A DNA stretch of 64,000 nucleotides from Terebella lapidaria (Eukaryota > Annelida > Polychaeta > Terebellida > Terebellidae), in contig OX424558.1 of the NCBI GenBank assembly GCA_949152475.1, positions 36,032,651 through 36,096,650 on the forward strand. The letters are read 5' to 3'. The translations under genes and the position numbers were made by a program. Position 1 is the first letter of the stretch. Each line of letters opens with the position of its first letter. This document shows, piece after piece, positions 1 through 64,000 of the stretch. The notes below the pieces were generated by a model. That model did no database searches. It saw only the letters and a list, made by a program, of their open reading frames with translations, and was not told the DNA's origin.

Positions 1-2081
1 GCAGGTCTTCCGCTTAGCCTTGGAACGTTTCTGTTCGGCCTCGAGGGCCTCTATAACCGGTGCCAGAGCACTGTCAGCTCGTTGCTTAGCAGCCAGTTGC
101 TCCAGAGAGTAGCCGCCTAGGTATGTCAGTTCCTCATCCGTTACGTCTGGCTGCTTACCAGCGGCCATTACTACAGGGGGCAACTGCCGCTAATATTCGT
201 TATCTGCCTCAGCTGCGGAGGAACTAGACGTATCCTCAAGAACCACTCCCAGAGGAGTTAAAGGACTCCCACAGGAGTCGCAACCATGTCCGGCTTCAGT
301 TTCCCTCACGAGAACATTGCCACCTCTGTACCAAAGGACTGGGGTGGAAGGCAACTCTGGACACTGCAACCAGAAATGGCCCTGTTTTCCGCAGAAGTAG
401 CAGAGCCGGTTGGTATCAGTCCTGTGGTGAATGCGCAGCAATCTGCGGGCCCCGGAGCTGCGATCACAGCGCAGCGCGCAATCTTCTGCACAATGCTGAA
501 ATCATACTCTTTGACATCATACTCATCCGGAGACGAGCATGACGCCATGGCCGGAGCCACTTGCACCGGCGCCACTAGAGGTGACGTGGGTGTACCAACC
601 AATTCCCAGTGAGCCGGGAATGTCCCAGGGACCACTAGTGATGCTACGACTGTCCATTGATGAACTGGTCTATTAGCATCGGCTTGAACCTACTCGCCGG
701 TTCTTCCGGGTAGGCTCTCCGGCCGAGTGCATGCAGGTTGAACGCGTAGTCGGTCACGGACTCTGTAGCCAAGCGGTATCAAGCCTTGAACTGCTTCTCA
801 AACATCCGCTTGTTCGTCGTCGGGGTGAACAGCAAACGAAGTTGCTTGTCAACCTGGTCAAACGTCGCCTTCACCAACGGCAGACAGGACATCACCCAGA
901 GAGCTTTGCCCTCCAGACTGTGAGGATATGGCCAGCTTCCTGTTGGGTCCAACCCTCATAGACAGTGGTTCTATAGAGCTGGAGGAGGTAGTCCTCCAGG
1001 CCAGCTTTATCTCCATTGAACCGCTTACGCCACAACGACTGGTCCGGTTTCCGGTCGCACGGGGAGGGCTCCTGGTTGTCTAACCTGGATCTGAAGCTGG
1101 TGGCGTCAGAAGGGGTGGCCGACATAGCTCGTGGCCGGAGCCGCCGGTTGCCAGCTTGCTCCCAGAGCACTGTGCGGAGCAGGAGAGGACCAGGTGGCCA
1201 AGGCCCTAACTGCCGGAACAGTGGAAGCCGTGGCCAACGTGGTCCCTCCAAGCCGCGGAACAGGTTACTAGCACCTGCAGACGTATCAGAGGTGTGACCA
1301 GCGGGTCGGTCATCACTGGTGTTGGGGCGACCACAGAAGTCATGCTCGGTGCATCGGGCTGACTGCGCTTGTACTCTTCCAGCTCAATCTGGATTAACCG
1401 CCGCTCCCTCTCCGTCATCCGCTCAGCAGAGGGCCGGTGTCGTGGAGAAGGCGAGTGCGTCCTGTGGTCTGATCGCCCCGTATGGGGCAATTGGCCGCAG
1501 TCATAGCGTCCATCGGGAACCAGCGCATTGAGCGAGTCAATGAGCTGATCCACCGCTCCTCGGGTAGCCTGTCTGATGCCTGAACTGGGGGTCCACGAGG
1601 GGATCGACCCGGCCGACTGAGGAAGTCGGAGCAGGTTATCCAACTGCTCAGAAGTCAACACGGTGACCGGCACCCGCGTCATCATGTCTAAAGACAGCTG
1701 AGGGAAGGGCACCGGATGGCGTGTAATTCCGGGCAGGGGAAGGCGTGGGGTGGATTCGTCTCCAGACCCGCCCATGGCGCCTGGAATCGCAGGGTTTGAC
1801 CCGTCCTTAGACAGAGTCGAGGAAGTCGGGAACGTCTCCGCAGACTGGTTTAGGTCCTGCGTGTTGTCCGAGTGCCACCGGAGACATCCTGGGTTTGCTA
1901 CCGGTCGTCGTGGGAGCAGGTGTGATTGGACACATGATCGTTTTTGATTCATCTTGTATTGTATCTTTATTTCAGATTATCCCAGAGGAAAGCAAGCGGT
2001 CCCCAGTGACTAAGGAGCAAAGACACTGCGACAATAGTCTTCGATGGAATGCCGTCGGACTGATCCTGGTCATGGCACCAA
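1..2081 (-). mobile_element. Broken Ty3/gypsy-like LTR element, gag side
   Basis: The minus strand reads as a gag-like polyprotein. A charged, proline-rich N-terminal part lies at about 1950-1210, a capsid-like stretch at about 1150-700, and a CCHC zinc knuckle (C-x2-C-x4-H-x4-C pattern) near 390-350. The segment below about 190 looks like the start of pol. The element continues beyond the left edge of the window. It is a degraded fossil with several breaks and is not expected to be functional. Family placement rests on the zinc knuckle, the gag-like layout and the adjoining LTR-like block. Confidence 0.6.
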
Positions 2082-2801
2082 TGTGACGTTTGACGCCCGC
2101 TACATAGGGCGCAAGCGCCCCGCACTGAGGCACAGTCACGGCGGGCGTTGTGATTACTAGAGCTACAACCAGGTAATAGTTCGTCCGAACGAATCTGGCC
2201 GTCATACATCACATCATAAAACATCATAGACATACAAAATACATTATACATCAGTGATGGTAATGTAGCCATATGCAGAGCCTGAGATACCATGGAAGCG
2301 GCACCACTGAATTCGCACACGTGGGCATGTTGCTGGCCGGCCTGGCCGACGGCACTGCCGCAGGGATAGCACCCTGGACAGCCCGACGGTCTGCCAGAGC
2401 CTGTGTCGCACCATCCCAGGGCAATAGACCAGTGATCACAGGGACGAGCCCCGAATCAGCACGGTCCCCCTCCTGGGCCTCCCATTGGAAATCGTCCTCG
2501 GGGCCTTACAGCCCACTTCTAGCTGGACAAAAGGGACGTGGAGCTCATGTCCGACATCACCCGTCGTCCTCTCGCTTTGCTAGCTCTGAGACAACTCTGA
2601 ACACACAAAGCGGCTTGGTAGTATTTATACCACCAAGCACGAGAGACAAGGGATGACGTAAGACCATTGTTACAGTAAAGTGAATAGAAAGAAGGACGGT
2701 GAGTCGCCATGACAACTCACAAGCTTCGAACAGAAGCAGCCAAAACAAGAATAGTGTTAATAACAAATCTCCTGCGGCGATTTTTGGGCAAAATCGCCAC
2801 A
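2082..2801 (-). repeat. Putative 5' LTR of the gypsy-like element
   Basis: On the minus strand this block starts TGTGGCG and ends GTCACA, giving TG..CA ends about 720 bp apart. Directly after it comes TTGGTGCCATGACC, which could be a primer-binding site because it begins with TGG. A TATAAATA box lies inside (near 2627-2634). The partner LTR is outside the window, so the boundaries are inferred from sequence signals only. Confidence 0.45.
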
Positions 2802-3324
2802 CCTACAAGATTCTTTCACTCTTTGATGCCAATGGGAACATAAATCTTCAATCAACATCAGTATTTCACAACAATTTGTGAAGGTATGACACAAGAAGTG
2901 TCATTTGCATACACGATTATCATGTTTAAACTGCTCCATATACTCCTTATATATACTGTTTAAATGTTTTTCGAAATAAAAACTGGGCATCAACCTTTTC
3001 TGCCGAATTGATTATTACTCACTTATTATGCTTAGAAGGACAGAGCTCAGTCAGCACATCAATTTATCACATGATATATCCTCCTTTTCGGGATATGTTG
3101 ATAGACAGCTATAGACTGCATCATAAAGCCACCCTGTTGTGAAAATTGACACAGTGCGATGAATTCTGAAAAACGTGGGACAGACCCGAAAGGGTACCCG
3201 GTATACATATGAATAACTTGATATTTACTACCTATGGAAAAAACTACGATATCATAAAAAGCATGCAAATATCGCATGCTAAGCATGCTGGCACATTTAT
3301 CTAGTCGAATATTCGTGATATATT
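2802..3324. other. AT-rich non-coding stretch
   Basis: I see no gene, clear repeat or regulatory signal here beyond ordinary AT-rich sequence. A short ORF on the minus strand (3059-3286) has no recognisable content. Confidence 0.4.
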
Positions 3325-3329
3325 AAGAC

Positions 3330-4750
3330 ACATTTTGGTTTGTGAGCGGGTACTTTTGCAAGTACTTGTTTTACACCTATTTCAAGGGGTTTGTTACTGA
3401 TTCTGAATTCTTTGATGGATTATTAAAAGTTGTTGAGCATTGGTGCTCTGATTCTATTTTACTGATAGATAAGATAGTGGCGGCCGCCACTTAATTATCT
3501 GGCGGCCGCCGCATAAATATCTGGCAGCCGCCACTTAATTAGTGCTATAAAAACACAGCCTTTTGGTCTATCCATAAAAATTCAAATTTCCGAATTTTTA
3601 TTCGATCACAATGCCAAATTCGAGAGTAACTTAATTCAAAATTTCATTCGAGATACATTATTGATATAGGCCTACCAAGTCGATATTAATGAGTTACTTA
3701 GGAATTTAGAAAAATAAATCTTCTTTCCCCCTCTCCCCGGCCCCTTTCGAAAGATAGCATCCAATAGGAGTGGTGCGCGTTTGTCACGTGCAAAGTGACT
3801 CTCAATGGTCAATGCCGATTTATATTGTAGTATATTGTCCAAGAATGCCTTGATAGATTTAACAAATATTAATTTTATTTGCGCGATGAAATGTACATAT
3901 TTTCATGTCATTGATTGGTAGTATGGACAATAGGGCAACTTTCAATACATTTGCCATGGCTGGAAAAAAAAAACAAAGAAGGAAAAGAACACACCATATT
4001 AATCAGATAATTTGCGAATAATTGTCAAAACCATCGAATATGCACTGTTTTTACTTTTTCAGATATCCTTTTAACCTATATATCGATGGTAACAACCATG
4101 AATGCAGAGAGCCCAGTTGCTATGGCCACAATAAATATCATGAATTCATTGATGATCTCTATATAATGCTAAGTGTGAAAGTTAAGTTTTGTTGAATAAT
4201 TATACCCCCACTTTACCCCATATAATATTGGCTCATTAAAAACAGTATGTAGATGATGTCATGACTTTTATTTGGATACTAATTAGCTACATGTATATTG
4301 TTTTACAAGAATTTCCTCATATTTCAAGCCGTGGCCGCCAGATAATTATGTGGCGGCCGCCAGATAATTAAGTGGCGGTCGCCAGATAATTATGTGGCGG
4401 CCGCCAGATAATTAAATGGCGGCCGCCAGATAATTAAGTGGCAGCTGCCAGATAATTATGTGGCAGCCGCCAGATAGTTAAGTGGCGGCCGCCAGATAAT
4501 TAAGTGGCGGCCGCCACATAATTATCTGGCAGCAGCTAGATAAATTTATTTCACACTTCGCAGTATCTGGCCTCAATGGGCTTCCATACTATCTGGATTA
4601 CAGTAGCCAACTATATTGCACACTGCCTGCCCCTGGTGACGCTAATGTGACACTAGAAAATGCTGGGCAGGCTTTTTTACTGAAAAAAATGGTTGGCGTT
4701 AGTCTTTTATTGACATCATCAAAAAGGTTGATACATACATTAGCCATGCA
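3330..4750 (+). repeat. Dispersed repeat copy, split by a palindromic array
   Basis: The flanks (about 3340-3460 and 4590-4750) match two consecutive parts of a repeat seen elsewhere at about 9805-10150, 17585-17700, 25440-25720 and 37365-37720. Shared words include 'gtgattcggta', 'ggggtttgtt', 'ttgttgggca' and 'ctgcccctg.tgacgc'. Here the two halves are about 1.1 kb apart because the GGCGGCCGCC array lies between them. The repeat has no coding potential that I recognise. Confidence 0.5.
3477..4553. mobile_element. Foldback element with GGCGGCCGCC palindrome arrays
   Basis: The left block (3477-3543) holds three units and the right block (4326-4553) about ten. The unit is 22 bp: the palindrome GGCGGCCGCC followed by AGATAATTAAGT. 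The two blocks are in opposite orientation, so the left is the reverse complement of the right. The roughly 780 bp between them is AT-rich with no ORF of note. I could not find a convincing target duplication. The insertion into a dispersed repeat shows it is a mobile or once-mobile unit. NotI-type GCGGCCGC sites recur through it. Confidence 0.6.
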
Positions 4751-5790
4751 CGTGTGGACCAAACTTTTCATGTTGGCAATGGCATCGGCATTATATATTG
4801 TCGCATGTGGACACGAGTTCAGCCAACCATCTATGTAAAGTTATATCCAATCTGCATATTCACATGATCTTATTGAAGTTGGAATCAATTTAAGAATCAT
4901 TCAAATTTAGCATTCTTGTTTGTCACGCAAACTTGAAAGTACATCTCGAAATAGTCGGGAATATACAGGAAATATGCACAGTTCGACAACAGATACTTGG
5001 AAAATTGCCGCTAATCGTGCATGAAAACACTGGATAGAGAATGATCGGCCTGCAACTATGCCTCTTAAACTGAAATTTTGACCTGAAATTTAACATGGAG
5101 GTAGAGTGCCATTTTTTAAATGTTTTGAGATAAAATTCTGAAATTCGGTTACGAGTTTGGGTTCTGATTATCTCAGTGTTGCCAAACTTTCAACATTTAT
5201 TATTCTGCATGAACTTCCCGTCGAATACATAATTTTTAGTGTCAATATTATGTCTAGGATGCAATTTTATGTACAAAGCAATATTTTAGGTCCGATACAT
5301 GTGCAAAAAGAACATCTCTGAAATATATCTCATCAACCAGAGGCTTTGAGAGGAGAGGAATGTACAAAACTAAGCTCTAATACTGTGATTTTCTGCATAT
5401 TTTGAATTGGTGGTATGTGTTCATATCCGTACATATGTTTTGTTGAGAGGCATTAACATACGCTTTCGCTTGTTTGGAGATCTTCACTAAAGTTTATATA
5501 AAAAGAACATGGTCAGTAGTTAAACTTAATTGTGCATCATTCTATCATATTCTCACCAAACATATATATCATGCGCTATATACTAGTGCATGTGATAAAA
5601 AGAAAATACAGAACTTTGTTGAATTGAAGTATTTATTAGGCGTAGTTATTACAGGTATCGCTTTAAAAGTTTCTTTTCTTTGACGACAGTGTAATATCTA
5701 GATCTCAGGAAGACATCACTTTCAAATTCTTCAACTCAGACGTTCACGAACGGCATAGTAGGAAACATTGCAGTTCGCTTGTGGGACGAT
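4751..5790. other. Non-coding, with fragment of a MITE interior
   Basis: Around 5075-5155 there is a piece reading 'gaaatttaacat...attctgaaattcggt'. It resembles the interiors of the foldback MITEs at 38.1-38.6 kb and 60.1-60.6 kb. Otherwise nothing recognisable. Confidence 0.35.
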
Positions 5791-5798
5791 CTATCGCC

Positions 5799-8700
5799 TT
5801 ATGTGAACTCGAAGCCATTGACTACGAGCTCTCTGATGCCTGGGTGACCCCCAGATCCAGGCCTGCACTGTTCCATGAAGTAGAAGTAGATGTGGTTCGA
5901 CCTTGTAATGGGGTCGACTTGACTGAAGGTCCAGGTATGTGGACTCTGATTTTGACAGTTGGAGAGAAGGTCGCCATCTGTGCTACTAGATCCATCACAC
6001 GCGAACATCATCTGGCAGGTAGAGGTGGACCGATTTTGATATCAGATACATAGTTACATACCATATGATACGATGGTCAATATGCACGAGTTGATGATTC
6101 GTGTGCACAACATATGTACCACTCTTTAGTGAGAGCAGTGCTACCCGATACACTACATATACATGTATGCACACATCTTACTCTCTCGCGCACATGGATC
6201 TACAATGTATTCTGTGCGCACTATCTATCAAATCGCTCTGCATATTTGAATCAACAGTTTCATGATTCAACACATGGATTTCAATTACTGTTTGTGGGAC
6301 AAGGAATTAATTAGATTTACTATTTTGAAAATCAAAGTCTGGGGCTATGCACAAGTTGTATTCTGTGCGATTTGCCAATCATACCGTTCCTCTTTGATAA
6401 AATCCGAACTGCAGGTAAGCGCCAGTGTACTGGTCATTTAGTATACACCTGCTGTACACATCCATCGACAACAGCTTGTAGGACTCAGCGAAGTTTATTT
6501 TCAAGTAGGCGGCGAGGCCCTCGTTCTGTGAGGCCCATGACCCAGCATGAGAGGGGTCCATGCTGCCGTCGTATGCGTGCACGCAGTCAGATCCGGAGGC
6601 AGTGCTTGACGCCTCACAAGTCACGCCGGCATCTTTGATGACGTTCCTGTAACCTTCAACTTCGATCTCACGAATTCCCGCGTAACAGTAAGGCTCACAG
6701 TTGATCTTGCAGATGGGCTTGAACCTGATGTCGATGGTGCTTGTTCTCACGTTGTCCAGCTCGATCACATTGGGTGTTTGTCCAGCACACTGACTCAGCA
6801 GTTCATCAGGATGCTTGTTCTGCAGGCCGTCACAAGGAAAGTTTTTCTGTTGACAAAATGTAGCTCTTCAAATAAAACTCGCGAATGATACGGAATTCAA
6901 TCACCCTACTACACGCAGCAAGAAGGGCTTTCTATCAATCCATGACAAACAACGATACGAACTTTGCCAACATTCGCAAGAGAACTCAAAAACTCTCGAT
7001 TTATATTCTATTTGTTGTGTACGGAAGCGTATTGCTATCAAGTGTGCAAAAATATTTATCCTGTAGGTACGACTTATATCTCGTATGCAGGACTTAGTGT
7101 CTCGTGTGTACGATTTATTGAATCGTGTGTAAGACTTATCAACTTGTATTTATGACTTACCAACTCAACGTATGGCTTATTAATTCATACGCACGACTTA
7201 TTAACTCATACAAACGAGTTAGTAAGTCGTACTTATGAGATACTAAGTCATACGTATGAGTTAATAAGTCATACATATGAGTTGATAAGCCGTACAGACA
7301 AGTTAGTAAGCCATACGTATGAGTTGATAAGTCGTACATACGACTTAATAAATCGTATGAATGAGATATAACTCATACGTACGAGACGAGAAATTTTACG
7401 CACTTGATAGCAATATGTTTCCGTAATGAAGCGTATTGGTATCAAGTGTTTAAAAAAACACTTTCGTACGTATGACTTATATCTCGCATGTACGACTTAC
7501 TAACTCATATGTACGATTTATCAACTCGTACGTACGAGTATATACAAGTTGATAAGTCAAACATACGAATTAATAAGTTGTACATACGAGATACAAATAT
7601 TTACACACTTGATAGCAATACCCTTCTGTAGTTGTGCATTAGCAAAATAAAAAAGATTCATTCGAGTGTAGATCCCAGACTCACATCTATGATGGTTCCG
7701 TCATCGAAATGGATGTAGGCACCAGAAAACTGTCCCTCTATGGTACACCTACTGTAGATGGTGATCTTAGTCAGAGTGAATTCCTTCAGCATGGTTAGGA
7801 GCAGAGTGGCGCCCTCCTTTTCCTCGTCGACTGCCCAAGCTCCTTCCACACCTGGTGTCATTCGGGCGTTGTACACCCCCGCGCAGTCGTATATCCTGAG
7901 ATCCGGGGCATTACCATGGACAGAGGTACTCGATGGAGTACAATACACTTGCACGGCAAGGAACAAGTTCTTCGGGTTGAGAACTGTGAGAGGGGAGACA
8001 ATTATATCAAGTTTATTTTCACACATGTACATCCGAATGAGGAATGATGTTATTTGAGAAGGATGACGCGCATTATCACGATGGGCGTGTATTAGTATAT
8101 ATTTACCTGTCATCAATAGAAAATGATTAGGAAGGCAGTAGAAACCCAAAAATGAATAACTACAGGAATACAACCTAAGCCCATGCATTTACAAGTAGAA
8201 CACTCTCGGCTGGTAAACAAGCGACCCCTACTGGTGCTACTAACACAAAGTAACAGTTGTCTTTGTGACAAATTATGTAACATTTTGCAAAGCTAGCAAA
8301 TATCAATATTCTAACCAACTTGTGGTTGCAGTGAAAATATTGTGGTGTTCATCTGCCTCGTGATCAGCTACTGATCACATTAAACAACCTGAGATTCGAC
8401 ACATACTAATGGACGTGTAGTTTTTCACGAAATATGTAAACGGAACAAAAACACAAGTCAAAACACAGGATAAACAAATATAAATATGTATAAAGGCATG
8501 CAAACCATGAAAACCATTTGGTGGCCTGCAGAATTTCTGAAACCACCCAAAACCAAATCGATCGAATAGTTACTAGTACACAATATGTGATATACGTACG
8601 AGTCTCTTCGAGTACTGCGGCCTAATTTAAAAGTGTCGACAGTCATAAACATAGAATGTAAAGACGACCAGTTACAGGAGTCTGAATCCATTTTCAAACA

Positions 8701-8977
8701 TTGAATCCAAATGTATATTGATATTGCAAATGTAAAGGTTGTGTTGCCGAGTAAATACTCGTTCACTTTTAAATAAATACATCTGATACAATTTAGATCA
8801 TCGTCGAATATGGAACAAGCACAACAACCTACTGTACATGGGCCTAAAATAATATTGACACAAACAACCTTTGTCAAAAAAACGTTTCAATTCATGCACA
8901 TGGACTAAGTCGTGAATTTTCATGTATAATATACTTACAGCCATGCCGAACATCACAAAAGCAAGTGCTAACTTCAT
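5799..8977 (-). CDS. Gene A: secreted two-domain discoidin-like protein
   Basis: Spliced minus-strand gene. Coding exons are 8977-8939 (start MKLALAFVMFGMA, hydrophobic signal-peptide start), 7969-7685, 6846-6385 and 6011-5799 (stop included), giving about 332 aa. Exon borders show AG acceptors and GT donors, and all coding introns are phase 0. The protein has two similar halves. Each runs from a Cys plus Y-D/N-G region through G-x-W-A and Y-S-R-C-x5-Q-x-G-A-Y to a closing G-I-R-E-(I/L)-x-V-x-G motif, as in F5/8-type-C (galactose-binding-like) domains. I infer secretion and surface or glycan binding; no exact family is recognised. Gene B is its divergent paralogue. Intron 2 contains a foldback element at 7020-7630. 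A 5' UTR exon acceptor lies at 8995/8996. The acceptor of the second coding exon is uncertain: a pyrimidine-rich AG 14 bases upstream breaks the frame. Confidence 0.8.
7020..7630. mobile_element. Foldback element, TACGTA/GTACGA palindromic units, TSD GTTGTG
   Basis: Flanked by an exact 6-bp duplication GTTGTG (7014-7019 and 7631-7636). The ends are inverted repeats: TACGGAAGCGTATTGCTATC at left and, read from the right, TACAGAAGGGTATTGCTATC. The inside is filled by units of about 20-21 bp such as ..CGTACGACTTAT.. and ..GAGTTGATAAGTCGTAC.., carrying GTAC/TACGTA palindromes in both orientations. Near 7395-7460 internal copies of the terminal sequence lie back to back (..CAATATGTTTCCGTAATGAAGCGTATTGG..), so it reads as two elements sharing a junction. 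It lies in an intron of gene A. No coding capacity. Confidence 0.85.
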
Positions 8978-8995
8978 GTCGTTTTTATTCCGTTC

Positions 8996-9105
8996 CTGTT
9001 GAATAAAAGTTGAATAAATAGTTTCACACTTGGGATCATTTCACACATTTGTGATCACAAGCATTTCGACGGAGAAATTATTTCAAATGATGGTAACCTC
9101 GTAAT
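8996..9105. other. Region upstream of gene A coding exon
   Basis: Intron or 5' flank upstream of the first coding exon of gene A. A GT/AG context suggests a non-coding first exon further upstream, which I cannot place. No TATA box is convincing. Confidence 0.3.
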
Positions 9106-9106
9106 G

Positions 9107-9546
9107 GCTTGTTTACACAATCAAAGTACTTCAAACTTTCTACTTCAAACACCTAAAAGTGAGTTTGAAATAGTTTGATGGTGGGTGTTTATACGATCAA
9201 ACTCGTCACGTCTAACTCCAAATTACTTCAAACGCCATCAAACTACATCAAATTTGATTTTAATTTCTGATGCTTCTGTTTTGCAAGTAACATTAAAGCT
9301 GAACGGATGTGTTATATACTTCAATGTCATGAGTTTCAAAGTGAAAATTATGTTTTTTTCTAAATTGGATATGGACACGAGCTTGAATAGTTTGACTGAG
9401 TTTGATCAAACTTTGTGGTGGAGTTCGAAGTAGTTTGACGTAGTTTGAAGTCTTGGTTTACACGATCAAACTTGGCGTCAAATTCCAAAGTTTGAAGTAG
9501 TTTCAAGTAAAAATTTGAAGTAGTTTGATCGTGTAAACCAGGCTTA
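9107..9546. mobile_element. Foldback MITE with TTTGAAGTAGTTTGA repeats
   Basis: The ends are imperfect inverted repeats. The left begins GCTTGTTTACACAATCAAA and the right, reverse-complemented, begins GCCTGGTTTACACGATCAAA. The inside is full of short repeats of AGTTTGA/TCAAACT in both orientations, and an internal copy of the end lies near 9455-9470 (GGTTTACACGATCAAAC). No coding sequence. The family is unknown; the target duplication is not clear. Confidence 0.6.
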
Positions 9547-9594
9547 GCATGTTTTATTGAAATACACAACAACATCAATAGGCAAATAGGTTCA

Positions 9595-9800
9595 AGGGCT
9601 AAGATAGTTTACCGGACAATTTTAGTTTCAACCATTTCAGGTATGCCTTTGAGTTTCACTGGTCAAGATGAACTTTTTCAAGTTGGAGCCTATGATAAGA
9701 GCCATCATTATATGATATACGTATTGATTTATATAGAGTGTATATAGATTGATTTATATAGAGTGTCACTGCTGGCGGACGGTAAATCTGTCACCGAGGA
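9595..9800 (+). repeat. Left-end-like piece of the hairpin-ended repeat family
   Basis: The text 'agggctaagatagtttaccggacaat' (9596-9621) nearly matches the left end of the repeat at 41.2 kb ('agggctaagataggttgccggacaat'). Its matching right end may be the hairpin at 14.70-14.73 kb, which would make one very long copy, but that is only a guess. Confidence 0.3.
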
Positions 9801-9804
9801 TACC

Positions 9805-10160
9805 ATCAACTCAGTAGCCTTCGGGCTTGTGATTAGGTACTTATGTACTTGTCATATATCTATTCCATGGGGTTTGCTTCAGATTTCTAAATTATTTTCA
9901 TAGGTTGTTGGGCAGTTGTTTACTAATTCCATCAGGTGTACAGTAGAAACAACTACATTTAACACACTGTCTGCCCCTGATGACGCCAGTGTGTCTTTGG
10001 ATAAACTATTTGGTTGGGCTTTGTTTTTATTCCAAAATGTTCTATTTTACGTTTGTTTTTGGTATCATCGAAATCTGACTATTGGTGGTAATAGATGGAT
10101 ACTTACATACGCTCATAATACAATACACAAGCTCAACCATTTCGTCTCTAGTGGCTAATA
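9805..10160 (+). repeat. Dispersed repeat, uninterrupted copy
   Basis: This copy runs through 'cagtagccttcgggcttgtg', 'atggggtttgcttc', 'ggttgttgggcag' and 'ctgcccctgatgacgccag' without interruption. It serves as the reference for the split copy at 3.3-4.75 kb. An 80-aa ORF inside it (9916-10158) looks incidental. Confidence 0.45.
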
Positions 10161-11299
10161 CACATTGAATATCAGGAATGACCTTGAGATTTAGTGTTCA
10201 AGACCATCTGAAGGTCAAGTTCAAGTTGCCCAAATGATGTGCAATATAAAACTGCCGAAATGCTTAAAAGATGAATGATTAAAAGATGAACTCTTCCGGC
10301 AAGCTTTGTAGCCTCAGAGGCCTTTTAGTCCATGAGCCCATCCAAAATTTGCTACCATGAAAGGGCACCAAACTTTGACTGTTTTTTCCAGTTTATGTGA
10401 TCCTCAACATGTCAAAACATCATGATGGACTTCCCAGAAGAGTAGCTTAAACTTTCTACGGAATTTTGCACATATCGGTATGTTATGCTATAGCGAATGA
10501 CAAAGTGGGCGATTTGAATGCACATTCCGACAAATATGTTTTTTTTAAAGTCACAGAGAAATCATCATATATTGTTTCATGAAATATTATGGTGTTAATT
10601 GAATGTAAGTATCAATCTTTTACCATGTAGCAATTATATTTGATCAATGTATTGATATTTTCACAATTTTAGAACCCCGTAGCAGTCTAGTCCTGGATTG
10701 ACGGAGCTAAAAGTGTGACCACTGCAGATATCAGAAAACAATTTCAACATTCAAATGTGTATAAGAAGTTGTACTTAATAGTATTCTCCGAAAAAAATTC
10801 GACGGATACTATGGATTTGCGATAGTCGTCCGCGTCCGCCTCCACACCCGTGTCTGCGTCCTCAAAGATTTTCTTGTGAATGTGCTACAGGCCACAATTC
10901 TCACCCGATGACCATAATTTTCTGCAGACACATATATATTGGTAAGACCACGATACCAATCGTTTCCAGTTGCCAAATTAATTGGTGGCTTGGGGACACA
11001 ATTCACGTTGGAATCAGCCTGTTTGAGACACATGGCTTGTGAACACTATACAGACGGTAGTTTCCGATAATCTTAATAATATTTGGGAGTCGTGTTGGGA
11101 AGGAATAGTTTCTCAGAATGATCATATCAATATTAATATGTTAACGGCCTAACCTATTACAGATAAGTGAAATACCAATTTTGATATATATGATCATTCC
11201 AATTGCCTGTACTATGGAAGATAATGGCACTGGTTTCTTGTTCAGAAGGGAGAACTGATGTTTTTGGCGAAGTTACAACATTATTACCAAATAATTTTG

Positions 11300-12230
11300 T
11301 TCCATTGGTTCTACTGCTGAGTACAATAAAAATAGTTAAGACAAGACACATTCATTTTTGGGCTCGGCAAAGTGAAAGGTCGTTCAGCAGAGATTTTGTG
11401 GCTGTGGTAAGTTAACATTAATTTTGCTAGTTAAGTCTATTATTGAACAAAATAACAAATAGTTAGGACGAGGACCATTTAATATTGGGCTCAACAAGGT
11501 TACGATTAGTAGAGATTTTATGGCTGTAGTAACATTTTGTTAGTAAATAAGTTAATATTATTTTGCTAGAAAATTTTATTATTGAGCACAATAATATAGT
11601 TTAGGGGAGGAATATTTTTATTGGGGTCAACAATGTGAAAGTTTTGTTCAGTAAAGATTTTATGGCTGTAGTAACATTATATTACTGAATAAGTTAACAT
11701 GAATTTTGATAGATTTACGTATGTTCATTACTGAGCACAATAAGAATAGCTAAGGCAGGATACATCCATTATTGTGCTCAGTAAGGAAAATGTTCTGTCC
11801 AGTACTGAGTATATGGCTGTAGTACCATTGATATTACTGAATAAGTCAACATCAATTTGGCTAGTTGAGTCTATTATTGAACATAATAAAAAAGGTAAGG
11901 CAAGAAAATTTTTTGTTTGTTTTGTGCAGTTGAAATTTAGTAGTAATGTTGATGTTACTTAATGAGTTGACATTGATTTTGCTAGTTAAGTTTATTATTG
12001 AGTACAATAAAAATAATTAGGGTGAGTGACATTTATTTTTGGGATCGATGAGGAAAATGTTGTGTCCAGTAGTGATTTCATAGCTTCACTACCAGCAATA
12101 TTACTGAATAAATTAACATCAATTTTGCTATTCAAGTTTTTGTTATGTTCAGTAGTGATTTCATGGCTGTAGTACCACAGATTATACTGAATAAGTTAAG
12201 ATTGATTTGGCTAGATATTACATGCTGTGA
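11300..12230. repeat. Degenerate tandem repeat, about 120-145 bp unit
   Basis: A unit containing 'ttgagcacaataa', 'ttttatggctgtagtac', 'attactgaataagtt' and 'ttttgctagttaagt' recurs about seven times with substitutions and small indels. Short ORFs here are by-products of the repeat. No gene is seen. Confidence 0.7.
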
Positions 12231-12289
12231 ACCCATTTCATTAATTTGACAACTTTGAACTCAGCTAGCACATATTTTGAATAGAAATA

Positions 12290-13030
12290 GAAATCTTATT
12301 GGACATACTGATCCAGCTTCATCATTTTTCATCATTTTCGAATACAACTTTTTGGTTAACTTCAGGTTGGAATTTCACATTCAAACCTCAATCGAAACAT
12401 ATTTGGGGTAAAATGGAGCTTTTTGCGATCTGGCTCCAATTTCATCATCTTGAAATGCAGTTTTGGTCAATATTCGTTTGGAACATCAATTTTGAACAAA
12501 ATTTGGTACATTTTTGGGTGAAAATGGAACTTTCGTTTCGGCTTAAATTTTATCATCTTAAAATGCAGTTTACAACTTTTTGTTGTAATATCATCTTGAA
12601 ACCAGATTTGGCACATATTTTGAGTGAAAATATAGCTTGTGGTAAAACTTTCGACCTGGCTCCAATTTCGTCATCTTAAGTTGCAGTTTTGAGTACCTTT
12701 TCAATACCGGAAACCCATATTGGTTTCTGTTTTTAAATTCAACTTGAAACCCAGTTTGGCACATATTTTGAGTGAAGATGTAACTCGTGGTGAAAAGTTC
12801 GATCTGGCTCCAATTTCGTAATCTTGGAATGCAGTTTTGGTCAACTTTTACTTGAAAATTGGATTCGAAACCAAGTTTGTCGAATATTTTGAGTTGAAAT
12901 ATAGCTTGTGGATGCAGTATTGGTCAACTTTTATATTGAATTTCCACTTGAAATCAAGGTTCTCAAATTTTTTTAGTTGAAATATATCTTTTGGTGAAAA
13001 GTTCGAACTGGTTATAATTTCGTCATCATA
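12290..13030. repeat. Second degenerate tandem repeat, about 105-120 bp unit
   Basis: A different unit recurs about six times, marked by 'ggcacatattttgagtgaa', 'gatctggctccaatttc' and 'catcttgaaatgcagttttgg'. It directly follows the previous array but shares no obvious sequence with it. The 126-aa ORF at 12299-12679 is a translation of the repeat. Confidence 0.7.
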
Positions 13031-13197
13031 TCGAACATGTCGAATGGAATTTCTAACAAAGTGATTTCTGTGGTGACCTTAAATTTGATCTTCAATGACT
13101 TTGAAAAGTCAAAGCAGCAATTTTGGTGAAAAAAAAAAACAGGTGTGGCTTAACACTTCACTTTTCTATGATAACCTTTCTTAGCCCTTGCTCTAAT

Positions 13198-13214
13198 CCC
13201 CCCCCCCCCCCCCC
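13198..13214 (+). repeat. Poly-C run (17 C)
   Basis: An uninterrupted run of 17 C bases, a simple mononucleotide repeat. The surrounding 13.03-14.23 kb is otherwise non-coding; near 13.77-14.08 kb it has degenerate similarity to the text at 10.18-10.40 kb (words such as 'gaaggtcaagttca' and 'catggtagca'). Confidence 0.9.
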
Positions 13215-14229
13215 TTTGTTGGTAACAAGAATATGGGGCTATATGGATGATAGGGCTACAGGGGATACACCCCAGCGGTCGTAGGTGAGCGGAAAGCGTC
13301 TAGTTTTTACATAGGGTGATAACTTGGACGGTAGGATTGAGTAACGAAATAAGTTTCTGAAAAATAACGAAAGAAAAAAATGCTGATTTGCATGTAAACA
13401 TCAATACAATCAAAATAAAACATATTACTTGAAATGTGGTGCTGTCTCATTTGCTGCGGTTTCTGCTATGTACAAATTGACTCTAATTTGACAAAATAAT
13501 ATGATCCGAGACAAGATCCAGTATAATTTGTCTCGTCATAATATCCACATAACCTGTATAGTTCATTATGATACATTACTAGTAATAAAGTTTGATGTAG
13601 AGGATATATGTAGTGGGTTGAATCGCGTTCATCTGAAGCGGTTTATATCTGTTTAAGACCCCACTCTCACATTTTAGGTTGTACTGAAGCTAAGCTACTC
13701 TCCCGAAGTGTCCATCATGCTGTTTCTGGTAGTAGATACATATATCTAACAAAATCAATTCAAAAAGTCTGGTGCCCTCTCATGGTAGCAATTCCTAAAA
13801 AATCACCCTTCGGCCCATGGACTATTTTTACACATATCATATCAGACGTGGGATTGAGCATTCAAAATCATCAGTAGTCATATTCAAAGATCACCATGAG
13901 GGTATGCCATATGGCTTCCTATAAGCATTTTGTCTGTATACACTAATTTACACATTTTAGGTCAGATATGACCAAGAGATTCAGCCTTCAAAATCGTCGA
14001 AGGTCAAGTTCAGGGATTCCGAACGATGGACCATTTATGACTTACTATATGCTCACAATTTGTGCATTCTATGCTGTCATGGGCGCTTTTGGCCTTCATA
14101 TCAGGCCTTACGAGTAACCTAATGCCACCTCAAGGGCCCTAATTAACATGTTCTGATGGAAATATCTCGGAAAACATGAAATAGTTTTTGAGAGAAGATA
14201 AAACAAGTACCAAATTGAGCAAAAACGTC

Positions 14230-14735
14230 AATGAAAAATGGCCATTCTGACCTTTCAAGCTCATTGGAGATCAAATCTAAGGTCATCACACAAACTGCCG
14301 TACATGACATCCACTTTAAAAAAGCTAATGTCTAAGTTCTGTCTCCAAGCGTTCCATGTGAACAGTTGTGGCGGCTCCCATTATGAGAGAAAAAAGTCGG
14401 GACAATTTTCAAAAATCAAATTCTTTCTCAACTTTTTTTGTGTGGTGGAAATGGCCCAAACGGGTAGTAGTGTCGAAAAAAATCAAAACGGCCGCCACGT
14501 GCAGACCGGCGTTTCAAAGGCATCAAAATTTTTACAGTTTTTGAGAAAATGGCCGCCAAGGTCTAAAATTGACAATTCTCCATTAAAAAAATGGAAAACG
14601 TTATTTGAGTATTTTCGTGAAAAATATCAGGAACACAATCGACCATAAGCTTCGAAAATATAAATTGTAGACCGACGACGAGGGACGCAATGACATGGCA
14701 ATAGGTTATCGGACCAAAGGTCCGGCAACCTAAAA
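14230..14735 (+). repeat. Copy of the hairpin-ended GGCCGCC/GACGGACG repeat
   Basis: It shows the family's usual order: a 'cccattat' segment, 'gtgcagaccggcg', 'aaatggccgccaa', a purine-rich GACGACGAGGGACG stretch, and a terminal hairpin GGTTATCGGACC..GGTCCGGCAACC followed by TA. Other copies end at 42455 and 52708. No coding function; the 136-aa ORF here is a repeat artefact. Confidence 0.65.
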
Positions 14736-14955
14736 TGGTGCCTACCTTTTCCAGGAGCGATGAGCAAGATGAGCGAAAGTTCAATCAACAGTCGTGGGCT
14801 GCAGTTTGCTGAAGTGGTGAAGTTGTCCCTTAAAACGCTGCCTTTTATTCACATGACAGATGTAGTCGCGTTATACATACAGCAAACTGGCACATTTCCA
14901 AGACTGAATCAGCAGAGGGACCAGAAATAACTACCAATCGCACGGAGCTACAATA

Positions 14956-15497
14956 TACGGAGCCCCTGAGGTGACATACCGAAAATATTTATTAATCCGT
15001 GCGCACAAATTAACAAATCGTGCGCACGGTTTACCAATTCGTGCGCACGAATTACCAAACCATGCATACAATTTAACAATTCGTGCCCACGAATTAACAA
15101 TCCGTGGGCACGAATTACTATTTCGTGCACACGAAATACTAATTCGGGGGCATGAAATACTAATTCGTGCCCAGGAATTGGTAAATCGTGCCCATGGATT
15201 AGTTATACCAATCCGTGGCCACGAAGTACTAGCTCGTGCGCATGACATGTTAAATTGTGCCCACGAATTAGTTAAGGTAATCCGTGCACACGATTTAACA
15301 ATTCGTGCACATGAATTACTAATTCGTGCGCACGAATTAGTATTTCGTGGCCACAAATTAGTATTTCGTGGCCACAAATTAGTATTTCATGGTCACAAAT
15401 TAGTAATTTGTGCGCACGAATTAACAATTTTTACGAATTGTTAAATCGTGCACACGGATTAATAAATATTTCGGTATGTCACCTTAGGGGCTCCGTA
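14956..15497. mobile_element. Foldback element, CGTGCGCACG units, TSD TACAATA
   Basis: The flanking duplication TACAATA is seen at 14949-14955 and 15498-15504. The ends are inverted repeats about 45 bp long: left TACGGAGCCCCTGAGGTGAC, right reverse-complemented TACGGAGCCCCTAAGGTGAC, both leading into ..CGAAA(A)TATTTATTAATCCGTG. Between them lie about 20 units of 21-22 bp with a CGTGnnCACG or CGTGGCCACG palindrome and an AATTA spacer. The long ORFs on both strands here (14931-15444) are translations of the repeat. Confidence 0.85.
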
Positions 15498-15499
15498 TA

Positions 15500-16185
15500 C
15501 AATATGCTCGGGTGACAGCTTGACAGTAATTTTTCTTTGTTATTTCCGATTCTCTGTAGGTTTACCTCCAGTGCAGGATTTGTTTTGCAGTTTGGGCAAT
15601 GGCTGTTATAAAAATGTCAGTTATCAAGTTGTTGTTTCCTGTTGCATTCTGCAGGACAAACGAAGTCACAGCAGACATTTAGGCACGGAATGAACAGCAA
15701 TCAGATATTCATAAGCGTCCTGTTTTGCTGTATTATTCTGAACTCGTACATCATACTAACGCATACGACAAACTTGAACTGTTACCATGCTCACAATCCG
15801 AGAGTCATATCGATATATCCAGATTAATGTTCAATATCAGGCAACAGACTGTTCATAAGGAAAATCATAAACCGTCTTTCGGGTTTCACGTGGTAATTCT
15901 TATGAGCATTTCTTACGAACTTTCCTTCATCTACCAGCTACAAGCGTCATGAATTTGAAAATGAGCACTTCCACAGTGTTTGTTTATTATTTCATCAACT
16001 AAGTCTGTATATTTTTGATGTTACGTTTTGCATAAGCTGTATAAATCATTAATATATCTGTATAGATACTGCCAACATGGTCGCCAAAGTAAGGCACTAT
16101 TTCGCTTTAAAAATGCAAACGATATTTTTTCTGAAACACGTATCTTCATTTATATTTTCAGTATGTTTGATCAATATATCATCAC
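15500..16185. other. Non-coding interval
   Basis: Nothing recognisable. Short ORFs (15642-15952) overlap in different frames and resemble no protein family known to me. Confidence 0.35.
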
Positions 16186-16189
16186 AGGC

Positions 16190-16655
16190 TTTCTGGGAGT
16201 ACAGCTGTGGCAGTTCCCATTATGAAGGGAAATGTGGCAAAAAGTCCAAAATTTTTTCAAAGGGTGAATTTTTTTCACTACAAATGACCCAAAATGGATA
16301 GTAACGTGATTGGAGACAACGTGTTTTTTACCGACCCATTGAACAATCAAACTGGCCACCACACACAGACCGACTCAAGAGCAATGAAACTTAGACAGGT
16401 CACGAAGGTGAATATGGGGAGCAGTAATGCGTAAATTAAACAAAAAACTACTTAACAGATTTGAGAAATGGCCATCGAAGTCCAAAATTGGTCGTTTTTC
16501 ATCAAAACTGGCCGCCATTCTGAAGATATTGTGAAAACGAAAAAAAATCCAGAAAAAAATCAGTCCCTCTCGAATTATTTTTAAGCATTGGGAGCTTTCA
16601 AACACTGCTCCGAACAACGATTTGTCGTCGAGTACCAGCAACAATTTGTGTAACA
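16190..16655 (+). repeat. Fragment of the GGCCGCC repeat family
   Basis: It shares with the 14.3-kb copy the words 'gctgtggcagttcccattatga', 'cacagaccg', 'agcaatgaaac' and 'aactggccgccattctgaa'. It lacks the GACGGACG stretch and the terminal hairpin. The sequence after it, up to gene B, is AT-rich and non-coding. Confidence 0.5.
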
Positions 16656-17315
16656 AAATCGAAGTAGCTGACTCTATGGTGTCTCAATATTGCCAGTCGT
16701 ATAATGTATTTCAAATTGATACAAGCATTTTCGTTTAATCTTCACTTTAAACCATGCTTTCACTGAATAGCTGCAGCTTCTTTTGCTAAATAACCATATT
16801 ATAATATGCTTTAATACACCATGTTTTTCTGTGAACTGTAAATGTAACAGGAAAAAGTAACGCTGTATGTGAAAATTGCATAGATTGTGCAACTCATCTG
16901 ATTATGCGTATTTCGGAAATAACAACAAAAATTGCTACGTCAATTTGAAGCTGCCACACGAACATATTTTGGTGCGACAGCTGTGGTCTGTCTAAAAAAT
17001 GCCACGTTTTGAAAGAAAACTTCACCACATAATCCCACCACATACCACGATGACGACTGTGGATTGCAGTTCCACTCTTCACTCTAAAAAAAGGTAAAAC
17101 ATTGTCACTATTGAAGTAATAGTTTAGATTTAATTTCAATATAACTTGTTACAGACTGGGCTTCTCCAAATTTTGCGGAAGACTACAATTGTTATAATCT
17201 CTTATCAGTAAACTTCCCCCAAAATAAACAATGTAACCAACATCACTTCAGCTAACTAAACGATGTTTGATAACTGTAGGCGGTTTTTTTTTCACAGAAA
17301 AGAAATAAAATCGAC

Positions 17316-20300
17316 ATGAAAATAGCACTGGGATTCGCAATGTTCGGCCTAGCTGTAAGTATATGACCCACCTTGGCTTTATGCATCTTGTCATTTTGAA
17401 CCGATTATTGCCTCCTCGCTGATAAATATTGTAAAGCGATTCCAGAGTTTTGACGGGCAGTATATATAATGAAACGTTGCAAGACAATTCCACAATTTCG
17501 TAAACGCATTCAATGGTATACATGTGATTATATATATTGACATCATACAACGATATGATCCATACAATGATATAGTCAATAGCTCACACAGTAGCCTTTT
17601 GGTTTGTGATTCGGTAATCTCTGTTCCTGGCCTATGGGGTTTATTCGGGTTTCTAGATTGTTGGGCAGCTTTGTGTTAATATCATCTGGTACAATGTACA
17701 GTGCAGTAACTATTGCGATTTCTCAACCTTATTCTCGACCATGACCTTATTTCTTGACGCTGACCTCCCAAACTTCTCAAGTTGTATGCTGCATATATTA
17801 TGAAAAGTATTCGTCTGAATATCGTCAATATTCATTTTATTCCAACCGCTTAAAATATCACAAACCCGTGATTTCAAATTTTCAATCCGTGATTTCAACT
17901 TTTCAGTCCAATTCAATCCAATTCAAATTCAACCTATGACCTTTGCATTTTCAACCTTGCGCAATAATAGGGAATTTTGGTCGTACGACCATCGACAGCA
18001 TAGCGAATGATGAAGAATAGACCATACCAAAAATAAGCGAAAACTGCTTTAATCACGAATAGAAGAAGTATTGTTTCTTTTTTCAATTTTGACCTTTTTT
18101 GATACCCTGATCTTGTCGTTCAATTATGAGCTCTAAACTTTCACAGTATTGTTTACATGATACAATCAGTCACATCTCATGGGCGAAAACTGTTTTGAAA
18201 AAGAGGAAAAAGATAACTGGCTTCACATCAACTGGTCTCGAATCTCGGGACACCTGAATTAAAGTCCTGAAATCATGTCCCCGCATTTTCGTACGACTTT
18301 CGGCCAGAAAAAACACATATGATTGAATTATGGCTGAAAATATACAACAATTATTGGACGAATCAATTTTGAAATGAACAGAAGACATGGGCACTTATGT
18401 GATTTTCCTATTCTCCATTGTGTAGACAATAATTGTGGAATGAGCCCCACTCGGATTCCAATTCATCCCGTCAATTTTCTGGCTGATCGGGTTCCTCTCA
18501 TAAATACATACCCGAGCAGACAAAGAAACAAACAGACAGACCCAAATACAATATATTTCATACACCGTATGGCCAAGGATCGTCTATAATAGGATGTCCA
18601 ACTCTGCTCAATGTGGACGTAAAAAAATGTGATTACGTATAATGACGAAATTTCATTTGAGCGTGTCAAAACAGTGACAGGTGTAGTCAGGAGGAAATTT
18701 CACACAGGGTGGAAACGTAGTACAGACTTTTTCTGTCGATTGATATGGCTTCATAATGGTCTAAGACAACCTTTTTCAGAGGGTGTGTAAAATTTTCTCC
18801 CGGGCTAACTTTTTTATGGCCTTTTTCAAAATGGCCGACATCGAAAATTTGGTATTTTAGGAAAAAAAACAAAATTATCCTCCTGGCATGATGCTTTTGG
18901 TCTATTAAGGTGACATTTAGTTACATGGAGATATATTCTTCATAACAATACTAATAATACCGATTCAAACGCCCCGAAAATGGAAAAAATCCAAGATGGC
19001 CGCCAAATTCTTGCCATTTTTACACAAATGTTCATAACTTCCTGCCAAATTGAGATGGGAAGCCAATTTTGGTGTTTGACCCTGGGTTTTGGGGTATGAG
19101 GATTTCAAATATATAACCAGTTTTGTGTTTGGATGGTTTGAAGCTGCTCAGAATCCAAGATGGCTGCCAAATTTTAGCCCGATTTCGCAAATAAGCACCA
19201 ATGACCGACATATATATCAAGATAACAAGCCAACTCTGGTGGCCAGTCCTGGGCTTTGGGGTATGAGGGTGCTACTTGAAGAAATACTCTTGTGTGTAGA
19301 TGGTAACTGGCCAATTTATAGGTGTTCAAAGGCGAAGATAACCATTAATTAATGTGAAACATGTAAACGAACCCGTCTAATAGCACCCACTTGCACAAAA
19401 TCAACAGAATCAACCACTATCAGACAGAAAAAAAATATTTCTGAGCTAACTCCTCGGGAGGTCTGACCAGACTCTCACCAGACCATCCTCACCAGACCAT
19501 CCTCTACATTGGGATTTCTCATCATAGTCACCATGGAGCCCTTACAGAGTGTAACATTAGCAGAAAGGTTGCATTCAATGGGTACAGGTGTTGTATTCTT
19601 CTTCAAGCCAGATATATTCTCGATAACATTCACAGCCACAATCTTCGATTTCTGTCTGTTCAAAGAATCAGTCTGCAGCAGCAACTTTCTGGAAAGAAAA
19701 CACATGAAGTACATCTGTTTGGATCTGTGATCCTTAAGCATCTCCTAATTTTCAGAGCTCTATGATTCAACATCTCCGAAAACGATTTGTCATTTTTTTG
19801 TCTCATTATGTCGGTCAAAGTAGTAACCTTGAAGTCGTCCCAAGGCTCTGCAAGGGCAGCTGGGTCTCAGTATTTGTCCTTTTACATGCGGCAGTGGATA
19901 AAATCACTGACTGCCAGAATCATGAAGAACTTTTGTTTCTCATGAGTTGATCCAGACGACCTCTGATGAAATTCAGCAAGCCTCTGCTGAGATCTCATCA
20001 ATGATTATCAGCTCGAGGTTTTGAAACCTAACCTTTGGGGGCAGTGATGAGCTCTTCAGCAAGTGGTATATACTTTTGTCCCACACCCCTTTGCATGGAA
20101 GCATGGTTCCGCCACTGATGGTAAATGCTTCTTTGCCAGTTGCAGCCACACATCAGAGCTTTGATGATATAAAACTTTCCTTTACCAATATATTGAAAGT
20201 CCCCAGACATTTTTCCATTCATCTTATCGATGTACCACTAGCGAGTATGAATGAAAACTTTCCCTTGCATATTGTTCATGCACTGCATGAGAACTTGAGC

Positions 20301-23300
20301 CTGATTCTATGGGATTGCCAAGATGCTGTGCTCTACTGACAACTGAGCCGCCACTTTATGGGGCAATGTGTGCCAAGGCATCTTCTGCAAGATGATTTTC
20401 TCGAATCTCTTCATGGCTACTTCAACCTGTTTGATATTATTTCCAAATAGCGCTTGCTTTTCTCTAGTAATGTTGCTGATGCTTGTCCTTTTGCCATAGT
20501 AGGAAATGCTCCCACTCATTTGAATCCATTCCAAAGTGGTTAAGATAAAGAACCATGAGATTCTGATAATGTTTCTCACTGTCCCTACAGATGTGCAAGC
20601 TTTACTGAAAGATCTCCGTCTTCAGATCTATCATTTATTCCCAGCCAACTTCGATGAAGCATATGGAACATTGGACCGGTTGTCGTTGTTATGGGTAGAA
20701 TTTTCTTCAGATGGTTCATAATCTCTACCTGGTTTACTATCAACATTGAAGAGGGATACAATTTCAACCAGACAGGTCTTTGAGAATATCTATAGGAGGG
20801 CGTGCATAGTACATGTACATGTACCTGTCTAGTACAGATATACAGTGTAGCCACACGTAATCAATGCCTGAATCTCAGTGGCCCAGCAGTAAGAATGGAA
20901 GTGTCAGTCTGGTACTTGTCGGATCTGCAAGTATCCAAACAACATGCCGACTACAGTTTTTGAGAGGTGTGCCTGTGGCCTTGTAAATAGCCTCCATGAC
21001 ACTCATCTCCCTGTTGGTCAGGTATGTTTTGCCTAGTCATTGTAGCTTATCGTCTTGAAATGAAGCTGAACATCATTTATAATGTCATGTAACTTGCTGT
21101 ATCTCGTCTAATCAACGTCCTCTGTGTTGATATATTTGTTAATAACGTCAACAACTTCCTCATCAAGTTATTTGTCCAGCTCAGGAGAATTTTATACTCA
21201 GATAAGGCAGTGAATGTAAGTACCAATGTGAGGCCAATCTCCTCGTAGAAACTCAATTGAAACATAATAGTCACAGACTTTGCCAATTTGATTTGATGGT
21301 GAAGTGATCATCAATTTCAAGAGTTTTTTTACTATCTGATCAAACATTCTGGCAGCTGTTATATGGTTTTAAATGCCTAATATAATATACTTGGTATTGA
21401 TATGCCTGATATAATATACTTGGGTTTGATTGCTCGGAAAAAAAATTATGCCTGGTAGTGGTACTGTTTATTTTGAAGTGCGAGTGAGTGCTAATTAACA
21501 TGTTTGTTTGCATGTGTTTTATTAATGAGTCCTTATCTTGGCTTTTGGACAGTTGGATAGCTTTAAACTGGCCAATCACCATCTACACACAAAAGTATTT
21601 CTTCAGGTAGCACTCTCATACCCCAAACCCCAGGAATGGCCACCAAAATTGCCTTCTTATTTTGAATATGTGACGGTTATTGGCGCTTATTTGCGAAATC
21701 GAGCTATCGTCTGGCAGCCATCTTGGATTCTGAGCATCTTCGAACCATCCAATCATGAAACTGGTTATTTATTCGGAATCCTCATACCCCAAAACCCAGG
21801 GTTAGACACCAAAATTGGCTTCCTATCTCAATTTGGCAGGAAGTTATGAGCATTCATGTAAAAATGGCGAGAATTTGGCGGCCATCTTGGATTTTTTCCA
21901 TTTTCGGGACGTTTGAATCGGTATTATTAGTATTGTTATGGGGAATATATCTCCATATAACTAAATGTCACCTTAATAGACCAAAAGCATCATGCCGGGA
22001 GGATATTTTTTTTTCTTCCTAAAATACCTAATTTTCGATGTCGGCCATTTTGAAAAAGGCCATAAAAAAGTTAGCCCGGGAGAAAATTTTACACACCCTC
22101 TGAAAAAGGTTGTCTTAGACCATTATGAAGCCATATCAATCGATAGAAAAAGTCTGTACTACATTTCCACCCTGAGTGCCATATGCTCAATATTCCTCCT
22201 GACTAGTGCTCGAAATTTAGTTTTTCATATTGCTTATCAGTTCACTCATAGTGAGAACATACAGAATCGGGCCCTGGGATTGAGCTCAGTGATCTGGGAG
22301 GGCACGCGTGTGGGGTGGAGCCTCATTGTCATCCACAGTTTGTCTCTCTTCCCACTCGCGAAAATATTTTTGATGTGGTCCAAGCACGTGCATGTCTGAA
22401 TGCGTGTTTTTGAGCACATCCACGTCAATAATTAAAAAGGTTACCATTACATCTTTTCAAAAATTCCGGATAGAGAAGCATTATCCATTACCTCGGAAAT
22501 ATCCCGTTTCCAAGGAAATCCGATCAAAACTGTCGGTATGAGAACCATTCTAATATCATTGCAATACTCAACTTTCACTAAATTTGGAGGTAAATGTTCT
22601 GTCCCATAACTCTGAAAAGAATCTATCTTTCACCTGAAAAATACCACCAGAGTTACATCAGAACTTGCTCTCTATTATGTGGGGTTTTTCTTAACGAGGC
22701 GCCAATTTTATTGTCACCATGAGTGGGTCGGTTCTACAGGCGTTTTCGGTGGCAATAAAATGGCATTTCAGGACTTTGAACGGTTGCCATGGCAACAAAA
22801 ATCAACCGATTTCCATGGAAACTGAATATTTTCAACCCGAGAGGTTATTCATCCCATTGCTTAAATTTAAAGACGATTGGATTAAACCCGTTCGAGTTAC
22901 AGCCTTCGATTCACACACAAACATATAAACGGACACTCACAAATCCCGACCCCAATACCACATCATCGGTAACGCGAATGCTGAATATTGTTGAAGAAAT
23001 TTAGGCCGTACCCCCACTCAGTGCAATCACCTATCATTTATTTCAATATATGATTCACAACTCTGCTCATGTCCATTACAAATCGATGTGCCCATTCTGA
23101 TTTTTAGCGCCTGGCACCGTTTCAACACGCTCAAATCAGAATTACGTAATATTACGTAATCACGCCTTTTTAGGCAGAGTTGGATATCCTATTATAGAGG
23201 ATCCTTGGTATGGCCCTGGTGATGTCATCATGATTTTGGCTCCAAATATATGATCGGGCTTCGTTTTCAATACAAAATGTCGTATAATCGCTTTGCAATT

Positions 23301-23547
23301 GTTATCATTCAAATCTGGTTGTGTTGATGATGATAATAGCTTGGTATTGTGAATGATATCATTGGGTTGATTATGTTGAGGCGCTGTAAAATACCAATAT
23401 TAAATCACAAACATATGCCTCTATTATTCTCAAAATACCGCAATGTATGTAGACTGCCATTGAATTCAAATTTCCATTCCATGCTAATTACTGTCGAATC
23501 CAGGTGGGAGTGCTGGAAGAAACCCGTACGTCTATTTGATCCATATA

Positions 23548-23622
<75 letters not shown>

Positions 23623-26003
23623 ACAGGAAAATGCGTGACTAAATATTATACCATTTGATACACAGAAAATGACATTTAAACATGTCTTAAATTATACCCC
23701 CGAAATGTATCAAAACTGTAATCATAAAATCAAATCTCAACAAACAATTTCTTCGAGGCTAAGTATCAATACCCTGCCACGTTCGTGTACATTTCAACAT
23801 TGATCCTTATTGTTCTTGCTGACGACTGTGTGGGTTTGGGTGTGAAGGCATGGCTGGCTGTGTGTTCCTTCAGCTATTCACTTTCGGTTGACAATTGTAT
23901 ATAACAATTTGGTTATATATTCACATCTTGATTACGCAAGTCCGCTTTGTGAAATTTACATGCATTCGCTCAGCATGCTCAGATTCAGTCGTACACGTAC
24001 AAAAATAAATTTGACATCCATCTTTGCTCCCTCATAGTTCACAACCAGAAGAACCTGTTCCGAGCCGTGCACGTCTTTTGTTTCCCATCGAGTACAGTCA
24101 TTCACGGACATTACCCGGATCTCAGGGTATACGACTGCTCGGGGGTGTACGATGGTCGAATGACTCCAGGTGTGGAAGGAGCTTGGGCAGTCGACGGGGA
24201 GAAGGAGGACTCCACTTTGCTTCTAACCATGCAAAATGAATTCACTTTGACTAAGGTGACCATCTATAGTAGGTGTACGGTACAGGGCCAGTTCAGTGGA
24301 GCTTACATCCAGTTCGACGACGGAACCATCATAGACGTGAGTGTATCGTTGTTATGTGTTGTGGCTACACAAGTAGTGACACCACAATTACAGTGCCCTG
24401 ATGCTTTCGCACTTATTCGAGACTCAGCGACATTGCAGTATCGAGGTAGGCCTAGATCTCTTTATCGTCGGTATGCCGAACTTTATACTGGTGTTTCACC
24501 TTTCTAGCCAATGACGACTTATCTTCGTATCGGTCTTTGGGAGAACCCCCTGTTAACTAACCTCACATGTACAGCTGCCTATATCGTAACGCTAGTTCCT
24601 GACCGCATAAAGGGCGAATCACTTGACTAATGCACCTGTATTGGGGGGGTTAACTTGACCAGTATGAGATGTATCGGATCAGTTCGATAAAGATGACCTC
24701 GGGGAAGAGGTCTTTTCTAAAGAGGGAAGCACTGCAGCGTTGTAAAGTGTTGTGGCTAGACAAGTAGTAACACCACAATTATATTGTTGTTCAGCAAAGT
24801 GAATATTAACAAAATCATTGACCTTGCTCGAGTTCTCATGCATGTGTCACCCAATTTCTGATCATTGTCGTGGATTTAAATACAAGTAGATTTTTAATTA
24901 TCAACAGAAAGATTTCCCTTGCGACGGGGTGAAGTACGCGGAGGTTGACGAACTGCTCAGTGCATGTGCTGGGCAAATACCCAACGTGATCGAGTTGAAC
25001 AACGTGAAAACTAGCTTCATCGACATCAGTTTCAAGCCCGTCTGCAAGATGAACTGTGAGCCTAACTGCCACGCGGGAATTCGTGAGATCGAAGTTGAGG
25101 GTTACCGGAACGTCATCAAAGATACCGGTGTGACTTGTGAGGCATCAAGCACTGCCTCCGGATCTGACTGTATGCACGCGTACGACGGCAACATGGATCC
25201 CGCTCACACCGGGTCATGGGCCTCACAGAACGAGGGTCTCGCCGCCTACCTGAAAATATTCTTCCCGAGGTCATACGTGCTGCTGTCCATGGAAGTGTAC
25301 AGCAGGTGCATACTGAATGACCAATACACTGGTGCCTATCTAGAGTTCGGATTGCTTCAGAGAGGAACGGTATGATGACAGATTCCTATAATACAATTTG
25401 TATGAAGCCTTATATATATGACGTACCAAATATTTTTAGATAGACCTAACCCGTGGTGCCAGTCTGGTGTATTAGGAAACTCTAGTCTATGAAGCTGTGC
25501 AACCGAATGAATTGACTTGTATGTTTATGTGTGCATGTGGTTATCAGCTATTTGACAGCGAGACCTATACTTCAACATTTGCAATTTCAAACTCTCGCCC
25601 CTGAAAACACCAGTGTGGCATAGGATGTAAATATTTGTCTGGACTTTGTTTTTATTCCAAAAATGTATTTAGGTTTGTTATTGTCATCATCAAGATCTAG
25701 TCGTGTCAGTGGTCATGGGTTGATACCTCCATTTTCAACTCGTGCGTAATGATTTAGGGTCGAAATATGTTGCTTGATTTACCTTTATACCAGATGATGT
25801 TCGCGTGTGATGGATCCAGTAGCACAGATGGCGACCTTCTTACCAACTGTCAGAATCTGAGTCCATATACCTGGAACTTCAGTCAAGTCGATCCCCTCAC
25901 GAGGTCGAACCACATCTACTTCACGTTCATGGAGCAGTGCAGGCCTGGATCTGGGGGTCACCCAGGCATCAGAGAGCTCGTAGTCAATGGCTTCGAGTAC
26001 TAA
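17316..26003 (+). CDS. Gene B: secreted two-domain discoidin-like protein
   Basis: Plus-strand paralogue of gene A. Coding exons are 17316-17354 (MKIALGFAMFGLA), 24052-24336, 24908-25369 and 25794-26003, giving about 331 aa. The first three exon lengths (39, 285, 462) match gene A exactly, as do the phase-0 introns. The two tandem galactose-binding-like domains are each cut by an intron at an equivalent place, after ..DDGTIID and after ..QRGT. The final exon ends with G-I-R-E-L-V-V-N-G-F. An acceptor 'ttcacag' at 17291-17297 precedes the start codon by 18 bases, so a 5' UTR exon lies upstream. Intron 1 is about 6.7 kb because it hosts a helicase-bearing transposon and a CT microsatellite. As in gene A, the second coding exon could instead start 14 bases upstream at a stronger-looking AG, but this would disturb the frame unless a tiny exon is missing. 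Function in cell-surface or secreted glycan binding is inferred. Confidence 0.8.
17585..17705 (+). repeat. Dispersed repeat, partial copy
   Basis: It begins 'cacagtagccttttggtttgtgattcggta' and continues to 'ttgttgggcagctttgtg', matching the first third of the repeat at 9.8-10.15 kb. It lies in intron 1 of gene B. Confidence 0.45.
18573..23208 (-). mobile_element. 4.6-kb TIR transposon with PIF1-like helicase remnants
   Basis: The ends are inverted repeats starting CCAAGGATC.TCTATAATAGGA and continuing with similarity for about 110 bp. They are flanked by TATGG at 18568-18572 and 23209-23213, a possible 5-bp target duplication. Inside, a second pair of long inverted repeats of about 650 bp (about 18685-19345 and 21535-22205) brackets a 2.2-kb core. 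The core's minus strand shows helicase fragments: a Walker-B-like L-I-I-I-D-E-I-S near 20015, L-T-D-I-M-R-Q-K-N-D near 19810, and K-G-S-M-V-x-M-M-R-N-x-N-V-E-D-G-L near 19530. Those motifs are typical of PIF1 or Helitron helicases. The core has stops and frame changes and is not functional. Confidence 0.65.
19470..20590 (-). pseudogene. PIF1-like helicase pseudogene (transposon cargo)
   Basis: Reading down the minus strand in several frames gives, in order, a C-A-A-T-G-K-like segment near 20140, 'IIIDEIS' near 20015, 'TDIMRQKNDKSF' near 19810, and the C-terminal 'KGSMV..RN.NVEDGL' near 19530. The order and spacing fit the DNA helicase of PIF1/Helitron type. At least three frame changes and several stops separate the parts. 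Upstream, near 20370, 'ENHLAEDALAHIAP' resembles the linker that precedes the helicase in Helitrons. It could also be an old captured PIF1 gene. Confidence 0.6.
23547..23619 (+). repeat. (CT)n microsatellite
   Basis: About 73 bp of CT dinucleotides with one TTT interruption, in intron 1 of gene B. The LSLSLS ORF across it is meaningless. Confidence 0.95.
25440..25725 (+). repeat. Dispersed repeat, degraded copy in gene B intron 3
   Basis: It contains 'cgcccctgaaaacaccagtgtggc' and 'ggactttgtttttattccaaaaatg', matching the second half of the repeat at 9.97-10.05 kb. Confidence 0.4.
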
Positions 26004-27400
26004 GGCGGTCGAAAAGCGACAAACAATGTTCAATACTGTTCAGTTTGTGAATGTCTCAATCAATGCATGTGTGTATTGAGGGCATCCGTTGGTATATATG
26101 TGTAGCGATTATAGACGGACGACTGAGACAGTTAAAAGAATAATCGCCCTTGGACTCTGCCCCCATCCCCACGCGACTAGCAGACACCGACTGTGACTGA
26201 CGACTGACTTTACATGGACAGACAAGAGGACCTGTGTACTCGGTACTAGGCAGAGTACACGCGACTCGCGTACCAGGCCCGACCAGCCCGACTGATTAGA
26301 ACTCCCCCTAGACAAAGACAGGTCGCGCGAGCAGACAGACGAACGACGCGCGGACGCGTTGCCCCGCACTTTTTTAGAAGAGACTTTGAGGAGAGTACAC
26401 ATAGCAGAGATTTTGTGGATATTGTGGAACAATTATAAAATAACGGGACTGGACTCAGCATCTAACTGGGATCAAATAATATTAATAATTATAAAGGACT
26501 AGGATAACGTGTGGGATAAATGCATCATCGAGAACTGTGTACCCATGTACGAGTGACATCGTTAGGATAACTGAATAAATACATGAACGAGAACTCCAGT
26601 CGTGTTTTGATCCAGGCGTACACCGTGAACTTTGGATAATATTAGAGTGTACGTGAACTCGTGAATCCACACAACAACATTTATTAATTAAAGCGATCAC
26701 CCTGCCAATCGAGAGTCAAGTGACGCCCTAAAAACAGTTGGGGTTCGCAATTGCCCCGGGCTTTAAGGCCAAAAATTGTCCACATATGCATTACACAGTT
26801 GTCAAATTGTGTCCTCTCTACAATGATGAATGTAAGAAGTGCGCTCAATAAATACTTGAATTCACCTTTGTAGTTTCTTTCGTGTCTAATTATGAACGTA
26901 TGGACTGAGAGCGATCCATTGTGGACTATAGATGAATGCACTATGACGGTAGCGGCAATGTGGTATAATCTACTGAAGGTTTTTCTATATCTTCGTATAA
27001 GATGTAGGTGTAATATGTTCATTGAACGGTTCGTCGGTGTCGGCTGGAAACTTCGGCTGTAGTCGGTGCCCTCCGATATGAACAGCTTGTTTTTGATTTC
27101 TTTCCAAAAGCGGCTTGTCATCAGATGGGCAGGTATCTGTGAGAGCTGCTCTGTCGTTGCTCTGTTTCTCACATATGCAGTATACGTGTCACCGGTGGAT
27201 CTCTATCCTACTAAAGACTCCCAGCAACAACTTACATAACAACACAAACATTCCCTATAGCCAAATCAGATTGCGGACAGTCTGATCACTGATCCTGTTG
27301 TTTCTCCTGTGGCTTTTCTGAGAACCGCCATTGATGTTGAAATAGGGAACGGAGTTTGATGTCGGGTGTCGGGCCTTTGGAGAACTTTGAATCACAAAAA
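26004..27400. other. 3' flank of gene B and unassigned sequence
   Basis: Possible 3' UTR of gene B followed by sequence of unknown nature. An AATAAA lies at 26574-26579. The minus strand has a 162-codon ORF (26684-27172), longer than most chance ORFs here, but it has no domain that I recognise and no splice or promoter support. Confidence 0.3.
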
Positions 27401-27414
27401 CCCATACCGGGGAT

Positions 27415-27999
27415 CCCCGTATTTAAGCCCCTCTTTGGATAAGCCCATGGGCTATTACAAGGGGAGTACTACTCTTGCATAAGCCCATGGGCTTATAAAC
27501 GGAATAAAATTTTGTCTCGCATCAGGACTGGGCCTATATTTGGGGAAAACGCAGTTGACGTTTTGTTTTTTGTAGGAGGCGTTGGTAAGTGTTGGTACCT
27601 TGAATAAGCTACTGAATTGATTGAGGAAAAAAAAAAAATACACGTGCCTTGCCTAGGGCTTCTAGTACGTATACACATGACCAGCTGGATTTTATCACGT
27701 ACATGCATGCATAAGCATGTATATGTGTACCTTTTTATTTGTCATGAGTGCATTTAATATGACAATGAATATCTGTGATTATAGGCTACACTGGAATAAA
27801 TGTTTGTATAGATATAGCTATCACGCACAAAAAAAGTGCTTTCCCGTCTAATCCATTGTAAATTCAAGCGTGCAAAATAAAAGTCGTGAAATAATTATTC
27901 CCCAAATATATGCCCATGAGCTTATATATGGAGTTAAATTTTATTCGACACCTTTCCCCCAATTATAAGCCCAGGGCTTAAATACGGAGATCCCCGGTA
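27415..27999. mobile_element. TIR element with AGCCCATGGGCT palindromes
   Basis: The left end TACCGGGGATCCCCGTATTT and the right end, reverse-complemented, TACCGGGGATCTCCGTATTT form inverted repeats that continue into AAGCCC. The inside repeats the palindrome AAGCCCATGGGCTT (27447 and 27481 intact, 27911 and 27967 decayed). The flanking bases do not repeat over 6 bp; a TA duplication is possible if the element starts at CCGGGG. The layout resembles the TAC-ended foldback elements, but with few units. Confidence 0.55.
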
Positions 28000-28304
28000 T
28001 TGTGGAATGACCCTATAAAATGCAAGGCATCAAAAAAAAGAATAACCGGGGCCCACGATTTACGTTGAAATACACACATGATGAACATAAGTGAACAATT
28101 CTAAAAGGAGCAATGAAATAAATGACAAGGATGTAATATATCCAGATTGTTCCAGGGTATCGCTACATTTTGACATATACCACTTCAAACCGAAACATAA
28201 CAAAAATCCTTTACTGGGATGAAAGTGAATGTCCTTTTGTGAAAATAATATGTCACAATAAATTTTGTACCAAGAGCAAGATTACAATGAAAATTTGAAA
28301 TGTA

Positions 28305-28498
28305 TTACAAATCATGAAAATATTTTATTGCAAATTGGCTGCTGCCAATCTTACATCCTTTAGCCAGGTCAGGCCACGGATCGCCATGACGTCCATAGGA
28401 GTTTAACGTTGCATCGATAAATACATCGCACGCATAATGTGGGCAAATATTTTGTTGGCTCGTGCAAGTTCTTGCACATTCATCATAACGGACTATAT
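28305..28498 (-). CDS. Candidate last exon of a Cys-rich protein
   Basis: Minus strand, opened by a plausible acceptor (..caatttcag at 28499) and ending with TAA at 28305-28307. The translation begins YDIVRYDECARTCTSQQ and contains six Cys in spacing C-x3-C-x6-C-x3-C..C, then a Gly-rich tail, which suggests a small secreted domain. I found no upstream exon, so this is tentative and could be chance. Nothing else is recognised between 28.0 and 28.55 kb. Confidence 0.3.
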
Positions 28499-28561
28499 CA
28501 TACTGAAATTGAGTGTGCATACGCTGTTCATTTACCAATATTTATTATTAAATGGCATGTG

Positions 28562-29391
28562 TACCATGGCTGATATATGCCATAGTTTTATTTTCCAGAT
28601 TTCATTCATTTATTTTTATATAAGAAAATAAAATGCACATACTTAATACTAAATATGCGTACTTAATATTAAATACGCGTACATAATATTCAATACGCGT
28701 ACATAATATTAAATACACGTACTAAATAGTATATATGCATACTTAATACTAAATATGCGTACTTACGGTGGCTGATATATGCCATAGTTTTATTCATTAG
28801 TTTTCATTTATTTACGATATTTTCCAGATGGATGTAATACAATACGCGTACTTAATGTTTAAATATGCGTACTTAATATTAATTACGTGTACTTAATATT
28901 AAATACTAATTTGCTAATTTTTAAATTAGCAAAAATGGATGTGGTTATGTTGCTGTGTATGTCTCGTGAAACAAGGTATATATCAAGCGACATGGCGCTG
29001 CAAAAAAGAACAAAATATCTAACTGTCTGGTATTTAATATTAAGTATGTATATTTAACATTAAATACACGCATTTAATATTGAGTATGTGTGAAATAAAT
29101 ATGCGTATTTAATATGAGGTACGTGTATTTAACATTAATTACACGTCTTTAATATTATATACGTGTATTTAATATTATGTACGTGTATTTAATTTTAAGT
29201 ACGCGTATTCAATGTTAAGTACGTGTATTTAATATTAAGCATGTGTATTTAATATTAAGTACGCGTATTAGCTCGTATTTGAACATTAAGTACGCGTATT
29301 TAATATTAAGTACGTGTATTACACCGTCTGGAAAATATCGTGAATGAATGAAAACTAAAGAATAAAACTATGGCATATATCAGCCACCGTA
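28562..29391. mobile_element. Foldback element, TACGCGTA/TTAATATTAA units, TSD CATGTG
   Basis: Exact duplication CATGTG at 28556-28561 and 29392-29397. The left end is TACCATGGCTGATATATGCC; the right end, reverse-complemented, is TACGGTGGCTGATATATGCC. A second, better-matching copy of the end, TACGGTGGCTGATATATGCC, sits inside at 28764, so the left side seems to be duplicated or the result of an insertion next to an old end. The arrays consist of units of about 20 bp joining two palindromes, TACGCGTA (often TACGTGTA) and TTAATATTAA. The left arrays are inverted relative to the right one (about 29040-29325). About 100 bp of unique sequence lies between (28925-29025). No coding capacity. Confidence 0.85.
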
Positions 29392-29397
29392 CATGTG

Positions 29398-30900
29398 TTT
29401 CGTTCCTCCACCAGTATTACCAGTTCCGCAACCTCTAAATCTCAATCAAGATGTGAGATTTTGTTTGATAAGTATTTGTTTGCATTTTTAGCGTGTGCGA
29501 ATTTTGCATATCCTCGAAATTTGGGTGTAATCTGTTGCATTCGAGTGTATCTTCCGTTGCATGATTACAACATTTCAATCCCTGGTGGATGTAAACACGA
29601 CCGAGTTCCTGGATATGGCCATATTCCAGATATTTATATATATGCCATTTTCGGCTGAAATTTAATGGTGTAAATTACCAAAAAAATTTCAGTATCATCA
29701 GTGTCAAAGTCAATTTCATCTAAAATCAGCAACATATATTTTGTTGTCAATAGGTATTCGATATGGAGTGTTGCGACAGTTGATGGTATTTTTGTTCATG
29801 GTTATGAGGTAAAAAAAATCATTCACCTTCAAACCTTCACCTTTGGATGGCAAAAACCAAGAACGCATTTGTGCATATGAAATCTGTTTTTGTATTTTGA
29901 TAAGATAACCTGCACAAAATGTTACATATCTTTTTCATGGGAATCAATTAATTGCAAGGGAATTTGGTTATGTCTATCTGTTCCATGAAGGTGGTTGAGA
30001 AGTATTGGCCATATATAGCGTCCATATTTGGAATCAATTTCTAATGATTTTCTGAACATGCACGTACACGCGGTATGATGAAGCCATAACACTTTCTGCA
30101 AACATCAATAATAGACGACAACCTTCCTTCAGCCATTGGAAATTTTATGACATTCCAATGATGCAAATCAAAGCATTTACAATCGATAGATTTCTTTGAT
30201 TTGGCAAATCAACAATGCGCAATGGTGGCGGCGCTTTCAGTCCAACAGACCAGGAAAGTCTTGATGTTGCATTCGGCGCTGGGCCTGCTGCGGCTGCCTT
30301 CAATACATGTGCATTATCCGCGAGTGCATATGATTACAGCTCAATAGGCCTCGAGCGACAGTAGGCTACTGATGTTAGGATTCGGTCGCGATGTTTGTTC
30401 TTTGCACTGATCGGGACCGCTTTGAGTACCACCGGAAGTCGGTGATCGTGGTGTCACGGTCCACAGAGCACGCGATCAGCGCCAAAAGAGCACATGACTT
30501 GTGACGTTGAAAAGGCTAGTGCGACAAAAAGTGTTCAATATAACGGAATATTGATACTGAGTAATCATGCAAGATACATTCTTCGAACGTGGGCGTAACA
30601 TAAATCGGTGCCTTATAGCACCACGTGGAGTACGCAACTCTTTCACAATAGAGCTGATGAGTAGGCTAAAATCAACATATGGAGGGAAAAAATTATGCAA
30701 ACTGTATCGCGGTGTGACAGTGCCAGATCATTGGCACTTTGGCAGTGTCCAGGAATAAATAAATATTGGGATAGAAGTAAATGGGATAAATTCCTATCCT
30801 TCAAAGAAGGATTAGTAACACCAGAACTGGAGAAACTGACACCCATATAACTGATAAACAGTCTTCTCAAATCGCAATAAAGATCTGTTGATTCCTATCA
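29398..30900. other. Non-coding, no feature recognised
   Basis: AT-rich sequence with a more GC-balanced stretch near 30210-30500 that could be regulatory. ORFs are short and overlap in opposing frames. I see no gene. Confidence 0.3.
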
Positions 30901-30906
30901 GCAACC

Positions 30907-30996
30907 TAGCCCCAGCAGTGGCTCTCTAACCTGGAAATCGGTGGTCCCAACCGCCCTCACAGATCTCTTGGTAGGAGAGGGCCACTGGTGGGGCTA
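30907..30996. repeat. Hairpin repeat TAGCCCCAGCAGTGG..CCACTGGTGGGGCTA
   Basis: Arms of about 25 bp pair imperfectly around a loop containing 'ggaaatcggtggtcccaac'. A shorter related copy lies at 46513-46573 (same left arm, loop 'agaaatcggctctgattgg'). The function is unknown; it may be a tiny foldback element. Confidence 0.55.
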
Positions 30997-32321
30997 TCAG
31001 CAACCAGCCCCAAGGAAGGATCAACTATCATGCCACAAAATTTGACCAAACGTCAGTCGAAGTGTCTACCCCCAAGACTTGATCGTCACACTAATGCAAA
31101 CCTGATTTTTTAAGGGGTTTGCCTTCAAATACCACTTAACATATTTTGTGGTAGACATAATCTTGTGTTTGAATGCTAATGGTAATCTTGGTCGAATCCA
31201 ATTTCAATGAATCATGCAGATTAAAATTATTTCCTATTATTATGTTCATATCACAACCATATACTCTATCTTCATTTTTTGTCTCGAGCAGCCAATTTGT
31301 CCGTATGAAAAAAATATGATATTCATGCTCACTTTTCCTTAACACCTAATTTCACATCCCCTATGGCAGTTCCATGAACTTTTCTCGACTTTGCCTGGAT
31401 TCTCTTGAAATTTACACACAGAAAGAGAATAATCGAATGACCCATTGATTGATTGACTTTCCCGTAGTATCACTATGCAAATTGTGAAAACAAATCCTTC
31501 TAGTGGTTTCGGGGGAGAAAACATTTTTCAAAACAATGAATGTATTGATACAATGAATTTTAATACATATAGGCAAATACATTACGAGAATAATACATAA
31601 ATGTGATAACAAGGTGACACATGGCTCGATCTAATGGATGTTCTACCTGTGAATTTTTCAAGAAATAAGTAAGATAATACAATACAATAAACAAACATTT
31701 TTACGTTGAGTTCAAAACAACTTTTTTTATGACGTCGGCAATGGGTACTCGGTGAACAGACTGATAAACGCAAAGAAACCAACGAAATGTCATATAAAAA
31801 CTGTTCACGCATAAGTAATAAATGCCTTTATGCCTTCATCCATGTGTATCCACACTGATTCATCTCCATGTAATCCACTGTACCTGTACCGTCCATACCT
31901 GTAAATCGTTATACATTTTCTCAATAAGTAGAAAATCCCACGACCAATATACAGTACACATTTCGGTGGTGATATACCAATTAACGTGAATGAAGAGACG
32001 ACAACTGAAAAAGTTGATATTGATACATGATCATTCAACATGATCAAGTGTGAACCTGTGAGTGATTGCACAGCAGTAAAGAAACAAGCAAATATAGATG
32101 AATATACCACTGGTTACAAAAAAAAGGAACTTCGTACAGGAAACTACACAAAGCTCACAACTAATACACTTCTTTTCACATATATTTGTAGAACCATAGA
32201 AATTGAAAAGCCTCTGATACAAAGGAATGAGGGCACTTTTGATAGGTTGGAAGCACCAGTAACTTTGACTTCGTTATTTTTTTGTGGGTCTCTCTCTACC
32301 CTTTAAACAAGAGGCAAAAAT

Positions 32322-32660
32322 ATGTTCCACGAAATAGCTCCAGATATCGAGATATTTATCGCAGCAATCGGAATTATATTAAACAACATACTTGGAAGTA
32401 ATAAGTATATATCAAGAACAATTACTAAAAACGAACTAAGGAGTAAACCGATAATAAAAACCAAACTGCCATCTATCGTAGCATACATCATATCCTTCAT
32501 TTTACTAGTATGCTGACATTTATGCAACCAAACGAGTCAACACCGAACACTCACTCGTTTGTGACATAGACGCCATGTATGAAACCCGACAAATATGTTT
32601 TGTTCTGTTTCCACACACCTGATGAAGGCCTGTGTTGGGTCGAAAGCTTGTGATTCTATA
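32322..32660 (+). mobile_element. Possible Penelope-like element tail with hammerhead-like motif
   Basis: At 32618-32647 the text is CCTGATGAAGGCC TGTGTTGGGTCGAAAG, which has the CTGATGA..GAAA order of a hammerhead ribozyme core. Similar CCTGATGAAGGC..CCGAAAC strings are known from the ends of Penelope-like retroelements. The stem II pairing here is weak (GGCC with GGTC), so it may be decayed. The region upstream to 31.0 kb is AT-rich with only short ORFs and no recognisable reverse transcriptase. Confidence 0.35.
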
Positions 32661-32789
32661 AACTACTGATAAGTCTTGAATGGTGTTACCAAATTTTCGT
32701 TATATCACAGACAAATAGCAACAGAAGGAAAAACAAAACTAAAGATCAAAGCAGCGTGTGGATCAACCCTTCCTTGTAGCACGTGTTCC

Positions 32790-34191
32790 TCAGCTTTCGT
32801 AGATGATCCAGTAACCTGCACCCGTGGTTGTCGACTCTTCAAGCATGTTTAACAATGTGGATCCCACATGTTCTAAGTGTGTTTTTGCTTCATCAGGTGG
32901 ATATGGAGACTTGCCAAGGTCATATTTTACTGAGTAGGACGGTAAGTTTGCGCGCTCTTCATCCTCCATCAGCTGAGAAATTAACCCTTTCACTGCCGGA
33001 GGCGACTTAAGTAGACAGGGGGGTTCACTGCCGAAGGCGACTTTAGTCGACCAAAATTAGGGTAAAACAGGGCCAACTGAAACACGATAAATTAACATTA
33101 TATTTATGTTCCGATAATGAAATTTTGGAACTTATGTTCTATACATTGTACTTAGAACAAACCCACCCTATATTCTATTATAATTTAAAAAGTTTCAAAA
33201 AAATATTTAAAAATAAATATGCCACTTGAATATATAATTCGTAATTTCTGCAAAATAACTTGGCAATGGGATACAAGGTCTGAAACAGTTTTTGGCAGTG
33301 AAAGGGTTAAAGCCCAAGTCTATACCAAGATGTAAAGATTATTTGCCAGAGGATATCCATTATGCAATCACCAATGTATGATATGGTGGTTCCTCCACAT
33401 CGTCAATTATGTTTTGGTGATTGACAGGTAGGTCTACTCACCTTCACAGTAACAAGAGCAATTCTTCTCACCAGGCGACACAAGATATCGCTCTACCAGT
33501 GGAAAAGACAGCTTTCAGTAGTCTCCCGCTGGCACCAAGTGGCATACGTCCACTTTGTCCTCGACAGCCTCACGTAACCTGGAGTCTTCGTCAAACAGCT
33601 CTTTGAGTATTTCAAAGGCGATTGTGAGATGTATCTTCTTATCCTCTGTGATGATATCTTTTCCTCTTTTCTCTCTTCTATGAGTGAGAAATAGTGAAAC
33701 TGCTGGGCCATGTCGTGTGATGTTTGTGATGTTGAAGTTACTGGGCAACGTGCATTTCTTGTAAGCTACAGCAATCATCCTGTCGAAATGCTCTTGGACG
33801 CCATTGGCATGGAGGAAGCATCTTTTGTGATCTTCCGCGCAACTGACGTTTCTCTCTTGACAATCTTTACAGTGAATGAATGTTTGCCAAACTATGGTGG
33901 GTTGTTCCCGAAATCAATCTGGAAATAAGACTTCTGAATTCTACTTTCCCCTTCGCCTTGGAGGTTCCTCGGTTTCGTCGTCGTTCGCGTCGTATATAGT
34001 CTGGATCAGTTAACCAGTTTTCCATCACCAAAATGCAATCAAAGTCACTGATAGGAGTGTGGACTCTTTCGGCTGCACTTCCAACCTCTTCCAGCCGCCC
34101 TGCGAATCTATCCGATCCGTCCGCAAGTAAAACATGCTCGTGTTTATTATGTATCACCTTTCTTCATCACCTAGATGGCTCTATTTTGTCT
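32790..34191 (-). pseudogene. Mab-21 domain (cGAS-like receptor-like) gene, apparently damaged
   Basis: Minus strand. An N-terminal start M-S-E-T-Q-D-K-I-E-P-S lies at about 34191, then a nucleotidyltransferase motif: G-S-A-A-E-R then D-F-D-C-I-L-V-M (about 34080-34025). Next comes R-H-G-P-A-V-S-L near 33710, then V-D-V-C-H-L-V-P-A-G-D-Y, an in-frame TGA where the family usually has W, and K-L-S-F-P-L-V-E-R (33515-33480). A donor GAAG|gtgagt lies at 33442. The last exon (about 32940-32790) ends L-E-E-S..G-Y-W-I-I-Y-E-S stop. These signatures fit Mab-21/cGAS-like proteins, some of which sense nucleic acids. The stop, at least one frame change near 33860 and an inserted MITE suggest a pseudogene; a rare allele or assembly error could also explain the stop. 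Confidence 0.55.
32985..33306. mobile_element. piggyBac-type MITE, TTAA target
   Basis: It is bounded by TTAA at 32981-32984 and 33307-33310. The inverted ends are CCCTTTCACTGCC at left and the same 13 bp reverse-complemented at right. TTAA duplication plus CCC ends is the hallmark of piggyBac-derived MITEs. Length is 322 bp with no coding sequence. It lies inside the Mab-21-like locus, just upstream (in gene direction) of the last exon. Confidence 0.8.
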
Positions 34192-34229
34192 TGCGTTTCA
34201 CTCATCTTATACTTTTGGAGTGCCTTGTC

Positions 34230-35765
34230 TGTGTAAATCGGGCTTGTGGATACATTCGCATATGGCTTCTCACATTACCTCACTGTCGTCATTATTAACG
34301 TAAAAGAGACTATTTAATACTTTAATAATTGTACCAATATGCAGCTTACACATGTACGCAAACTCACATGACTACTTGACATTTATGGGATGCCAATAGA
34401 CAGTCACAATTTTTAATCTACTTTCTGTTGAATAATCACTCAATACAGCGATAGACACCCGTTCATAAAAGCTACTTTATTTTCCGAAGTATGTTTTAGT
34501 GCTTTGGATGTGTCTAGTTAGATATTCCTAGTACATGTATGTCTTTCGCGAACATGTTTTGACTACTTCTGTTAATAAAATATTTTATTTTTTCCTATCA
34601 TTCACTTCAAGTCTCATCTGAAATGGTTATGGCTGCGAATTGTGTTGACTCGGTCATGGGCTTGATTGTGAAATGGCGTATTTTGATCCACCATTAAGAC
34701 CTAATTAGGTGGTGCATTTTCATGGTAATTCTTACTTAACAACATATCAGATTACACGAAAATACGTACAAACAGAAATACGCAATTTAGAGTGTCGCCC
34801 CGTGCGAGAGAATGACCAATAGGCACCATTTATCTGCTCATTGTCTGTTAATTCGCGTGACCACTCTGCATCGAGGACCAACTTTGTATCGGAACTCGAG
34901 TAGATTGCTCGCCCCACATCCATTGACTCGTAATTATGCTTTGAGCGTTCCAAGTTTGTGACAGAACACCGCGCCACTGTTACGACTTATTCATTTGCCC
35001 ACTTTGCAAGTCCATAAAACCCCTCGCCGGGCATAGTGACTTTGTGGGTTTCGTTCCAATGGCCCTCTAATCAAGCGGGTCTCTCTGAATGTGAAAGCCA
35101 CATTCGTAACCGCCGCCATCGGTTGCAGACAGGTATTTATAACTCTGCGCGCACGTATTATACATGAAAAACTTCTTGAATAAATAGCGCTCCCGTGACT
35201 GGACGGGGGCCGGTCCCGCCGGCTTTTCCGTGTTTCACTTATCGATCAGGTACTTCGATACCGGCCCCTTGCATTAAGTGGGCTGATTTGGTTGAAGTGG
35301 AATAGCTTCTATCCATTCCAAGCTGACAGACTCTTGATTTCCGTCCCCCCGATTTGGAGCCCCGACCATTCATTCCCACTTCCTCCCAAGCCTCCGGGCC
35401 CCTCTCCCTTCGCTTGCCACTCCTCCCCCCTGCATCCAGTCCTCCCACCCCCTAGAGCAGCCCTTGACTCAGGTATTAGGACCCCGCGGTCCTGCTCCAG
35501 GCTTCCATTAGCTCCCAATGACGACAGTCGCAATAATCGTCACATCTAACTGCACTTTCGAGTTTGTTGAGCTTGGCAAGTAGTAGTGGGAAAAAAAGTT
35601 TCTGTCGACGTCAGCGAACGAGTCCTAAGAGAATTGGATTTTCACTTTGTTGAAGACTTTGGCTCTCATGCAATCAGACAGAGGTAGTTACTGCGATTTA
35701 GCGATTTAGCTTCAAATAAAAGTTCTAATTAATATTTTGGAAGATAATAAAAAAAATTCATCGGA
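34230..35765. promoter_or_regulatory. Space between Mab-21-like gene and TH, includes TH 5' region
   Basis: Contains the likely TH promoter and 5' UTR. A TATTTATAA box sits at about 35133, followed by a GC-rich stretch at 35200-35520. A CRE-like core GACGTCA occurs near 35608. The transcription start cannot be set from the sequence, and the short ORFs (35239-35549) look like chance in GC-rich DNA. Confidence 0.35.
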
Positions 35766-38700
35766 ATGGCTGACAAGGATTCGGCTCGAAGACGCCTTGC
35801 CTTCCAGAAGAGCTACAGTCTAGAAGTGAGTAAACGAACTTTCCTACTCTATGAAATGTGATAAGCGATGGGTCAATTATCCGGTTCTTGCTGCGTTCCT
35901 CATTTCAAATGATACTCATTTTCACTATTTTCAGTTTAATAGATTTTAATAGATTTTCATTTTCAAGCTTGTTGCACCAAAAAAAATGTCCTACAATTAT
36001 CCAGGCTTTGAACTGCAAGTGGGAATGCTTACTTTTAGGAAAATGTTGATTTCTCAAAGTATGGAACACATTTGTACATTCATGGAATACATTAGTAATT
36101 GACTTTCAATTACGCTGAGGAGCACTACCTCATTGGATTTTGTGAATTATGAAAATTTCATCAAAAAACGCTTGTTTCTTCCAACAATTATTTCTTCCGA
36201 CCACCATGTGAAATTCCGAATCTATTCAATTAGTCTAAAATATATCGTGTTCAGTTATCTTTCTCAAGAAGCGACAATATAATATAACTGTCACGAACTG
36301 CACTAGCATATCATTGGAAAGGTCATAAGTCGTGGATCCTGCAATTAACGTTCGAATTTGTTATCTCATCATATCATTGACTTATAGGTCGACATGCCTA
36401 GATCGACGTTTTTTCGATATATGGCTACATTACGCGTATAAACTCACCAATTGTAAGATTTGCGAATTCTTCAATTTCCCGTGATTGGGATGAATGATTC
36501 AAAGATAAGTGGAATGTATGGTTTGCATTTAATGTTCGATCAACCACGTTCAATCAACTACATTGCCATGCAAAACTCATACGTTAACATTTTGCAGCAT
36601 GAAATTGAAAACTCTTTAGACATAGATTGACAGATACATTCTTTTGATATAACACGAATAGGGTTTGAAATTGCTGTATAACACTGAAGAGACAAAAGAA
36701 TCAATTTCATCTTTTATAGTGTGGATATTTGTATGTTCAGTTCAGTAATGTGATATTCGATCACTTTTTTTTTTGCTTGTATCATTGCTCTCGAAAATGC
36801 ATAAAAATCACTTTGAATAATTCATACCTCACATTATAAATCATATGTTTTTGACATACATGAATTAAGCACGTACACACTCTTGCATCATCATGTCGTG
36901 ACGTCATGAGGTGGAATCCCGTGATTTATCGCGAGGTTCCGACCTTTGGTCACAGATGACATGGCTTGTTCCGGACGAACATTTCCGCCCATAAATACAA
37001 CACCCCACGTGACTTTCCGGTGCCTGTTCCTATATTACATGCCATTGTGCCCAGTGGTATCTATGCTGAGTGGCATGTTGAACATGGTCATGAATATCGA
37101 GCGGTTTTCTATGCGCTATTGATGTTTCAATTGTGTAGTACTCTTGTCCATGATGGAATACGGGTTCGTCAATACACGAATACGCGTAACTGTTGTACTA
37201 TTTCAGGGGCAATGGAGAATTAAACGAGGAACAATTGTGTAATATCAGAAAAAAGTAATATATTGTGACCTGTTTATGAAAGTTTTTACCCAAAACTTGA
37301 TAGAGCTTGCTATCCATCCTAAGAAATAAATTTAGGGGGGAATTGTTATGGAATTCAGTATCCTATACTCAGTAGCCTTTCGTCATGTGATCTGGTGATC
37401 GGGTATTATATATTTGTCATACACCGATTGCATGCGGTAAAAACAGTAAAACAAACATGTTGTACACACTGTCCCTCATGGGTGTCGTCGGATGAAAATC
37501 TTTCGTTTGAATTTATTTCTAAACCAAAAGTCGTTCATACTAGGTTTTTACTGTCAACATCAGAATCTTTGTCATGTTGCTGGTATATGGTGATACACAC
37601 AGCCAAAAGGGATCTGAGCTATTTGAGCAAATTCAGACTTTTTGTAATGTTCATATCCGTGAAGAATGAAATCATAAATAATAATGGTATATATGGTGAT
37701 GGCTTGAATTAAACCGTTGGCGAACTACGGACAAAAATGGTGTATAGATGGTTGAAATATATTGTATTTGCTCAAGAAGACGTTACAAACTTCTGCCTTA
37801 CAAAACATACCTGCGATTTACTTGGAGTAAATTTTGAATTATCGAAACCAACATAAAATAACCGCCTGCAAGCAAAAAATACACATTTTGTTCACAGTTA
37901 CAAATTTAATACAATGTAGATCTTGTTGACGGTTTAGAGCGATTGTTTTGTCTACGATGATTATTCAGTGACAGGTACTATGTTATCACTGGGTGCGATT
38001 GCGCATTCAGATGTTCCATTTTCAACTAGATAAATCAACCAAATTTCGAATCTTTCCAGTATTTTGGACAAACTATACTCTGATTTTTCTAACTTGTTTA
38101 CACCGGTTTATGACGAAATCTTTGCCGTGCTAAATCGTATCGTTCTATAACTTAGCATACCTCACCTGGGAGTCAAACGGCAATTTTTTACCGAATTTCA
38201 GACTTCTATCGCAATAATTGAAGAAGTTGGCAATCTACCTCAATGTTAAATTTCAGCCAAAAACGGGATCTCGAGAATCTGAGCATATTCGAGGATTTGA
38301 TCCTGTTTACATCCACCAGAAATCGATGTATTGTTGTAATTTTAGACCGGAAGACACATTGGGGTGTATTCTACACAAACATGTTGATTTCAAAAGATTG
38401 CACAACTACAAAACCGAGCAAATGCACAAAATTGTGTGCGGACCCAGATATTAAATGACAGGGCTAAATTTAACATTGGTGTGGATTGCCAACTTTTTAA
38501 ATTTCCGTGATAGAAGTCTGAAATTCGGTCAATAATTGGCGTTTGACTCCCTGGTGAAGTATGCCAAGTTATAGAACGATAGCATTTAGCATCGCAAAAA
38601 TATCAGCGAAAAACAGTGTAAACGAGTTAGAAAAATCAGAGTATAATCACCGAAAATTTTCTTTGGTTGGCGTCAACACTATCCAAAAACGAAGGGGGGG

Positions 38701-41700
38701 GGGGCATATAATATCAGGCAAAAAGAAGATAAGACCCAGTATCTCTGTTGATCACAGATGATGACGTTTGGACAAGCGCTATCGGGTATAGATGCGAGAA
38801 TCCGTTATTGAAATATTGTCGGTCAGGCGCCGCAGTTGAGCCCCGGAGGGCATTGATTTCTTTGTACACCGAAACATCGACAGTCGGGCGCTACCAGATG
38901 AAACATGGGAAATTCATTTCCTTCTATTTGATAGAGTGTTATTTTTGGTATTATAATTCGCCGTGTCCCGTGCACTACCTTCCCAAAGTATTACCACCGG
39001 GCATTTGCCTTAAGCGAAACGCAAATAAATCAATCCTTCGTTATTGTTGGTAATAATATAGTCAAGCGTATAGACATGACTCGATCATCATGCAGTTTAA
39101 TACGGTAACTGAAACACTTGAAGCATCGCAAGTATTTCAGTTGGTCGTCCGAGCCGGGTAGACACGTTGAACGATGGGAAGACAAGAAAGACAGGGGAAT
39201 GAACATTTAGTGGACTTCAGATACCTGGGTCGTTTCAGAAATTGTATACTAGACTAGTTTGGTGTCGAGAACGCTAGTCTAGTGTACAGTTCACGGAACT
39301 GCCTGGTCATACCAGCAAAACGGTCCACAGATGTAATGACAAAGACACATGGCTTATTCTTGTACATTGCTCATAGATCGTTGCAGTGGTGATGTTCCAA
39401 CAAGAAGTAACTTTTTGATCGTCTTTAAAAATGATACTGTCAATTTGATGCACTCAAAGCTATGGAAATGGAAAATTTCTGAACCTCCTAAAAGTTCTAA
39501 AGTCTTGGCTAGTTCTTGAACATCGCTCAGTCTTATTAAGCCTTTTTTGTAACATAATGGACATGTCGTGAATGCGCCAGACAACAATTTCCTAATTATG
39601 TATTCTGCAAGATGATCCCAGAAGCATGAGACATTGAGACTTGTCATTACTGATGAAAACTTTACTTTCTCGACCCCCAAACCTGTCCCTCCAGCATGGT
39701 GGTTCATGGCGGCATAGGAGCCTCATCGAAGACGCCAAGTTTGACACGTTGACTAACGTTGAGCTAGAGCGACAGGAGAAGGGGTCCACTGATGGCAGCA
39801 CTGCTGTCCCGCGAGAGGATGACGAGGTGTTCGACAAGCTGGCCAACGGTGCCCAGTCGGTCACACATAGGCGCAAGTGTGAGCTTGTGTTCGGCGTACC
39901 AGAGGCTGGCGGAGTCTCCAGGGTATTCAAGGCCTTTGAGGTGAGATGTTGCGAATAATGGGTTATCTTGAGCTTTGACATGGTCTGTTAGTACGTAATG
40001 TAATCTTGGAGTTCGCTCGATCAGGTCCACAGATGTATCATCCATTTTTATCGGAAATCCTTTTATGCTCGAAGCTCATATGCTCGAGTGTGTTGGTTTT
40101 TCTTTTGAAATAAAATTGTAGAGTTGACACTTTTAGAAAAAAAAACATGTGTTCGAGAGATGAGTCTGACCCACAATTACAAATGGATGTTAAAACCCTA
40201 TATAGGCTATGCCGAACAGAGTAGTTTGTAAGGTTTATCCAGTAAAATTAAGACAATCATGAATGCATATCAAGAAATAGTTTCTCCGACACGTCCAAAT
40301 TTCCGCAGAATAACCGTGTCACTGTGAACCATGTGGAGACCCGCAAGTCTGCTAAGAAGGGATCCCTCGAGTTCTTTACGTCATTCGAGGGAATCCCTGA
40401 TGACGTCATGAACACAGTGAAATCCCTCAAACAGAGCTCCACCACCCGTGACGTCAGCGTGGTCAGCGAATCGGATGTCACCAGCAAAAGTAGCTATTTA
40501 GTACTATTGAGTACTTTTAGTACTATTCTGCGATGACCTGGTTATGTTTTCAATAGACATGTCGAAAGTGGAATATAATTTTTACACTGATGAATATCTT
40601 CATTCTTCATCATACTCTAGCTATCTGGATTCCAAAACACATTTCTGACCTTGATGAATGTCAGCATCTTCTGACGAAGTTCGACCCAGATCTGGATCAG
40701 GGTCATCCCGTAAGTCGATAGTGAATTCATAAAAAAACTATTTGGACATTGGTATTGTGTCATATTTGCATTTATAGAAACTTGAGTAGTGGTAGGTAAT
40801 ATGATAATTTTTAATTTATTTTGTATTTTTTATCATGACATTCTTTCTACAATGTACCTCAGGGTTTCACGGATAAAGAGTACCGAGCGAGACGTTCACA
40901 GATTGCTAATCTGGCTTTCGAGTATAAATAGTAAGGTTCTTCTCCAGATGATCTCACATCCTATATGTTTTACTCCCAACATTCACGGATGGCCTTTTAC
41001 ATAACATTTCTCGCTTCGTTTTTCAGTGGTCGGCCAATACAGCGAGTTGAGTACACCGCGGAGGAAATCAGAACATGGTGGGTCATTATCGCATTCATTA
41101 AACCACGTGGAGTTGAATACTTTTTCGCTTCTAGTTCAGAGATCCACGATTCCCAGTGAATTAATTTTTTTGCGTAATGAAACTTTCTAAAAATTAGCCC
41201 AAGGGCTAAGATAGGTTGCCGGACAATATATAATAGCTATTTTGTTCCGTGGCCTTGAAAATAAGGTCGCTGGTCAAATTCAAAGTCAAGAGAGTATTCC
41301 ACATACCAGTATATGATTTCCTATAGCTCACGATTGATTTCTAAGCTGTAAATTTAATAATAAGCGAGATATTAGCCATTTTGTGCTCTGACCTTGAAAA
41401 TCAGATCAAAGGTCACATCAAGGTCATGACAATATTCAGAATATAGGATTTCCTATAGGTTCACAATTGATTCCTAAGCTCTAAAGCCGATAATGCGCGA
41501 GATATTAGCCATTTTGTGCTCTTAACCTTGAAAATGAGGTCAGAGGTGAAATTCAAGGTCACGAGAATATTCAGCATATATCATTTCCTATATGTCCACA
41601 ATTGATTCCCAAGCTGTAAAATCGATAATAAGTGAGATATTAGCAATTTTGACCTGTGACCTTGAAACTGAGGTCAAAGGTCCAATTCAAGGTCATGACA

Positions 41701-44700
41701 ATAATCTGCATATATCATTTCCTATATGTTCATAATTGATTCCCAAGCTGTAAAGTCAATAACAAGCGAGATATTAGCCATTTTGTCCTGTGACCTTGAA
41801 AATGAGGTAAAAGGTCAAATTCAAGGTCATCAGAATATTCAGCATATATCATTTCCTATATGTCCACAATTGATTCATAAGCTGTAAAGTTGATAATAAG
41901 CGAGATATAAGCCATTTTGTGTTCTGACCTTGAAACTGAGGTCAGAGGTCAAATTCAAGGTCACGAAAATATTCAGCATATATCATTTTCTGTGTCCCAT
42001 TATAAAGCATAGGAGAATTTAACATGGGAAAGTCCCATTTGGGACCTGTCGAGAAAATGAAAATGGCCGCCACACGCAGACCGGCGATTCAGGGGCAACG
42101 AAACTTATACACATCACAGAGGTATATGAGTGGAATCATTTGAAATAAAAATCTCAAAACTGTCTGAACAGTTTTGAGAAAATGGCCGCCAAAGTCAAAA
42201 ATTGGTAATTTTTCATCGAAAATGGCCGCCATTTTGAAGAAAACGCGAAAATCAAAAAACTAAAAAATACCCCCTTTTTGAATTATTTTTAGGTATTTTT
42301 TGTGCAAAATTTCAGAAAGATTCACTCTAAAACTTTAAAGATAAAAATGTGGACGGACGACGCAGACGCCGACGACGCTGACGCCGCCGACGACGACGGA
42401 CGACGGACGTAACGCCATGCCAATAGGTTATCGGACCATAGGTCCGGTAACCTAAAAATAGCACCCATCGCCAACATACAGTGATAGTCTCCACTTTTGA
42501 ACAAGTTTATTAGCAGATGATAAACGTACGACTCAAGTTCAATGTCATCGGGTCTTTAAAACATATATCAACTCTTTTGATATCTGTGCAGGGGGATTGT
42601 GTTCAAGAACCTGGTGAAGCTCTACCCGACACACGCCTGCCGTGAGTGTGTCGACATCTTCAAGGTGCTGCAGGCGGAGTGTCTATACAGCGAGCATAAC
42701 ATCCCACAGCTCCAAGACGTCTCGGACTTCCTCAAAAGTACGCCCGGTTCTCGCTCGACTCGGCATCTTATTGCCATGTCATCGTGAAGAAGGCGAAACT
42801 GGCCTGCATATTTTCTCAAATAATATTCTAGTTATAAATTCATAAGATAAGATAAGATAAGAAAGATGATAAGATGATAAGATAAGATAAGATAAGATTT
42901 ATTTAACGTCGGATCAACAAAATATAAAACATTAGCCAGTTGGCTATTTACCGACATGATCATAATGAGAATGTACAATGAGAGGAAAATGTTTACAAAT
43001 GAACATACATTGATCAGTTGTGCATAATATATTTATACACTATAGAAACATCACATGCGCATCACAGCTCGTTCAAAATACAAACTTTGCAGACTGTACA
43101 AGAACAGTTTGGGCCTGTCCATGCTTTTATCATTCTTTTGAATGTGTTGTAATTTTCACTAGATTTAATTGTGGCAGGCAGTTTATTCCATAAGGCCGAA
43201 CCTTGGTATCTAAGACTTACTTTTCCGTAACTTACGTTGTTATACTTGGGTATTTTGACAATACTAGAATCTTTCATATCATATTTTTTCTCCTTCGCAT
43301 GGAAAAGGTCATCGATATAAGGAGGAACATTATGACACAGCGTTTTATATACATGCATCGCTATGAGTTTCAACCTATGTACATACAACAGTGGTTTTTT
43401 CACATTTCTTTCTCAGTTCTTCATATGATATCGTAGTGCACGTTCTTGTATTTTCTCGATTTTCTTCAAACTAGTTACGCTACAGAAGTGCCAGACTAGT
43501 GGACAGTAGTTGAAGTAAGACAATATAGAACTTTCGAGCAACATAAGTTTCTGTTTTTCCCCCAGTACTGTCGACAGTCTTGCTATTACAGTAAGATTTC
43601 TGCCTGCTTTTTTGCAAATTTCAGACACATGTACATCAAAGTTCAAACTGTGGTCTATGTGAACACCAAGTAGTTTAACACATTTTTGAGGTTCCAGGGT
43701 TATATCACCTATAGTCAGAGGACTATCCATAAACTGTTTGCTGAATGTTATGAATTGAAATTTCGAAGGATTTGCCTGGAGACCATTGTTTTTGAACCAT
43801 GTTATGGCCAAGTTTGCACATTTGGTGAGATTATCAATGATATCTTCCAGTTTGGTACCAGTAACACAAATGGTATTGTCATCTGCATAGTTATATATCT
43901 CACATATGTTTTCCATAAAGTACATTAGATCATTACAATATATGTTGTAGGCAAAAGGACCTATCATTGAGCCTTGAGCTGTGCCTTTTTTTACTGTTAA
44001 CCAATCAATTCGATTGTCCCCAAGCTTCACCCTTTGTTTACGTCCACTAAAGTAGTTGCCCAACAACGTGCATGCATCGTCACTAAACCCATATAAGTTT
44101 GTTGTCGAGGGCTTTCTTACAATTTTCCATCATATCAATTAGAACAGTTTCGCAGCTATAGCCTTTCCTAAACCCTGACAGTCTATTTGACATCAATGGA
44201 TTCATATACCGTACCATTTGCTCATATAGCACAGACTCAAACACTTTGGACAAACATGGTAATACACTAACAGGTCTATACCCCCAGTAATCAGTGCGTG
44301 CTAGTGATATAGAATAGGTTTGTCAATTCAGCTACGCGTCTTTGAAAGAAGTTCAACCGGCTTCCAATTTGAAATGCATCATTTTTAACTGACATGCCAG
44401 TTCATATGAGATGCTGCAGGAACTCAAAAGTTATATTATTATCATAGTGAGATTGCAACCACATTGCCCATGGAAATCCACTGCCATTATGCATTCGACG
44501 TTCCATGTGAACTGTATCCCCGCCTCTGCTTGCAGGGAGGACTGGTTTCCAGCTGAGGCCGGTGGCTGGTCTGCTCTCGGCCAGGGACTTCCTGGCCAGT
44601 CTCGCCTTCAGAGTGTTTCAGTGCACACAGTATGTCAGGCATGGATCTAAACCAGACCACACTGTCGAACCGTGAGTAACTGTTCATTATAACTTCTTCA

Positions 44701-45804
44701 CAAGTCTATCCGTAGACCAATCTCGTAGGAGATTGACCCTCTCATTCCAGACCAGAGCGGCATGGCATTTCTTTGGCACGTCTAGTCTGTCTATTCTTTT
44801 ATGTGCTGACATAAATCTCGTATGATCTGATCGGCCATGTGGCAAACGTTTTTTACTATGTGTTCCATTTTATTTTATTGCCTCTGACATAGTGACGTTA
44901 TACACGAGCTGCTTGGACACGTGCCGATGCTGGCGGACCCTGTATTCGCTGAGTTCTCACAGGAGATCGGCCTCGCCTCACTTGGCGCCTCGGACGACGA
45001 CATCGAGAAATTTGCCACCGTAAGTCAACTACGTTCACATCAGTTCTGCGTTGAACTCTTGAGATGGCTGCAGGGGCTTCATCCTTGTCCTTTGAAAACA
45101 ATTGTTGGACCTTATCCAGCCGCTTAGCTCCCACTTGTAGGACTACTCTTTATCCTGGAATGCACATGTACTTCGCTTTCTGCAGATATACTGGTTCACG
45201 GTGGAGTTCGGCCTCTGTAAGCAGGACGGCCAAGTGCGAGCGTACGGGGCCGGTCTGCTCTCGGCGTACGGGGAGCTGCAGCACGCTCTCTCTGGCACCC
45301 CGGAGGTCCGACCATTCGACCCCGCAGTTACCGCCGTCCAGGCCTATGATGACCAGGACTACCAGACCACGTATTTCCTTGCCGAGTCTTTCGCAGACAT
45401 GAAGGAAAAAGTCAGGTAGACGATCATTCGGCCCTCATTTATCTTCAGTTTGTTATTGTATGGATCAAATGGACATTATATCGTTGTTATAGGATTGAAT
45501 TCACTGCTATCATTCACTAAGAAATTAGCTATTTCAAATTTATCGGATTCATTTTCTTCAGTGCAGTACAACTGTACTGGGTGTATTAATGCTGCTTGGA
45601 AACACGTTACAACAACTTTTCATCCTCAGGCAATACGCGAAAAACATACACAGGCCGCACGACCTACGCTATGATCCCCTGACTCGGCGTATAGAAGAAC
45701 TGGAGGGTAAAGATGTCCTGAACAGCGTCACCCGAGCTCTGAAGACGGAACTGGACTATCTGCAGAAGGCCTTAGACCGAATGGACCCTGGTAAACTTAA
45801 TTAA
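35766..45804 (+). CDS. TH: Tyrosine 3-monooxygenase (tyrosine hydroxylase)
   Basis: Eleven coding exons: 35766-35825, 39695-39940, 40309-40489, 40621-40709, 40863-40930, 41027-41077, 42592-42737, 44536-44671, 44893-45019, 45186-45415 and 45630-45804, joined in frame to about 502 aa. The enzyme converts L-tyrosine to L-DOPA with tetrahydrobiopterin, O2 and iron, the rate-limiting step of catecholamine synthesis, in the cytosol of neurons or neuroendocrine cells. The N-terminus carries W-R-H-R-S-L-I-E-D (Ser29), matching the vertebrate R-R-Q-S-L-I-E-D phosphosite, which marks TH rather than phenylalanine or tryptophan hydroxylase. An ACT-like regulatory part spans about residues 75-170. The catalytic domain has H-E-L-L-G-H (His330, His335) and W-F-T-V-E-F (Glu375), the iron ligands, then a C-terminal helix for tetramers (about 470-495). 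Length and all key residues look normal. Introns carry several transposon relics. Confidence 0.96.
36899..36906. promoter_or_regulatory. CRE palindrome in TH intron 1
   Basis: A perfect TGACGTCA lies 1.1 kb downstream of the first coding exon. CREB sites control TH in vertebrates, so this could matter, but one 8-mer is weak evidence. Two more TGACGTCA occurrences sit within coding exon 3 (about 40399 and 40449). The rest of intron 1 (35826-39694) holds a dispersed repeat copy at about 37365-37720, the MITE at 38076 and no other recognised feature. Confidence 0.25.
38076..38643. mobile_element. Foldback MITE with TA target (Tc1/mariner-like), TH intron 1
   Basis: TA dinucleotides flank it (38074-38075, 38644-38645). 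The ends are long inverted repeats starting TACTCTGATTTTTCTAACT and running inward for over 150 bp with similarity, including 'ttggcaatctacctcaatgtt'. A second copy of the same family lies at 62228-62858. No transposase. TA duplication suggests Tc1/mariner mobilisation. Confidence 0.75.
41195..42455 (+). repeat. Hairpin-ended repeat with tandem nuclear-receptor-like units (TH intron 6)
   Basis: It begins 'gggctaagataggttgccgg' and ends with the hairpin GGTTATCGGACC..GGTCCGGTAACC. About six tandem units of roughly 125-140 bp (41250-41995) contain 'gaccttgaaaatgaggtca', 'aattcaaggtca', 'catatatcatttcctatatg' and 'aagctgtaaagt'. They are followed by the GGCCGCC segment and the GACGACGGACG stretch. 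No ORF of note. Perfect direct repeats AGGTCA-n-AGGTCA occur in some units. Confidence 0.7.
42840..44300 (-). mobile_element. 5'-truncated non-LTR (LINE, CR1/L2-like) element
   Basis: Minus strand reverse transcriptase. It starts near 44290 with [12 protein letters not shown], then [11 protein letters not shown] near 44160, Q-G-S-M-I-G-P near 43975 and the catalytic Y-A-D-D near 43890. The ORF continues to Y-F-N-Y-C-P-L-V-W and R-A-L-R-Y near 43430, typical of CR1/jockey-group LINEs. A frame change lies near 44070-44100, and the part upstream of the fingers domain is missing. The 3' end is a TTATC microsatellite (42846-42895 on plus as GATAA), a common tail for this group. It sits in TH intron 7. 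Confidence 0.85.
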
Positions 45805-46445
45805 TTGAAGCAGTATATTTATCTAATAGGGCCATGTTTATGTTTTGACCAGTTATAGTCCTCGACGATCAAACGAATTGTAGGAGATATAGTATAATGT
45901 GAAAATATTGTACATGTAGTTTTGTTGAATAATGGGTATTGTATGCATGTAAGGGAAAGGCTTTGTGAAATATCCATTGTTATGTTTATGTATTTGAAAT
46001 GTTTTTCATCAGCATCAACGCAGATTATGTGCAAAAGGTGATGATACTTGTAAATAGATAAGTATAAACTGTAAAGTACTGTACATGTATATATAAATAT
46101 AGAGTATGCGATGGCCGAGGCATCTGAATTCATTTCATTGAATGTGGACTTTCCTAGCGATCAGTGGCACTGCAATGAGTTTGATACTTTGGAATGTATA
46201 CTTAGTAGTAGGTAGCAAGGTGATTTCATGTGGCATGTTGTGATCACGAATAGGAAAATTATATTGGTTGGTTGTTGGTTGTTGCCAGATAGTATTTTGT
46301 TGTTTAATATACATATATATGTAATTGATGATTCAGTACTGGTTTTCTTTCACTCGTAAGTCATTCAACGGAAAATGCGTTGTTATCTAAAACAATATGT
46401 CAATTTTGACCTTGGATAGACTTTGTTATCATTAGCTTCTTTTGC

Positions 46446-46451
46446 AATAAA
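46446..46451 (+). terminator. Possible TH polyadenylation signal
   Basis: AATAAA about 640 bp after the TH stop codon, followed within 40 bp by a T/G-rich stretch (gtttgtgttttgttg). This is the best candidate; the region between is AT-rich with no coding feature. Confidence 0.5.
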
Positions 46452-46512
46452 ATGAAATTACCGAGTTTGTGTTTTGTTGATTTCTTGAGTCTCTCTGTCA
46501 AGAAATGCGGGG

Positions 46513-46573
46513 TAGCCCCAGCAGTGACCCTCTCCTACCTAGATAGAAATCGGCTCTGATTGGGCTGGGGCTA
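46513..46573. repeat. Second copy of the TAGCCCCAGCAGTG hairpin repeat
   Basis: Left arm TAGCCCCAGCAGTGACCCTC, right arm GGGCTGGGGCTA. Shares its left arm with the copy at 30907. From here to 48540 I see only non-coding sequence with short incidental ORFs. Confidence 0.45.
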
Positions 46574-48539
46574 GTAACTGGGGTGGTGTTGCATGCACTT
46601 ATCCACATGGCTATTGTGACTGACATGCCACTTTAGTATGGGAGCTCTAGTAGTCCCAAGACCTCAAACGTCTCCTAAGGGCACTAGTAGGTGACCCTCA
46701 AATGGAGTCCGTGACAAATATTCTGGGATTTTGATTTAAAGTAATGTAGCATATAATTTTCAGGTACATCCTGGCCCCAAAACCTTCTTCAGGACATACA
46801 TACTCACATCACAATGTGCTTCGGCCCCGACCTCGACCTTCACAGGAAGCACTCGCGTGCTCTCTGATCCACAAATATGCACATGCCTCTGTGACATGTT
46901 TTTTGACGCATACTACACTTATATACACTGACATGCACATTACAGTCACCCCTAAACAACATACACCAATCACAACAGGTACACCATACCTAGTACATTG
47001 TAGTTGAGAGGTGGTCCATGCACACGGATGTATGGAACTCTGTCTGAGATAGTCCAGAGAAGTGATCTTATAGTGGATAATATTTGTACTGGGAAGTGGA
47101 TAATATTTGAGCTGGGAATATAGCTTGGACTATCTTAGAAGATTTTGTTGATTTATCGGATAATAAACCTCTGAGAACGACCTGGAGGTTTGTGTGTTCT
47201 TCAGCATAGCTGAACCCGCAAAAATCTGCCACAGTTTTTAGACGAATTGGATATGCTAAACAAAATAAGCCGTGGTAAACCGAGCAACAGTTTGGACTTA
47301 CTCAGCAAGAGGGACAAGTCAAAGATGGTCGCCCCGAATTTTAAAAACGTCATATATGTTCTTGAAGTCTAAATGAAGATTATTGAGACCAAAAATTTGA
47401 TTATGATTTTAAGAAACATTTTTTTTCTCGCAGAAATGTAGAACAAATTCGTATTTTCGTTTGAATAAGTTGGGAAAATTTAAGATTGTTCCCGAGAAAT
47501 TTCAAATCCATATGTATCCTGTCACACTAACCATACTTCTTCTATATATTTGTCAAACTCTAGGTTTCTAATGTCAAGGAATCCGAATTTGAGGCCACAC
47601 ATAATACCTACTGAACACATTCAATTCAGGCCAGTATTTCATTCAACGCGGGATTCATTTTTGTAATGTTTGCATGACGACAATTTACTTCTTATATATT
47701 TTAAGCAACTTTTCCAAGGTTGCTCAAAAGCACTAATGAAATTAGGAAATCTTAACGGTTCCATCGATTTTGGATGGTTCACTAGTTTCAGAATGGCTGC
47801 TCCAGCCACTGTGGATCTCCTCACTGTTAGTTACGACCTTTTCTCCAAGTCTCAGCCCAGTTGTGTTCCCGTCAGTGAGATAAAGTTAATACTTTACTGC
47901 GTTCCGGATTGCTCCGTGGAGAAGAATTGTAGTAGGAAGTGTATTTTTCTTTGAGTGTTACATTTATCTTCATAGGAGTTTGACCCTGTGCTGATTGAAT
48001 TCAACCTTGTTGATTCTACAGAAGAGCTCAGTTTTGGCACATCCTCTTCTGAAGAACTATTGGGCTAGACTGTTTTAGGCTTGCCTTCCGTTGGTCATAT
48101 CATGTCAAAATGTAGACCTATGGATATATCTGCAGATAACTGTTTCTCAAAGAAACAGATGCCTCTTGTGTGAAAATTTTCTTTCCGGGGTGCTCTGTCA
48201 ATATGTTATTCAGTATGGTGCAGGGGTTGAAGTTATCCATGTTTTTGTGTTGCTATATTTGATGTCTGAGCCAGCCCTTCAATGGAAATGTATGTTTACA
48301 TTGAACTCAGCTTTTTGAGGTACTGATATGGCAGTACCTCTGGCAAGATGCACTGTAGAGGCGACATATGTCCGCAGATAATGGAGGTTCTTACGAGTTG
48401 ACCTTTGTGATAATTCTGATTCGTTCGTATATTCCCTATTCATCACTATGGCTTCAAGGCAGCTTTAAAAGTATTCATGGAATCATTCAGCCTGCATCGT
48501 TGTGCCGAGGTGGGTGTGATACAAACAATGTATCATCTA

Positions 48540-48700
48540 TAGATGTCATGTGGATTGCTAATGGGCGTCGCCACCATGCACAGACCAGCGACCAGCGACC
48601 AGCGAAGGGCAACAAATTCATTTCAAAGGGCAACAAAATATAGTGAAACTTGCCTAATGAGGTCACCCAAGTCTCCGGTCACAACGGAGTGGAAAGTCCC
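48540..48700 (+). repeat. Fragment of the GGCCGCC repeat family
   Basis: The text 'gccaccatgcacagaccagcgaccagcg...gggcaacaaa' matches the 'ccacacgcagaccggcgattcaggggcaacgaaac' segment of the 42-kb copy. The remainder up to 50430 is non-coding. Confidence 0.4.
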
Positions 48701-51239
48701 ATGCACAAATTGCCATACATGTGGAGAACCTTGCTTTACCGGACACCTTGAGTTCGAACATTCAGGTCATCTGCGGTGCAGTTCAAGGTCTCTCAAAAAA
48801 ACAACACATTTGACTTGAATGTCTTCATGTAATACGAACCCAATCCCTATCCCAAAGCGTTTTGTCTCTAACTGCCAATCCAGATATATGTTGATGCAAC
48901 CATAATCTGGGATTGAACGTTACGTCCTTGTAAGCTAGAAAGGCTATTTGACCTTTCAAAGCCATTGAAATGTAAGTTTACCACTGAAATCATCAGACAT
49001 GATTCCCCGTTCAAGTATTCCAATGTTTAAACACTACCTTGAACTATTCCATGAGTCTCTATTACTACGCACAGCTCCTATCATCACGCATGCTGAATCA
49101 GAATATCCAACTCAAATCATTACTTGAAAGTCAGTGGATCATGTTCTGCATTTATGCTTGATCATTAATTCGCTGTAGATTTAACTTTTTAGCGCAAATC
49201 GTTCAGAAATGACCACAGGGAAGCGTGAACACGACAAGGCACGAAACACTCAAAAGGAAAAAAAGAGATGTGGGTAGTAGTGTGTCAAATATTGATGCAT
49301 TTTGTATTTTATGTGAGTTGCGCTCACAATGTGGCTGCACGGAAGGTTCCCAATGTACAATAAAATACAGCATATTTATTCCAGGAAATACTTTTCTGTT
49401 ATAAGAACAGTACATACAGTGAAATAAAATTGCTCGGAAACGTAACATGATATGACAAAAAGACGTTAAGAATGTCTAACAAAATAATCAGTTTGTGGAC
49501 GCAGGCTACAAACGGGTTTGTGTGTGTTAGCGTGCCGGTAGTCTATCCCCAAGGTTATCATTCCCGCCTTTTTATCTGTTCTTCTAATTTCTACAGTCCG
49601 CATTTTATGTAGAATTGGTATTCCTTGACAACGTTACCTGATTATTCAACCAATGACAATCTCTCTTTTCGACTAGAAGCTCCTCGAGGTTGTTTTCCTT
49701 TCAATCTTTCAATTTTTAATCCAAGATATTCTGCCCCATCGCTTGAAGTATAGAAGTAAAACTTTATCACGCTTATCATTAGTGATCACTATTATTATAG
49801 GGTTTTATATTTTTTGAATCCCTCCTAGCATCTAACAGATTTATTTATTTTTCACGAGGCCGGTGAAAGACCGAAATTTTTGCCTCGATCGCTTCTCCAG
49901 AATCGATAGGCCTACATGTTATAAATATTTTGTCATATATATTAAACACATTTTATATTTACTGTAGCCGTATTATACAATAGTATCAATTATTAATCGG
50001 ATCGACACATCTGTCTCCAATGGTTAGTGTGTTCGTCTCAAATACAAATCTGGATAAGCCCCTATTGTGTCATCGGTCGATCGTCTCATCGCTCAAGGTG
50101 GTCATAACGTTGTTTGTATAACTTTGTAAGTTCGTCACGAACGACAAACGTGGAGGTATTTTTGACCTCTACTCCCGCTCCACCCCTTCTCCCAGTATTT
50201 TCCCTATTCATACTGCATCCAGAAATTCCGTGGGTCATTGGGTGTAAAATGATGTACACAACATCATGTAGACAACATCACACAAATTTCAATTAAGACA
50301 TCCGTTTTTAAAAACCGGTAACAACATTGTTCACGGACTAGATCTAGTGTGGTGTAGATCTATCGCTTAGAACATCATCCAACTGGTGACACTTGACGGC
50401 GACGTAAAGTATTTTATACGGTATTTGTTTCCTTTGTACGGAAGCGTATTACCGCCATGCAAAAATTTTTTTTATCTCGCCGTGGCGAGTTACTATCTCG
50501 CCGTGGCGAGTTAGTATCTCGCCGTGGCGAGTTAGCTATCTTGCCGTGGCGAGTTACTATCTCGCCGTGGCGAGTTACTATCTCGCCATGGCGAGTTACT
50601 ATCTTGCCGTGGCGAGTTAGCTATCTTGCCGTGGCGAGTTACTATCTTGCCGTGGCGAGTTAGCTATCTCGCCGTGGCGAGTTACTATCTCGCCGTGGCG
50701 AGTTACTATCTCGCCGTGGCGAGTTACTATCTTGCCGTGGCGAGTTACTATTCTGTCTTCAATAGCATCGTGACGTAGCCCCCAAGGTCATCTGAGATTA
50801 ATTTCAAGGTTACCAAAAAATGAGCCCTTCACATAATTGTGACTTCCTACATGTTTAGCATATGAACCCATAATACGAACTTATAAAAGTTTCTCAAGGG
50901 TATCTTATGGCCAATCTGTGCAATTTGGTGTAGCTATAACTTTTATTCGAGCACTCGAGGTCTGCTGGAGTCAAGTCCATGTTCATCAGAAAATGCACCA
51001 CACATTAAATTGAATAAATTTAGGAAAGGATAGGATAAATAGCTATCCTGTTCTAACCCTGATTCTATTAATACAAATCCAGCCTCTATCATGAAGCATT
51101 CAGCGTTCAGGCGAGAGTTTTTATAAAGTGGTCATCTCGGGCCAAAATTGGACGGAATTGACCGTACAATATAACGTGAACTGGATATAGGTTCTGGATA
51201 GAACGTTTTACGGTTGTTTGAGCTTATACATATATGGAA

Positions 51240-51620
51240 CCTCAACAGTTTCATTTAAAACCTTTTTGAAAGGTTCTTTGTGTGGAACCTTTTTCACGGA
51301 ACCTCAAAGGTTCTTTGTAAAGAAAATTTGGAATTATGACATGAGGTTTTTGTAAAGGTTCAACCCGGGTTCTTTCACAACCAGTGAATTGAAGCTTTTG
51401 GGGGTACTTCAAGGTACCATCAAATCACGTTTAGGTTCTTTGAAGAACTCTCCCTGATTCGAATATGTTTCCATAAAAAAAATCAGTTCCATATTGACCC
51501 ATTTCAGGTTCTTTGCAGGTTAGGTAAAGAACCTCCAAGTGGTTCAATATTTGTTCACTCCAAAGTACTCAAGTTTCTAAATAGAACATTTCAGGTTCTT
51601 CAGAGAACCTTTCAATTATT
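51240..51620. repeat. Patch rich in AAGGTTCTTT / AGAACCT words
   Basis: Words such as 'aaaggttctttg', 'ggaaccttttt' and 'caggttctt' recur about fifteen times in both orientations at irregular spacing. No coding content. Confidence 0.5.
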
Positions 51621-51949
51621 ATCAAAAGAATATCCTATGGTCCAAAATAAGTTGTTTGAAACACATCAATTTCATATTGAACCTTCGAAAGCTCTATAGT
51701 TAAAAAAGTAGGTGTATATTTATTTATACGCATAAATCGGGAAAATACTCTGAGTCAAAAACTTTTCACTCCATTCATGTAAAATGAACCTTATAAGAAA
51801 CTTATGAGTCCAAACTAGGAGGTAATAAGTCCAAATAAGTCCGACTTGGGACACTGCTGAGACCAATGAAGACCTTATCCAGCCTGGGAACGTGGGAGAG
51901 CCTACAGGGGGACAATGCTGACACAAATGAAAACCTTCCTAAGTAAAAT

Positions 51950-52708
51950 CGATTCCTAAGCTGTAAAGTTGATAATAAGCGAGATATTAGCCATTTTGTC
52001 CTGTGACCTTGAAAATGAGGTCAAAGGTCAAAATCAACGTCATCAGAATTTTAGGCATATATCATTCCTATATGTCCACAATTAATTCCTAAGCTGTAAA
52101 GTCGATAATAAGCGCGATATTAGACATTTTGTGCTCTGACCTTGAAACCGAGGTCAGAGGTCGAATTCAAGGTCACGAGAATATTCCGCATATATCATTT
52201 CCTATATGTCCACAATTGATTCCTAGTCTCTAATCTCAATATTAAGTGAGATATTAGGTATAATATGTCCCATTATAAAGCATAGGAGAATTTAACATGG
52301 AAAAGTCCCATTTGGGCCAAGTTTGGGCCAAATTGGCCCACTTCGAGCGATTCAAGCGCAACGAAATTTATAGACATCATAGGAATACATATGAGGAGTG
52401 TTATGTATCAAAAAGAAAAAAAGTTACTGAACAGATTTTAATAAAATGGCCGCCAAAGTCCAAAATTAGGCATTTTTTGTCCAAAACGGCCGCCATTTTG
52501 AAAAAAAATTGCGAAAATCAAAAAACTAAAAAATACTTCCCTCTCGAAATATTTTTAGGCCTTTTAGTGCAAAATTTGAGAAAAGAACGATCGCAAACTT
52601 TAAAGATAAAATTGTTGACGGACGGACGCCGGACAGACGCCGGACGGACGGACGACGGACGCAACGCCATGGCAATAGGTTATCGGACCATAGGTCCGGT
52701 AACCTAAC
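51950..52708 (+). repeat. Partial copy of the hairpin-ended repeat
   Basis: Two to three tandem units with 'gaccttgaaaatgaggtcaa', then 'cccattataaagcataggag', 'aaatggccgccaaag', the GGACGGACGCC stretch and the end hairpin GGTTATCGGACC..GGTCCGGTAACC. It matches the 41.2-42.46 kb copy in order but lacks the left end. Confidence 0.7.
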
Positions 52709-52759
52709 AATGATAAGAAGCCCAAATTCAAGTCTCCATAGCTCCGTCCCAGAACAAGA

Positions 52760-53330
52760 TGAACCGGGCGTCACAGGGAAGAATCCGTTGGATCTTCCCA
52801 AGGTTTTCTGGTTGGAGGATGGCCTCAAGGTTTCCTTGCATCTCATCCCTTCCTTCCTAGTAAAAACTCAGCTTGCCTTCTCTCCATCGTTGGCCTTCAC
52901 GATCCCTGCCTTGGCTTCGTCCTTAGGCCCGAATCTGATAAAAGACTGTATTCTATGCTCGGTGTGGGTTTTGCGCTTGTTACTTAAGTGAACAAAAAAT
53001 CTGTTTGTGAACAAAAAAACGTCTGTTGTTCATATCGCATCAGTCAATATTCCACCGAGACATACGTTCGCTTCCTATTCGTCCTGGATTCAAAAGTGTA
53101 TCCAAATTTGTTATGACCTGGCCAAGCAGGACTCCACTTGTTCGTTTGAGGTAAGTGCCCATGACATTAGAGCCATGGCGGCCTCCCTATATGGGATGTG
53201 TTCCTCTCGATCAAGTGATGTTGATGGCAATCCCATAACACCTTTACCTCTTTCTACCGTAGGGACTAGATATGGACGAGATGTGAGGGTTACCACCTCA
53301 AGCCCGTGGTAGCCGTGCACGGTGTCGTCA
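52760..53330 (+). mobile_element. Tyrosine-recombinase-like relic (DIRS/Crypton type)
   Basis: Frames on the plus strand contain stretches resembling the C-terminal catalytic half of the tyrosine recombinases common in marine invertebrate genomes: F-L-V-K-T-Q-L, then I-P-A-L-A near 52905, S-W-I-Q-K-C-I..C-Y-D-L-A near 53090, and the catalytic H-x-x-R as S-A-H-D-I-R-A near 53160. It is a broken fossil with a few breaks and no N-terminal half. Whether it came from a DIRS-like or a Crypton-like element cannot be told. Confidence 0.5.
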
Positions 53331-54496
53331 CCCTGTGAGGTGGATGTGGCCCACCTGATATACGTTGCGTTCACTTGTACATATGTTGCTGTTCCACGGT
53401 TTCGAGTTAAGGTTCGTTAGGGAACCCATTGGAACCTGTTTTTCTAAGAGTGAATAATATGTATCTTGCTGTGCAGAAAAGTCGCAGTTTTCATCAGAGC
53501 GACATTGTGAAAGCTGCCACTAGAAATGAGATGCATAAATATCAGTGACCTGGAAAGAATACTCATGATTTAGTGATCCAGTACTGAGTTAGTGGCACAC
53601 ATGTAATTTGAGTGCATGAATGGCGTATCTCATACCAACGAAAAGACATTTTGAACGTAATTCGTGGATGAGATTTCGCATTATACTCTATAATTATCTC
53701 AAACACACACTTTGGGAGGGGGAGTCGATATTCGACGTTGTCGTCGAGTTACTTCTTTTCTCCATCCACATAGATCTAACATATTCAATATTTCTGGAAA
53801 ACGTGTCCAGGCATTGCTCAACCAACTCGTTCACAATCCCAGCGATTCAATGGAAATTGTCATCCCTAGAGCGCATACAGGCCATGCGTGTCAAGAGGGT
53901 TGATTTTATCATCATTTCATCATCAACTCATTAGACAAAATCGATAGGTACATACATCAAATGCGTATGCAACAATCATCAAAATCGTATGAGAAATGGG
54001 ACCTGTAGAACGCTCTACACAAATTTATTTGGGGTGGAGTGAATCCATAGTATCTGCCGACCTACGTTTGAGGAATACAATGACACACCGACGACGAGTT
54101 AGTAACTCGCCACGGCAAGATAGTAACTCGCCACGGCGAGATAGCTAACTCGCCACGGCGAGATAGTTACTCGCCACGGCGAGATAGTAACTCGCCACGG
54201 CGAGATAGCTAACTCGCCACGGCGAGATAGTAACTCGCCACGGCAAGATAGCTAACTCGCCACGGCGAGATACTAACTCGCCACGGCGAGATACTAACTC
54301 GCCACGGCGAGATACTAACTCGCCACGGCGAGATAAAAAAAATTTTTTGCATGGCGGTAATACGCTTCCGTACCTTTGAGAGTGTGGGCCAGCATATCCA
54401 TGTACATCGACAGTTCTTTCATCAGTTCATTCTATCTTCATAACAAACATAAACTTATTATACTACATCTAGTAATAGTTCATCTAATAACGTATA

Positions 54497-54539
54497 ATAA
54501 TATATAAAAAAAAAAAAAAAAAAAACCAAAAAAAAAAAC
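54497..54539 (+). repeat. A-rich low-complexity run
   Basis: About 43 bases, nearly all A, just right of the 3.9-kb foldback element. Could be the poly-A tail of a retroposed piece, but nothing upstream supports that. Confidence 0.6.
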
Positions 54540-54769
54540 CTTCATATCTTTTTAGGTCGATCAATTTTTACATAGTCACAAATCCATAAAATGTTTTCTA
54601 TATTTGTTTATTCCTCAACTCTGTTATCATTTGTTAATTCGTCGGTACTCTGCAGGTATAAATATATATACTCTCTAATGTGTCAGTTATCCTCTGTCAT
54701 TCATACAAATATTTATCATGTTACAATGTAAATATATAATATTTATAATTTATTTTGTTTTATAATGGA

Positions 54770-55306
54770 AGTCCAATTCCGCTGACGGTTCAAGGCTGTT
54801 TGCCCTAGTTCCAGTGTTATTATATACATCTATAATTTCATTATTTATATATCATAGATTATATTTTACACAAAATATGTATATAATGTTTTTCGTGCCA
54901 GTGTCTGCTCTCGTTGCGGGATTTATCCTGGGAGTCCAATTAACAGGCTCCAGAGCTTTCGCTGTCAGTTGGGCTGTGTGCACTAGTTACCAGTTTTATT
55001 ATTCATGTATTCTATATATGTTTACATTTTTCCAATATTTATTCCTTTATTCTATATCTACTATCATACCATTTTTTATTCCATATATACATATATACCA
55101 TATCTACAAAACATATGTATATATTTACCTATATTTACCATATAAATAATGTGTTTATGTCAGTGTCTGCTCTCGTTGTGGGATTTATCCTGGGAGTCCA
55201 ATTAACAGGCTCCAGAGCTTTCGCTGTCAGTTGTGGGATGTGTGCCCTAGTTACTAGTTTTAGTATTCACGTCTTTTGTATATATTTACATTATTTATAT
55301 ATCATA

Positions 55307-55351
<45 letters not shown>

Positions 55352-55650
55352 GGGCGGTGTGCCCTAGTTCCAGTATTTATTCATTTAGTCTATATGTACT
55401 ATCACCTTGTTTGTATACCATATACATATATATCATATGTACCAAAAAAAAAATATATATATATATATATATCACCATATATATATAATGTGTTCAGTGT
55501 CTGCTCTCCTTGCGGGATTTATCCTGGGAGTCCAATTAACAGACTCCAGAGCTTTCACCGTCTGTTTCGGGCTGTGTGCCTTTGTTACCAGTGTTATCAT
55601 TCATGTCTTTCCTACATTATATATCTACATTATTTATTAAACCCTGTCAC
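54770..55650 (+). repeat. Tandem 260-340 bp satellite with TA microsatellites
   Basis: The segment 'gtgtctgctctcgttg.gggatttatcctgggagtccaattaac' occurs at about 54900, 55162 and 55496, with a poorer copy near 54770. Units are separated by TA-rich tracts (pure TA at about 55307-55348). ORFs such as 55115-55663 (YIYIYI) are translations of this and not genes. Confidence 0.75.
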
Positions 55651-55679
55651 TTACTGGATGTAAGTGGCCATGACCTTGG

Positions 55680-55900
55680 TATTGTTTAGGACTGATTGCC
55701 CTTGGTAATATTTAGGGCCAACTGCCCGTGCTAACTAACGTTTAGGGCTGACTGCCCGTAGTAACGTTTAGAGCTGACTGCTCATGGTAATTTTAGGGCG
55801 GACTGCCTGTGTATAATGTTTAGGCCTGTATGATCGTGATAATGGGTAGGGCTTACTGCCCCTGGTGAAATTTAGGTCAGTCTGCGGTAATGTTTAGATT
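55680..55900 (+). repeat. Minisatellite, about 27-bp unit
   Basis: The unit 'gtttagggctgactgcccgtagtaac' is repeated about eight times with changes. It follows the 260-340 bp satellite directly. Confidence 0.75.
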
Positions 55901-56189
55901 TCAGTATGATATATTTTATATAGTTCCTCCATTAGTTTCCTCCATTCCTCCATTAAATTTAAGTATACGTGTATATTTTAAGTACTATACTTCACAATTC
56001 ATTTTATCAAATTTAATTAAATTTTCACTTCCTCCTGTCTCGCTTGGTTCTTGTTATTCATTTCCAGTAAATCTGCATCACGATACCTCTTTCATTTCGG
56101 AGTTCAATCTTGTTCAAGTATTTATCACGTTAAATGTTGTTCCACAGGTACTCGTTCTCGTTTTCTAATATTGGAGAATATGCCTCCAC

Positions 56190-56420
56190 AAGAAAACTAA
56201 GGTTGTTGAGCCATGTGCCAACGTAACAGTACCCCTCGACTCTGGAGCCGACAATCTAATAACTGCTGAGCATGTCTTCACGTGTAAATTCATAGGATGC
56301 TCACGCTCCGGATCCCAGTTTACCTGAAACCACCTCCAACATCAATGCTGCCATTACGGGTGTAGGTCAGGTGCCTCTCCTGTGAACAGCCGAGGACCTC
56401 AGGCTGTTATTACCCTCCGG
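56190..56420 (+). mobile_element. Possible retroelement relic with protease-like motif
   Basis: One frame near 56215-56280 reads V-T-V-P-L-D-S-G-A-D-N-L-I-T, similar to the active-site region of retroelement aspartic proteases (D-S/T-G). No other domain was found, so it is only a weak hint of a broken LTR-class element. Confidence 0.25.
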
Positions 56421-57130
56421 TTACACAGCTGTGGGTCAGGAGTTCCAGCCTCCCAGTCAGGGTTCTGCAATTATAATCATCGATCTCAATATGTGGGTCA
56501 TGAGCCCCAGTTCCATCTCTAATTCTAGATCTTAGTGTCTAGCTGTGGGTCAGAAGCCCCAGCCTGCAAGTCCGGGTACTCAATTCTAATCATCGATCTC
56601 AATCTGTGGGTCAGGAGCCCCAGTCCCATCTCTAATTCTAGATCTCAGTGTCTAGCTGTGGGTCAGGAGCCCCAGCCTGCAAGTCTGGGCACTCAATTCT
56701 AATCGTCATCTCAATCTGTGGGTCAGGAGCCCCAGTTCCATCTCTAGTTTTAGATCTTATTGTGTAGCTGTGGGTAAGGATCCCCAGCCTGCAAGTCCAG
56801 GTACTCAATTCTAATCATCGATCTCAATCTGTGGGTCAGGAGCCCCAGTTCCATCTCTAATTCTAGATCTTAGTGTCTAGCTGTGGGTCAGGAGCCCCAG
56901 CCTGCAAGTCTAGGTACTCAATTCTAATCATCGATCTGAATCTGTGGGTCATGAGCCCCAGTTCCATCTCTAATTCTAGATCTTAGTGTCTAGCTGTGGG
57001 TCAGGAGCTCCAGCCTGCAAGTCCAGGTACCCTAGTCTAATCATCAATCTCAATCTGTGAGCCAGGCCCCCAGTTCCTTCTCTTAAATCCAGATCTCAGT
57101 CCCTAGCTGTAAGTCAGCAGCTCAAGCTGC
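56420..57130 (+). repeat. Satellite, about 115-bp unit
   Basis: Six units, each with 'ctgtgggtcaggagccccag', 'catctctaattctagatct' and 'cctgcaagtc.gggtactc'. The unit itself holds two half-copies of 'gtgggtcaggagccccag'. Marker 'gtgtctagctgtgggtcag' recurs about every 109-118 bp. Confidence 0.8.
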
Positions 57131-60130
57131 CCCTGTTCTGGGTTTTTCTATTACAGAATTATCACCAGTCCTTTCCTCTTACCCTTCCCTATCCTAAACA
57201 ATATTTGTGATGGTTAGGAAACCAAGAATTCTTCACAAGCACTCCACCTGGTTAACCCAACCCCCTTTTTCAATTTTTACAATATCTTTAAGTAGCTTTA
57301 CACTTATCTTCCACTCTCATACACAAATCTAAATTTGTTCCTCAATACCTTTAAATTACATTATAAAAACTTACATTCCTCTTTTATCTCTACCTTACTA
57401 ATTTCCAAACTCATCCTATTACTGAGTGTCGTCTGGCACTTGTTGCAATATTCAATATCAATATTCCACATATCATAATCCTATGTCAACATATTTCATC
57501 AATTAATTGTAGTCTACCTTTATGTAAGTGTTTTTAAATTATAACTCTAGCTCCAGAATATTGAAAAAATTTGTTGTCGACCTGTTAACCCATCGTTCTA
57601 CATCAAGTCTTATTTCTTTAACATTTTTCCCTAAGAAAAATGGCCTTTTCGTAGTATACCATAAACATTTTCACTGCATACATATGATTAGTGAGCTCCC
57701 AGAGATCTAGGAGCATGGATGTCCATCTTCTCTATGTTGAAGGGTCGTCCAATCTATCTTTCCCTTTACTACTAGTAATTCATTTGCTTCATCCCATCCC
57801 ATTTGCTTCGTTTCTATATAATTCAACAAAGTCGTGGCCAATGGGAATTCCACTTCCAATTTCCAAATGTTCCTCCTCCAAAATACAACTATTATGTTTT
57901 TGGTACTTTCCCCGTTGTCGATTATATTTCATACAATTCACAATTCAGTCCAAACATTCTGGTACTAAGGGTATCACCATTACATTTCGGCTTCGTTTTC
58001 AGGTTTCACCCCTTTCTCGTTTGACAGATCCTCGTCCAACAAACTTCACTGACCCAGTATCTTATCCATTCACATTCTTCTTCGGAACCAGTATTATTTC
58101 CGGGGTTACGGTCACTATATGTTAATCCAAGTTTTCATCAATCGCCGTTGGATTTTTACTCTTGTCATTCTCATCCTTCGTAATCAATTCGGGTCAAACT
58201 AGTAACAGTCAGTCTCACCATTTCATGCATGTTAATTCTAGAATATTCTGATCATTTTCTACCCAACATTACATTGTTCTTTGTCAAGACCTACGGTCTA
58301 TCTATTCTCATCTACTTTTTTCTTCACATCATTTAATGGTCAATTTTTGTTCATTCCCAACTCCCTCCGTCGTTGTTCATTTATATCGGGGTTTCATTCG
58401 GGTCTTATGTTTTACTCCTAAGCTGAGACGGATAAAATCAGCAACTGTCTTACTTCCTTATATCCCACAATTATAGTTTAAGGGTCGTAGTTGTCGTCCT
58501 AGGTTTTTCTTTTTCGTGGTAAATGTGATGTCCTCTGGACGGATGCTTTACTTTCTTGGATCCGGCTGGGTCTGTTTTGGCTGTCACCATTCCCAGTTCC
58601 TGTGAATGCTTTGTGGCGCGTGTCAGCCTTAGGTTCTGATTTTTGTCGTTCATATTTGTGTTATTTACCCACATATCATGGTAATTGTTAGTCATAACCC
58701 ATTTCCAATAATTATGTCTTATTTCTCATTGTAACTAATTTTATTGTAACTACCTCAACTTCATTATGTTTGTATATTATAATTTAAATAATTATATTTT
58801 TAAATAAACCAAGGTCAAATCCCAGTCGGTTAGTTACTTTATAACAGCAACACATACAAATGTTACGTAGAGATACAACCGCCTGTGGACTGTCCTATAT
58901 TCAAAATGAAATAATGTGTATACGTGATTGATTACAACTGTATATAAAAATAATACAAATAGGATGAACAAATAAAAAGTGATACAAAAATTAATACTGA
59001 TTCAATAGGGGATGTTTTATTTTAGTTTTAAACAGTGGTGTTCATTCAATAATTTTTTACAGTGGGTGGTAGCGAGTTCCATAGCTGAGGTAATTTGAAT
59101 CTAATCTAATGACACCGTCACTGTGTGATCAAGATTGCTAACTGTGCTGTCGAAACGTCACAGCACTCTGACAGTTTCAAAACTTGTTCCGAAGTAAGTT
59201 CATTTAAATTATTCATGTCAATCCTCTGAAACAATAACATCTTCTCAACCATTTATGACAAGCTGCCGTCTGCTCGTTATTTACAGAAATAGTTGATTTA
59301 CATAGAAGTACATAGTTTAAATGGCCAAAAATACATGCTGACTCATATCACTTGCCAATTTTTGCTAAGTTGCTTTCTCCAGCAACACATGAACACAGTT
59401 GGTCATCGGAGACGAGTAGATATGAGATATAATGAAAATATTACTACTAGAACCAGTGATTTTTTTCCAGGTGCAAAATGAACATGTCATCGACTTATTT
59501 CTTGTGAGGCCATCTTTTACAGGTGCAAAAGTGTTTCTCTTGGTACTAAGAAGGGGGAATATTTCGCTCAGATTTATCTTTTCATCAGTTTCAGGGCGCA
59601 ACAATTTTGGTAGGTTTCATCTTCATGCAAGTCAGGATGGTTTTTTTTGACAGATGATGAAGTGGGTATCGTGTATCCTTACAGTTTTTCAAAATCAGCA
59701 TTCTAAGTTCTCAATAAATTTATTAGCTATTTTGGCAACACATTCAACTATTACACTGAGTATTCGTGATGTCACAAGAGAACAATAATATTTAGGTCAA
59801 TAAAACTTCCATTTTCAAGGATACAGTGTTTGTGCAACCTATGCTGATGTAGCACATTTATGTAGGCCTACCTTCTTTGGTATTAGATATAATGAGTGTT
59901 CAATTATAAAAATTGAATGCTCATCGACTTGATTGGTACTCCATGGCCCAAATGCCAGTAGCAGTATTGAATCAAATGCCGCGAGAATGATCATTTATAA
60001 TGTACGTGTAAACGGTTTTCTTGAGATCCATGTGATAATATGTGACTTGATTTTGCATGCGATTCCCGGAATGAAGCTCCTAGCAATCACGTTATAAAGT
60101 CATGTTCATCCATCAGTGAAACACGCTTTT
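57131..60130. other. Non-coding, pyrimidine- and AT-rich
   Basis: No gene recognised. The 144-aa ORF at 57691-58125 has low-complexity composition, no domain known to me and no splice or promoter support. The plus strand is T/C-rich up to about 58.7 kb. Confidence 0.35.
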
Positions 60131-60621
60131 TAGCCGTAGTTTTGTTTTGAATAATCGGATCGACCTGAAATTTTGTGTGTCTTAATTGGGTATCATGCCG
60201 TAATTGTCACCAAATTTCAGTATTCTATCTCAAAAATTTAAAAAGTTGGCAATCTTACCCAATGTTAAACTGCAGCCCCAACATGGAAAATGCACAAAAA
60301 AACATTAATTTTTATTCGATGTACGAGTTATATAATTCAGAATAAACATATTTTTCTAATAAACACCGACTATGCCTTCCGACTCAAAATCATCCCATTA
60401 TGTTCATTCTGTATGGGCATAAACATGATAAAGGCCCTGAATTTGTTGAAATTTACTTGATCCCTTTTGGGACTGAAATTTAACATTGGGTTAGATTGCC
60501 AACTTTTTCAATTTTTGAGATAGAATTCTGAAATTTGGTGAAAAATTACGGCATGATACCCAATTGAGACACACAAAATTTCAAGTTTATCCGATTATCC
60601 GAAACAAAACCACAGCCGAAA
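60131..60621. mobile_element. Foldback MITE sharing its interior with the TACTCTGA family
   Basis: The left end near 'agccgtagttttgttttgaa' and the right end reverse-complemented 'cggctgtggttttgtttcgg' are inverted repeats that remain similar for about 150 bp, through 'tgaaattttgtgtgtct', 'attgggtatcatgccgtaat' and 'ttggcaatct.acccaatgtt'. The inner part matches the interior of the MITE at 38.2-38.5 kb although the ends differ. No coding sequence. Confidence 0.65.
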
Positions 60622-61446
60622 AGTTCACTGGTGAATGAACTTAACTTTAGTTGCACCGAAAAATTATAGTACCTAAATTATCATCATTTGATACTGAATT
60701 GATTGATAATTCATCTAAATTTTAGTCCTGAACGCATACGCGAATATGCCTTATAATGTCATATTTAAACATGAAATGAATACCAAAATAAAACTCTTGA
60801 AAATTGAAAAATCCTGGAAAACTGTAAAATTCTCCTGCGAACACAACTCGTGTATCACATAGACAGGCGCCCTCCCAGTAATAGTATTCATATTGTAACC
60901 CCAAAGATACATCATGTTACTATGCGCTACATGATGGTTAGGCCAACCGAAGATACTGAATTCATAAAACTTCAAAATATCCTATCTTAAAACATTTAAC
61001 TACAATTTTTTGTAACGAATCCGAAAATCACGAACACATTCAATTTTCAGAGCCACTGCGCCCGTTTACTAAATCAACCAAAGTGGGCGCCGTCCGTGTC
61101 GAAGATTCGCCTATTTCATGTTGACAAATGCTCGACCAGGTCGCCAGAGAGCCCTAAGTTATAGCCAGAGAACTTATCACCGGTTAGGTTCTCTGCTCTT
61201 GTCCGGAACCCAATGTGTAAAAAATTACTTTCTTTGTTATTATATGGTTGAATGGACAAAAAATTGTCTTTAAAGAAGTACAACGAACTAATGCTTATAG
61301 CCTTCTAGGAAGGATCTGTGTTCATTTCAACATTGGGTGCTTGATAATCGGTTCAAATAGGGCGACCAATGGTGGTGTGTAACCTTAAAGGGTAGAAGTC
61401 AGGAATAGACCTGGGGATGCCTCACACTTGAGGATTCCGTTTTAAG

Positions 61447-61454
61447 TGACGTCA
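61447..61454. promoter_or_regulatory. CRE palindrome upstream of CDK8
   Basis: Perfect TGACGTCA about 520 bp before the CDK8 start codon, in the likely promoter or 5' UTR. A CREB/ATF site here would be usual for a housekeeping gene, but it is inferred from one motif. The region 60622-61440 shows nothing else. Confidence 0.35.
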
Positions 61455-61975
61455 TTTCGCCAGATGTATGGTTGCTTAGGGAGACAACGCGAAGCGATAT
61501 TGATCCACATGCTGGTTTAGGCTATTTTGCGCGTGTGGAAGTCTGGTTTTGGGAAAAGCCAAAATCCCGATGGTATTTCCCGGGATTCGAAGTAGAGAGA
61601 GGTTTTGCTTAATGTATGCTATGTCGGCAATTGCGATCTGAAAACGAGCTAAATTGACAGGGGTCCTGTTCAACGTCCTTTCATGAAAAATTGGTACTAT
61701 CATGCTCTATATTGACCTAGATTTTATAGAAGTTCTATGATTATAAGTACACAGCCTGTCAACCGTTAAGCCCTAATTTATTTTTGGAAAGGTGAAACGC
61801 ACATCCGAAGTTGCCCAATTTAACATTGATTTAAATGCAGCCGATAATTGGTCACATCAACCCTAAATTTCGCATCATGACGTACCTCACTTCTCACGCT
61901 ACAACTTGGCTGACCGGAAATGAACCGAAGCTGTGTTTTGTCACAGTTTGTTTACCGGGCGAAAACGACAAAAAA

Positions 61976-62103
61976 ATGGATTATGATTCTAAATTGCGCT
62001 GGGCGCAAGAACGACAGAAAGTTGAAGATCTGTTTGATTTTGAAGGATGTAAAATCGGACGCGGAACATATGGGCATGTGTACAAAGCCAAGCGAAAAGA
62101 TGG
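61976..62103 (+). CDS. CDK8: CDK8/CDK19 kinase, first coding exon
   Basis: The translation starts [20 protein letters not shown] and contains the glycine-rich ATP loop as [16 protein letters not shown], almost identical to human CDK8/CDK19. The ATG fits the known start M-D-Y-D. The exon ends GATGG|gtgagt at 62103, at the same place as in vertebrates. CDK8 with cyclin C, MED12 and MED13 forms the Mediator kinase module in the nucleus and phosphorylates transcription factors and RNA polymerase II. Only 42 whole codons are in the window; the next exon (after a long intron) lies past 64000. Confidence 0.95.
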
Positions 62104-62227
62104 GTGAGTTCACCCACTCATTCAAGTTCATAACAGTCAACATCAACCAGACATCAACAGTCCCGGACCAGTCCAAGTCACCGTCAATGGCCCTGGCTTG
62201 TCACAGTCCCAGTCCCATGATTCCTTA

Positions 62228-62858
62228 TACTCTGATTTTTCTAACTCGTTTACACCGTTTTTTGCCGATATCTTTGCGATGTTTGATGGTATCGTATTGT
62301 AACTTGGCATACCTCACATGGAGATCAAACGGCATTTTTCTGCAAACTTTCAGACTTCTGCTCATGTGTGAGAGTTAGCAATGTACTGCAATGATAAATT
62401 TTCCCTGAAATCCTGTCGTTTACGTGTCAACAAATATTGTTTTCCTTCGGCACGTGATGGGAGATTCCTTTCCGATAATTTGCATAGGGGCGAGGGTTAG
62501 GATTCGGGACCACCCACGCAGGTAAACTGATTCGGAATTACTCGCACGTGCAGGCACCTTGACGACAACTGACAACCCGATCTCCCTATTTTGACTAATT
62601 TGAACTTGTCCAGTTGGATTCCGTCATCAGTTGTCGAGAGCCAAGCAATATGTCGGCGCCCATGGTTCGAGCAAATCCTCGCTTAAATAAAACTTTTGTG
62701 TTTTGAAAGAAACAGATAGAGTTCCGGAAGACAGGTTTGTGTAAATTAATTGCCGTTTGTATCACAGATATACAATATTCAGTTGAATAGTTCGCTCGAA
62801 GTAACTTGACTGAACTAAAGGCAAAAAACGGTGTAAACGAGTTTAAAAAATCAGAGTA
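62228..62858. mobile_element. Second TACTCTGA MITE, CDK8 intron 1
   Basis: TA flanks at 62226-62227 and 62859-62860. The ends TACTCTGATTTTTCTAACTC (left) and TACTCTGATTTTTTAAACTC (right, reverse-complemented), followed by GTTTACACCGTTTTTTGCC, match the copy in TH intron 1. The middle (about 62400-62780) is unrelated to that copy and may be another insertion. Confidence 0.75.
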
Positions 62859-62952
62859 TACATGCTATTGACTCGCGGATGTCTAACGACCATATCGTAT
62901 TACGTATTATAGCCATATCGTGAAAAAGAGGTTAATTACCGCTTATTTTGGG

Positions 62953-62992
62953 CGTTACATAACCACCAGCTTATTTTGGTGGTTATGTAACG
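62953..62992. repeat. Perfect hairpin CGTTACATAACCACCA..TGGTGGTTATGTAACG
   Basis: Arms of 16 bp pair without mismatch around an 8-base loop. It begins a cluster of AAATCGC/GCGATTT words that continues to 63180. Confidence 0.8.
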
Positions 62993-63775
62993 TGCGATTT
63001 GCAAATGTGGACGATTTCGAAATCGCGCTGCGCGATTTGCAAATTTTCAAATCGCACGCCAATTTCATATCGTCGCGCGCCTTGAAAATGACAAGTATTG
63101 CGCGTTTTGACAATGGCAACTATGGACAATTCGCAAATCGCGCAGAGCTATTTGCTAATCGGTCACCATGGTCACACGATTGGTAAATGTTGCCTGCTTC
63201 GAGCTCACTTAATGTATTGTGAACAACTGTGAACTAGTGAATAAATATGCTAAAATGAATAGTCTCTAAAGGAGGACATCACTTCACATTCAGGTACAGG
63301 GACGATTTCGAAATCTAATACATATATGATTTATGTGTCATATTTGTGTGAATAAATCTACATAGGCGTATTATAGAGATCCATCTCGTTGTCTTGATTT
63401 AGAGATCGACTGTCTTCCACTGTTCCAGCATTGAACTGCTGGAAATTAAAACATGTTATTTCTGGTTATCAATAGAGATATATCTACTAGTATAATATCA
63501 AAATAATGCATAGGTAGGTAATAGAAAACACTGCCCCGGTAGTAAATCTGTGCATTTACTAAGTATGTCAGACGTTACCATAGGTTTGTGCGGATCCAGG
63601 CCTAGCATTTTCAAATCGCACGAACGATTTCGAAATCGCGCTACGCGATTTGTGAGTGGTTCACAGTTGCCATTATCAAACCCCGCATTATTAATCAATT
63701 TGAAAATGCGCGACAATTTCGAAATCGGCGCGCGATTTGAAAATTGGCAATTGGCAAATCGCGCACAACAGTTAT
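62993..63775. repeat. Two clusters of GCGATTT/AAATCGC words
   Basis: Clusters at 62993-63180 and 63610-63770 are rich in ATTTCGAAATCGC, GCGATTTGC and TTTGAAAAT. The core ATTTCGAAAT is a palindrome. The clusters appear as two mirrored sides of a foldback element, about 430 bp apart, but I could not define the ends. Located in CDK8 intron 1. The remaining bases to 64000 show no feature. Confidence 0.5.
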
Positions 63776-64000
63776 AGTATCAGTGTGTCTCCATCCACCA
63801 CCTCCCTCCAATAGAAGTTGACTGAAAACATTAAAATGGTGTTGCTGTTTTAACTAAATAAGCCTAAGGACATGATGTAGCGGACCTATTTTACGTGAAT
63901 GCCTGTATAGGTCCCATTTATTTCACACTTTATATTTTTACTGTGTCCATCCACCTGTGACGACCTCAAGAAAGTTTAATTATGAAACTGGAAGTAGATT

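Follow-up and report, generated by a model that had tools for sequence, protein, structure and literature searches.

The window, that is, the whole stretch of 64,000 nucleotides of Terebella lapidaria contig OX424558.1 that was analysed, contains four elements (E1 to E4) whose inverted ends read TAC...GTA and which are flanked by duplications of 6, 7, 6 and 6 bp, respectively. All four had been placed here by an earlier note on this DNA, whose list lacked a fifth, degenerate element (E0) made of an array pair (3478-3541 and 4333-4543) and a TATGGAAGC end at 4588. The left end and target duplication of E0 were looked for and not found. The features are as follows, in positions of the window.

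3478..3541, + strand: E0 left array, three units of 22 bp, TTATCT-GGCGGCCGCC-ACTTAA
4333..4588, - strand: E0 right array (10 units) and right end TATGGAAGCCCATTG...GTGTGAAATAAATTTATCT
7014..7019, no strand: E1 left target-site duplication, GTTGTG
7020..7630, no strand: E1, composite element with TACGGAAGCG...CTTCTGTA ends
within 7020..7630: E1 arrays, 21-bp unit TAACT-CGTATGTACG-ACTTAT, read from the end
7631..7636, no strand: E1 right target-site duplication, GTTGTG
14949..14955, no strand: E2 left duplication, TACAATA, 7 bp
14956..15497, no strand: E2, 542-bp MITE with TACGGAGCCCCTNAGGTGACATACCGAAA ends
filling E2: E2 array, 21-bp unit TAATT-CGTGCGCACG-AATTAC, 19-22 copies depending on the mismatch limit
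15498..15504, no strand: E2 right duplication, TACAATA
28556..28561, no strand: E3 left duplication, CATGTG
28562..29391, no strand: E3, with TACCATGGCTG...CAGCCACCGTA ends
within 28562..29391: E3 array, 20-bp units TTAA-ATACGCGTAC-TTAATA
29392..29397, no strand: E3 right duplication, CATGTG
50431..50436, no strand: E4 left duplication, CCTTTG
50437..54372, no strand: E4, 3.9 kb, long inverted arms, TACGGAAGCGTATTACCGCCATGCAAAAA ends
50473..50751, + strand: E4 left array, 13 units TATCT-CGCCGTGGCG-AGTTAC
54091..54335, - strand: E4 right array, 11 units, inverted copy of the left-array repeat
54373..54378, no strand: E4 right duplication, CCTTTG

E3 has a second, internal left end at 28764. The two arrays of E4 are its two inverted arms within one 3.9-kb element, and these arms share 94% identity over 285 aligned columns, with the arrays inverted. 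E1 holds two extra ends, at 7425 and 7424, which adjoin and overlap in TA. These abutting ends recall the circles with abutted TIRs discussed in the covered part of the KolobokP account (PMC9587614), as a single case that proves nothing.

Inverted TAY..RTA pairs whose end bases matched at 13 or more of 16 positions were counted, excluding arrays and low-complexity ends, which gave 130 pairs (22 within E1 to E4 and 17 within one other element). A flanking direct repeat of at least 6 bp accompanied five of them, namely E1 to E4 and a nested register in the inverted end of E2; the remaining 125 had flanking repeats of 3 bp or less, including 84 with none. In 20 dinucleotide shuffles of the whole window, with arrays unmasked, 1/937 pairs had such a repeat. 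The four matches of ends and duplications are not due to chance.

Judged by ends and duplication length only, IS3EU is the best published fit found. According to the covered parts of the sources, IS3EU elements end in TA..TA and usually have duplications of 6 bp (PMC10045372), and fungal families have TAYGG..CCRTA ends with TIRs longer than 30 bp (PMC12730594). As in IS3EU/GingerRoot, TA..TA termini were present at all 8 outer ends of E1 to E4, and the inverted repeats exceed 30 bp. The TAYGG..CCRTA ends of the fungal families were seen at 6/8 outer ends (E1 right is TACAG and E3 left TACCA), and 6-bp duplications in three of the four elements (7 bp in E2). The putative IS3EU assignment of the earlier note is consistent with published features as regards ends and duplications, but no transposase was found in the ORFs searched: a Pfam search of 10 of the 42 interior ORFs of E4 revealed no transposase domain, and neither a transposase nor an autonomous copy was found among 20 ORFs searched in the window. 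Exact patterns of the ends or arrays had no match in viral contigs or prokaryote genome contigs, collections that do not cover animal genomes as such. The palindromic arrays set E1 to E4 apart from the published IS3EU accounts, which do not mention them in the parts covered (PMC10045372, PMC12730594), and none was described in IS3EU elements among the literature matches listed. Styx combines an IS3EU-like transposase with 6-bp duplications, and the covered part of its description mentions no subterminal or palindromic repeats (PMC10853768).

Other assignments were rejected. Mutator-like elements (MULEs) need 8-9-bp duplications, and the P superfamily, with Galileo, needs 7-8 bp, which only the 7 bp of E2 would suit. 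A Tc1/mariner-type CGG..CCG element with TA as its sole duplication conflicts with the identical 6-7-bp repeat outside the TA in all four elements. The coral MITEs of one account are piggyBac-like elements and showed no likeness in the part covered (PMC2872659).

The arrays consist, as previously described, of tandem palindromic units of about 20-22 bp, with periods of 21, 21, 20 and 21 in E1 to E4; this description fails for the interior of E4, which is not an array. Units follow one another at about two helical turns. Self-complementarity reached 20/21 (E1), 20/21 (E2), 20/20 (E3) and 16/21 (E4), with p values of 0.0005 to 0.0105, and all five consensuses, including that of E0, are palindromic beyond shuffles. 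Among 12 control tandem units, a hand-picked subset of the window's rows with periods of 14-29, one gave p<0.05. A 26-bp array at 55677-55876 was rejected as a further palindromic array (p=0.39).

The palindromes had been said to differ wholly, which our comparisons contradict. Units of E1 and E2 are identical at 16/21 positions (p=0.0007) and their oriented consensuses at 15/21. Furthermore, E0, E1, E2 and E4 have one and the same AT-rich spacer frame, aligned in a single register (approximately TAWYT-core-ANTTA), whereas the palindromic core within it varies from family to family. Frame identities amounted to 49/66 where 23.9 were expected under the null (p=5e-5 in composition-preserving and 1.5e-4 in dyad-preserving shuffles), one extra base of the 22-bp E0 unit having been dropped and the frame length fixed after inspection of the units; the result held when the half-core length was varied over 4-7 bp (p=1e-4 to 3e-4). 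E3 has a different frame (p=0.23 against the other four), and its array may be independent of the others. Inner core identities across families were marginal (20/48, p=0.054). Flank identity in same versus opposite polarity was equal in 3/6 family pairs, and better by 1-2 in the same polarity in 3/6. Across 12 end comparisons, with nominal p values, the ends of E1 and E4 were alike (p=0.002), the right end of E0 resembled the left ends of E1 (p=0.004) and E2 (p=0.002), the left ends of E1 and E2 were weakly similar (p=0.014) and their right ends showed no significant similarity (p=0.19). The E0 right end did not resemble the inner E1 left end (p=0.40).

The centre of the first dyad lies 46-47 bp from the end in 8/8 ends of E1 (internal ends counted), E2 and E4, despite differences in the A/T block ahead of it. 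Because the ends of E1 and E4 are related, this spacing represents at most two independent cases. The clear first dyad of E3 is at 76-83 bp, nearer matches occurring only with 4 mismatches, one of them at 47 (E3 left). Since E0, E1, E2 and E4 share the frame, and E1, E2 and E4 also share the end-to-array distance, common descent is the simpler explanation. The repeated emergence of unrelated arrays proposed earlier is therefore not supported for E1, E2 and E4.

Array polarity reverses between the two ends of an element, weakly so in E2. At one mismatch limit, units read from the end inward matched the consensus of the other arms better than flipped units in 13/13 arms, with mismatches of 0.8-1.2 versus 4.5-5.0 (E4), 2.0-3.2 versus 4.6-6.2 (E3), 2.5-4.8 versus 6.7-7.6 (E1), 2.8-3.0 versus 5.0-5.6 (E0) and 3.7-3.9 versus 4.1-4.3 (E2, a difference of just 0.4). 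The palindromic-unit interiors, which the earlier note could not match to a described class, are subterminal arrays in long inverted repeats, clear in E4, E1 and E3 and weak in E2. Long inverted repeats of tandem subrepeats are a foldback-type feature, a term for a structural class and not a lineage; it is present here, with weak polarity in E2.

The ends of E2 are near-identical (40/43 aligned columns over the first 42 bp) and its units vary widely. Of these units, 95-100% nevertheless retain TG and CA at dyad offsets 1-2, the two central bases are variable, and spacer positions A7 and T3 are as well conserved as core positions. After orientation, conservation in E1, E3 and E4 was no higher in the core than in the spacer. 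A conservation profile mirrored about the core was significant in E2 only (p=0.011) of five oriented arrays and was therefore given no leading role in the argument. Because units of one array share ancestry, their conservation counts cannot be treated as independent.

From this analysis, we consider it fairly probable that the elements are non-autonomous DNA transposons with IS3EU-like ends, whose arrays are multimerised putative transposase-binding sites in long inverted repeats. Each unit would offer two half-sites to a protein dimer, either of the cognate transposase's DNA-binding domain or of a partner encoded by the element. The two-turn spacing would line up the bound dimers along the same side of the helix, with a constant distance to the point of cleavage, and the arrays would load many transposase copies and pair the two element ends. 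Array length could change both ways by slippage or unequal exchange, and the core would drift together with the protein of its family, the frame being retained. Mobilisation would come from an IS3EU-type transposase whose gene lies at another place in the genome. The ends and duplications, the common frame, the E1-E2 unit similarity, the 46-47-bp spacing, the polarity, the retained TG and CA of E2 and the precedent of Galileo speak for this reading; the weak polarity of E2, spacers as conserved as cores, the small gain from polarity across families and the deviating E3 speak against it.

A more specific proposal, clearly unlikely in our estimation, is that the 21-bp units form a modular recognition code combining the retained spacer frame with a family-specific palindromic core, at two-turn spacing and a fixed end distance. 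The core (types TACGTA, TGCGCA, CCGTGG and GGCCGCC) would be the address that restricts assembly of each transposase to the ends of its own family, among the many relatives in the genome, and a new family would arise when both half-sites change symmetrically. Of the 5 differences between the plain E1 and E2 consensuses, 4 form two symmetric pairs of transitions, which a core shift of this kind predicts; the oriented consensuses leave one symmetric pair among 6 differences, which slightly lowered the probability that we give to this code.

Rather unlikely is the explanation that the arrays are by-products without a binding role, arising from hairpins in replication or repair and multiplied by slippage or template switching in any transposon. 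The palindromy of all five consensuses and the internal rearrangement of E1 and E3, with duplicated ends, would suit it, as would the strong fold of E2 as a single strand (-177.8 kcal/mol, z -22.5); such a fold is, however, expected from inverted arrays as such. Moreover, no pair position in unoriented units of E0 to E4 showed pairing compensation at p<0.05 (lowest 0.052), which argues against by-products and against selection for hairpins: the two arms of a unit vary independently, so pairing itself is seemingly not kept. Nor would by-products predict the common frame, the 46-47-bp spacing or the polarity.

Quite improbable are sites for a host factor (a CpG- or methylation-sensitive factor, nucleosome or replication protein) exploited for expression, targeting or escape from silencing. 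The arrays are CpG-rich (8.0 per 100 bp versus 3.2 elsewhere; observed/expected 1.93 versus 0.85 for the window), and one frame across families would suit a single host protein, but cores that differ among families of one genome better suit family-specific proteins, and the constant distance to the end points to a transposition complex. Truly independent arrays, one per family and alike through AT-rich convergence, are very improbable given the frame (p about 1e-4 with composition held), the E1-E2 unit similarity and the alike ends of E1 and E4, even though E3 lies outside the frame, the E1-E2 end similarity is weak on the left and not significant on the right, and core identities are marginal.

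If binding-site arrays are indeed what these elements carry, the foldback design of tandem binding sites in long inverted repeats would extend to IS3EU-type ends, for which the literature covered gave no description of end recognition. Some short-unit satellites scattered in animal genomes could then be explained as subterminal arrays of such elements, the unassigned 21-bp oyster satellite CgiSat43 (PMC8268682, covered in part) being a candidate. From the constant frame and the differing palindromes one could also read how transposons may alter their binding specificity.

In En/Spm, the TnpA sites are likewise numerous, short and linked to the transposase, and they lie close to either end, some of them in tail-to-tail pairs; En/Spm differs in its 3-bp duplications, its CACTA ends and sites that are not known to form regular 21-bp arrays. 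Foldback-type arrangements are known, from the covered parts of the sources, in Mutator-like, P-like and one Tc1/mariner-like element (PMC5225508, PMC3688188, PMC3169594). The Mutator-like Muta1 and Tm1 have similar TIRs, in which a terminal motif is combined with short tandem repeats in subterminal position; these measure 12 bp in Muta1, where 9 copies are separated by spacers of 3-4 bp, and about 14 bp in Tm1. Like the elements here, they include non-autonomous copies. In contrast, their duplications are 8-9 bp and, in the sections covered, their repeats are not called palindromic, the Muta1 terminal motif excepted (PMC5225508, PMC3169594). Mcmar, the Tc1/mariner-like element of a root-knot nematode, belongs to another superfamily (PMC3169594, in part). 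Galileo, a foldback-like element of the P superfamily, differs in its 7-8-bp duplications and in the ~140-bp repeats of one D. willistoni copy (PMC4168063), and the covered portions of its accounts do not mention 21-bp palindromic units (PMC3688188, PMC4168063). Its first binding site is inset by ~70 bp, compared with 46-47 bp for the first dyad of E1, E2 and E4. Nevertheless, Galileo likewise has long inverted repeats with tandem repeats, and there these carry extra transposase-binding sites: its transposase THAP domain, in the part of the study covered, binds both ~70 bp inside the end and within the tandem repeats that the long TIRs contain (PMC3688188).

Four elements of the window carry TAC...GTA inverted ends bordered on each side by the same short sequence:

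E1, 7020-7630, TAC...GTA inverted ends, GTTGTG on each side
E2, 14956-15497, TAC...GTA inverted ends, TACAATA on each side
E3, 28562-29391, TAC...GTA inverted ends, CATGTG on each side
E4, 50437-54372, TAC...GTA inverted ends, CCTTTG on each side

We surveyed the window for TAY..RTA end pairs located 100-6000 bp apart with at least 13 of 16 bases matching, excluding arrays and low-complexity ends. A flanking direct repeat of at least 6 bp was found for 5 of 130 pairs, namely E1-E4 and one register within E2's own inverted end. The remaining 125 pairs had flanking repeats of at most 3 bp; 84 of the 130 lacked any, and 22 fell within E1-E4. In 20 dinucleotide shuffles of the whole unmasked window, a repeat of at least 6 bp flanked 1 of 937 pairs. 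Since such duplications are nearly absent from other pairs and from shuffles, E1-E4 are real insertions, and the TAC-type ends with 6-7-bp duplications reported on four elements in an earlier note are not the product of chance. All three 6-bp duplications end in TG (GTTGTG, 7014-7019; CATGTG, 28556-28561; CCTTTG, 50431-50436), perhaps a target preference, from three cases only.

Arrays of 20-22-bp quasi-palindromic units occur in every element. In E4, they form the inner portions of a pair of inverted arms, which share 94% identity across 285 aligned columns and enclose a 3.3-kb interior that includes a repeat with another copy at 41.2-42.5 kb. This repeat, common to 41230-42459 and 51947-52711, contains tandem units of 134 bp along with a GACGGACGG-type tail. 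A Pfam search of 10 of the 42 ORFs of the E4 interior returned no transposase match and only weak matches under curated cut-offs; by eye, the ORF at 52992-53309 is reminiscent of the terminal part of a tyrosine recombinase, a likeness that Pfam did not support. E1 is composite, a second end pair adjoining inside it at 7424-7425 with a TA common to both, an arrangement that could stem from a tandem dimer or a circle junction. E3 has an additional left end at 28764, and the two ends of E2 are nearly identical (40/43 aligned columns). We also observed a degenerate fifth member, for which a left end and target duplication were sought and none found:

E0, two arrays (3478-3541 and 4333-4543), right end at 4588 (TATGGAAGCCCATTG)

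Judged by uncorrected p values, this right end is similar to the E1 left (p=0.004) and E2 left (p=0.002) ends. A weaker likeness extends to the right end of E1 (p=0.014) and the left end of E4 (p=0.018); there is none to the inner left end of E1 (p=0.40).

The palindromic nature of the units, also claimed earlier, holds beyond chance: self-complementarity of the consensus reached 20/21 in E1 and E2, 20/20 in E3, 16/21 in E4 and 18/22 in E0 (p 0.0005 to 0.0105), and 1 of 12 other tandem units hand-picked from the window had p <0.05 (0.024). Under dyad-preserving shuffles, E1 and E2 units matched at 16/21 positions (p=0.0007); E1 and E4 units matched at 13 (p=0.011), and E2 and E4 units at 12 (p=0.043). 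The AT-rich flanks around the palindromic core were then compared in the six pairs formed by E0, E1, E2 and E4, with units aligned on their dyad centres and a surplus base of E0 omitted.

Unit consensus sequences, read from the element end inward
E0: TTATCT-GGCGGCCGCC-ACTTAA
E1: TAACT-CGTATGTACG-ACTTAT
E2: TAATT-CGTGCGCACG-AATTAC
E4: TATCT-CGCCGTGGCG-AGTTAC

Flank identities amounted to 49/66, against 23.9 +/- 3.8 expected from composition shuffles (p=5e-5) and 23.5 +/- 5.5 from dyad-preserving shuffles (p=1.5e-4). The agreement was stable with the half-core set to 4, 5, 6 or 7 bp (p 1e-4 to 3e-4), and agreement across the innermost 8 core positions was only marginal (20/48, p=0.054). The E3 frame was not common with that of the other arrays (p=0.23). 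Because the frame agrees far above both shuffles, the earlier description of the arrays as unrelated is wrong for E1, E2 and E4 and may hold for E3; the arrays appear to be mostly one thing, with a frame common to E0, E1, E2 and E4.

The distance from the outer end to the first dyad centre was 46-47 bp in 8/8 ends of E1 (internal ends counted), E2 and E4, despite differences among these ends in the intervening A/T-rich block. Since E1 and E4 ends are related, this spacing counts as at most two independent cases. In E3, clear first dyads were located at 76, 77 and 83 bp, and matches closer to the end all had 4 mismatches; the first dyad of E0 lies ~56 bp from its right end (unit start at 45). 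Dyads follow one another in steps of ~21 bp, or two helical turns. Furthermore, using a single mismatch limit and a consensus built from the other arms, the end-inward reading fitted better in 13/13 arms, so that array polarity flips between element ends. Mismatches for the end-inward versus flipped reading were 0.8-1.2 vs 4.5-5.0 in E4, 2.0-3.2 vs 4.6-6.2 in E3, 2.5-4.8 vs 6.7-7.6 in E1 and 2.8-3.0 vs 5.0-5.6 in E0, with only a small gap in E2 (3.7-3.9 vs 4.1-4.3). Between families, orientation made little difference: flank identities were equal for like and opposite polarity in 3 of 6 pairs and 1-2 higher for like polarity in the remaining 3.

Compensation between unit arms was not observed at any position pair at p <0.05 (units unoriented); therefore, as far as seen, base pairing is not what is kept. 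E2 units differ widely, but 95-100% of them retain TG and CA beside two variable central bases, and two spacer positions are conserved to the same degree. This pattern is compatible with protein contact at two half-sites, an argument weakened by E1, E3 and E4, in which the core is no better conserved than the spacer. CpG density was 8.0 per 100 bp in arrays versus 3.2 elsewhere.

The window looks animal, given an exon for a biopterin-dependent hydroxylase (45.1-45.4 kb; PF00351, E 1e-34), a reverse-transcriptase fragment and a CDK8-like exon at 61.8 kb judged by eye only, for which Pfam gave no match. Other repeats include an element at 18701-22178 with inverted arms of ~620 bp (92% identical) flanking a 2.2-kb interior, and related short inverted-repeat elements at 38074-38646, 60095-60649 and 62225-62860, the first and third starting with TATACTCTGATTTTTC. 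An inverted pair at 63037-63750 is surrounded by abundant CGATTTCGAAATCG palindromes; TACCGGGGATC inverted ends at 27405-27999 enclose AAGCCCATGGGCTTA-type palindromes without flanking duplication; and 5795-8188 and 24031-26007 are inverted duplicates of a region containing DUF7402 matches.

We infer that the units most likely work as multimerised protein-binding sites. Either a cognate transposase or a partner protein encoded by the element would recognise them through its DNA-binding part; the sites would be phased along one face of the DNA and lie a constant distance inward of the cleavage point. Changes in unit number, and the rearrangements of E1 and E3, may have come about through slippage and inter-array exchange. 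For Galileo, footprinting supports the same role that we propose here from sequence: its THAP domain binds ~70 bp from the end, with more sites in tandem repeats (PMC3688188).

IS3EU elements have TA..TA termini and usually 6-bp duplications (PMC10045372), and fungal members have TAYGG..CCRTA ends with TIRs over 30 bp (PMC12730594). Here, TA..TA was found at 8/8 and TAYGG at 6/8 outer ends of E1-E4, with a 6-bp duplication in 3/4 elements. We thus call E1-E4 elements with IS3EU-like ends and treat the membership in this superfamily suggested earlier as putative. In the portions of the open-access literature searched, we found no description of elements that combine IS3EU-like ends with palindromic 21-bp arrays having a common frame and exchanged cores. 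Mutator-like elements and Galileo share their architecture with E1-E4, but the duplications seen here, 6 bp in three elements and 7 bp in E2, do not fit theirs, of 8-9 bp and 7-8 bp respectively. Among the long-TIR Mutator-like families of Aedes, 10 of 12 have short subterminal tandem repeats (PMC5225508), and the TIRs of the Tc1/mariner-like Mcmar are described as direct repeats plus palindromes (PMC3169594). Foldback-type arms with tandem sites are already known from several superfamilies.
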